A stretch of 37,211 nt of DNA from a virus. The notes under the pieces were generated by a model. That model made no database searches. It saw only the letters and a program-made list of their open reading frames with translations, and was not told where the DNA came from. Position numbers and translations under genes: made by a program. Below, in pieces: positions 1-37,211 of this stretch. The stretch covers positions 1 through 37,211 of the IMG/VR virus record IMGVR_UViG_3300031963_008792, one strand, 5' to 3'. The stretch's first letter is position 1, and each line of letters begins with the position of its first letter.

Positions 1-13
1 TGGTTATTATAAT

Positions 14-1342
14 ATGCTTACAGAAGAACAAAAAGATAATTTAAAAAAAGAACTTAAAAATTTAGATATACAAAATATAAATGAAGAAGAGTTTATAGAA
101 TTTTCAAATAAAATATATATTGAAAAATATAATCCTATATTTTCAGATGCAGAATCTTTATTCAAAACATTACCAACCAGTCAAATAGTAGAAATATTAC
201 TAAATGAATATAATAAATCTAAAGGATGCACATTAAAATATAATACAATAAATAAATTAAACGAAGAAGAAAAAGAACTATTAATAAGTAGATTATCTAG
301 AAAAATACCATGTTTTGCTCCGTATACATCACTTCATTTTAATCACACTGGAGAAGTTGGAGTATGTTGTTACACTACGGTAAGTCCTGTCGGTAGATAT
401 CCAGAAAACACAATAAAAGATATATGGTTTGGTTATGCATTAAAACATTTCAGAGAAAGATTAGAAAATTTTGATTTTTCATTTTCTTGTTTTAAATGTA
501 TAAAACAAATATTAATAGACAACGAAGAATCGGCGGTATTAAAATCATATGATCATCACGAAAAATACAAAAACACCGTTTGGCCTATATCTATGTCTTT
601 CGCTATATCTAATGCTTGTAATTATGAGTGTTTAATGTGTGGTGGTTCTTGGTCTTCTTCTATTAGAAAAAATAGAGAGGGGAAACCACCAATAAAAATA
701 CCATACGATGATAACTTCATAGAAGAACTGAAAGAATTTATTCCGCATTTAAAAGATGTTAGAATGTCGGGTGGAGAACCATTTTTAAATTCATTTACGT
801 ATAAAATATTGGATCTTTTTATAGAATTAAATCCTGATGTAGAAATCGTCATGACTACAAATGGATCTATTTTAAATACTAAAATTAAAAATTATATAGA
901 AAAATTAAAAAATTTTAAAATATCAATATCTTTAGATTCTGTTAATAAACAGACATATGAATTTATAAGAAAAAATTCCAATTTTGAACTGGTTATGAAA
1001 AATATTCAGTATTTTTTGACTAAAAATGTTCTTACGGGAATAGCAGTATGTCCAATAATACAAAATATATATGAAATACACGATATAGTTGATTTTTGTA
1101 TATCTAATAAGTTAGATTTTTATTTTAACAATGTTTATCTTCCTTTAGGTGGATATATCGAAACTATTCACAATCTACCAAATCAAAAACATGATGATAC
1201 TAAATTGCCTTTAGTATGCTTAAACACTTTAAGAAAAAGTGAGAGGATTAATATCGCAAAATATCTAAAAAGTAAAAAATACGAAAATTTAGAAATTCAA
1301 AAAAAGATAAATGGTTTAATAAATAAAGTACTTTTAGATTGA
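14..1342 (+). CDS. Radical SAM protein with N-terminal twitch/SPASM-like domain
   Basis: The 442-residue protein has a canonical radical SAM cluster motif CX3CX2C (C202, C206, C209), so it should bind a 4Fe-4S cluster and cleave S-adenosylmethionine. Ahead of it lies a SPASM/twitch-like segment with C100, the pair C118/C119 and a CxxC at C159/C162, which suggests an auxiliary iron-sulfur cluster. A GGEPFL motif follows the cluster loop, as is usual in the fold. This order (twitch first, radical SAM second) matches the N-twitch radical SAM proteins often found in bacterial and phage sugar or surface-polysaccharide loci. The substrate is not evident. The ATG at 14 has no Shine-Dalgarno sequence, and only 13 bases precede it, so the 5' context is unknown. 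A 30 nt gap separates it from the overlapping operon downstream. The family call is firm; the role is inferred from neighbours. Confidence 0.85.
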   Translation: MLTEEQKDNLKKELKNLDIQNINEEEFIEFSNKIYIEKYNPIFSDAESLFKTLPTSQIVEILLNEYNKSKGCTLKYNTINKLNEEEKELLISRLSRKIPCFAPYTSLHFNHTGEVGVCCYTTVSPVGRYPENTIKDIWFGYALKHFRERLENFDFSFSCFKCIKQILIDNEESAVLKSYDHHEKYKNTVWPISMSFAISNACNYECLMCGGSWSSSIRKNREGKPPIKIPYDDNFIEELKEFIPHLKDVRMSGGEPFLNSFTYKILDLFIELNPDVEIVMTTNGSILNTKIKNYIEKLKNFKISISLDSVNKQTYEFIRKNSNFELVMKNIQYFLTKNVLTGIAVCPIIQNIYEIHDIVDFCISNKLDFYFNNVYLPLGGYIETIHNLPNQKHDDTKLPLVCLNTLRKSERINIAKYLKSKKYENLEIQKKINGLINKVLLD

Positions 1343-1372
1343 TTTTTATTTATATTCGTATACCATTTTAAC

Positions 1373-1897
1373 ATGGAAAATCTAATTTCTTTATTTGAAA
1401 TAAATCCTTTTGATTTTGAAGATCAAAAATTTCTATATGATATAGTAAAATATAGATGGAAGTATAAAGATTTTATAAACATAAAATATAAAACTTCTGA
1501 TAATACTCCTTCATTTGAAGAGCATTGTAAAAATATACAATCTGATAAATATAAAAAAATTTATAGAATAAAACTTTTAGATGTTTCTATAGGAATGATT
1601 TATATAGATAAAAATAATTTCAATGGTACTTTTTTACTACCAAGTTTATTAAAAACAGCATTTAAAGAACTAAAAAATAAAAACATAGAGTTTGATAAAG
1701 ATCTTATAACACCACAAACACATCTTCAGCTACTTAAAAAACATAAAGATGTAGAAGTTCATTACGCATCAATAAATCCAAAAAATAAATTATCTTATGA
1801 TGGTTTGATAAAAAATGGATATGAACCAGTTGAAATAGTGTTAGCTATTACAGCAAAAAACGGAGAATGTACACAAGGAAAATGGAAGATAAAATAA
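1373..1897 (+). CDS. GNAT-like N-acetyltransferase
   Basis: This 174-residue protein fits a single GNAT domain. The N-terminal part (about residues 18-60) resembles the start of amino-sugar acetyltransferases, with FLYDIVKYRW followed by a helix. The C-terminal part (about 131-152) reads as the acetyl-CoA-fold ending: VHYASINPKNKLSYDGLIKNG has the Asn/Ser pattern and the terminal NGY turn typical of GNAT motif B. Such enzymes use acetyl-CoA to acetylate an amine, in glycan clusters commonly an amino sugar produced by a neighbouring aminotransferase. That fits the DegT-type gene immediately downstream, which overlaps it by 16 nt. The central acetyl-CoA pyrophosphate-binding motif is weak, so GNAT is an inference from overall pattern. 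The ATG at 1373 follows a 30 nt A/T-rich gap with no Shine-Dalgarno sequence. It is the first gene of the overlapping chain. Confidence 0.65.
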   Translation: MENLISLFEINPFDFEDQKFLYDIVKYRWKYKDFINIKYKTSDNTPSFEEHCKNIQSDKYKKIYRIKLLDVSIGMIYIDKNNFNGTFLLPSLLKTAFKELKNKNIEFDKDLITPQTHLQLLKKHKDVEVHYASINPKNKLSYDGLIKNGYEPVEIVLAITAKNGECTQGKWKIK

Positions 1898-2514
1898 AAA
1901 ATCCATATTATGTAGTAGACGATTTTGAAAAATCTATAGCATTACTAGCAGGATCTAAGTTTTCGGTAGCGGTCGATTCTTGTACTAATGCAATATTTTT
2001 ATGTTTAAAATTTTTAAATAAAACAGATCAAATTATTACTATTCCTAATAGAACTTATATATCAATTCCTTGTTCTATCAGGAACGCAAATTATAAAGTT
2101 AAATTTGAAGAAATAGAATGGAGTGGGGTATATCAGTTAAAACCACTACCGATATTTGATGGAGCATTAAGATTCAGAAGAAATATGTATCAAGGGGGTT
2201 ATCATTGTTTATCATTTCACGTTAAAAAGCATTTAAAAATAGGAAGAGGGGGGATGATATTAACTGATGATGAAGATGCCTATAAATGGTTTAAAAAGGC
2301 GAGATTTAATGGTAGAAATCAAATACAGCATAGTTTAGATTGTTTTGATATGATTGGGTGGAATTTTTACATGACTAATGAAGATGCAGCTAGAGGAATG
2401 TGGCTTTTAACTGGTCTTAATGATAATATGGATGATATTCCAGTTGATTATCCAGACTTATCTATATACGATTTTAATAATTCCGGTTCAGGACAGAAAT
2501 TAAATAAAATATGA
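1882..2514 (+). CDS. Short DegT/DnrJ/EryC1-type PLP aminotransferase
   Basis: The protein shows the core signatures of sugar aminotransferases of the DegT/DnrJ/EryC1 family: DSCTNAIFLCLK (residues 32-43, the usual G(S/T)xA cofactor region) and SFHVKKHLKIGRGGMI (111-126), where K116 aligns with the lysine that forms the PLP Schiff base. Family members are normally about 350-400 residues; this one has 210 and stops shortly after the PLP lysine region, lacking most of the C-terminal domain. No frameshift explains this, because the next gene starts at its stop codon. An upstream ATG at 1867 is possible; I chose 1882 because it gives the shorter overlap with the GNAT gene and a conventional N-terminus. 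Family assignment is good. Whether the shortened protein is catalytic is uncertain. Confidence 0.72.
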   Translation: MEDKIKNPYYVVDDFEKSIALLAGSKFSVAVDSCTNAIFLCLKFLNKTDQIITIPNRTYISIPCSIRNANYKVKFEEIEWSGVYQLKPLPIFDGALRFRRNMYQGGYHCLSFHVKKHLKIGRGGMILTDDEDAYKWFKKARFNGRNQIQHSLDCFDMIGWNFYMTNEDAARGMWLLTGLNDNMDDIPVDYPDLSIYDFNNSGSGQKLNKI

Positions 2515-3389
2515 GAATTTGCTTCACAACAACATTAGATGACAAATATTTAGCCGGGTTTTTAATAACTCTTAATAGCATTTTAAGATCATCTAAAAAC
2601 TTTAATTATGATTTTGTAATATTTGAATGGGGAACTCTATCAGATGATAGTAAAACTATAATAAAATCTTTATATAATAATGTTTCGTTTAGAATGGTGG
2701 ATATAGACTCATATAAAACCCACGAATTTGATGAAACTTATAGAGTTTGGACATATAATCCAAATTACCGATTCGATATTTTTACTCTTACAGAGTATGA
2801 CAGAATAGTTTTTGTTGATGCTGATATGATTTTTGAAATTGATATGGACGAATTGTTATTATACGATGTAGATTTTGGATCTTGTTCTATTCCTAGTGGA
2901 AGAGTCCCTCAAATTAATGATAGAATGGGGTTTGATGCTGGATTAATGACTATAGGTAAAAAATATATTTCTTTAGATATTAAAAAGGAACTAATCAAAA
3001 TAGCAAATCAAGAAGCTCCACCAGAAAAAGACTCAAGAGTTAGAAAATGGGTTGGTAATGAACCAATATTAAATACTTTTTTCTTACATGATATAACTTG
3101 GCTTCCTAATAAATTTAATTTGGTTGTTTCTGAGATTTTAACTAAAGATTTTGATAACAAAAATAATTATCAATTTACGGGTCATAACAAACCATGGTAC
3201 AGTGAAGAACTAAATGGTCAATTTTCACCATTTTGTAGACAAAATATAATACAAAATAACGGAAAATTTATGATTAACATTATTTTAAAAAAATTAATTT
3301 TAATATATAAAGAAGAAGTCAAAAGTTTATTAAATAAAGGAATAGATATTAAAAAATATTCTGATAAAATAAAACCTATATATGAATGA
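2511..3389 (+). CDS. GT8-family glycosyltransferase (copy 1)
   Basis: The 292-residue protein has the layout of glycosyltransferase family 8: an N-terminal nucleotide-sugar-binding strand (residues 2-10), a conserved FLITLNSIL helix (17-25), the RFDIFTL segment (about 87-93) and the DxD metal-binding motif at D103-A-D105 inside FVDADMIFEIDMDEL. GT8 enzymes use UDP-sugars with retention of configuration. The later motif KWVGNEPILNTF corresponds to the acceptor/nucleotide loop (N-x-P-ILN). It starts in an ATGA overlap with the aminotransferase gene and its end overlaps the deacetylase gene by 8 nt. It is clearly paralogous to the protein at 4760-5617, sharing the order and spacing of all these motifs. 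The donor sugar and acceptor cannot be read from sequence. Confidence 0.85.
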   Translation: MRICFTTTLDDKYLAGFLITLNSILRSSKNFNYDFVIFEWGTLSDDSKTIIKSLYNNVSFRMVDIDSYKTHEFDETYRVWTYNPNYRFDIFTLTEYDRIVFVDADMIFEIDMDELLLYDVDFGSCSIPSGRVPQINDRMGFDAGLMTIGKKYISLDIKKELIKIANQEAPPEKDSRVRKWVGNEPILNTFFLHDITWLPNKFNLVVSEILTKDFDNKNNYQFTGHNKPWYSEELNGQFSPFCRQNIIQNNGKFMINIILKKLILIYKEEVKSLLNKGIDIKKYSDKIKPIYE

Positions 3390-4035
3390 AACAGTTTGCA
3401 TTATAGTTCCACACGGAGACGATGAAACGTTAGGATTTTCGGCGGCAATACAAAAACACGTAAATGAAAATGATGACGTTTACGTTTTATTTTGTAGAAA
3501 ACCGCATAACGAAAGAACTCAATTTCAATTTGACTCTATAAAAGAAGCTCAAAAAATACTAGGGTACAAAAATTTTTTTAGTTTAGATATATCATTAACT
3601 GATATATCAAATGATATTTTTGTAGTTTATAAAAAAATAGAAAACGTCTTGCTGGATATAAGCCCAACTATAGTATATACAACATTTTGGGGTGATATAC
3701 ATCAAGATCACAAAGCAGTTTTTGAATCAGTAACTAGAATAATTAGAACTTGGGGTAGATTTAAAATAAAAAAATTTATAGTTGGAGAAATACCAAGTTC
3801 AACCGAACAAAGACCTTATTTAGATTCAAATATTTTTCATCCTAATTATTATATTAAAATGTCACAAAAAATGTTAGATAATAAAATTAAAGCCTTAGAG
3901 TGTTATGGTGGAGAAATGAGAGAATACCCACATCCAAGATCAAACCGAGGCATAACAAGTAAAGCTGAATGTAGAGGACAAGAATGTGGATCTGAATATG
4001 CAGAGGCTTATATGATTTTAAAATATATAGAATAA
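3382..4035 (+). CDS. PIG-L/LmbE-type sugar N-deacetylase
   Basis: The first residues carry the hallmark PHGDDETLG motif (P10-H11-x-D13-D14-E15), equivalent to the PHxDDE zinc-binding and catalytic motif of the PIG-L/LmbE/MshB deacetylases. The second metal motif is HQDH (H107, D109, H110). The length of 217 residues is normal for the family. Known members remove the acetyl group from GlcNAc-containing substrates such as GlcNAc-phosphatidylinositol, GlcNAc-inositol or bacillithiol precursors. Here the setting among glycosyltransferases suggests an N-acetylated sugar in a glycan or nucleotide-sugar as substrate. The start overlaps the preceding GT8 gene by 8 nt, and the stop shares one base with the next start (TAATG), consistent with translational coupling. 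Confidence 0.88.
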   Translation: MNETVCIIVPHGDDETLGFSAAIQKHVNENDDVYVLFCRKPHNERTQFQFDSIKEAQKILGYKNFFSLDISLTDISNDIFVVYKKIENVLLDISPTIVYTTFWGDIHQDHKAVFESVTRIIRTWGRFKIKKFIVGEIPSSTEQRPYLDSNIFHPNYYIKMSQKMLDNKIKALECYGGEMREYPHPRSNRGITSKAECRGQECGSEYAEAYMILKYIE

Positions 4036-4763
4036 TGAAAAATATTGGAATATTAGGTATGGGAGAAGTTGGAAAATCTTTATATATAGTTTATAAGGAA
4101 TCTAAAAAATTTAATGTTTTAACCAAAGATAAAAACAAAAACACTGAATTTAATAATGTTTTCGTTTTAAATATATGTATTCCATATTCTAATGATTTTT
4201 GTGATATAGTTAAAACAGAAATTAAAAACTGTAATCCAAAATATACAGTAATACATTCTACAATACCAGTTGGAACTACAAATAAAATTAAATGCGATTT
4301 GGAATATAAAAACATATGTCACAGTCCAATCAGAGGAAATCATCCAGATTTATCGGAGAGTATTAAAACGTTTACAAAATACATAGGTTGTGAAGATAAA
4401 AAAACTTCAAATAAAATTAAAAAACATTTTAAAAAAATAAAAATTAAAAGTAAATCCTTTAAAAGTTCTGATAATACAGAACTGATAAAATTATTATGTA
4501 CGTCATATTACGGGTTATGTATTTCTTGGTATAACGAAATAAAGAAAATTTGTGATTTTTTTAAAGTAGATTATTTTGATTTTTTAGAGTGGAATATAAC
4601 TTATAATCAAGGTTATAAAAAAATGAAAAACAAAAACGTTATAAGACCAACTTTATATCCACCGAATAATAAAATAGGTGGTCATTGTATAGTTCCTAAC
4701 GCTAAACTTTTAAATAAACAATTTAATAGTAAATTTTTAAAACATATAATAGATTTGCAATGA
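4035..4763 (+). CDS. Short UDP-sugar/GDP-mannose dehydrogenase-like protein
   Basis: The N-terminus has a Rossmann NAD-binding motif (GxGxxG at G8, G10, G13 in ILGMGEVG). HSTIPVGTT (74-82) matches the conserved strand-loop of UDP-glucose/UDP-ManNAc dehydrogenases. NTELIKLL (147-154) matches the conserved central-helix region. GGHC (215-218) matches the catalytic-cysteine loop, with C218 as the likely nucleophile. Family enzymes of about 400-450 residues oxidise the C6 hydroxyl of a nucleotide sugar to a uronate; this protein ends at 242, so the C-terminal nucleotide-sugar-binding domain is missing and the linking segment is compressed. It keeps NAD and catalytic-Cys signatures, so it may act on a different substrate. 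It is linked by 1 nt and ATGA (4 nt) overlaps to its neighbours. Confidence 0.75.
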   Translation: MKNIGILGMGEVGKSLYIVYKESKKFNVLTKDKNKNTEFNNVFVLNICIPYSNDFCDIVKTEIKNCNPKYTVIHSTIPVGTTNKIKCDLEYKNICHSPIRGNHPDLSESIKTFTKYIGCEDKKTSNKIKKHFKKIKIKSKSFKSSDNTELIKLLCTSYYGLCISWYNEIKKICDFFKVDYFDFLEWNITYNQGYKKMKNKNVIRPTLYPPNNKIGGHCIVPNAKLLNKQFNSKFLKHIIDLQ

Positions 4764-5617
4764 AATATGCTTATGTAACCACAGTTTGTGATATATATTT
4801 CAAAGGGTTTTTAATGACTTTTAATAGCATCCTTATGTCTCATAAGGATTTTAATCACGACTTAATAATTTTTGAATGTGATAATCTTTCAGATCAAAAT
4901 AAAAAAACAATTCAAAAATTGTATAATAATGTTTATTTTAAAAAAATAAACAAAGAAAGTTATAGGAATGATGTCTTCGACAAAAGTGTTAGGGATTGGA
5001 AAGAGTTTAAACCCACATATAGGTTTGATATTTTTACGTTAAAAGAATATAAAAAAATATTATATTTTGATTGTGATATAATATTTGAAATTGATATGAA
5101 TCACTTACTAAGTGATGATAATATAAAATTTGGTGTTAGCCAAATGGTATCTTATTCGGAGTATTACCAAACTAAATCTAATAAGATATTTAACGCGGGA
5201 GTTATGATAATAGATAATACTTTCTTAGGAGATAATATTAAGAAAGACTTAATCGATTTAAGCAAAGCTCCACCGCCAAAAAATTCTAAATTTGAAGATA
5301 AAAATTGGGTTGGAAACCAACCTATTTTAAATAATTATTTTGAAAATAAAATTAATTGGATAGATGAAAAATACAATCTAACTATAGATAGATTATATAA
5401 AAAGATTTTTATAGAAAAAAATAATTATCATTTGATAGGATCTAAAAAAATTTGGAGTGATGGGGATTTATACTCAAGATTTGATAGACACGTTATAAAC
5501 ACCATAAAGCAAAACCAAAAAAATAATGAAGTGAATTGTATAATAATTTTAAAGAAAATGTTAGAAAAATATGAAATTATTAAATTAAATTTATTGGAAA
5601 AGGATATTATTATATGA
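4760..5617 (+). CDS. GT8-family glycosyltransferase (copy 2)
   Basis: This 285-residue protein is a paralog of the GT8 enzyme at 2511-3389. Shared features in the same order are the GFLMTFNSIL helix (about 16-25), KLYNNVYFK (about 53-61), RFDIFTLKEY (88-97), the DxD metal site D104-C-D106 within LYFDCDIIFEIDM, and NWVGNQPILNNYF. The fold and retaining UDP-sugar chemistry follow from the GT8 family. The middle residue of the DxD motif differs (Cys here, Ala in copy 1) and the loops after it diverge, so donor or acceptor specificity may differ. It begins in an ATGA overlap with the dehydrogenase-like gene and ends in another ATGA overlap with the unknown gene at 5614. Confidence 0.83.
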   Translation: MKYAYVTTVCDIYFKGFLMTFNSILMSHKDFNHDLIIFECDNLSDQNKKTIQKLYNNVYFKKINKESYRNDVFDKSVRDWKEFKPTYRFDIFTLKEYKKILYFDCDIIFEIDMNHLLSDDNIKFGVSQMVSYSEYYQTKSNKIFNAGVMIIDNTFLGDNIKKDLIDLSKAPPPKNSKFEDKNWVGNQPILNNYFENKINWIDEKYNLTIDRLYKKIFIEKNNYHLIGSKKIWSDGDLYSRFDRHVINTIKQNQKNNEVNCIIILKKMLEKYEIIKLNLLEKDIII

Positions 5618-6468
5618 CTACAGCACAATCTCACGTTCAAAAACTATTAAATTCAGGATTGTGTTTAAAGGTTTTATATCAAAATAATAAAAAAAGTAAA
5701 TTTGTTTATTTAATAAATTCTAACTTTTTAAATTTAACAAAAATAAATAAAACATTTTATGAAAACAAAAATTTAATTATAAACGTATGTTTAGATACAG
5801 TTTTTGAAATTAAAAATAAAAATATAACAGGAATAGAATACATTTTAAATCCAGATTATATAAACATCGAGGATATATTGAATGATAAAAAAATAGATCT
5901 TGAAAATAATGATGAATATATATTATCATTATCAGATACAATATTAAAAATTAATCTGGACTTAAGAGATTATATGTTTTTATATGACGTTAATAACGAA
6001 AATTATTACAATCAAGCTATACTTTCTTTTTACCCAAACCATGAAAAATTTTTAAAAAATAGCAAAAGATTTAAATTAAAAATTGTTAATAAATATTTTA
6101 CGATTGATAATAAATCTTTTGATGATTCTTCAGATTTAAAATTAAAATATTGTTTAGAGTATCTAGGTATAGACGTTAAAAATATAGACGTTCAAGATGA
6201 ATTATTTATAAATTCTTTAAAACTTAAATGGAAAAATATTATAAAAATACATAAAGAAAAAATATTAAAAAAATTAACCTCTAAAGAAGTATTTGATGAT
6301 ATGGACGAAGAAGAAAAAAAAGAATACATGATAGAATTTGAGATATATAGAAACGAACTATCAAAAGATATAGATAAAGAAGTTGATAAATTAAATTCAT
6401 TAAAAGAAATTATATCTTTTTGGCCTGAGTTTATTCAGCCCATACCATATTTTGTATATGACAATTAA
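5614..6468 (+). CDS. Hypothetical protein in glycan operon
   Basis: I do not recognise this 284-residue, lysine- and asparagine-rich protein. The first half (about residues 1-165) alternates short predicted strands and loops. The second half is richer in charged helical sequence, notably a stretch around 210-262 with a run of acidic residues (DDMDEEEKKEY) followed by a lysine-rich helix. No signal peptide, transmembrane segment or catalytic motif is visible. It sits between two glycosyltransferases and is coupled to both by overlaps (4 nt upstream, 11 nt downstream), so a role in the same pathway, perhaps as acceptor-binding or scaffold protein, is a guess by context only. An AAAGGAT sequence about 10 bases before the ATG is one of the few Shine-Dalgarno-like strings in the window. 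Confidence 0.6.
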   Translation: MTTAQSHVQKLLNSGLCLKVLYQNNKKSKFVYLINSNFLNLTKINKTFYENKNLIINVCLDTVFEIKNKNITGIEYILNPDYINIEDILNDKKIDLENNDEYILSLSDTILKINLDLRDYMFLYDVNNENYYNQAILSFYPNHEKFLKNSKRFKLKIVNKYFTIDNKSFDDSSDLKLKYCLEYLGIDVKNIDVQDELFINSLKLKWKNIIKIHKEKILKKLTSKEVFDDMDEEEKKEYMIEFEIYRNELSKDIDKEVDKLNSLKEIISFWPEFIQPIPYFVYDN

Positions 6469-7201
6469 TTTTTTATGGATTGGGGATTATTTAAACAAAT
6501 TAGGTAAACTCGGTTTAAAATCTTTTTTGGATAATGATCACGAAGTAGTTATTTGGTTATATAATAAAAATTGTGAAAATATACCAGACGGAGTAATAAA
6601 AAAAGATGCTTCTGAAATATTGAATCCAGATAAAGTTTTTTTATATAACGGAAAAGGTGATTGTCGAAAAGGAAGTTGTGGTGGATTTTCAGATCTATTT
6701 AGATTTTATTTATTGTATGAAATTGGTGGATGGTATTGCGATACGGATGTAACTTGTTTTAAAAATTTTAAAGAGTTAAATGAAAACGAATATGTTTTTA
6801 GAAAAAATAAAAATACAATAGCGGTTCAGAATATTATAAAATGCCCAGCTAAATGTAATTTTTTAAAACGGTGTATAACTAAAACGGAAGACCAAATAAA
6901 TTCAAATAATGATAGTTGGTTAAAACCAGTTAAAATATTTTCAGAAGTTATTTCAGAATTAAATTTACAGCAATACATATTAAACGAGTCTTTCTTCGGA
7001 GTTGATGATTTAAATTATATAAAATCTATTTTAGATATAAATTTTAATAAAACTAAAATTAAACTACCGACTCATGGGATACATTGGTGTAATGAAGCTA
7101 TAAATACTGGTTATTGGGGTGATGGTATTAGAAGTAATATGGAATGTCCAATCCCAACAACATTATACTATAAACTTTTAAAAAAACACAATTTATTATG
7201 A
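6458..7201 (+). CDS. GT32-type (DXD sugar-binding) glycosyltransferase
   Basis: The protein contains the diagnostic GT32/OCH1-like block: FSDLFRFYLLYEIGGWYCDT followed by DV. In it the SD (D79) and the YEIGGWYxDTD motif (D95-x-D97) match the DXD region that binds the nucleotide-sugar metal. Length (247 residues) is typical of bacterial and phage capsular-type members. The reading frame is open further upstream from a TTG at 6452, but the ATG at 6458 gives the N-terminus MTINFLWIGD, the usual first strand of the fold, so I use it. It overlaps the previous gene by 11 nt and the next by 4 nt. It is the third glycosyltransferase of the operon. Donor and acceptor are unknown. Confidence 0.84.
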   Translation: MTINFLWIGDYLNKLGKLGLKSFLDNDHEVVIWLYNKNCENIPDGVIKKDASEILNPDKVFLYNGKGDCRKGSCGGFSDLFRFYLLYEIGGWYCDTDVTCFKNFKELNENEYVFRKNKNTIAVQNIIKCPAKCNFLKRCITKTEDQINSNNDSWLKPVKIFSEVISELNLQQYILNESFFGVDDLNYIKSILDINFNKTKIKLPTHGIHWCNEAINTGYWGDGIRSNMECPIPTTLYYKLLKKHNLL

Positions 7202-7377
7202 AAACATATATTTTAGATTTTTTTGATGACTCGGTGGAAATACCAGTTGAATATCACGAATTAAAAAATAATTATTTGTTAGAAATAAAAGAAATTAAAA
7301 ACGATGACTGTGATCAGTGTAAAAAGAAAGAGATAAGAAAAAAATATATTAAAATTTTATTAGAATATGATATTTAA
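7198..7377 (+). CDS. Small CxxC protein (59 aa), hypothetical
   Basis: This short reading frame encodes 59 residues. It begins with an ATG overlapping the stop of the GT32 gene (ATGA) and ends overlapping the following membrane-protein gene by 11 nt, the same spacing style as the rest of the operon; this is the main argument that it is real. Codon use is A/T-rich like its neighbours. The protein is strongly charged, with an acidic N-terminal half and a CDQC motif at residues 38-41 followed by a basic tail (KKKEIRKK). A single CxxC could be a redox or metal site, or half of a zinc site in a dimer. No family recognised. Confidence 0.6.
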   Translation: MKTYILDFFDDSVEIPVEYHELKNNYLLEIKEIKNDDCDQCKKKEIRKKYIKILLEYDI

Positions 7378-7678
7378 CGTTTTATATTTTTTATGTATAA
7401 GTTTAAGTGTTTCTTATATGTATAGTTTTTCAGAAATATTTAAACCTATAAGAAACTTTATAAGTAGAATTCCATATATTAGAAGACCGTTTTTATGTCC
7501 AGAATGTGCTTCATTTTGGTTTGGATTATTCTGTTCTTTTTTATATAATCCAATTTATTTAGATTTTGATTTTTTTATTATTAAAAATTTATTATGCGGC
7601 TTAATAACACATATATTCGCTTCCTTTTTGTATAAAAAATTAACAGTTAAAAAATCAGATATAAATTTCATAAATTGA
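7367..7678 (+). CDS. Small membrane protein, DUF1360-like (CxxCxxFW)
   Basis: The 103-residue protein has a hydrophobic N-terminal segment (about 1-20), a short conserved block FLCPECASFWFGLF (C44, C47) that enters a second membrane segment, and a third hydrophobic stretch (about 68-88). The combination of several membrane passes with a CPxCxxFW block just before a helix resembles the DUF1360 family of small membrane proteins seen in phages and bacteria, whose function is not established. It should sit in the host cytoplasmic membrane. It overlaps the 59-residue CxxC gene by 11 nt and is the last gene of the overlapping chain; the next gene follows after 4 nt. The DUF1360 assignment is by motif memory and moderate. 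Confidence 0.6.
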   Translation: MIFNVLYFLCISLSVSYMYSFSEIFKPIRNFISRIPYIRRPFLCPECASFWFGLFCSFLYNPIYLDFDFFIIKNLLCGLITHIFASFLYKKLTVKKSDINFIN

Positions 7679-7682
7679 TATT

Positions 7683-8105
7683 ATGACAATAGAACAAATA
7701 AAAGAAACTAATAAATATCAACAAGCATCAGTCTTGTTATTACAAGAAAATAAAGAATTTAAACAAGAATTTTTAAATTTTGCCCCTTCCATTTCATCTG
7801 AAATTGAAAGCGCTTCTGTTAATTTAAATTGCTCATGTAAAGGTAAAATTATAGATTATATACAAGATAATGCAGATTCTTATTTAAGTTTTCTATATAA
7901 TTTTTTAATAACTAAAAATCTATTAGTAGATTTTATAGAACATATGAATTCTATAGTAATATATAAGAATTATTCTGGAAAAGTAGCAAAAACAAAAATT
8001 AGTGAATGGCAAAATTTCGCAACTTCTTTAGCCGAAGATAATGCATCTTTTAAAACTTTCTCAATATTAAGAGAAGGAGAAGATGTTCTAGTATTCTTTT
8101 TATAG
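7683..8105 (+). CDS. Small conserved virion-region protein, CSC family (copy 1)
   Basis: This 140-residue protein is homologous to the one at 13926-14363. Both carry IESASVN followed by CSC (here C50, C52) about residues 41-52, and end with a shared C-terminal block: YxGKVAKTxxSEWxxF, then a stretch with conserved NxxF and FS, and the final EGxDVxVFFL. I know of similar small proteins in T4-like marine phages next to fibre genes, but no function is established. The two cysteines and the fixed C-terminus ending in FFL suggest a compact fold, perhaps a fibre-assembly helper or minor virion component. It starts 4 nt after the membrane-protein gene with no clear promoter, and precedes a 33 nt gap. 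Confidence 0.65.
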   Translation: MTIEQIKETNKYQQASVLLLQENKEFKQEFLNFAPSISSEIESASVNLNCSCKGKIIDYIQDNADSYLSFLYNFLITKNLLVDFIEHMNSIVIYKNYSGKVAKTKISEWQNFATSLAEDNASFKTFSILREGEDVLVFFL

Positions 8106-8138
8106 TTAAAAATTTGTTCATTTTGATAATTATTATAA

Positions 8139-9242
8139 ATGAATGAAATTGAAGTCTTCGTATCTTCTATCGGGAACGTATCTGAAATAGATAGATTAAA
8201 ATATTTAATAAGTGATGAAAAATTTAATTTAATAAATTTTGCGGATGGATATTTAGAAGATCAAGTAGATGAATTTAAAAATAATGTGGCGTTTGCTGTT
8301 TTAAGTTCTGGTGAAATCGATTTATCACAATTAACTCAACAAGAACTAATAATATGGTCAACCTTATCGGGGTTCGATACTTACCATGTCGAAGTTGATT
8401 CCGTTGCTTATAATGAGGTTACGTTAAATTTAACTACGCCCGTAAAAATAACTTTTAATCCGGAAACCCTTTCTGCATACAAAAAAATATATAAAATAGA
8501 ATATATCTTCGATTACGAAACTGGAGATTCAAAAACTCAAACGTTTTTTTATAAACCAACAAGTTCCAGTACTTTAAATCTACCGTATTCCGCAGAACCC
8601 GGAGATCCTAGAAACTTTAAACAAACATTTGTTTATAATCTTACTAGTGAATTTTCAAAAACAGTATATGCTCTTGTAAAATTTTACGAGTTTGGAAACA
8701 AAGATCCAAATGAAATTTTATATACTATAAATCTAAACACCCCTGAAGTAGATGGAGCCGAAGGATTTTTCAATGAAATCCATCTAGTTTCTAATAAAAT
8801 GTTTGGGTTTGATGACAAGTTATTATATGTATTTGAAACATACACTCCAAAATATCTTTTACCTATTGTTGTAAATTGGAAAAATAAAGATGCTGATATA
8901 GAGGAATCCGAACCAAAAAAATTAAAAAGATTAAATTTAAAACCTTATAAACTATTAGAACCATTTGAAAACGAAAATGTGTATAATAAACATATAACTG
9001 GTGTAAATTTTGTACCATCAAATTCATATTACATAGATGATGGATTATGCCATAGATATAATATTATAACAATAGATACTCATTATTATATTAAAACATT
9101 TGATGGTAAATATTTAAGAATAGGAGACTATTACAATAGCAATTTAAATAAACCACAACCACCAATAAAAGAAGATGAACTTTTAATATCGGAAGATGAT
9201 GATCCGATTCTTCAAGAAGATGGTGACTTTATATTGGTTTAA
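8139..9242 (+). CDS. Hypothetical virion-type protein (367 aa)
   Basis: No family is recognised. The sequence is rich in beta-type strands (for example the segment around residues 85-190 with alternating hydrophobics) and lacks signal or membrane segments. It finishes with an acidic tail (EDDDPILQEDGDF plus a hydrophobic end), a C-terminal style common in phage fibre and baseplate proteins. A cluster of lysines around residue 259 is the only other feature. The gene lies between a small conserved virion-region gene and a long fibre gene, so a structural role such as baseplate or fibre-connector protein is inferred from position. A TATAAATG string overlaps its start codon but is not at the spacing seen at other genes. 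Confidence 0.55.
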   Translation: MNEIEVFVSSIGNVSEIDRLKYLISDEKFNLINFADGYLEDQVDEFKNNVAFAVLSSGEIDLSQLTQQELIIWSTLSGFDTYHVEVDSVAYNEVTLNLTTPVKITFNPETLSAYKKIYKIEYIFDYETGDSKTQTFFYKPTSSSTLNLPYSAEPGDPRNFKQTFVYNLTSEFSKTVYALVKFYEFGNKDPNEILYTINLNTPEVDGAEGFFNEIHLVSNKMFGFDDKLLYVFETYTPKYLLPIVVNWKNKDADIEESEPKKLKRLNLKPYKLLEPFENENVYNKHITGVNFVPSNSYYIDDGLCHRYNIITIDTHYYIKTFDGKYLRIGDYYNSNLNKPQPPIKEDELLISEDDDPILQEDGDFILV

Positions 9243-9260
9243 AAGTAAATATAATATAAT

Positions 9261-11327
9261 ATGCCAAAGAAGATTTCACAATTATTAGAAACGACAACCG
9301 CATCTACGTTAATAGATGTACTTCCTATAGTATCTCAAGGAGAAACAAAAAAAATAACAGTTTCAAATATATTAAAATATGGTAATCAATACCAAGGAAC
9401 TGATATTAAGAGTTTAACTTCTTTCTGGGATTCTACATATAATACGGTTTTAGCTAATAGTGCAATTAATTGGAACTATCAAGGCACTGATGTTAAATCG
9501 GTTTCTTCAAATTGGCAAAATGCTTATACTTTAGTCCGTTTAAATAGCGCAACTACTTGGAACTATCAAGGAACTGATATTAAAGAATTATCCAGTATAT
9601 GGCAGGATACATACAATATAGTTGCTTCCAACAGTGCTACGACATGGGTTTATGACGGTACAGATATAAAAGATTTATCTGGTAATTGGCAAAATACATA
9701 TACATTTTTATTAAATAATAGTGCTTCTTTTATAGATAAAGATAATACACTTTCTTCTCTTTCTGGAAGTTGGAATAGCGTATATTCTACTGTTTTATCA
9801 AACAGCGCATCAAAATGGAATTATCAAGGAACAGATATAAAAGCTGTTTCTGGAAACTGGCAGAGAACGTTTACTACAGTAAGCACAAATAGCGCAAATT
9901 GGATAGATTCAATTTCAAATTTAAATTCTTTAAGTGGAAGTTGGAACGAATCAACATCTTTAGTAAATTCTCAAAGCGCAGCATGGAATGCAGGAGCATC
10001 TAGCGGAATAGATACTCAACTCAGATCATTATCATCAAATTGGGAAACAACTTATTATAATTTAAGCACAAAGGTTTCAAAAACTGGTGATACTATGTCT
10101 GGAGATTTATTTGTAACAAAAACAAATGCAAATATTCCAACAGTAACCGTTAACACGACAGGAGCAAATGGAGTAACTACAAAATTATTTTCTGATACAA
10201 ATCAAAAAGGATCTGTTAAAACTACTTCTTATCATCCCTTAACGTTAGGATCTTTTGACGGAGATCAAATTCATATAACACCAGACGGATATGTAGGTAT
10301 AAATAATACCACACCATCTGAATCTTTACACGTTACCGGAAATGCATTAGTACAAGACACAAATGGTTCTATAGTTTCAAAAAGTTTAAGTAATCAAGGT
10401 GTTTCTATCATCAAGGTTGATGATTCAAGTTCCACATCAAATGTTCAAATTAAACAATATGGAAATGATAGAACAGATTTTCAATTTTCACTACCATTAT
10501 CATCTCAAGGCCAATTATATTTTGAAAACTGTACATATGGAGTCATAGGTTCCAACACTTCAATTCCGATAGTAGTGGCAACTGGAGGAACAGAAAAATT
10601 TAGAATAACAGAACAGGGAAATGTAGGTATAGGAGAAACAAATCCAACATCAAAATTACAAATAAATGCTAATAACTCAACATTAGCTTTAAATATAAAA
10701 CAACTCGGATCTGGAGATTATATTCTTTTAAGTGATGATACAAATCCTTCAGATTCACCGTTCATAGTTAAAAATGATGGAAAAGTCGGAATCGGTACTA
10801 CAACACCAACAACAAGTCTTCATGTTAGTGCTGGTAATGCTTTAATAGAAGGTACTATAACATCAACAGGAACAATTTCATCTCAAAATGTGGTATACGC
10901 AAAAGATGGAAATAGTGATATTTGGAACGATACAACAACTCAGTTTTCTTCTATTAGTACTAATATAGTATTGGATTCCGATATAGCAGCTATAGTAGAT
11001 AACTTAGTAACTCAAGTAACTACTCCAACCGCACCATCTACGATAACCACAAATGTCACCGCAAATAGTTCATATCATGATAAGACATTTATGGTGAATT
11101 CTGCTTCTAATTTGGTAATTACATTACCAACAGGATTGTCTGCTGGCGTGGAAGTTACATTTATAAGACAAGGAACTGGAACAGTAACCTTATCTGGTGG
11201 TGCTGGTGCTACAGTTAGAAGTACTCCCGATAATACTTTTACAAAACTAGCATTCACAAATTCTGTTGCTTCTGCTTATCATTCTGGTAGTAATATTTGG
11301 TATTTATTTGGTGATTTAATAAACTAA
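9261..11327 (+). CDS. Long tail-fibre protein with WxxxYxxVxxNSA repeats
   Basis: The 688-residue protein has three parts. Residues 1-40 form the N-terminal block KISQLLE...DVLPIV...TKKITVSNIL, shared in style with three other proteins here and probably the virion attachment end. Residues 41-268 hold about eight copies of a roughly 29-residue repeat, consensus NYQGTDIKxLSxxWQxTY then xxVxxNSA, of the kind found in marine T4-like fibres. The rest has SKTGDTMSGDL and two VGI(N/G)xTTPxxSLHV copies, typical of phage fibre shafts, and ends in a small beta domain with a Gly/Thr-rich loop. It should be a trimeric fibre exposed on the tail. The start ATG has no Shine-Dalgarno sequence. A glycine-rich adhesin gene follows after 7 nt, the arrangement of T-even long fibre plus Gp38. 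Confidence 0.82.
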   Translation: MPKKISQLLETTTASTLIDVLPIVSQGETKKITVSNILKYGNQYQGTDIKSLTSFWDSTYNTVLANSAINWNYQGTDVKSVSSNWQNAYTLVRLNSATTWNYQGTDIKELSSIWQDTYNIVASNSATTWVYDGTDIKDLSGNWQNTYTFLLNNSASFIDKDNTLSSLSGSWNSVYSTVLSNSASKWNYQGTDIKAVSGNWQRTFTTVSTNSANWIDSISNLNSLSGSWNESTSLVNSQSAAWNAGASSGIDTQLRSLSSNWETTYYNLSTKVSKTGDTMSGDLFVTKTNANIPTVTVNTTGANGVTTKLFSDTNQKGSVKTTSYHPLTLGSFDGDQIHITPDGYVGINNTTPSESLHVTGNALVQDTNGSIVSKSLSNQGVSIIKVDDSSSTSNVQIKQYGNDRTDFQFSLPLSSQGQLYFENCTYGVIGSNTSIPIVVATGGTEKFRITEQGNVGIGETNPTSKLQINANNSTLALNIKQLGSGDYILLSDDTNPSDSPFIVKNDGKVGIGTTTPTTSLHVSAGNALIEGTITSTGTISSQNVVYAKDGNSDIWNDTTTQFSSISTNIVLDSDIAAIVDNLVTQVTTPTAPSTITTNVTANSSYHDKTFMVNSASNLVITLPTGLSAGVEVTFIRQGTGTVTLSGGAGATVRSTPDNTFTKLAFTNSVASAYHSGSNIWYLFGDLIN
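9381..10064 (+). repeat. About eight tandem ~87 nt repeats (29 aa) in fibre gene
   Basis: Within the fibre gene, successive 27-33 residue units carry a Trp, then a NYQGTDIK-like start, LSxxW, TYxxV and NSA. Copies vary at the DNA level; the most alike begin near 9471, 9558 and 9819, each with WNYQGTD. The unit length and pattern are regular enough to call a coding repeat that builds the fibre shaft. Confidence 0.75.
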
Positions 11328-11334
11328 ATGTTAA

Positions 11335-11401
11335 ATGAGAAGAATACGAGGATTATCAAGTTGGTATACGGTAGCTGTTGATTTAACAACGCAAACTAAT
11401 T
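11335..11401 (+). repeat. 67 nt exact repeat, copy A (start of adhesin 1)
   Basis: The first 67 bases of the adhesin gene are identical to 12672-12738, beginning at the start codon. Downstream the two genes diverge quickly and upstream they are unrelated. This suggests a recent duplication or gene conversion limited to the beginning of the gene. Confidence 0.9.
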
Positions 11402-12114
11402 ATAATCTCTATACTTTTCTTCAAACTAAAGGTTGGTCTAATACAAGTAAAAAATTAAGAGCTTTTATAACAATACCATCTGGAGTTGTAATATATTCAA
11501 ATAATCCATCTACTCCAGCTTTTACCGTTGGTAATCAATTTAGATCGTATGACATACTACAAATAATAAATAATGGGTCTATAATTGGTTCTGGGGGTGC
11601 TTCGGGTGCTGGTGGAAGTACTAATGGTAATCCGGGAGGAACTGGAGGAACTGCAATATCTTTATCGTCTAACTGTTATGTATATAATCAGAATGGAATT
11701 ATATATGGTGGTGGTGGCGGAGGTGGTGGAAACGGAGGAACATTAGTTACTGGATTTAATTGTGGCATAAATATTTATGGTTGTGGTGGTTGCGATGGTT
11801 GTTGCACCTCCCCATGCGGATTAAGATGTCCTGATGTTGGTTGTGCATGTAACGGATGCTCTAACTGTAGAAGATGCGATAGTGGATCAAATTATTCATA
11901 TAACAATACAGGATCTTCGGGAGGAAAGGGTCAAGGTTATAATTCTGCTGCTGCAACTAATGGTGGTACATATGGAAATAACGGAACAGCAGGGTCTAAT
12001 GGCAGTTACACGGGTGGCGCAGGAGGATCTGCTGGTAAATACATAGAAAATTCTTCCAATGTAGTTAATGGAATTCTAAATATAGGTGGAACTAAATTAG
12101 GGCTATACAACTAG
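11335..12114 (+). CDS. Glycine-rich Gp38-like tail-fibre adhesin (copy 1), 12-Cys insert
   Basis: The protein (259 residues) starts with about 75 residues containing GWSNTSKKLRAFITIPSGV, a beta module widely seen before glycine-rich tips. Then come NNGSIIGSGGASGAGG and runs of six to eight glycines (about 80-135), like the polyglycine-helix loops of T-even receptor-binding adhesin Gp38. Between glycine runs lies a compact insert (143-181) with 12 cysteines in 39 residues, and after it another Gly/Ser-rich region. It probably sits at the fibre tip and contacts the receptor. The first 67 nt are identical to those of the copy at 12672. The partner gene at 12136 follows after 21 nt. The adhesin call rests on motif style and gene order. 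Confidence 0.75.
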   Translation: MRRIRGLSSWYTVAVDLTTQTNYNLYTFLQTKGWSNTSKKLRAFITIPSGVVIYSNNPSTPAFTVGNQFRSYDILQIINNGSIIGSGGASGAGGSTNGNPGGTGGTAISLSSNCYVYNQNGIIYGGGGGGGGNGGTLVTGFNCGINIYGCGGCDGCCTSPCGLRCPDVGCACNGCSNCRRCDSGSNYSYNNTGSSGGKGQGYNSAAATNGGTYGNNGTAGSNGSYTGGAGGSAGKYIENSSNVVNGILNIGGTKLGLYN

Positions 12115-12122
12115 TAAAATAC

Positions 12123-12130
12123 AATAAATA
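12123..12130 (+). promoter_or_regulatory. Late-promoter-like box AATAAATA before 12136 gene
   Basis: AATAAATA ends 5 nt before the ATG at 12136; an overlapping TATAAATA at 12129-12136 runs into the start codon. The sequence matches the T4-type late promoter (N/TATAAATA). At the usual late-promoter spacing, transcription from the first box would begin at the A of the ATG. Confidence 0.45.
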
Positions 12131-12135
12131 TAAAT

Positions 12136-12669
12136 ATGTTAAATAATATACAAACATCTGATATTACAGTAACTATAATAAGTGTAGATACAACAAATCA
12201 AACAGCAATGGTACAACCTTATTGCACTTTTTTTAAAAAACCATCATCAGAATATCAATATTACAATATAAGCTATTCTGATTTAGACCCAAGTAAAGAT
12301 TTAGCAACCCAATTGGCAACTAAATGTTATGGAGTAGTTAATGAAATTTATATAAGTGAAAACAATGATATACCATCAATAGAAAATTTATTAGTTGAAA
12401 ATATTAACAATTCATTTACAGCAAATGTAAGTTCAGCTATTACGCCGATAAACCAAACTATTTATGCTGTTCCAGATTCAACACCAGCAGGAACTCCGCT
12501 ATATTCATATCAAGCGGGACCAAATACTACTGTAATAACAACAATATCAAGTGGGTTGTTATTTAAAGATGGTACGTTTTTTGATCAAAATAATATTGAA
12601 GTATCTCCTTTATCCGGTGGTACTTTTTCAGGTGTTGCGTCAGGATATAATATTAATTTCATTTATTAA
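12136..12669 (+). CDS. Small adhesin-partner protein (copy 1)
   Basis: This 177-residue protein is related to the one at 13535-13909. Both begin with a strand-like segment, then PYxxxFKxP, a Tyr-rich or YQ motif, DLxxxxDxxxQLA, and a NINNxF/xxN segment. Each follows a glycine-rich adhesin gene, making a repeated two-gene unit. The C-terminal 60 residues of this copy are Ser/Thr/Gly-rich beta sequence and are absent from the shorter copy. A fibre chaperone, adhesin cap or lateral fibre partner would fit the position; none can be shown from sequence. An AATAAATA box lies 5 nt before its ATG. Confidence 0.6.
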   Translation: MLNNIQTSDITVTIISVDTTNQTAMVQPYCTFFKKPSSEYQYYNISYSDLDPSKDLATQLATKCYGVVNEIYISENNDIPSIENLLVENINNSFTANVSSAITPINQTIYAVPDSTPAGTPLYSYQAGPNTTVITTISSGLLFKDGTFFDQNNIEVSPLSGGTFSGVASGYNINFIY

Positions 12670-12671
12670 AA

Positions 12672-12738
12672 ATGAGAAGAATACGAGGATTATCAAGTTG
12701 GTATACGGTAGCTGTTGATTTAACAACGCAAACTAATT
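12672..12738 (+). repeat. 67 nt exact repeat, copy B (start of adhesin 2)
   Basis: Identical to 11335-11401 base for base, in the same reading frame. The copies are 1337 nt apart in direct orientation, so recombination between them would delete or duplicate one adhesin-plus-partner unit. Confidence 0.9.
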
Positions 12739-13526
12739 TTAACTTGTATACTCACTTGCAATCTAGAGGATGGTCTAATACGAGTAAAAAATTAAGAGTC
12801 TTTATAAATATACCTTCCGGAGTTTCTATATATTCAACAGATCCTACGTTACCCGCTTTTGTAATTCCAAATTCTTTTAGGTCATATGATATAATACAAA
12901 TAACTAATAATGGATCTATTTTAGGAGCAGGAGGATACGCTGGCGCTGGAGGTGGATCAACAGCAAATGGATCAGCTGGAGGTACTGGAGGATCAGCATT
13001 GCATATACAAAATACTATATGCAACAGTTTAAAAATAATAAACAACGGAAATATATATTCCGGGGGTGGCGGCGGCGGGGGAGGAGCCGGACATTACAGT
13101 TCATATTCATGTAACTGTTCAACAGGCTGTTTTGGTTCAACAAATTGTTGTTGTACGGATAGCAATAATATGGATGGTTGTCCTCCTGCATTTCCGGGAG
13201 ATCCTTGTTATAATAGTTGTTTATATGGTAGATGTACTGGACCTAGAACAACTAGTTGTAGCACATGTACCGATTCTGGAACTGGGGGAAGTGGAGGAAG
13301 CGGAAAAGGACACAACATTTCAGTATTAACTGGATTAGCAGCATCTGGAACTGGATCTGGAGCAGGAGGTGCTGGTGGTAATTATGGAGCAAACGGATCA
13401 TCTGGAACATCTTCAGCAACAAAAACTGGAGGTTCCGGGGGTCTAGCTGGTTATTATTTACAAAGATCTGCTTCAGCTTTATATGATTTAACCAGCAGTG
13501 GTTCTACTTTAGGAAGACTATTATAA
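12672..13526 (+). CDS. Glycine-rich Gp38-like tail-fibre adhesin (copy 2), 12-Cys insert
   Basis: The 284-residue protein is the tandem paralog of the adhesin at 11335. The first 22 residues are identical at protein level and the first 67 nt at DNA level, after which identity falls. It keeps the GWSNTSKKLR...IPSGV module, the NNGSILGAGGYAGAGG loop, an eight-glycine run, and further glycine-rich runs to the end. The insert between glycine runs (147-199) again has exactly 12 cysteines but a different length, spacing and sequence (including CCC at 159-161 and several prolines). The same glycine-rich framework with a different cysteine-rich insert fits an adhesin array with varied receptor specificity. 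It begins 2 nt after the first partner gene and is followed after 8 nt by the second partner. Confidence 0.75.
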   Translation: MRRIRGLSSWYTVAVDLTTQTNFNLYTHLQSRGWSNTSKKLRVFINIPSGVSIYSTDPTLPAFVIPNSFRSYDIIQITNNGSILGAGGYAGAGGGSTANGSAGGTGGSALHIQNTICNSLKIINNGNIYSGGGGGGGGAGHYSSYSCNCSTGCFGSTNCCCTDSNNMDGCPPAFPGDPCYNSCLYGRCTGPRTTSCSTCTDSGTGGSGGSGKGHNISVLTGLAASGTGSGAGGAGGNYGANGSSGTSSATKTGGSGGLAGYYLQRSASALYDLTSSGSTLGRLL

Positions 13527-13529
13527 ATA
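13522..13529 (+). promoter_or_regulatory. Late-promoter-like box TATAAATA before 13535 gene
   Basis: An exact T4-type late consensus TATAAATA ends 5 nt before the ATG at 13535, starting within the end of the adhesin 2 gene and covering its stop codon. Confidence 0.5.
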
Positions 13530-13534
13530 ATTAT

Positions 13535-13909
13535 ATGGAAGAACAAAATACAGAAATAAAAATCATAATACAAAATATTGAAAATGATGAAAGAATAATA
13601 TTTAAACCTTATTCAAATCTTTTCAAAAATCCAATAGAATCATATCAATCTTTTAGTTTTGATTTAGTAAATTTAAACCAAGAAGAAGATATTATATTAC
13701 AATTAGCAAAAGTTGCAAAACCAATAGTTGACAATATTCTTAAAAAAGAAAATTCTTCGTTTTCAGAACATTTAAATTTTTTAAAACAAAATATAAACAA
13801 CACGTTTAATATTCCTTATTCTTCTGTTAGTAATGTAGGGTTTAGTATTACAGAACCACAAACTAATACTCCAACTATAACATCATCAGAATTGAATTTT
13901 ATACTTTAA
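13535..13909 (+). CDS. Small adhesin-partner protein (copy 2)
   Basis: The 124-residue protein aligns with the N-terminal two thirds of the protein at 12136: PYSNLFKNPIESYQ, a leucine and DI-xxQLA segment, and an LNFLKQNINNTF stretch. It lacks the longer Ser/Thr-rich C-terminus. It sits immediately after the second glycine-rich adhesin, matching the first pair. No enzymatic or membrane features are visible. A TATAAATA box ends 5 nt before the ATG. I would call it an adhesin-associated virion or chaperone protein by repeated association only. Confidence 0.58.
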   Translation: MEEQNTEIKIIIQNIENDERIIFKPYSNLFKNPIESYQSFSFDLVNLNQEEDIILQLAKVAKPIVDNILKKENSSFSEHLNFLKQNINNTFNIPYSSVSNVGFSITEPQTNTPTITSSELNFIL

Positions 13910-13912
13910 TTT

Positions 13913-13920
13913 TATAAATA
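13913..13920 (+). promoter_or_regulatory. Late-promoter-like box TATAAATA before 13926 gene
   Basis: Exact TATAAATA in the 16 nt gap before the second CSC-family gene, ending 5 nt before its ATG. Confidence 0.55.
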
Positions 13921-13925
13921 TTATT

Positions 13926-14363
13926 ATGACAAAAGAATACTTATTGCAACATGGAAATTTAGGAGCAGTTTTTTTAGAACTTATTAAACCAAATTACGGA
14001 AGCGAGTTTAGAGAAAAATTCAAAACATTTGCAACCGTAATAGAAAATGATATTGAAAGCGCATCTGTTAATCCTTCTTGCTCTTGCGCACAAAGAGTAA
14101 GAGATTATGTAAATTTATATAAAAATAATTGTGTTGATTTTTTATTGTTAGATGCAGAAGAAACGAACAGACAAGATTTAATTGAAAAAATAGCAAAAGA
14201 TAACGAAGTTAAACCAATTCTTATTGATTACAGAGGTAAAGTAGCAAAAACTACAATGTCCGAATGGCCAAAGTTTTATGATACCATATCTAAAGAAAAT
14301 GGTGCTTTTAGAAATTTCTCTGTTGTAAAAGAAGGTGATGATGTTTACGTATTCTTTTTATAA
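13926..14363 (+). CDS. Small conserved virion-region protein, CSC family (copy 2)
   Basis: This 145-residue protein is homologous to the one at 7683-8105, sharing IESASVN...CSC and the C-terminal YRGKVAKTTMSEWPKF and EGDDVYVFFL blocks. The middle is diverged and has one more cysteine. The two copies bracket the fibre and adhesin genes between them. Function is unknown; a role linked to fibre attachment or assembly would explain why each copy sits beside a fibre gene. A TATAAATA box ends 5 nt before the start codon, and no Shine-Dalgarno sequence is seen. Confidence 0.65.
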   Translation: MTKEYLLQHGNLGAVFLELIKPNYGSEFREKFKTFATVIENDIESASVNPSCSCAQRVRDYVNLYKNNCVDFLLLDAEETNRQDLIEKIAKDNEVKPILIDYRGKVAKTTMSEWPKFYDTISKENGAFRNFSVVKEGDDVYVFFL

Positions 14364-14378
14364 AGATTAATATTTTAA

Positions 14379-14386
14379 TATAAATA
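14379..14386 (+). promoter_or_regulatory. Late-promoter-like box TATAAATA before beta-helix gene
   Basis: Exact TATAAATA in the 29 nt gap before the gene at 14393, 6 nt from its ATG. Confidence 0.55.
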
Positions 14387-14392
14387 TATATA

Positions 14393-16825
14393 ATGTCGGA
14401 TACAACAATTTCAGAATTACCGTTAGCTACGTACGCAACTCCAAGTGATGTTATTGCATTAGATCGCGGCGATAGAACATATAAACTTCAATTAAATTCT
14501 ATTAATGGATTTACGGGAGCTTATGTTGTTTATGTATCCCCAACTGGAAGCGACTTTTTTAATGTTGGAACTTCGTTAACATCTCCATTTAAAACAATAA
14601 AAAAAGCATTAAAATACATAAATGACAATCCAACATTTAATGGATATACTATACATTTAAATTCTGGAGAATATGTTGAAAAAAATCCATTACTTTTACC
14701 TAGAAAAACTACATTAGTAGGAGAAAATGAAAAAAGAGTAATAATAAGACCTGAAGATCCATATTATGACACAATATGGATAAATGATGGATGTTATGTA
14801 GGCGGAATAACATTTAAAGGAAATTTAAATCCATCAGCTGCCATAGCATACCCAAAATTTATAAGTCCAGATATAGATATTATAAACGTAACAGATGACG
14901 AATATATAAGAGCTTATTATGTTTTAGGGTTTGAGATGAATAGACCATCCGAAATACCATTTTTTCTAGTAGAACCTAAAGTAGAATGCGTTACTTTTAG
15001 TATAAATGCTTTAAAATCACCTATACAGATAAATGTAAATCAAGTTTTTGATTTTTCAAAAACCGCAACATCACAATCATATAATATGTTTGAAAAATTA
15101 TATGATAATTCGTTTTCTGTTATAAATTATGGTATTACCGGAACAAGAATGTTAGAACCATTCTCTCCGATGACTATACCAGCATTTCAAGAAGTAATAA
15201 GCTATCTACAAAACAAAAGAAGTTATTACGAAAATGAAGATGATATTTTTTCTATAAGACCATATGTTTTACAAAATTTTGGAATAGATGTATTTAGTCC
15301 ATCTTTAGAAAAGAATTTTTACCGTGACGTTAAAGTTATATTAAATTCTTTAATTTATGATATTTCCGCTAATTCAAATAGATTAATTTTAGAAGCTGGA
15401 AAGACATTTTATAATAATACATCAAGTTTAATGTTACCAAACGATAATAACATATCTACTAAACAAGCATTATTATCTACATTAGATTATATATACGGTG
15501 TTATTAAATATGAAGTTTTTGAAGATGTTCCGAATATATCGGGAACAATTCATTATTTTATTAATAACCAATTTGTTGATTTAAAAAATTATCTAAACGG
15601 GTCAACTGTTTTAGTTTCACCCGTAACATCATTATCTTCTTCATATATAAATAGTGCTTTATTACTTTCAAGTAATAGACAGTTTATTTTAGAAGAAGCT
15701 TATGCTTATGTACAAGAATCAGATTATGAAGTTTTACAAAAAACATATTTAGATGAATATAAAAAAGAAATGAATCTTATGATTGATTCTTTCATATTTG
15801 ATTTATCTTCCAACACAACAGCATCCACAACGCATTACTCAAATTTATTATTTAATAAAGTAAGCTCATCAAACATTCTAACGAAAGATCTAGTTTTAGA
15901 TACTTTTAAATATCTCGGAGATGTTTCTAAAAAAGTAATATTAAACTCTCCAGTATCTGGATTGTCATTAGATTGTGGTCATGCTATAAGAGTGGATGGC
16001 AATTTAGTAAAAGGATTATATAAAAGAACATTACATGTAAATGACTTTAATGCAATAGTAGAAGGAGGAAAAGGAATTTGGGTAAAAAATAACGGTAATG
16101 TAAATGCTAATAATGGATTATTTACGTGCTGTTCTCAAGGTATATTATGCGAAAGCGGAGGAAAATGTATATCTGATTCATGCACAAACATGTTTGGTTT
16201 ATCAGGACTTGTAGCTTTAGGTGTTTCACCAGTACCAGTTTTATCCGGTGTTACACTAGCTGAAGTTTATCCTTTATCAGCTGATTATGTAGATGTTACA
16301 AACTTAACAGAAACTATTATATATGAATTAACCGCTAATAACAATAGATTAGCAAAATCTCCATCTCAAGGAATGATTGTAGAGTTTTTAGTAAACAACA
16401 ATCCATTAAGTTCAATAAGATTACCTATTTTAGACCAACCGACTAAAATAACAGATTCTCAATATAGAATTAACTTACCAAAAAACATATTAGTTAATAT
16501 ACCAGCAAGCACAAAAACAAATTTCTATCTTAGAAGTACAATAACATCAGATTCTCATAATTTTGAATATGTTGGTTGTGGTATAGTTCTTAAAAAGTCT
16601 ATTCCGTCTTTAGGTGGAGTTACTAATAAAGATTTAGAAGTTTGCTACGATACAACTGAAGATTTTGCGTCTGGAATAGTATACTTCAATTCTGTCGATC
16701 AAAACGGAAATGTAAGTTTCGGTAAAAATTTTGTTATATCTCAAGATAATAATAGAATAGAAGGATATACTTTTGATAGATCAGTAATTTCGTTGTTTAC
16801 TCCATTCGCTATAGCAATGGAATAA
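14393..16825 (+). CDS. Virion protein with right-handed beta-helix domain and helical insertion
   Basis: Residues 1-42 carry the fibre N-terminal block ISELPLATYATPSDVIALDR followed by TYKLQLNSI. From about 45, YVSPTGSDFF and SPFKTIKKALKY mark the beginning of a pectate-lyase-like right-handed beta-helix, and the repeated short strands (HLNSGEY, TTLVGEN, CYVGGITFKG) are its rungs. Around residues 265-500 the pattern changes to long helices (SYLQNKRSYYENEDD and similar), then beta-helix style returns near 525-620 (IRVDGNLVKG, GIWVKNNGNVNANNG, GILCESGGKC). The last 200 residues are a Ser/Thr-rich beta region. Similar proteins occur in marine T4-like phages as structural proteins. Neither catalytic residues for polysaccharide cleavage nor a depolymerase motif can be identified. 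TATAAATA lies 6 nt before the start. Confidence 0.75.
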   Translation: MSDTTISELPLATYATPSDVIALDRGDRTYKLQLNSINGFTGAYVVYVSPTGSDFFNVGTSLTSPFKTIKKALKYINDNPTFNGYTIHLNSGEYVEKNPLLLPRKTTLVGENEKRVIIRPEDPYYDTIWINDGCYVGGITFKGNLNPSAAIAYPKFISPDIDIINVTDDEYIRAYYVLGFEMNRPSEIPFFLVEPKVECVTFSINALKSPIQINVNQVFDFSKTATSQSYNMFEKLYDNSFSVINYGITGTRMLEPFSPMTIPAFQEVISYLQNKRSYYENEDDIFSIRPYVLQNFGIDVFSPSLEKNFYRDVKVILNSLIYDISANSNRLILEAGKTFYNNTSSLMLPNDNNISTKQALLSTLDYIYGVIKYEVFEDVPNISGTIHYFINNQFVDLKNYLNGSTVLVSPVTSLSSSYINSALLLSSNRQFILEEAYAYVQESDYEVLQKTYLDEYKKEMNLMIDSFIFDLSSNTTASTTHYSNLLFNKVSSSNILTKDLVLDTFKYLGDVSKKVILNSPVSGLSLDCGHAIRVDGNLVKGLYKRTLHVNDFNAIVEGGKGIWVKNNGNVNANNGLFTCCSQGILCESGGKCISDSCTNMFGLSGLVALGVSPVPVLSGVTLAEVYPLSADYVDVTNLTETIIYELTANNNRLAKSPSQGMIVEFLVNNNPLSSIRLPILDQPTKITDSQYRINLPKNILVNIPASTKTNFYLRSTITSDSHNFEYVGCGIVLKKSIPSLGGVTNKDLEVCYDTTEDFASGIVYFNSVDQNGNVSFGKNFVISQDNNRIEGYTFDRSVISLFTPFAIAME

Positions 16826-16837
16826 ATATAATAAATA
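16821..16837 (+). promoter_or_regulatory. Two late-promoter-like boxes AATAAATA before 16841 gene
   Basis: AATAAATA occurs at 16821-16828 (12 nt before the ATG) and again at 16830-16837 (3 nt before it). Neither has the exact 5 nt spacing. One could drive the three genes from 16841. Confidence 0.4.
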
Positions 16838-16840
16838 ACC

Positions 16841-17182
16841 ATGAAAATACCACTTAATAATTTTAAAAGAGTTTCTGCGAAATTACAAACAACAGCAACT
16901 GCTGTTTATGTAGCTCCAGAGAAAAGAGCGTCTATAATATTATCCGCTATAGGAAGCAATTTAACATCACAAACTCAAACAATAACATTAGGTGTATCAG
17001 CATTAAATCAAACAAATAGCTATTACGATGTAATTAAAAATTTTCAAATTCCAAAATACGATGCTGCAAATTTAACGGTAGGAAAAATGGTTTTAGCTCA
17101 AGGAGACGTTTTAGTTGCTAGTTCTGTTAATACAGACTCCATAAATTTAACATTATCAATTTTAGAAACTGTTAACGAATAA
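16841..17182 (+). CDS. Small conserved virion structural protein
   Basis: The 113-residue protein is all beta-like, with NFKRVSAKLQTTATAVYVAP, ASIILSAIGSN and an SINLTLSILETVNE ending. This pattern (a strand, TxxxVYxxP, then an alpha-free sandwich) is familiar from small proteins encoded among T4-like marine phage structural genes, probably minor virion components. It has no membrane segments and no cysteine. It starts 15 nt after the beta-helix gene, with two overlapping AATAAATA boxes in that gap, and ends 3 nt before the next fibre gene, so it is likely cotranscribed with it. Confidence 0.65.
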   Translation: MKIPLNNFKRVSAKLQTTATAVYVAPEKRASIILSAIGSNLTSQTQTITLGVSALNQTNSYYDVIKNFQIPKYDAANLTVGKMVLAQGDVLVASSVNTDSINLTLSILETVNE

Positions 17183-17185
17183 CAT

Positions 17186-18346
17186 ATGTCAAAAGGAAAT
17201 AAAGCACAATTAGTTAGCGGAAGAATTTTAGTAAATTCTCCATTAAGTGCTTCGGATGATAGATATGAATTTTTGGGTTTAGCTGACGCTGAACCAAATT
17301 TAGGATTTCCTATTTCTTTAAATTCTGGGTTGACTGGAATTTATTTTTTACCAATATCAAATAACAAAGGTATAAGATCATGGTCTAGTGCTGAAAGTTT
17401 ATCATTATCCGGAAACAACATAAGCATAGGAACAACCGATTATAAAAACAAACTTACTGTATCGGGAAATATAAGTTCAATTTCTTTATCAACACCTACT
17501 ATAACATCAACTAATTTAATTGATATTAAAAATATAATATCAAATTATAATGGTGTTATACTCGCTGACAATTATAATGTTACAAATAATGGAAATAATA
17601 CATTAACAATAGATTTTTTATCAGGTGTTTATATAAACAATAATACATATATAAAAGGTAATTTAACAGTTTCCGATTTAATCAGCGCAAAAAATAATAT
17701 ATCCATTTATGGTGGATTAACAGCAAACGATAATGTAAGGTTTAAAAAAGATTTATTAGTAGATGGAAACTTATTTGTAATGGGTTCTTCCACTCAAATA
17801 AATACTACTAATTTGTATATAGATGATCCTATTATTTATATATCAAAAAACAATAATTTAAATTTAAATGATATAGGATTAGTCGGTTCTTTTAACAATG
17901 GAACTTATCAGTATACAGGCTTAACGAGAATAGCATCTGATAATAAATGGACTTTATTTAGTGGATTAACATCAGATCCTACTTCCACTACAAATATACA
18001 AACATCTGATCAAACGTTTAAATTAGACACATTAAGAGCTAATGTAGAATCTTCAACGATTTCTTCTAACGTTCTAAGCGCAAACCAATTTACCGCTAAT
18101 AATGCAATAATTACTAACAACTTAAGCGTAAGTGGAAATTTAGCAGTTAAAGGTGTAATAAATTCTCTTAATAACATTACAACCACTGGATCTGTTAACG
18201 TAAGTGGTTCCGCTGGAATAGGTGGAAATATTAACGTAATAGGATCTGCTAATGCTCTTTCTATGACTGTATCCACTAATTTATCCGGTTCTGGTTCTAG
18301 TGTATCAAGTATAAGAGGATTTAAAATTGATTGTGGAAGATATTGA
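17186..18346 (+). CDS. Tail-fibre protein with repeated SGN/beta shaft motifs
   Basis: The 386-residue protein is a fibre-shaft type: repeated short beta motifs (LSGNNISIGTT, VSGNISSISL, VSGNLAVKGVINS, NVSGSAGIGGNINV) form a typical triple-stranded shaft. A middle domain reads VDGNLFVMGSSTQINTTNLY followed by IDDPIIYIS and DIGLVGSF, the module widespread in marine phage fibres. The C-terminus ends abruptly with RGFKIDCGRY. The first 65 residues are unlike those of the other fibres and probably form its own attachment domain. It follows the 113-residue virion protein after 3 nt without a visible promoter of its own. Confidence 0.78.
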   Translation: MSKGNKAQLVSGRILVNSPLSASDDRYEFLGLADAEPNLGFPISLNSGLTGIYFLPISNNKGIRSWSSAESLSLSGNNISIGTTDYKNKLTVSGNISSISLSTPTITSTNLIDIKNIISNYNGVILADNYNVTNNGNNTLTIDFLSGVYINNNTYIKGNLTVSDLISAKNNISIYGGLTANDNVRFKKDLLVDGNLFVMGSSTQINTTNLYIDDPIIYISKNNNLNLNDIGLVGSFNNGTYQYTGLTRIASDNKWTLFSGLTSDPTSTTNIQTSDQTFKLDTLRANVESSTISSNVLSANQFTANNAIITNNLSVSGNLAVKGVINSLNNITTTGSVNVSGSAGIGGNINVIGSANALSMTVSTNLSGSGSSVSSIRGFKIDCGRY

Positions 18347-18354
18347 TATTTGAT

Positions 18355-18362
18355 TATAAATA
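18355..18362 (+). promoter_or_regulatory. Late-promoter-like box TATAAATA before 18368 gene
   Basis: Exact TATAAATA ending 5 nt before the GTG taken as the start of the 231-residue protein. The matching spacing supports that start. Confidence 0.52.
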
Positions 18363-18367
18363 TATAA

Positions 18368-19063
18368 GTGAGTGTTTATAATGATCAAATAAATGATGGA
18401 AGTTTTTGGCTGAGAAAAGTAAATGGTTCTATAGAATCATCTGTTGAGTCTTTATCTTCTATTTTTGAAAAATATAGAAATGTAAATTCTTATTTTTATA
18501 ACGATTTAATAAATAATAATATAAAAAATTTTGATGTTTTTTATGATGTTATTTTTATTGAAACAAATAATGGTTATATAATAGAAAAATTTTATATTGA
18601 TAATGATTACAAAGTTTATCCATATAATAATAATAATTTTTTCACCAGAGTAAAAAATACAACAACAAAATATTGGTTTGATGAAAAAAAATTAAAAGTA
18701 TATTTTGTAGATTTAGTGTTTGATGTCCAAGAAGTTGACTCTCTTCAATTTGTTTTCTTATTTAAAGAATTTGATTGTAAAACCGGTTTCTTATATTCTA
18801 GACTTCAAGAAAGATTTTATTTTAAATTTACATCTTCAACAGATTGGGGTAGAAAAATACCAGATGTTGAAACACCAGTAATAACATACAATAATAATAC
18901 TAATAAATTTAATGTTTCTTTTATATTTAGAAATAATACATACAATATAGCACTATTCAGTATAATGATAGAAGATATAAACCTATTTGAAGTTGTTAAA
19001 GTAGATAGTTTTATACCTTTTGCTAAAATAGATTACCAAAATTCTTATCACATATCCTTATAA
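18368..19063 (+). CDS. Hypothetical virion-region protein (231 aa), GTG start
   Basis: I do not recognise this protein. It is rich in aromatic residues and asparagine and appears largely beta (for example residues 60-75, 115-135 and 175-215), with a predicted helix near 20-40 (SIESSVESLSSIFEKY). No in-frame ATG lies near the N-terminus, so the start is taken as GTG at 18368, which sits 5 nt after a TATAAATA box just like the ATG of other genes here; this supports the choice. It lies between fibre genes and is probably structural. Confidence 0.55.
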   Translation: MSVYNDQINDGSFWLRKVNGSIESSVESLSSIFEKYRNVNSYFYNDLINNNIKNFDVFYDVIFIETNNGYIIEKFYIDNDYKVYPYNNNNFFTRVKNTTTKYWFDEKKLKVYFVDLVFDVQEVDSLQFVFLFKEFDCKTGFLYSRLQERFYFKFTSSTDWGRKIPDVETPVITYNNNTNKFNVSFIFRNNTYNIALFSIMIEDINLFEVVKVDSFIPFAKIDYQNSYHISL

Positions 19064-19074
19064 TAGTAAAAAAT

Positions 19075-19082
19075 AATAAATA
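19075..19082 (+). promoter_or_regulatory. Late-promoter-like box AATAAATA before 19090 gene
   Basis: AATAAATA in the 26 nt gap before the 1145-residue protein gene, 7 nt from its ATG. The five genes downstream (22524-25610) overlap or abut and have no box, so this may drive them all. Confidence 0.45.
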
Positions 19083-19089
19083 TTCATAA

Positions 19090-22000
19090 ATGTCTTCTTC
19101 AAATATAAATTTCTACACTAACCTTTCATCAATATATTGGAAACCAGTAAAGTTTTCTATTATTGGAGAACAAATAAAATTAAAAGAAACACCCATTTTA
19201 ACTAAAAATGGTATGTTTTTTAATTTAACAGAGTGTTTAAATGATTGTACTGATTATTCATCAAATCACAATGCGGGTATGTTTTTAACAAACCTAAAAA
19301 AATCTAGAGATTTTTTGGAAGATAATATACCACAAAAAGATTCAAACTATTTGTTAACGATTAAAACTCCAGTAGGGACATTTCAAAATAATGCATCGTC
19401 TACTGTAGTAAAAATAGAGGACAATGGACTCTATTTTAGTATGGTTACTTCAAGTGACACCAGATTTAATGATAAAGATATTTTTACTTTTATTTTTTAT
19501 CCAGAAGGACATGTAATGGTTAAAAACTACATGGATTATTACTTAACAAGTAAATCTGAGAATATGATAAATGGTGTTGAATTTCAACCTAAAATCTTTC
19601 CTGAAAACCAAGCACAACAATTTGATTATTTTTTAGGAGAAAATTCTATATCTTTATTTGAAATAGATGACAGAAACGAAGTTTACAGATTTAGAAATGC
19701 GGTAATGTATACCGATCAAACGAATGGAAAATATGTTCTTAAAAATATATCAAATTTATTATCAGCAAGCACATTTCCGATAGAAGCATCTTTTAATTTA
19801 TTATGTTATGATAAAAATTTAGATGCTTACGATAACAACATAAAAAACAGTTTTTTAGCAAAATATAAAATTACTCCTTTAGATGAAAAAAATTCGTTAG
19901 TATTAGATGAAGAAATAGCATCACAAGAATATTCGCAAAATTACATTGGAATTTTTCCAAATGAAAATTTAACAGACGGAGATGTTTTTGCTGAATACCC
20001 ACTAGCAATACACTCATTAAAAAATTATCAAACTCCGGAATATAACTATAGTTTTGGAGCTACTCTTTTAGATGATCAAAGAGGAGTTAGAAGAATATAT
20101 GAACAAATTTTTTCCGGCTCTAATCAAACCGGAGGTTTACAAAATTTATTCTTAGGATTCGTTTCAAATACGTTAGAGTATAAGTTTAAACCTGATAATG
20201 TAACTGAATTTTATTTTCCTCCTACAGCAGAAAGAATTCATATTATGGATTCTGGATTAATTGAGGATGGAGCTATAGCCGGTGAGATACCTTATAACTC
20301 GGATAGACTTTCCGTTAAACTTCAAAACTATAAAGAATTAATTCCAGATTCAAATCAACCTAAATCAATACCAATAGAATCAAATACTTGGTTATGTTCT
20401 TGGTTGTCTGGAAGTCTAAATGGAGATAAAGTTTGGATGGATAGATATTATAATGCTGCTTATTTTACAATGGATCAAGCGTTATCAACAAAAGCATTAG
20501 TATATCATGATAAATTAGATCCATCTTTAAATTATACTTTTGATGTTCCATCGCAAATGTATTTAGAACCGGGTGTTTTATATAACTTTTTTCATATTGG
20601 GCAGAATAACAGAATTCAATTTTTAAACTATCTATCTGCATCTTCAATTTTACAAATAACAAATTGGACTTCTGATCAATTAAAATATGATTATAAAGAA
20701 GATTACTACGGAATAGTTTATAATAATAAAGAAACTAACCTAAAAGATTATTATATTCAATTAGATGGTTCAAATCATGTTCTTTTTCCCGCAACGACAG
20801 AATTACTTGAACCTTATAATTTAACAGTTTCTATGTGGATCAATGTTAATGATTGGAATTATATAGAAGGATCTCAAATTTTTGGAAATTACTATGATAG
20901 TGGATATGGATTAATAAATGAATCTTCTATAACTACTCCAATTATAACACTGATGGATTCTTTGAATAATACTGCCTATAATTTAAACTATAGATTTTCT
21001 TTATTGAATGTAGCCGATTTAAATACAATTTATACAGATTTAAAAAATCAAAATACACCAGAAAATAGTTATATACAAAGATTAAATGATTTTAATTATT
21101 GGATATTCGACAAGAAAAATATTCAAGGTATAAAATTTAATATTGATAACCAATCAACAGTTAAAGTTGGATTTGACGAAACCGATTTATTAACACAAAA
21201 TTTAAAATCACTAGATGAAGTGTCTCAAATAGAGATAGATTCTAATGAAAATGTTTATTTCTTCGATGTAAAAACAAAAAAATGTGTAGTGTTTAATACA
21301 TACGGAGTTTTGATTGAAAATTTAACATTAGATGAAAATACAAATCGAATAGAAATAAATTCTAAAGGGGAGATTCTTTCTTTATTCGGAACACATTCTG
21401 TTTTAGATTCAGAAGATAATGTTTGGGAAATAGTAGGCGGAAATCTATATAAAAATAAAAAAGTATTTGGTAATATAGGATTTGTCGAATATTTAACATG
21501 TGACGCTCAAAATAATATATGGATTTTACATGGTCAAGATAGCTTAACAAAAATAGATACTAAATTAAATAAGATAGCATCTGGGTTTCCGAAAAGAATA
21601 GGTTCTACTTCAAGTTTACCAGAAGACCCATGTTATGATTATACAAAAAGAAGAAGATATTTAAATTTTGTAAGAGTTCCTAGAGATATAAATTCTAATA
21701 CTTGTGAAGCTACGTTAAAAGCTACAGAAGATAGATTAATTTTATTAGATACTTTAGATTCTCAATTATACACTCTAAATGATTATGGAGATTTAGTTAT
21801 AAAACTTAATTTAAAAGGATTAAACATTGGAAAAGATGTTAAAATATTAGCCGATGGTGACTTTACGGGTTATAACTTCTTAAGAAGATATTCTTCTAGT
21901 AATAAGAAATTAAGTTGGAAAGTTAACATAGCAAATCCAAACGGTAAAAATAAAAATTTATTGATTTTACCGATAAAAACAGAAAACTTATCATCTGGAT

Positions 22001-22527
22001 GGCATAACTTTATTTTAAATTTTAATTCCAGTGAAGGATATGCTAAAACATATATAGATAATGTATTATCTCATCAAGAATTTTTTGAACCAAAAAAATA
22101 TCAAATATATTACAAATATAGAACATCATTGCTCTTGGGTGCTGAGACTGTTAGAAATACAACACTTAACGATATTATAGATATTAACGATGGTTATAAA
22201 TTTGTTGGTAAAATATCAGATTTAAGACTATATAATAAATCTTTGACTGTTGGTGAACAAGAACAATTATATTATTCTTCATCTTTTGTAGCTCAAGATA
22301 GAGATTTATCTTGGAATATGCTTGTGGGGGAAAGAAGTTATATTGAAGAAATTGCTCATTGGTTAAAATTGCAAACACCCGGAAGTAAAAGTAAATACTA
22401 TAACATAAATTTATATAATTTTAATGTAAATGATGATATAAAAATGATTATAGAAGAATCAATAAGAGAAAACATATCTAAAATATCTCCAGCTAATACT
22501 GAGTTATATAAAATAAATTGGTTATGA
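19090..22527 (+). CDS. Large virion protein (1145 aa) with split LamG domain and NHL-like insert
   Basis: The C-terminal half contains a laminin-G/concanavalin-like jelly roll in two pieces: residues about 553-600 (YIQLDGSNHVLFP, NLTVSMWINVNDW) and about 965-1057 (SSGWHNFILNFNSSEG, KTYIDN, GKISDLRLYNKSLTVGEQEQ). Between them, about 690-837 read like NHL or beta-propeller blades (IEIDSNENVYFFD, DNVWEIVGGNLYKNKKVF, CDAQNNIWILHGQDSLTKID), so a propeller-like module seems to be inserted into the sugar-binding fold. The first 550 residues are unknown. LamG-type domains often bind glycans, which suits a tail or receptor protein. An AATAAATA box lies 7 nt before the start. Its stop overlaps the next start (ATGA). 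Confidence 0.68.
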   Translation: MSSSNINFYTNLSSIYWKPVKFSIIGEQIKLKETPILTKNGMFFNLTECLNDCTDYSSNHNAGMFLTNLKKSRDFLEDNIPQKDSNYLLTIKTPVGTFQNNASSTVVKIEDNGLYFSMVTSSDTRFNDKDIFTFIFYPEGHVMVKNYMDYYLTSKSENMINGVEFQPKIFPENQAQQFDYFLGENSISLFEIDDRNEVYRFRNAVMYTDQTNGKYVLKNISNLLSASTFPIEASFNLLCYDKNLDAYDNNIKNSFLAKYKITPLDEKNSLVLDEEIASQEYSQNYIGIFPNENLTDGDVFAEYPLAIHSLKNYQTPEYNYSFGATLLDDQRGVRRIYEQIFSGSNQTGGLQNLFLGFVSNTLEYKFKPDNVTEFYFPPTAERIHIMDSGLIEDGAIAGEIPYNSDRLSVKLQNYKELIPDSNQPKSIPIESNTWLCSWLSGSLNGDKVWMDRYYNAAYFTMDQALSTKALVYHDKLDPSLNYTFDVPSQMYLEPGVLYNFFHIGQNNRIQFLNYLSASSILQITNWTSDQLKYDYKEDYYGIVYNNKETNLKDYYIQLDGSNHVLFPATTELLEPYNLTVSMWINVNDWNYIEGSQIFGNYYDSGYGLINESSITTPIITLMDSLNNTAYNLNYRFSLLNVADLNTIYTDLKNQNTPENSYIQRLNDFNYWIFDKKNIQGIKFNIDNQSTVKVGFDETDLLTQNLKSLDEVSQIEIDSNENVYFFDVKTKKCVVFNTYGVLIENLTLDENTNRIEINSKGEILSLFGTHSVLDSEDNVWEIVGGNLYKNKKVFGNIGFVEYLTCDAQNNIWILHGQDSLTKIDTKLNKIASGFPKRIGSTSSLPEDPCYDYTKRRRYLNFVRVPRDINSNTCEATLKATEDRLILLDTLDSQLYTLNDYGDLVIKLNLKGLNIGKDVKILADGDFTGYNFLRRYSSSNKKLSWKVNIANPNGKNKNLLILPIKTENLSSGWHNFILNFNSSEGYAKTYIDNVLSHQEFFEPKKYQIYYKYRTSLLLGAETVRNTTLNDIIDINDGYKFVGKISDLRLYNKSLTVGEQEQLYYSSSFVAQDRDLSWNMLVGERSYIEEIAHWLKLQTPGSKSKYYNINLYNFNVNDDIKMIIEESIRENISKISPANTELYKINWL

Positions 22528-23345
22528 TTATAGAAGAAATTAAAGAATTTAAAAAAACACAAACTGAATGCGGAAGCGTATTCTTAATAGATGAAAATTT
22601 ATGTTTATCAAATTCTTATAAAATTATAAACCATAATATAATAAGCTTATCGTCATCTCTTAAAAGTTTTGAAACTCATGTAAATTATTTTAATGAATAT
22701 TTTACATATTTCAGTGAAAATAGCGCAAAATATACGGAGATAAATAATAATATAAAAGCTAATTATGATAAATTTAACAATTTATATTCATACATTCAAT
22801 CATTAAGTTCTAGTTGGACTAGACCAATAAGTGTTTTTTATAATAAATTAATAGAAGTTAATGAGTGGAATAATAATAAAAACGTATACCCAAGCACTAT
22901 AATATTAGATTGGTTAAATGAAAATTTTCCATCTAGTAAATTTTCTCCAACGCAAGATTTTTATGTATATATTAATCTATATCAACTGATACCATTTAGA
23001 TTAGATAGATATTTTTATAAAGAATATCAAGAAAATTGTGTAATACCACCTAAACAGGTTCAATTGTCTTGCGGTCCTAATACTTGCGGTCAAGCATTTA
23101 GAGGATGCAATCATACAAGCGGATCTGGAAAGAATAAACGCCACTGGTGTACTAATGCTTATGATGGTTGCGGTAAAAGCGCATCTGGAGGGGTTAGCGG
23201 ACCTTTTTCATGTCCAGTTACTGGTCAAAAACTACTATCAGTTAGACACGAAAGAATTTGTAATGACAGACATACATGTACATCACTGGGATTAATGTAT
23301 TCTAAAACTTTAAATAATACTTGGTATTTTAATAAAAAGATATGA
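22524..23345 (+). CDS. Virion-region protein with Cys/His-rich C-terminus (paralog 1 of 3)
   Basis: This 273-residue protein belongs with the next two in a tandem diverged set. Its first 170 residues resemble them: a helix with LSSS, FYNKLIEVNEW, then a WLNENFPSSKF motif. The C-terminal 90 residues are cysteine-rich (nine cysteines after residue 170) with histidines near cysteines (CNH, HWC, RHTC), and loops of Gly/Ser. A zinc-stabilised or disulfide-linked tip is plausible. The frame is open upstream to a TTG at 22518, but ATG at 22524 makes the normal ATGA overlap with the 1145-residue gene, so I start there. Function unknown, likely virion. Confidence 0.62.
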   Translation: MIIEEIKEFKKTQTECGSVFLIDENLCLSNSYKIINHNIISLSSSLKSFETHVNYFNEYFTYFSENSAKYTEINNNIKANYDKFNNLYSYIQSLSSSWTRPISVFYNKLIEVNEWNNNKNVYPSTIILDWLNENFPSSKFSPTQDFYVYINLYQLIPFRLDRYFYKEYQENCVIPPKQVQLSCGPNTCGQAFRGCNHTSGSGKNKRHWCTNAYDGCGKSASGGVSGPFSCPVTGQKLLSVRHERICNDRHTCTSLGLMYSKTLNNTWYFNKKI

Positions 23346-24145
23346 GCTATTCATTTACATTAATAACATCTTCAGATTCTATAGGTGATGCGTTATCAGC
23401 AATAAATAACAATTATTTATATCTTGATGAATGGGCTAATTCAATACAATTAAGTGCTAATAATTTATGGAGTCCGTTTGTTGAATATTATAAAAACACT
23501 TCTTTAGAGTTAAAAACTAATATATCAAAAGCACAAGCATCCTTAGATAAATGGAAAAGCATGAGCACTACAGTAGAAACAAATAGTGCAAATTGGATAG
23601 AACCTTTAATAATTTATTATCCACACGTATTAACAATCAGTCAACAACAAAATAGTTCTTATATAACAACAATAACACAATGGGTTAATAGTAATTTTTC
23701 TGTTTTATCCGATAATTGTACTAATGGAGTTTGTTATTTACAGACTCAAGAATGTATAATACATGTTATTAGAAGAACAAATAGTTCTTTTGAATCTCCT
23801 ATATCTGGAAAAACTAGAAAAGATAGAGAGTCCGAACCAGCAACAGTATCAGATTCAACCTTATGTCAAACAGCTGACACCATAGCGTCTGGACCCTGCG
23901 TAGTGAGGTATTTCGGAGGAACTGTTGGGTGTGATAATGGAGATTTCAACTGCGGAGGTTCTATATCATGTACAGTTTCACAACAAGTAACTTGCAATTT
24001 TGATCAAACTGGTGTAAAAACATATAGACCATATATCAAAGCAAATTTATATTACAATTATATAGATGAATACGAAACAACTGATTTATTAAGATTGAAA
24101 TTTATAATATCGGATTGTAGTTGGAAATTTGATAAGCAAATATAA
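23342..24145 (+). CDS. Virion-region protein with Cys-rich C-terminal part (paralog 2 of 3)
   Basis: The 267-residue protein starts with SDSIGDALSAINNNYLYLDE, then a helical region including ETNSANWIEP, which echoes the NSAxW repeat of the fibre at 9261, and WVNSNFSVLSDN. The second half has ten cysteines in DNCTNGVC, QECIIHV, GPCVV, GCDNGDFNCGG, ISCT and VTCNF contexts, ending with a beta tail (DLLRLKFIISDCSW). It has the same general layout as its neighbours at 22524 and 24147. The cysteine-rich part may be the exposed tip. It is joined by ATGA to the gene before and separated by 1 nt from the gene after, so all are likely cotranscribed. Confidence 0.62.
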   Translation: MSYSFTLITSSDSIGDALSAINNNYLYLDEWANSIQLSANNLWSPFVEYYKNTSLELKTNISKAQASLDKWKSMSTTVETNSANWIEPLIIYYPHVLTISQQQNSSYITTITQWVNSNFSVLSDNCTNGVCYLQTQECIIHVIRRTNSSFESPISGKTRKDRESEPATVSDSTLCQTADTIASGPCVVRYFGGTVGCDNGDFNCGGSISCTVSQQVTCNFDQTGVKTYRPYIKANLYYNYIDEYETTDLLRLKFIISDCSWKFDKQI

Positions 24146-24146
24146 T

Positions 24147-24827
24147 ATGAGAACCTTTACATTTGAAATAAAAAAAGATGAATGCGTAGGAGATTCTGTT
24201 GGAAAACATAATTACAACGCAATGATTTTAGATGCTAAAATTTGTAATTTATCATCAACTTTTTTTAATATAGAAGATAACTATAAAAAATATTTTGATG
24301 ATTATGTTTCTTACATACCTACATTAACAACAGCATATAATCAATTTAACACTAAAGAAATGTTTAGGTATAAACTTGTTGATGCTACTGTACAAACAAT
24401 GAGTTCATATTGGACCAAGCATCAGTTTTGTGTTCAATTAAATACAAATATATCAAGAACTTACAGTTCTATTTTTATTGGATCTTTTACGAAATCCGAT
24501 TTTCAATCGTTGTGTTCTTCATGTTTTAATTATTTAAATAAATATTTTCCACCGCAAAATTTCATGTTGGCTACTACAGCCCATGTGATAGCACATTATT
24601 ATACAAGTATTCAGCCGATAATGGAAAATTCAGTTGTGGTAAACGCAACACCAGAAAACTTTAGTAGTACACAAAGAGATATGAACGTAACTCTAACAAA
24701 AGCTCCGATATCGATTTCTGGTATAAACATATTTAGTTTCTCCAACATATCTAAAAACGATTGGGCGTTAACTAGAGTTTTACCAGAATTACCTCCGGGT
24801 TATGTTATAAGATATACATATACATAA
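24147..24827 (+). CDS. Virion-region protein (paralog 3 of 3)
   Basis: This 226-residue protein opens with FEIKKDECVGDSVGKHNYNA then LDAKICNLSS, the clearest version of the N-terminal motif shared by the three tandem genes (compare GDALSAINNNYLYLD in paralog 2). A MSSYWTKHQFCVQL segment and a CSSCFNYLNKYFPP motif match the SSxW and WLNENFP motifs of the others. It lacks the long cysteine-rich tail and instead ends in a beta-rich region. Function is unknown; by position, it is structural. An upstream TTG at 24129 is in frame, but ATG at 24147, 1 nt after the previous stop, fits the gene spacing. Similar N-termini are known to me from marine T4-like phages, without a function. Confidence 0.62.
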   Translation: MRTFTFEIKKDECVGDSVGKHNYNAMILDAKICNLSSTFFNIEDNYKKYFDDYVSYIPTLTTAYNQFNTKEMFRYKLVDATVQTMSSYWTKHQFCVQLNTNISRTYSSIFIGSFTKSDFQSLCSSCFNYLNKYFPPQNFMLATTAHVIAHYYTSIQPIMENSVVVNATPENFSSTQRDMNVTLTKAPISISGINIFSFSNISKNDWALTRVLPELPPGYVIRYTYT

Positions 24828-24828
24828 T

Positions 24829-25173
24829 ATGTTTGCTTTATTTAATTTAGAAAATAAATTTATTGGTTTTGGAGATAATATACCAGATCAAACTAAAAGT
24901 TTTTTTAAAACTATAGAAGTTCCTGATCAGTATAAAGATTTCACAAAATACACATGGCATGGAAATTATAACGATGGAAAATTTATAGAAATTAAAGATA
25001 TAACATATGTAAAAACTTTAGAAGATAAGATAGAAAAAATAACAGAAAAATACTCCACACAAATTCAGTTGATAAATATAATTAAACAACTAAGTTTGTT
25101 GAGTAAAGATAAAAACCTTTATGATATTTCTTTTAAAGAAATGTCAAACGATATATTAAACATATGGAAATAG
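24829..25173 (+). CDS. Small protein, possible fibre-assembly helper
   Basis: The 114-residue protein has an N-terminal beta-like part (FALFNLENKFIGFGDNIPDQ, then YTWHGNYNDGKFIEI) and a C-terminal half that is a long, lysine-rich amphipathic helix (about 65-112). That layout, a beta domain plus coiled helix, is seen in several phage tail-fibre assembly chaperones, but no specific signature is present, so this is a weak suggestion. It starts 1 nt after the previous gene and overlaps the next by 10 nt. Confidence 0.5.
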   Translation: MFALFNLENKFIGFGDNIPDQTKSFFKTIEVPDQYKDFTKYTWHGNYNDGKFIEIKDITYVKTLEDKIEKITEKYSTQIQLINIIKQLSLLSKDKNLYDISFKEMSNDILNIWK

Positions 25174-25610
25174 AAATTATAAAAGTACAATCTAGCAATA
25201 ATACAATGCAATTTGCATGTTATTTGAATAATTTTTTATCTAATGTAAAACTATTACATTGGTATACTTTAAATATAAATCTACATGAGATTTTAGGAGA
25301 CACGTATTCTACTTTATCCGATTTATTTGATAAACTGCAAGAGGAAATAATTGGAGTTTCTAATGTAGAAAAAGTTAATGTTCCGTTCAATCAAAACAAT
25401 TTAAATCTTTTTGATGAATCTGTTTTATGTAATGATGAAACAATAGCTAAAAATTTTATAGTCATGGTTTCCGGATTTAAGGGAATATTAACAAGCCAAG
25501 ACTTTAAAAATTACACATCATCTATTAAATCTGGAATAAACAATACGGCAGAGGAAGTAATTTCAAATTTAAATAAATCTTTATACCTAATAGAGATGAT
25601 TAAATTATAA
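25164..25610 (+). CDS. Dps/ferritin-like phage protein
   Basis: The 148-residue protein seems all helical. Residues 31-64 contain LHWYTLNINLH, then DTYSTLSDLFDKLQEEIIG, the arrangement of Dps-type ferritin-like proteins: LHW, a second histidine on the same helix, and DxxxE (D56, E60) one turn from a second carboxylate. In Dps these residues form the intersubunit ferroxidase site. The H32 to H41 spacing is 9, shorter than the 12 usual in Dps, so metal binding may be altered. Phage homologs of this kind (I recall a DUF5856-like family) have no settled function. The second half lacks the standard Dps ending. It overlaps the preceding gene and ends 6 nt into the convergent giant gene. Confidence 0.55.
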   Translation: MEIEIIKVQSSNNTMQFACYLNNFLSNVKLLHWYTLNINLHEILGDTYSTLSDLFDKLQEEIIGVSNVEKVNVPFNQNNLNLFDESVLCNDETIAKNFIVMVSGFKGILTSQDFKNYTSSIKSGINNTAEEVISNLNKSLYLIEMIKL

Positions 25611-28600
25611 TATATTTTTATAATTCGATCTTATGTAAGAATACATATCATCTTTTTCTCTATTAGAGAATTTCTTATTATATAAAATTATTTCTGATAT
25701 TTCGCATCTAGATGCGAGAGATCCTAAAATATAGGAACCAGCCCACAATCCTTTTGTTGCATATATTCTATCTTCTTGCAATGGAGATTCGGATTTAGAA
25801 AATAAATTTCCGTCTATATATGAATAACACATAGAAGAATCAAATACTAATTCATACAAGTGAAATTTAGTAACATCAACATCAAAATCATCATTTTCTA
25901 ATTTTATTGAACTGTTTTGTGGTAATGAAATATTACCAAAAACAAATGATAATTTTCTATTTTCTTTTAATGCTATAGCTAAAGCTGCATCATCTAAAGT
26001 TTTTTGTAAATTATCACTTAAAACATCTCCGAAAGAAAGCATGACGTTTGTCTTTTCGTCTACGAAACCATTAAATCTAGCTAAAACAAATAATGTTAAA
26101 GTACTATGATTTATTTCATATGTATTTTTCATTACATCTAAAGCTTCATTATTATTAAATAATATTGATGAATTTTGATGATCAGAAGTTTGTTTAAATG
26201 TAGGTCTTCCAAAATATCTAATTAAATCTCTTTGTTTTTTAGATCCGTCTTTCCATAATTTAACCAAATCTCCATCTTGTGAAATTATATCATATTCTAA
26301 TGACGACGTTGCGTTTTGATATATTGATCCTGTTCTGGCTGAAAACCAGATATTCATTCCATCTATATCATTTGGTTTTTTAGGTTTATATAAACCATAA
26401 TCATTACCGAAAATATCGTTTCTCCAATTTTGAAGCTTACCTTTACCGACTAACAATTCGTTTTTTCTTTTTACGAAAGAATTTAATAGTAATTCTTTTC
26501 TAAATGTTAATGGATGTTCTGATGTACCATTCCAAATTGGAGGATTTTTTGGATTCCAGAATTCAAATTGATCATTCTGTCTAGATAATCCATAATCGTT
26601 TTTATTTTTTAATTCGTATGTGGATTGGTAAGGAGTCATTTTTTGATTTTCTGGTACGTTTATCATAACTCCAGCTTTTTCAGCACTACTATATGGTTCA
26701 TTCATCCAACTATTATCTATCTCATCAATTTTAGCTAATGATAATTGGTCTTTTTTGGTTAGTCCTCTTTGTCTAGGTCCGTATTTTTCTAAATCAAAAT
26801 ATGTACTTTCCGCGCTCAATCCTTTAAAGTAATTTATTTTACCATTATCGATTGACATCTTATATCCTTTTCCTCTATAAAAAGATGCTCCTAAATTCTC
26901 AGGTAAGAAATAATGACTTACTTCCTTTTCTGAAACTATATTATAAGGAAGAGGCATTGTAGCTACTGAAGGATTAAATGTATTAACCAAGCATTCTGTT
27001 GGGTTTGAAGGTTCAATTAAAACCGCTGTATTGTATACAACATAGGATTCCAAACATCTATTTTTGTTTAACAATCCTTGAGTGTAAGTAAATGCGTTTC
27101 TAGCATAATAGTTATAATAAGCTGGTTTAAATGTACTGTAGCTTTCTAAAACTAAATTACTTGCTTCCGGACTTGGTGTTACAACACCATCCAAATCTTG
27201 TTTAAATAAAACATCTTTAAGATTTGAGAATGTTTTTGAGAAAATCAATTTATTCCATCTACTTCCAGTTATTGTATTATATAAAGTTATATTTTGTTTC
27301 CATATTAAATCTTTTGGTATTTTTCTTACATATTCTATTAAATTTCCATTTTCAAAATATAAACTGGAAACGTCTGGTTGTTGTATAGGTAGATAATCAT
27401 CAACAAACTTTATTTTACCGCCAAAAGATATGGTATCTTTTCTAAAATTATCTGTTTCATTAGGTCTTACATTAACTTTAGCCCAGAATGGTCTTGCTCC
27501 ATAATCTTCACCTACGTAATCTGGAGAAAATTGATTAGCTTCATAACTCCAACCATCTAATTTTGAATTTATAGTAAATGATAACGTTGGAGTTGAAAAA
27601 TTTGTTTGAATGTTTTCGTTATTAAAATAAGAAACAGAAGATTTATGAATATAACTGATGTAATCACCGGGTCTTAACTGCATATCACTTACTTCTAAGT
27701 TTCCATAGTCGTCATATTTTGCATTCCATGTTCCGTATTCATCTCTCACTGCTTTATACCATACTGGTATTACAGGCATAGAACCAATTATTCTCATTGA
27801 GATATAATCAATAAAAGAATTTAAGTCTCCATCGCCATCTTTTAAGAATTTCTGTAAATTGAAATACATTGAAAATGTAGATGCGAATTTTTCCATAATG
27901 TCGCTTTCAATTGATTTGTAACCAATATCTACAGAATATATTTGTACAGCTTTTTTTAAATCTTTTATGAAATCTAATAATAAATTTGTTCCATTAACTA
28001 AATTTGATATTTGAGAATTATTAGAATTTGATTCTACTATTCTTTTTTTAGATTCTAAATTTTTTTGTTCAACTAATAAAACTCTTTCTAATATTGTTTT
28101 ATTGGTGTTTATATCTTCATATAAAACATCAAGAGATAATATCTCATCTAAAGGATCGTCATTTATTTCCTGTGTTATTTTTGATTGTATATTTAATAAG
28201 ATATTATCTATGTTATTTATTTGAGAATTTATTTTATTTAAATTCAAATTAACTTCACCGGTTTGTTGATTGTAAACTTTAGTTGAACTTTGAAATGAAG
28301 TGTTTTCGTAATTATACTGACTTGATTTTTGAACCAAAGCATTTTTTAAATTATTTAAAGTATTTGTAATTGAAGTTACTTGATTTTGTAAATAATCTAT
28401 TTTCTTTTTTAAAGAAACTGCTTTATTACGTTTTTTTGGTTTTAAATTATTATACGTAGTTAATAAAGAGTTTAATTCAGTTTTATTTGTATTTAAATTT
28501 GAATTATATGAATTTATTTGAGAATTATAAGAATTTAATTGACTTTTAAGATTTAAAACTTTTTCATTTGTTGGTATGTTTAAATTTCTTTGTTCTTTTT

Positions 28601-31600
28601 CGTATATTGATTTTTTAGATAAAAGTTCATTTTTATCTTCTTCCAATTTATTTTTTTGGGTTAATAGTTCATTTAAACTATTAGTTTCTTCTTCTAAAAT
28701 TTGTTGCTTTTCTTGAAGAACTGAACTTAAATTTATATTTAATTCTGAAATTTGATTTGTTAAATTTTTAATTTCTATTTCTTCAAATGGAATTTGAATT
28801 TTAGCTAAATCTGAGGTACTCAAAATGCTATCAATTTGAATAGTGTTTTCAACGCCATCACTAAATATCAATATTTTCTTTGGCTTATTTGTTTGAGGAG
28901 CATTTAAAATGTTATTTCCGGTTGCTAAATCTAAAATATAAAAATTCAATTTAGAACATAAATTTTTAACACCCGAAAATTCATCACTAGATGTGTTTTC
29001 TATTTTTGTTGTCAGTAAAGTTTCAGCCAACGTAAAGGCTCCTAATATATTTGTATTATAAAGATCTGGATCTGTAGGGGTTTGAAGTTGACTTACAAAA
29101 AGTTTAAGAGCATCTTTCTGGTTTGATAGGAAAGACAATCTATTTGCTACTGAATTAAATTCAACTAAACCTATTTGTATGTTAGAATTATTAGTTAATA
29201 GTTTATCAACTATTTTAATAACAGCATCTTTAGTGTTTTGCAATGTTAAAGATTGACTTCTACTATTATCAATTATTATAACCAAATCAAACCCATCTGT
29301 CGGTCCTAATAAACCAGTTATATTCTTGTAAGAATATTTAACTACAAAATAAGGAGTTTCTCCGGTTATTGTTCTTAATGGAGTTCTGTAATATGTATAT
29401 CTTCTTCCGGTTTTTAAAACCATTTTTTTACCATTTCCAGTTTTCCATTCTCCAGTACCCCACCCTACATTTGTATCTGATTTGTTGCTTCCATCTAATT
29501 TATAATATGAAAATTGAGGACTTTCAAATGCTGTATAACCTCTAGTATCAACCCAACTGTTTAAAGCAAAATCCACCCCTAATCCATCTGGATCTGCAAA
29601 CAAGTAATCCGCCATTCCATTATAATCAAATACATTATCTCCACTGTGACCAATAGGAGAGTAATTTACAGATTTACAATTACATTTTTGCCAATGTTTT
29701 AAATCATTAATAGGTTGATTGTTTTGGTAATCTTGATCGTTATAATAATTGTGTGGGAAATTTTTTAAATATGGACAAGATGGACTATGTTCAAAAAATT
29801 TAAATACTTCATCGGCATATGTATCTTCATCCATCCACACAAATGATATTTTTTCAGATGGTTTAACCATCATGGATAAAGAAGCCTGTATCGGACCATC
29901 TATATACTGAGCACAATTTACAGCATCGAAATCGTATATAGTTTTTGAATTTGCCATCATATCTAATCTTGATATTGATGGAGATCCAAGCCAAGCTGCT
30001 TCTGTTGGGTCTGAGTTTCTGGTGTTATATTTGTATATAACATCCGCAGTTGAGAAATTTAATCCAGCGATAGCACCTACCATTGATTTTGATATGTCAA
30101 AATCTCTTAAATATACGGGAAGACAAAATTTATTATTTACAGTTAAACTAATATTATTTTCATCTTCAAATGTTTGTAAAGGCCAATATATTTGATTTAA
30201 TCCTGTTTTAATCGGCAAGTCGGTTTTATCAAATTTATATAAATATGCTTGTTCTATTTCTCCCTGCTGTCCTTCTGAATATATTGATGAAGTAAAATAA
30301 TCCTTTGGTTTTTTTATGATATTGTCAGCAGTATCAGAAAAGGTATCCGCGTGAGAACCATATTCCACCAAAGAAGTATTATTTATATAAATTGGATCAC
30401 AAGATGAAGTTGGTAAAGATGATGTAAAATAATCTGATAATATTTTTTCTCTAATTTTTGGTTCTAAAATGTTTAACAAATTATTATCAGTATCGTCAAC
30501 TAAATATCCTAAAAAACCATTTGTTTTATTTGAAAAATCTATACCCGGATATGGAAAAATAAATTCTTTTTTCTCGCCTGTTTTGACCGTCAAAGTCATT
30601 TTAATCTTTTCTGGATCTGTCTTATGCTCTCCTCTAAGCCATGCTCCCTCAACAACTCCATTTTTATCAGTAAAAATTAAATCTGAATTAGTATAATCAT
30701 CTCCAGCAGTAGCTCCAGAAGTAACAAAACTAGATTCGTTTATGGGTATTTCAGAGTATATGTTATTAAACTTTGAGTCGTCCAGCATTTGAGAACCACT
30801 TGGCCAATAAAACCAGTTATTTCCACTATTAAAATCTAAAGTTAGATAGTTATCAAAAACGTCTAAATCTTTTAACTTTATGGCAGTCAATCCATATAAC
30901 GGTTGACTCATGTACCTTTTAGATGCTTCTATTTGATTATATATATTTAAAACGCTTTGATTGAATAAATCTTCGGATGTTAAATTTGGTACATCGTTGT
31001 TTAAAAAATTAACAAATGTATTAGATAAAAAAGAATTAGATATTTTTGTTAGATATCTAGTAGATAATAGTTTTAAAATTTCTTCATCAGTAAGATCCTC
31101 AAATTGTTTTGAAAATATTTTTTCTGATATTCTTTCAACCTCAACATAACTTTCTAATGGAACACTACTATCCGAACCTAAATAAGAATTTTTATCGTGT
31201 AATTCTTCTATTTCTATATAGAATTTATTTTTGACAGAAGAAAGCTCTGGAAAATAACTTGAAAATTTAGAAGCAGGAACTTGTGATATATTATTTTCTG
31301 TTTTTGTAAATCCTTTTAAAATGTATTCATATAACATTTTTTCAAGACCAGAATTGGATCCTATTAAGTTATATTTTAATTTTGCTTGTTTTACAGATTC
31401 TCTTTTCTTTGAAAATACTATAGCTACTTGTTTTAATTTTTTTGCAAAGAAAGGAATAGTAAATATCAATTCTTCATCATTTGACGTATCTAATTGAGAT
31501 AAAAAAGAATCAAATTCTGTACTACCAAATAAAAAACTTAAATCTTTTAATAATTCTATATATTGTTGTTTAAAAGTTTTTTTAATTTCAGAATTTACTT

Positions 31601-31733
31601 TTGATTTTTCTAAATACCATTTTTTTAAATAATTTAAATACTCGCTCTGTTGCTTTTCTGGCAATAAAGTGTTTTGATAAGATAACCACTTGTTATAATC
31701 TAGTGGTTTTTTATTTTCTATATCACTGTTCAT
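25605..31733 (-). CDS. Giant virion protein (2042 aa): split vWA domain, coiled coil, C-terminal LamG
   Basis: Residues about 1-260 are largely helical and charged. After a long unknown middle, a von Willebrand factor A domain begins near 815: DLVIIIDNSRSQS has the MIDAS DxSxS (D822, S824, S826), IQIGLVEFN follows, and ILIFSDGVEN (SDG, D959) marks a later core strand. Then about 275 residues (980-1255) are a continuous coiled coil rich in Gln, Asn, Lys and Leu, after which AVQIYSVDIG (about 1262-1271) supplies the last vWA strand. The C-terminus (about 1795-2042) is a LamG-like domain (FSARTGS, YSYIDGNLFSK, EISEIILYNKKFS). vWA and LamG both suggest surface adhesion. It is the last gene of the minus-strand unit, 2 nt after the fibre-like gene. 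Confidence 0.75.
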   Translation of the reverse strand: MNSDIENKKPLDYNKWLSYQNTLLPEKQQSEYLNYLKKWYLEKSKVNSEIKKTFKQQYIELLKDLSFLFGSTEFDSFLSQLDTSNDEELIFTIPFFAKKLKQVAIVFSKKRESVKQAKLKYNLIGSNSGLEKMLYEYILKGFTKTENNISQVPASKFSSYFPELSSVKNKFYIEIEELHDKNSYLGSDSSVPLESYVEVERISEKIFSKQFEDLTDEEILKLLSTRYLTKISNSFLSNTFVNFLNNDVPNLTSEDLFNQSVLNIYNQIEASKRYMSQPLYGLTAIKLKDLDVFDNYLTLDFNSGNNWFYWPSGSQMLDDSKFNNIYSEIPINESSFVTSGATAGDDYTNSDLIFTDKNGVVEGAWLRGEHKTDPEKIKMTLTVKTGEKKEFIFPYPGIDFSNKTNGFLGYLVDDTDNNLLNILEPKIREKILSDYFTSSLPTSSCDPIYINNTSLVEYGSHADTFSDTADNIIKKPKDYFTSSIYSEGQQGEIEQAYLYKFDKTDLPIKTGLNQIYWPLQTFEDENNISLTVNNKFCLPVYLRDFDISKSMVGAIAGLNFSTADVIYKYNTRNSDPTEAAWLGSPSISRLDMMANSKTIYDFDAVNCAQYIDGPIQASLSMMVKPSEKISFVWMDEDTYADEVFKFFEHSPSCPYLKNFPHNYYNDQDYQNNQPINDLKHWQKCNCKSVNYSPIGHSGDNVFDYNGMADYLFADPDGLGVDFALNSWVDTRGYTAFESPQFSYYKLDGSNKSDTNVGWGTGEWKTGNGKKMVLKTGRRYTYYRTPLRTITGETPYFVVKYSYKNITGLLGPTDGFDLVIIIDNSRSQSLTLQNTKDAVIKIVDKLLTNNSNIQIGLVEFNSVANRLSFLSNQKDALKLFVSQLQTPTDPDLYNTNILGAFTLAETLLTTKIENTSSDEFSGVKNLCSKLNFYILDLATGNNILNAPQTNKPKKILIFSDGVENTIQIDSILSTSDLAKIQIPFEEIEIKNLTNQISELNINLSSVLQEKQQILEEETNSLNELLTQKNKLEEDKNELLSKKSIYEKEQRNLNIPTNEKVLNLKSQLNSYNSQINSYNSNLNTNKTELNSLLTTYNNLKPKKRNKAVSLKKKIDYLQNQVTSITNTLNNLKNALVQKSSQYNYENTSFQSSTKVYNQQTGEVNLNLNKINSQINNIDNILLNIQSKITQEINDDPLDEILSLDVLYEDINTNKTILERVLLVEQKNLESKKRIVESNSNNSQISNLVNGTNLLLDFIKDLKKAVQIYSVDIGYKSIESDIMEKFASTFSMYFNLQKFLKDGDGDLNSFIDYISMRIIGSMPVIPVWYKAVRDEYGTWNAKYDDYGNLEVSDMQLRPGDYISYIHKSSVSYFNNENIQTNFSTPTLSFTINSKLDGWSYEANQFSPDYVGEDYGARPFWAKVNVRPNETDNFRKDTISFGGKIKFVDDYLPIQQPDVSSLYFENGNLIEYVRKIPKDLIWKQNITLYNTITGSRWNKLIFSKTFSNLKDVLFKQDLDGVVTPSPEASNLVLESYSTFKPAYYNYYARNAFTYTQGLLNKNRCLESYVVYNTAVLIEPSNPTECLVNTFNPSVATMPLPYNIVSEKEVSHYFLPENLGASFYRGKGYKMSIDNGKINYFKGLSAESTYFDLEKYGPRQRGLTKKDQLSLAKIDEIDNSWMNEPYSSAEKAGVMINVPENQKMTPYQSTYELKNKNDYGLSRQNDQFEFWNPKNPPIWNGTSEHPLTFRKELLLNSFVKRKNELLVGKGKLQNWRNDIFGNDYGLYKPKKPNDIDGMNIWFSARTGSIYQNATSSLEYDIISQDGDLVKLWKDGSKKQRDLIRYFGRPTFKQTSDHQNSSILFNNNEALDVMKNTYEINHSTLTLFVLARFNGFVDEKTNVMLSFGDVLSDNLQKTLDDAALAIALKENRKLSFVFGNISLPQNSSIKLENDDFDVDVTKFHLYELVFDSSMCYSYIDGNLFSKSESPLQEDRIYATKGLWAGSYILGSLASRCEISEIILYNKKFSNREKDDMYSYIRSNYKNIL

Positions 31734-31735
31734 TT

Positions 31736-32566
31736 TTAAGGTAAAACTAATGCGTTTATGTGCGATACTGATACTGTTTTGTTTTGGGCTAAAGCATTAA
31801 ACGATCTATTTATGTAAGATTCTCCAGCATTCATAGAAGAAACTCCAACTACATATGTTATAATTCCGGAATAATTTGGAGTATCTAAAAACGAAAGTGG
31901 TACAATTTTAGGGTTATTTAAATCTGTAGAACCACCATCAAACATACAAGATGCGTAACCAGACGGAATTGATGATAATGGAGATATTACAGAAAAATTA
32001 CTTTGATTTGTTGTTTTTCTATATATATTAATTGCAGCATCTTGAGAATTTATAGATAAAAACCCATTTATCATAACTTTAGCAGAACTTGTTGGGCATA
32101 ATATAGTAGCACTTAAATTAGTTACAAAATTAAAAATATTTTTAGGTATTACTTGAATATCTGTTTTAGTTGCCGATGAAGAAAAGTCTTTACCAAAATC
32201 ATTTAGCTTATATCCTGTTATTGTATTATCTTTTATTTTTGGTCCTGTTATCGATGAATTTTGATATTTATTTGTCGATATGGAGTTGTCTTGTAATCTT
32301 AAAGTAATTGTATTATTTGTGTTTGTTGCTGATAATCCATCAACAGCAGTCAAAGTATTAAAATATAAATTTTGATTTTGATAATTATTATATAAAGATA
32401 AACCAGAACCTAAATTTATCCCTCCCTTTACAGCACTAAAGGTTCTAAAAAAACTTGATGTTTTAATTTTATTAGTAGAATTTGAAGTGGTTAAAAACAT
32501 ATAACCATCAGAAGGTATTTCTGTTATTTCCGGTAAATCTGTTACTTTTATTCCTTGGGTTGCCAT
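31736..32566 (-). CDS. Fibre-like virion protein (276 aa)
   Basis: The N-terminus IKVTDLPEITEIPSDGYMFL, with TNKIKTSSFFRTF after it, matches the attachment-type block of the proteins at 9261 and 14393. A middle part (about 85-115) has the repeated LQDNSISTNKYQNSSITGPK and then DNTITGYKL motifs, a short-strand shaft pattern known from phage fibres. The last 140 residues form a beta domain of unknown type. It begins on the minus strand 5 nt after an AATAAATA box and is followed 2 nt later by the 2042-residue gene, so the two are probably one unit. It could be a short fibre or a connector to the vWA protein. Confidence 0.68.
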   Translation of the reverse strand: MATQGIKVTDLPEITEIPSDGYMFLTTSNSTNKIKTSSFFRTFSAVKGGINLGSGLSLYNNYQNQNLYFNTLTAVDGLSATNTNNTITLRLQDNSISTNKYQNSSITGPKIKDNTITGYKLNDFGKDFSSSATKTDIQVIPKNIFNFVTNLSATILCPTSSAKVMINGFLSINSQDAAINIYRKTTNQSNFSVISPLSSIPSGYASCMFDGGSTDLNNPKIVPLSFLDTPNYSGIITYVVGVSSMNAGESYINRSFNALAQNKTVSVSHINALVLP

Positions 32567-32571
32567 AGTAT

Positions 32572-32579
32572 TATTTATT
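32572..32579 (-). promoter_or_regulatory. Late-promoter-like box AATAAATA (minus) before 32566 gene
   Basis: Read on the minus strand, AATAAATA ends 5 nt before the ATG of the 276-residue fibre-like protein and overlaps the stop codon of the 88-residue gene. Confidence 0.45.
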
Positions 32580-32844
32580 AAATTTGTATGTAATATGTAA
32601 CATTTGACGAATTCACATTTACGTTTACTAATAACAATATAACGTTTAATTCGTCGCTTTCCTGAGTTATTAGAGCGTTTCCTGTATTTTCTTCTAATAA
32701 TTCTTGTATGTTAGATTTTTGATAGCTTATTTCTTCTTCTATGTTACAATCTTTTTCGTTGTCTGGTGTGTATATAGGAAAGTATCCTTTTATAGTTTTC
32801 GTTCCTTTTATATAAGAATTGAAAATTTTAATATTTGTTGCCAT
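32578..32844 (-). CDS. Small hypothetical virion-region protein (88 aa)
   Basis: This 88-residue protein is not recognised. It has a strand-like beginning (TNIKIFNSYIKGTKTIKGYF), an acidic helix (NEKDCNIEEEISYQKSNIQE) and a final beta hairpin (LNVILLLVNVNVNSSNVTYY). An in-frame TTG precedes the ATG by one codon; the ATG (first base at 32844) is preferred because the AATAAATA box then lies 6 nt upstream, as at other genes. It is the first gene of the minus-strand unit and shares the short 47 nt divergent gap with the gene at 32892. Confidence 0.55.
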   Translation of the reverse strand: MATNIKIFNSYIKGTKTIKGYFPIYTPDNEKDCNIEEEISYQKSNIQELLEENTGNALITQESDELNVILLLVNVNVNSSNVTYYIQI

Positions 32845-32850
32845 CAAGAA

Positions 32851-32858
32851 TATTTATT
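32851..32858 (-). promoter_or_regulatory. Late-promoter-like box AATAAATA (minus) in divergent gap
   Basis: In the 47 nt gap between divergent genes, AATAAATA on the minus strand lies 6 nt before the ATG at 32844. No comparable plus-strand box precedes the gene at 32892. Confidence 0.48.
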
Positions 32859-32891
32859 GAAATTTACATATTTTACATATAGAATAATCAT

Positions 32892-33647
32892 ATGGTTAAT
32901 TTTAAAAAGAAAATAGAATTTATAACTAGATACAAAAATATTTTAGATGTAATAGAAAAACCATTTCCAGCATCTAATAATATACCTAATTGGTATAAAA
33001 ACATGCCAGCGTACGTAAATGATAAAAAAGAAGTTGATAACTTTGGAGATCCGACAGCAACCATTAAAAAATGTATGCCTTTTTTAGATGCTATGACAGC
33101 TGGGTATCACATACCACTTCCTTGCGACGTTTGGGTTACTAATAACGACGGACAAATAGATTTTAAATGGTCTATAGATGACTTAGAAATAGTTTCTATA
33201 CATAAACAAGATCAATATAATTTATATCCAGTACCAGAAGGTTATATTCCAGTGGCTTTCAAATGGTTAAACCCTTGGTTAGTCGTAACACCCAAAGGAC
33301 ATTCTTGTATTTTTAAACATCCTACTCACTACGACGATTTACCGTTTCAATGTTTAACTGGTGTAGTTGATACTGATAAACACCCATACGAAGTAAATTT
33401 TGTTTTTTTCTTAAAAAAAGGATTTGAAGGTTTAATAGAAAAGGGAACTCCTATTATACAAGTTATTCCATTTAAAAGATATGATTATTCAGCAATATAT
33501 CACTCTAACTATTCAAAATATGATATAATATGGAGAAAAGCAAAAACAGTTTTCTTCGATAGATATAAAAGATTTTTTAGATCTATTAAGAAATATGAAA
33601 TGCAAGAAAAGAGCAAATGTCCTTTTCATAACTTTTTAGGTAAGTAG
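32892..33647 (+). CDS. Conserved phage protein of unknown function (251 aa)
   Basis: The protein has a recognisable pattern from marine phages: an N-terminal IPNWYKNMPAYVNDKK motif, then TIKKCMPFLDAMTAGYHIPL (residues 58-77), a strand-rich centre with FKWLNPWLVVTPKGHSCIF, a GTPIIQVIPFKR block (around 188-199), and a basic, aromatic C-terminus ending CPF. I recall homologs annotated only as hypothetical or DUF-type, near structural genes. No membrane segment or catalytic motif is clear, although the conserved Cys, His and Trp residues could mark a binding pocket. It is divergently arranged with the minus-strand unit, and followed after 4 nt by the next gene. Confidence 0.62.
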   Translation: MVNFKKKIEFITRYKNILDVIEKPFPASNNIPNWYKNMPAYVNDKKEVDNFGDPTATIKKCMPFLDAMTAGYHIPLPCDVWVTNNDGQIDFKWSIDDLEIVSIHKQDQYNLYPVPEGYIPVAFKWLNPWLVVTPKGHSCIFKHPTHYDDLPFQCLTGVVDTDKHPYEVNFVFFLKKGFEGLIEKGTPIIQVIPFKRYDYSAIYHSNYSKYDIIWRKAKTVFFDRYKRFFRSIKKYEMQEKSKCPFHNFLGK

Positions 33648-33651
33648 TTGT

Positions 33652-34158
33652 ATGATTAGACAACTTGCTGGTTTAGCTGCAAAAGGAATTGTTAACAACC
33701 AAGGTAAAACTGTTTTTGATACGAAATTTAATTCTTCTGGAAATACTAATATAGGTACTAATACAAATACTAATAAAGACGATAAAAAACAAAATAAAGA
33801 AGATAAAATTAAAAATAAAAAAAGTTTAAAAATAACACCAACAACAAATTGGCAAGATTTAAAAAATAAAATAATACAAAATAGAAATGTAATAACATTA
33901 AATTTGGGAAAACCATCAAATGATATAACCGAGGTTTTAGTTGATATAAATTCTTTTAATAACGGAGAAAAAACAAAAACATTTAACGTTTCCATAACAC
34001 CAGAATTTGATCGTTCATTTTCTATTATAAAAGCAATTAATCCTAAAAACAGCAAACAGCAAGATTTAATTGTTCCTAAAAATGAACAAAAAGCAAATAA
34101 AAATTTAAAATACGCTCAAGTAGGTTATAATACTTTTTACGAAGATGTAATAGTTTAA
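33652..34158 (+). CDS. Hypothetical protein (168 aa) with disordered Asn/Lys linker
   Basis: The protein begins with a short helix (MIRQLAGLAAKGIVNNQGK), continues with a low-complexity stretch of Asn, Thr, Asp and Lys (about residues 25-60) likely disordered, and ends with a beta-type domain (about 60-168: ITPTTNWQDLKNKIIQ, VITLNLGKPS, FNVSITPEF). No family recognised. It is probably virion-associated by position. It starts 4 nt after the 251-residue gene and is followed immediately by a short hairpin that may end the transcript. Confidence 0.5.
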   Translation: MIRQLAGLAAKGIVNNQGKTVFDTKFNSSGNTNIGTNTNTNKDDKKQNKEDKIKNKKSLKITPTTNWQDLKNKIIQNRNVITLNLGKPSNDITEVLVDINSFNNGEKTKTFNVSITPEFDRSFSIIKAINPKNSKQQDLIVPKNEQKANKNLKYAQVGYNTFYEDVIV

Positions 34159-34176
34159 ACTTTTCCATAGAAAAGT
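34159..34176 (+). terminator. Small hairpin after 34158 stop, possible terminator
   Basis: ACTTTTC and GAAAAGT form a perfect 7 bp stem with a CATA loop directly after the stop codon. It is A/T-rich and has no clear T run after it, so it may be a weak terminator or an mRNA-stabilising hairpin. It precedes one of the longest gene-free gaps here (82 nt) and a new late-promoter-like box. Confidence 0.35.
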
Positions 34177-34213
34177 CATATCATACATAATATTTAAATT
34201 GATTTTTGTCAAT

Positions 34214-34221
34214 AATAAATA
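34214..34221 (+). promoter_or_regulatory. Possible late-promoter box AATAAATA before 34241 gene
   Basis: AATAAATA sits in the 82 nt gap after the hairpin, 19 nt before the ATG at 34241. This is a longer leader than elsewhere. It may drive the baseplate-type gene and the collagen-like fibre. Confidence 0.42.
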
Positions 34222-34240
34222 AAATGAGTAAATATTGATT

Positions 34241-37211
<2,971 letters not shown>

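Follow-up and report, generated by a model that had tools for sequence, protein, structure and literature searches.

T4-type late-promoter boxes set close to start codons suggest leaderless late mRNAs in a group of uncultured T4-like phages

Late transcription in phage T4 is a textbook system, in which the late boxes stand well upstream of start codons that bear Shine-Dalgarno (SD) sequences. A viral DNA stretch of 37,211 nt (IMGVR_UViG_3300031963_008792, hereafter the window) carries boxes of the T4 late type only a few nucleotides before its start codons, which raises the question of whether they are promoters that would start the transcript at the start codon itself or whether they serve some other function, such as marking the start for the ribosome. 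Here we give the gap as the number of nucleotides between the end of the box and the start codon, and write the relaxed box as TAARTA (R = A or G).

Boxes at start codons in the window and its relatives

The first-pass annotation of the window had listed nine starts with a box, and the box was found at the given spacing in all nine. On the plus strand, the putative late-promoter boxes are AATAAATA at 12123-12130 (gap 5 to ATG 12136), TATAAATA at 13522-13529 and at 13913-13920 (both gap 5, to ATG 13535 and ATG 13926, respectively), TATAAATA at 14379-14386 (gap 6 to ATG 14393), TATAAATA at 18355-18362 (gap 5 to GTG 18368), and AATAAATA at 19075-19082 (gap 7 to ATG 19090); on the minus strand they are AATAAATA at 32572-32579 (gap 5 to ATG 32566) and at 32851-32858 (gap 6 to ATG 32844). 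The remaining start, ATG 16841, is preceded on the plus strand by two copies of AATAAATA, one at 16821-16828 (gap 12, with an implied leader of ∼7 nt) and one at 16830-16837 (gap 3), which by T4 geometry is too close for a transcript to start at this ATG. Relaxing the box to TAARTA brought out three plus-strand boxes beyond those nine starts: the variant TAAGTA at 33641-33646 (gap 5 to ATG 33652), TAAATA at 34229-34234 (gap 6 to ATG 34241, which lies in frame downstream of TTG 34235), and TAAGTA at 34697-34702 (gap 5 to ATG 34708, with TATAAATA at 34686-34693 at gap 14). A weaker candidate, TAAATA, lies on the same strand at 9246-9251 (gap 9 to ATG 9261).

In all, TAARTA precedes 12 of the 35 window starts at gaps 4-8. 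When the letters of the 30 nt upstream of each start were shuffled 20,000 times, the mean was 1.44 and no shuffle reached 12. Ten of the 12 belong to the 16 starts that have 5 nt or more of intergenic space; at 33652 this space is 4 nt, and the near box of 2511, a gene that overlaps its neighbor, is probably due to chance. The window has no excess of TATAAATA (16 copies vs. 17.6 expected), so the argument rests wholly on position. This lack of excess is also what would favor reading the boxes as good examples picked from the many that A/T-rich intergenic DNA yields, a reading to which we give next to no weight because it is refuted by the positional shuffles, by the nine contigs described below, and by the independently annotated phage HTVC008M.

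Relatives were chosen from 32 loci of a 2042-aa protein; the window's virus and 20 others among these were considered, and 11 contigs were taken. Pooled counts are from nine contigs, namely the window's own virus (G001) and eight relatives; they exclude the window itself, as it is the same virus as G001, and G006, which matches part of G012 at 99.995% identity, while G013 was analyzed separately. Coverage was 100,000 of 106,787 bases for G004 and 60,000 of 62,125 for G018. Genes in the contigs and in T4 were called with our own greedy ORF caller, with ATG preferred, and the starts of HTVC008M, S-SSM5, RM378, Melnitz, and Mosig are as deposited.

The positional enrichment anticipated from the window extends beyond it, as in every one of the nine contigs the count is higher than in any of 200 shuffles. 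Across their 1498 genes, the TAARTA count jumps from 10 at gap 4 to 65 at gap 5, reaches its mode of 93 at gap 6, and is 59 at gap 7, as compared to 0-5 at each gap from 25 to 49; the spread runs from gap 5 to gap 9 and tails off near 15. In the relatives the variant TAAGTA peaks at the same position. The reverse complement, TAYTTA, is flat by position in the nine contigs, and the reversed word ATRAAT peaks there at gaps 6-8 (29, 38, and 25) because ATAAAT belongs to the box. Further upstream, at gaps 10-35, WATAAATA-like words are also in excess (TATAAATA, 15 vs. 6.9; GATAAATA, 20 vs. 2.8).

In T4, the 8-bp late box is described as lying roughly a helical turn before the transcription start, with its first base at -13 (PMC2988020), and by this geometry a gap of 5 sets +1 on the A of the ATG. 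Carrying the T4 geometry over to these phages, we infer from the placement of the boxes that they are very probably T4-type late promoters set at the start codon, which would make the late mRNAs leaderless or leave them with a leader of ∼0-3 nt. The gap spread and its tail also mean that many leaders may be 1-10 nt long. It is accordingly conceivable, if rather unlikely, that these are late promoters with a short but nonzero leader (∼3-15 nt) and that translation follows another SD-free route, for instance through unstructured A/T-rich 5′ ends. The modal gap of 6 and the tail to 15 speak for such leaders, as do the gaps of 9-21 at several copies of gp18, gp19, and gp20, but the steep rise between gaps 4 and 5 is expected if transcripts begin at the start codon or immediately upstream of it. 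The two readings overlap, since genes may differ, and the probabilities we attach to them are thus not meant to sum to one.

Early promoters, gene classes, and Shine-Dalgarno sequences

In most of these phages a second promoter type shows the same attachment to the start codon. TTGAC starts 34 nt (16 cases) or 35 nt (33 cases) before it, and the sigma70-type pair TTGAC-N15..18-TAnnnT occurs at gaps 5-8 in 55 cases, while among 60 permutations the next best gave 13 and the median was 1. (The next best, CTTGA, is a word that overlaps TTGAC, and five of the 55 sites are near-identical repeats in G007.) The peak is at gap 6 (33 of 55), which under sigma70 geometry corresponds to a zero leader and thus weighs against short nonzero leaders. 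Little or nothing of this early design is seen in G009, G018, and the 71 kb of the window's own virus, and in HTVC008M the TTGAC-TAnnnT pairs are untied to the start codon (10 pairs, gaps 7-31).

The two promoter types divide by gene class when the T4-homologous genes are assigned to early and late classes after T4, with uvsW counted as early. Of the 70 late homologs, 25 have a late box at gaps 4-8, one has a sigma70-type pair at gaps 4-12, and 44 have neither type near the start; of the 43 early homologs, none has the late box and 10 have the sigma70-type pair at these gaps. One exception is gp23, which was tried as a test case and proved to have a conserved leader. From 80 of 279 loci, nine were removed because the match had no start codon, and those with identical last 45 nt were counted once, which left 44 distinct upstream sequences; 29 of these carry an SD-like 4-mer (exactly CCATAGGAG in 15), and only two have TAARTA at gaps 5-7, six at gaps 4-8. 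Neither gp23 nor the several gp18, gp19, and gp20 copies with more distant boxes fit a strictly leaderless design.

The absence of evident SD sequences, remarked on in the first-pass annotation, holds for the window, where one of 35 starts (5614, in an overlapping gene) has an SD-like 4-mer 5-18 nt upstream, but outside it gp23 of the same virus has AGGAGG. SD-like sites are at background in the 71-kb contig of the window's virus (3 of 65 starts vs. 4 in the control stretch) and at background or close to it in seven of the nine contigs (tallied as six sets), although they are not wholly absent from G012 (27 of 260 starts vs. 12 in the control stretch). Genes with near and far boxes do not differ across the nine contigs (12 of 240 vs. 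1 of 66 with an SD-like site, P 0.31), as expected where SD sequences are scarce. In G013, in contrast, SD sequences accompany 4 of 16 near boxes vs. 23 of 27 far boxes (P = 1.8e-4), and in HTVC008M 2 of 17 near vs. 9 of 9 far boxes (P = 1.8e-5). The distance from far box to SD in G013 is most often 5 nt (11 of 38 boxes), although a stricter count places only 3 of 21 boxes at this distance and 4 at 6 nt; in HTVC008M the spacing between box and SD is variable rather than fixed. By eye, the SD sequences at the near boxes of G013 (four) and HTVC008M (two) lie mostly upstream of the box.

These observations bear on the other function raised by the first-pass annotation, namely that the box is not a promoter at all but an A/T-rich translation-start element substituting for the ribosome-binding site of a non-SD host. 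The scarcity of SD sequences in most of the contigs would suit such an element, and A/T-rich signals at about -10 are described for non-SD genes of several phyla (PMC5397173). A translation element, however, should serve operon-internal genes as well, yet only 12 of 387 genes that overlap their upstream neighbor have a near box, a rarity already apparent in the window on first inspection; the figure is 226 of 857 where the intergenic space is 8 nt or more and 22 of 254 where it is 0-7 nt. Nor would such an element be expected to be missing from the starts of early T4 homologs, to occur also with an SD at a distance of 13-35 nt, as in G013 and HTVC008M, or to share its start-codon position with sigma70-type early promoters. 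The box also agrees with the published T4 late consensus as given in PMC2988020 and PMC2984593. We therefore regard a translation element as improbable and prefer the late-promoter reading, for which box positions, the split by gene class, and the SD pattern all argue.

More broadly, we lean toward the view that in a widespread lytic T4-like group much of both early and late expression comes from leaderless mRNAs, with both promoter types fixed at the start codon, and that phages of the T4 superfamily may switch to a leader of the form "box, short spacer, SD, start codon" by gain or loss of an SD module below an unchanged promoter. If the late mRNAs are indeed leaderless, the same sigma-factor system feeds another mode of translation start, leaderless translation must be efficient enough for virion building, and a simple rule would be available for calling starts in many contigs of uncultured T4-like phages; the design would also be a clue to the hosts of these phages.

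Transcription factors and host

By sequence matches, the contigs belong to the T4 superfamily, as 23 of 40 T4 proteins have a match in some contig, including gp23, gp20, gp17, gp18, gp21, gp43, and gp44, the homologs by which membership is judged; the window's own 71-kb contig matches only gp6, gp21, gp23, gp25, and gp44. The late-transcription genes gp55, gp33, and gp45, which the reading leads one to look for, were recovered in part and in relatives only. The 37-kb window and its 71-kb contig, which do not span the gp55 region, gave no gp55 match. A gp55 homolog, adjoining the uvsW and gp47 homologs, is present in all six contigs with gp43 or gp17 homologs (G006, G007, G009, G011, G012, and G013) and in G012 corresponds to phrog_234 (E 6.1e-26). 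Sequence and profile searches of the contigs gave no match to gp45, and predicted fold alone revealed a sliding-clamp candidate, which is present in the same six contigs; for the one member whose fold was predicted, the top PDB matches were PCNAs (best E 1.5e-13). gp33 was not found in sequence searches of the contigs, which is weak evidence because the protein is small and divergent. By eye, the T4 clamp-binding motif is not apparent in the gp55 C-termini.

We infer a role for gp55 and the clamp at the boxes, followed by leaderless translation. The -10-like box NNTAARTA would be recognized by the host's RNA polymerase with phage gp55 as its sigma factor, the placement of the box would set +1 at the start codon's first base or a few nucleotides upstream, and translation of the late mRNAs would begin by recognition of the 5′-terminal AUG or GUG rather than by SD pairing. 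Early genes of several relatives would be built alike, with a sigma70-type promoter.

Searches for the host and for accessory factors were largely negative. TA..TTTG, the Bacteroidota-type promoter motif, showed no excess as a host sign (33 forward, 38 reverse), and psbA, as a sign of a cyanobacterial host, was found in 0 of 10 records. Two peptide patterns of gp23 found no relative in GTDB contigs. The nrdA of G012 had one match, in a Candidatus Pacebacteria MAG (59% in the best segment), which was not adopted as host; gp23 was not found there, although an empty result of this kind is weak evidence. Phage-encoded IF3 was found in 0 of 9 records, and ribosomal protein S21, present in only 2 of 9, is no general explanation.

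Comparison with known systems

The likeness to T4 lies in the box (TATAAATA/NATAAATA), the gp55 homolog, the sliding-clamp fold, and the occurrence of boxes at late genes. These phages differ in that the box is mostly 5-8 nt before the start, SD sequences are scarce, TAAGTA is also used, and gp33 was not found. In T4 itself, none of 247 genes has TAARTA at gaps 4-8; TAAATA lies no more than 45 nt before a start in 36 cases, of which 21 are at gaps 21-29, three at 1-3, and one at 9, and 20 of 22 genes with a far WATAAATA box have an SD. Late promoters of T4-like cyanophages are given as NATAAATA, the same box sequence as here (PMC2984593), but cyanophage S-SSM5 (50-kb stretch, 61 genes) has no TAAATA at gaps 4-8, one being at gap 3 and the rest at 19-44. 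RM378 likewise lacks the near design (one TAARTA, at gap 6, among 61 genes of a 50-kb stretch).

A cultured likeness is the Pelagibacter phage HTVC008M, with 12 TAAATA boxes at exactly gap 5 of deposited starts; it differs in that some of its boxes have SD leaders and in that SD-like sites precede 102 of its 197 genes. Mosig and Melnitz, the next relatives of HTVC008M as judged from gp55, each have a single near box (62 and 63 genes, respectively, 50-kb stretch); they were rejected as added support, as the near design is not shared and their near/far SD contrast is not significant (P 0.44 and 0.25). HTVC008M and Mosig (EXVC030M) share a Pelagibacter host strain (Ca. Pelagibacter ubique HTCC1062) and would, if our reading is true, be a cultured pair for comparing both designs.

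The late promoter TATG of phiKZ is described as having its last base as the start site (PMC4666361). It is thus likewise a phage late promoter directly at the transcript start, but phiKZ relies on a different multisubunit RNA polymerase, which the phage itself encodes, and its promoter lacks a -10-type box. Single leaderless mRNAs are known in phages, e.g., lambda cI. Among bacteria, leaderless mRNAs of mycobacteria and Deinococcus-Thermus are described with promoters spaced so that +1 coincides with the start codon (PMC5397173). As compared to these and to lambda cI, what we describe is apparently a common design of a lytic phage group, built on a phage-specific sigma factor.

Position of the boxes before start codons

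All of the boxes listed in the first-pass annotation, which had placed T4-type late-promoter motifs mostly 5–7 nt before start codons, were found at the spacings given. The octamer box is no commoner in the window than in shuffled sequence (16 observed vs. 17.6), so the case rests on position: the relaxed word TAARTA (R = A/G) ends 4–8 nt before 12 of 35 start codons (hereafter a near box; gap denotes the nt between box end and start codon), the shuffle mean being 1.44, and none of 20,000 shuffles reached 12. Three of the 12 boxed starts (33652, 34241, and 34708) were absent from the original list. A collagen-like repeat protein occupies 34708–37211; the window stops within its repeats, and G001, the 71,110-base contig described below, extends further. 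The tightly packed gene run at 1–8000, which includes a radical SAM/SPASM protein, a DegT-type aminotransferase, a GT8 glycosyltransferase, and a PIG-L deacetylase, has no near box apart from one at 2511, probably a chance match. There are also two repeated gene pairs: tail-fibre-like proteins that are rich in glycine and almost identical at their N-termini (11335–12114 and 12672–13526), neither with a near box, and small proteins with a common IESASVN stretch (7683–8105 and 13926–14363), with a near box at 13926 only.

Because the window, an IMG/VR virus record, matches bases 7700–44910 of G001 at 99.997% identity, we assign both, on this sequence match, to one virus. When three window proteins were compared with viral contigs, the most widely shared proved to be one of 2042 aa (25605–31733, minus strand), which contains a von Willebrand A domain; it has relatives in 32 loci on contigs of up to 248 kb and gave no match in named phages. 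The contigs with such relatives that were analysed (GC 28–35%) are T4-superfamily phages: in phmmer searches with 40 T4 proteins, 23 were matched in some contig (including gp23, gp20, gp17, gp18, gp21, gp43, gp44, gp41, UvsX, gp46/47, and gp55) and 17 in none. The best named relatives of gp23 from the related contig G012 are cyanophages (∼35% identity). Since 279 stretches of viral contigs encode a gp23 relative, the phage group is, by this count of sequences, large. At 68313–72021 of G012, gp17 (terminase large subunit) is matched by two separate ORFs with a third between them, for which an intein or homing insertion is our guess by eye. Ribosomal protein S21-like genes occur in two of nine phage records (G009, 134233–134376, and G011, 9618–9755, both minus strand), and the HTVC008M and Mosig annotations include S21 as well. 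As to the host, psbA was not found in any of 10 records, Bacteroidota-type promoters were not in excess, and two peptide patterns gave no gp23 relative in GTDB contigs; a single nrdA match in a Pacebacteria MAG was not accepted as a host assignment.

The anticipated positional enrichment extends beyond the window. Among 1498 genes with usable upstreams on nine contigs (G001 and its relatives G004, G007, G009, G010, G011, G012, G016, and G018), the octamers most over-represented 5–7 nt before starts were NTAARTAT variants, and TAARTA stood at gaps 5, 6, and 7 in 65, 93, and 59 cases, respectively, compared with 0–5 per position at 25–49 nt. Each of the nine contigs lay above all 200 of its own shuffles, as did G013, a more distant relative. 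The reverse complement of TAARTA had a flat profile, and the reversed word peaked at gaps 6–8 because it overlaps the box; box-like words were also over-represented at gaps 10–35. With the same gene caller, T4 yielded near boxes at 0 of 247 genes, and 21 of its 36 TAAATA words within 45 nt of a start were at gaps 21–29. In line with the first-pass annotation, genes overlapping their upstream neighbour rarely have the box (12 of 387 overlapping genes vs. 22 of 254 with 0–7 nt of space and 226 of 857 with at least 8 nt).

Promoter or translation element

According to PMC2988020, the T4 late promoter is a TATA box of 8 bp that begins at −13, roughly one turn of the helix ahead of the transcription start. 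The last base is then at −6, so a gap of 5 would put +1 on the A of ATG, and gaps of 6–8 would give leaders of 1–3 nt. Computed from this T4 geometry for genes whose intergenic space is 8 nt or more, with the box closest to gap 5 taken in each, the leader would be 0, 1, 2, and 3 nt long in 61, 85, 45, and 30 cases and 4 nt long in 33; the distribution tails off to 15 nt, and in 10 cases the box is too close. Shine-Dalgarno (SD)-like 4-mers, counted in seven of the nine contigs and in T4 and G013, did not clearly exceed background in G001, G004 and G010 taken together, G007, G009, and G011, and were about twice background in G012 (27 vs. 12 of 260), and frequent in T4 (124 of 247) and G013 (151 of 345).

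Three tests favour a promoter over a translation element, and a promoter is the best supported reading of the box. A translation element at a fixed distance from the AUG is disfavoured, as it would not be expected to show two box placements with differing SD use, the pattern seen in two phages that use SD widely. In G013, an SD precedes 4 of 16 near-box genes vs. 23 of 27 genes with a far box (13–35 nt away; P = 1.8e-4); far boxes most often end 5 nt from the SD (11 of 38 boxes; in a stricter count of 21, 3 are at 5 nt and 4 at 6 nt), and 5 nt is also the most frequent spacing between a near box and the start codon in this phage. In the cultured phage HTVC008M, with deposited gene starts, 12 boxes are at exactly gap 5, and an SD accompanies 2 of 17 near boxes vs. 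9 of 9 far boxes (P = 1.8e-5); here the box-SD distance is not fixed.

A sigma70-type pair is likewise tied to the start codon. The first base of TTGAC is 34 or 35 nt upstream of it in 49 cases and 36–38 nt upstream in 31, and 55 TTGAC-(15–18 nt)-TAnnnT pairs end at gaps 5–8. Of these, 33 are at gap 6, which in sigma70 geometry would place +1 on the start codon; among 60 TTGAC permutations, the next best gave 13 pairs (median 1). The pairs fall in G007 (16, five being near-identical repeats), G012 (12), G010 (10), G011 (8), G004 (5), G016 (3), and G009 (1), with 0 in G001 and G018. This early-promoter design is clear in G004, G007, G010, G011, G012, and, from a small number of cases, G016; it is absent or almost absent in G001, G009, and G018 and was not seen in HTVC008M. 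Among T4-homologous genes, with early and late classes carried over from T4 and presumed to apply to the homologues, a late box stands near the start in 25 of 70 late and 0 of 43 early genes. For the sigma70-type pair the counts are 10 of 43 early and 1 of 70 late genes; 44 late and 33 early genes have neither. On these upstream sequences, the two promoter types divide by gene class.

The original interpretation of the boxes as T4-type late promoters, whose placement would make late mRNAs begin at the start codon or within a few bases of it, is the best supported one. This reading can be tested in a cultured phage.

Late-transcription genes

The gp55, gp33, and gp45-like genes to which the first-pass annotation had pointed were recovered in part. 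gp55 is present in six contigs (the G012 protein hits phrog_234, annotated as late sigma transcription factor, with E = 6.1e-26), gp33 had no match with a T4 and HTVC008M profile, and gp45 had none with profiles from T4, HTVC008M, and S-SSM5, a gp45-like clamp being recognized by predicted fold alone. The same six contigs that carry gp55 encode a conserved ∼250-aa protein, and its predicted structure in G009 (mean pLDDT 86) has PCNAs as best PDB matches; we predict that it is a sliding clamp. By eye, the T4 clamp-binding motif was not visible at the gp55 C-termini.

Exceptions and comparison with other phages

One exception is gp23, whose conserved leader counts against a simple leaderless reading. 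Among 44 distinct gp23 upstreams, CCATA occurs in 32, exactly CCATAGGAG in 15, and an SD-like 4-mer in 29, with TAARTA at gaps 5–7 in only 2 and at 4–8 in 6. A CCATAGGAG-like stretch lies in the conserved leader upstream of gp23 at loci L135–L214 (match start at 1001 in most), and many of 24 aligned sequences show, by eye, a possible hairpin with GAGAAG opposite CTTCTC-like letters. For several copies of gp18, gp19, and gp20, the box lies further away, at gaps 9–21.

Among the matches listed in the open PMC literature, a scope that mostly excludes subscription papers, no title concerned leaderless late mRNAs of T4-like phages. PMC5312081 (on AR9) states that phage transcripts are often leaderless, PMC5397173 treats non-SD genes, PMC3037559 searches for late promoters with TATAAAT, PMC4666361 gives TATG for phiKZ promoters, and PMC2704228 and PMC7892664 have "leaderless" in their reference lists only. 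Other papers report a NATAAATA late-promoter box in cyanophages (PMC2984593), unsuccessful late-promoter prediction in pelagimyophages (PMC7029224), and 15 late promoters in Melnitz (PMC9004378).

The cyanophage S-SSM5 has no box at gaps 4–8 before any of 61 genes, and RM378 has a single one, at gap 6, before 61 genes. Melnitz and Mosig, which follow HTVC008M most closely in gp55, lack its near-box design: in 50-kb stretches, 1 box is near and 11 are far before 63 genes of Melnitz, and 1 is near and 8 are far before 62 genes of Mosig (L222). HTVC008M (L217–L219) and Mosig, both T4-like phages of one Pelagibacter strain, differ in where the late promoter stands, with near boxes numbering 17 among 197 genes in the former vs. 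1 among 62 in the latter.
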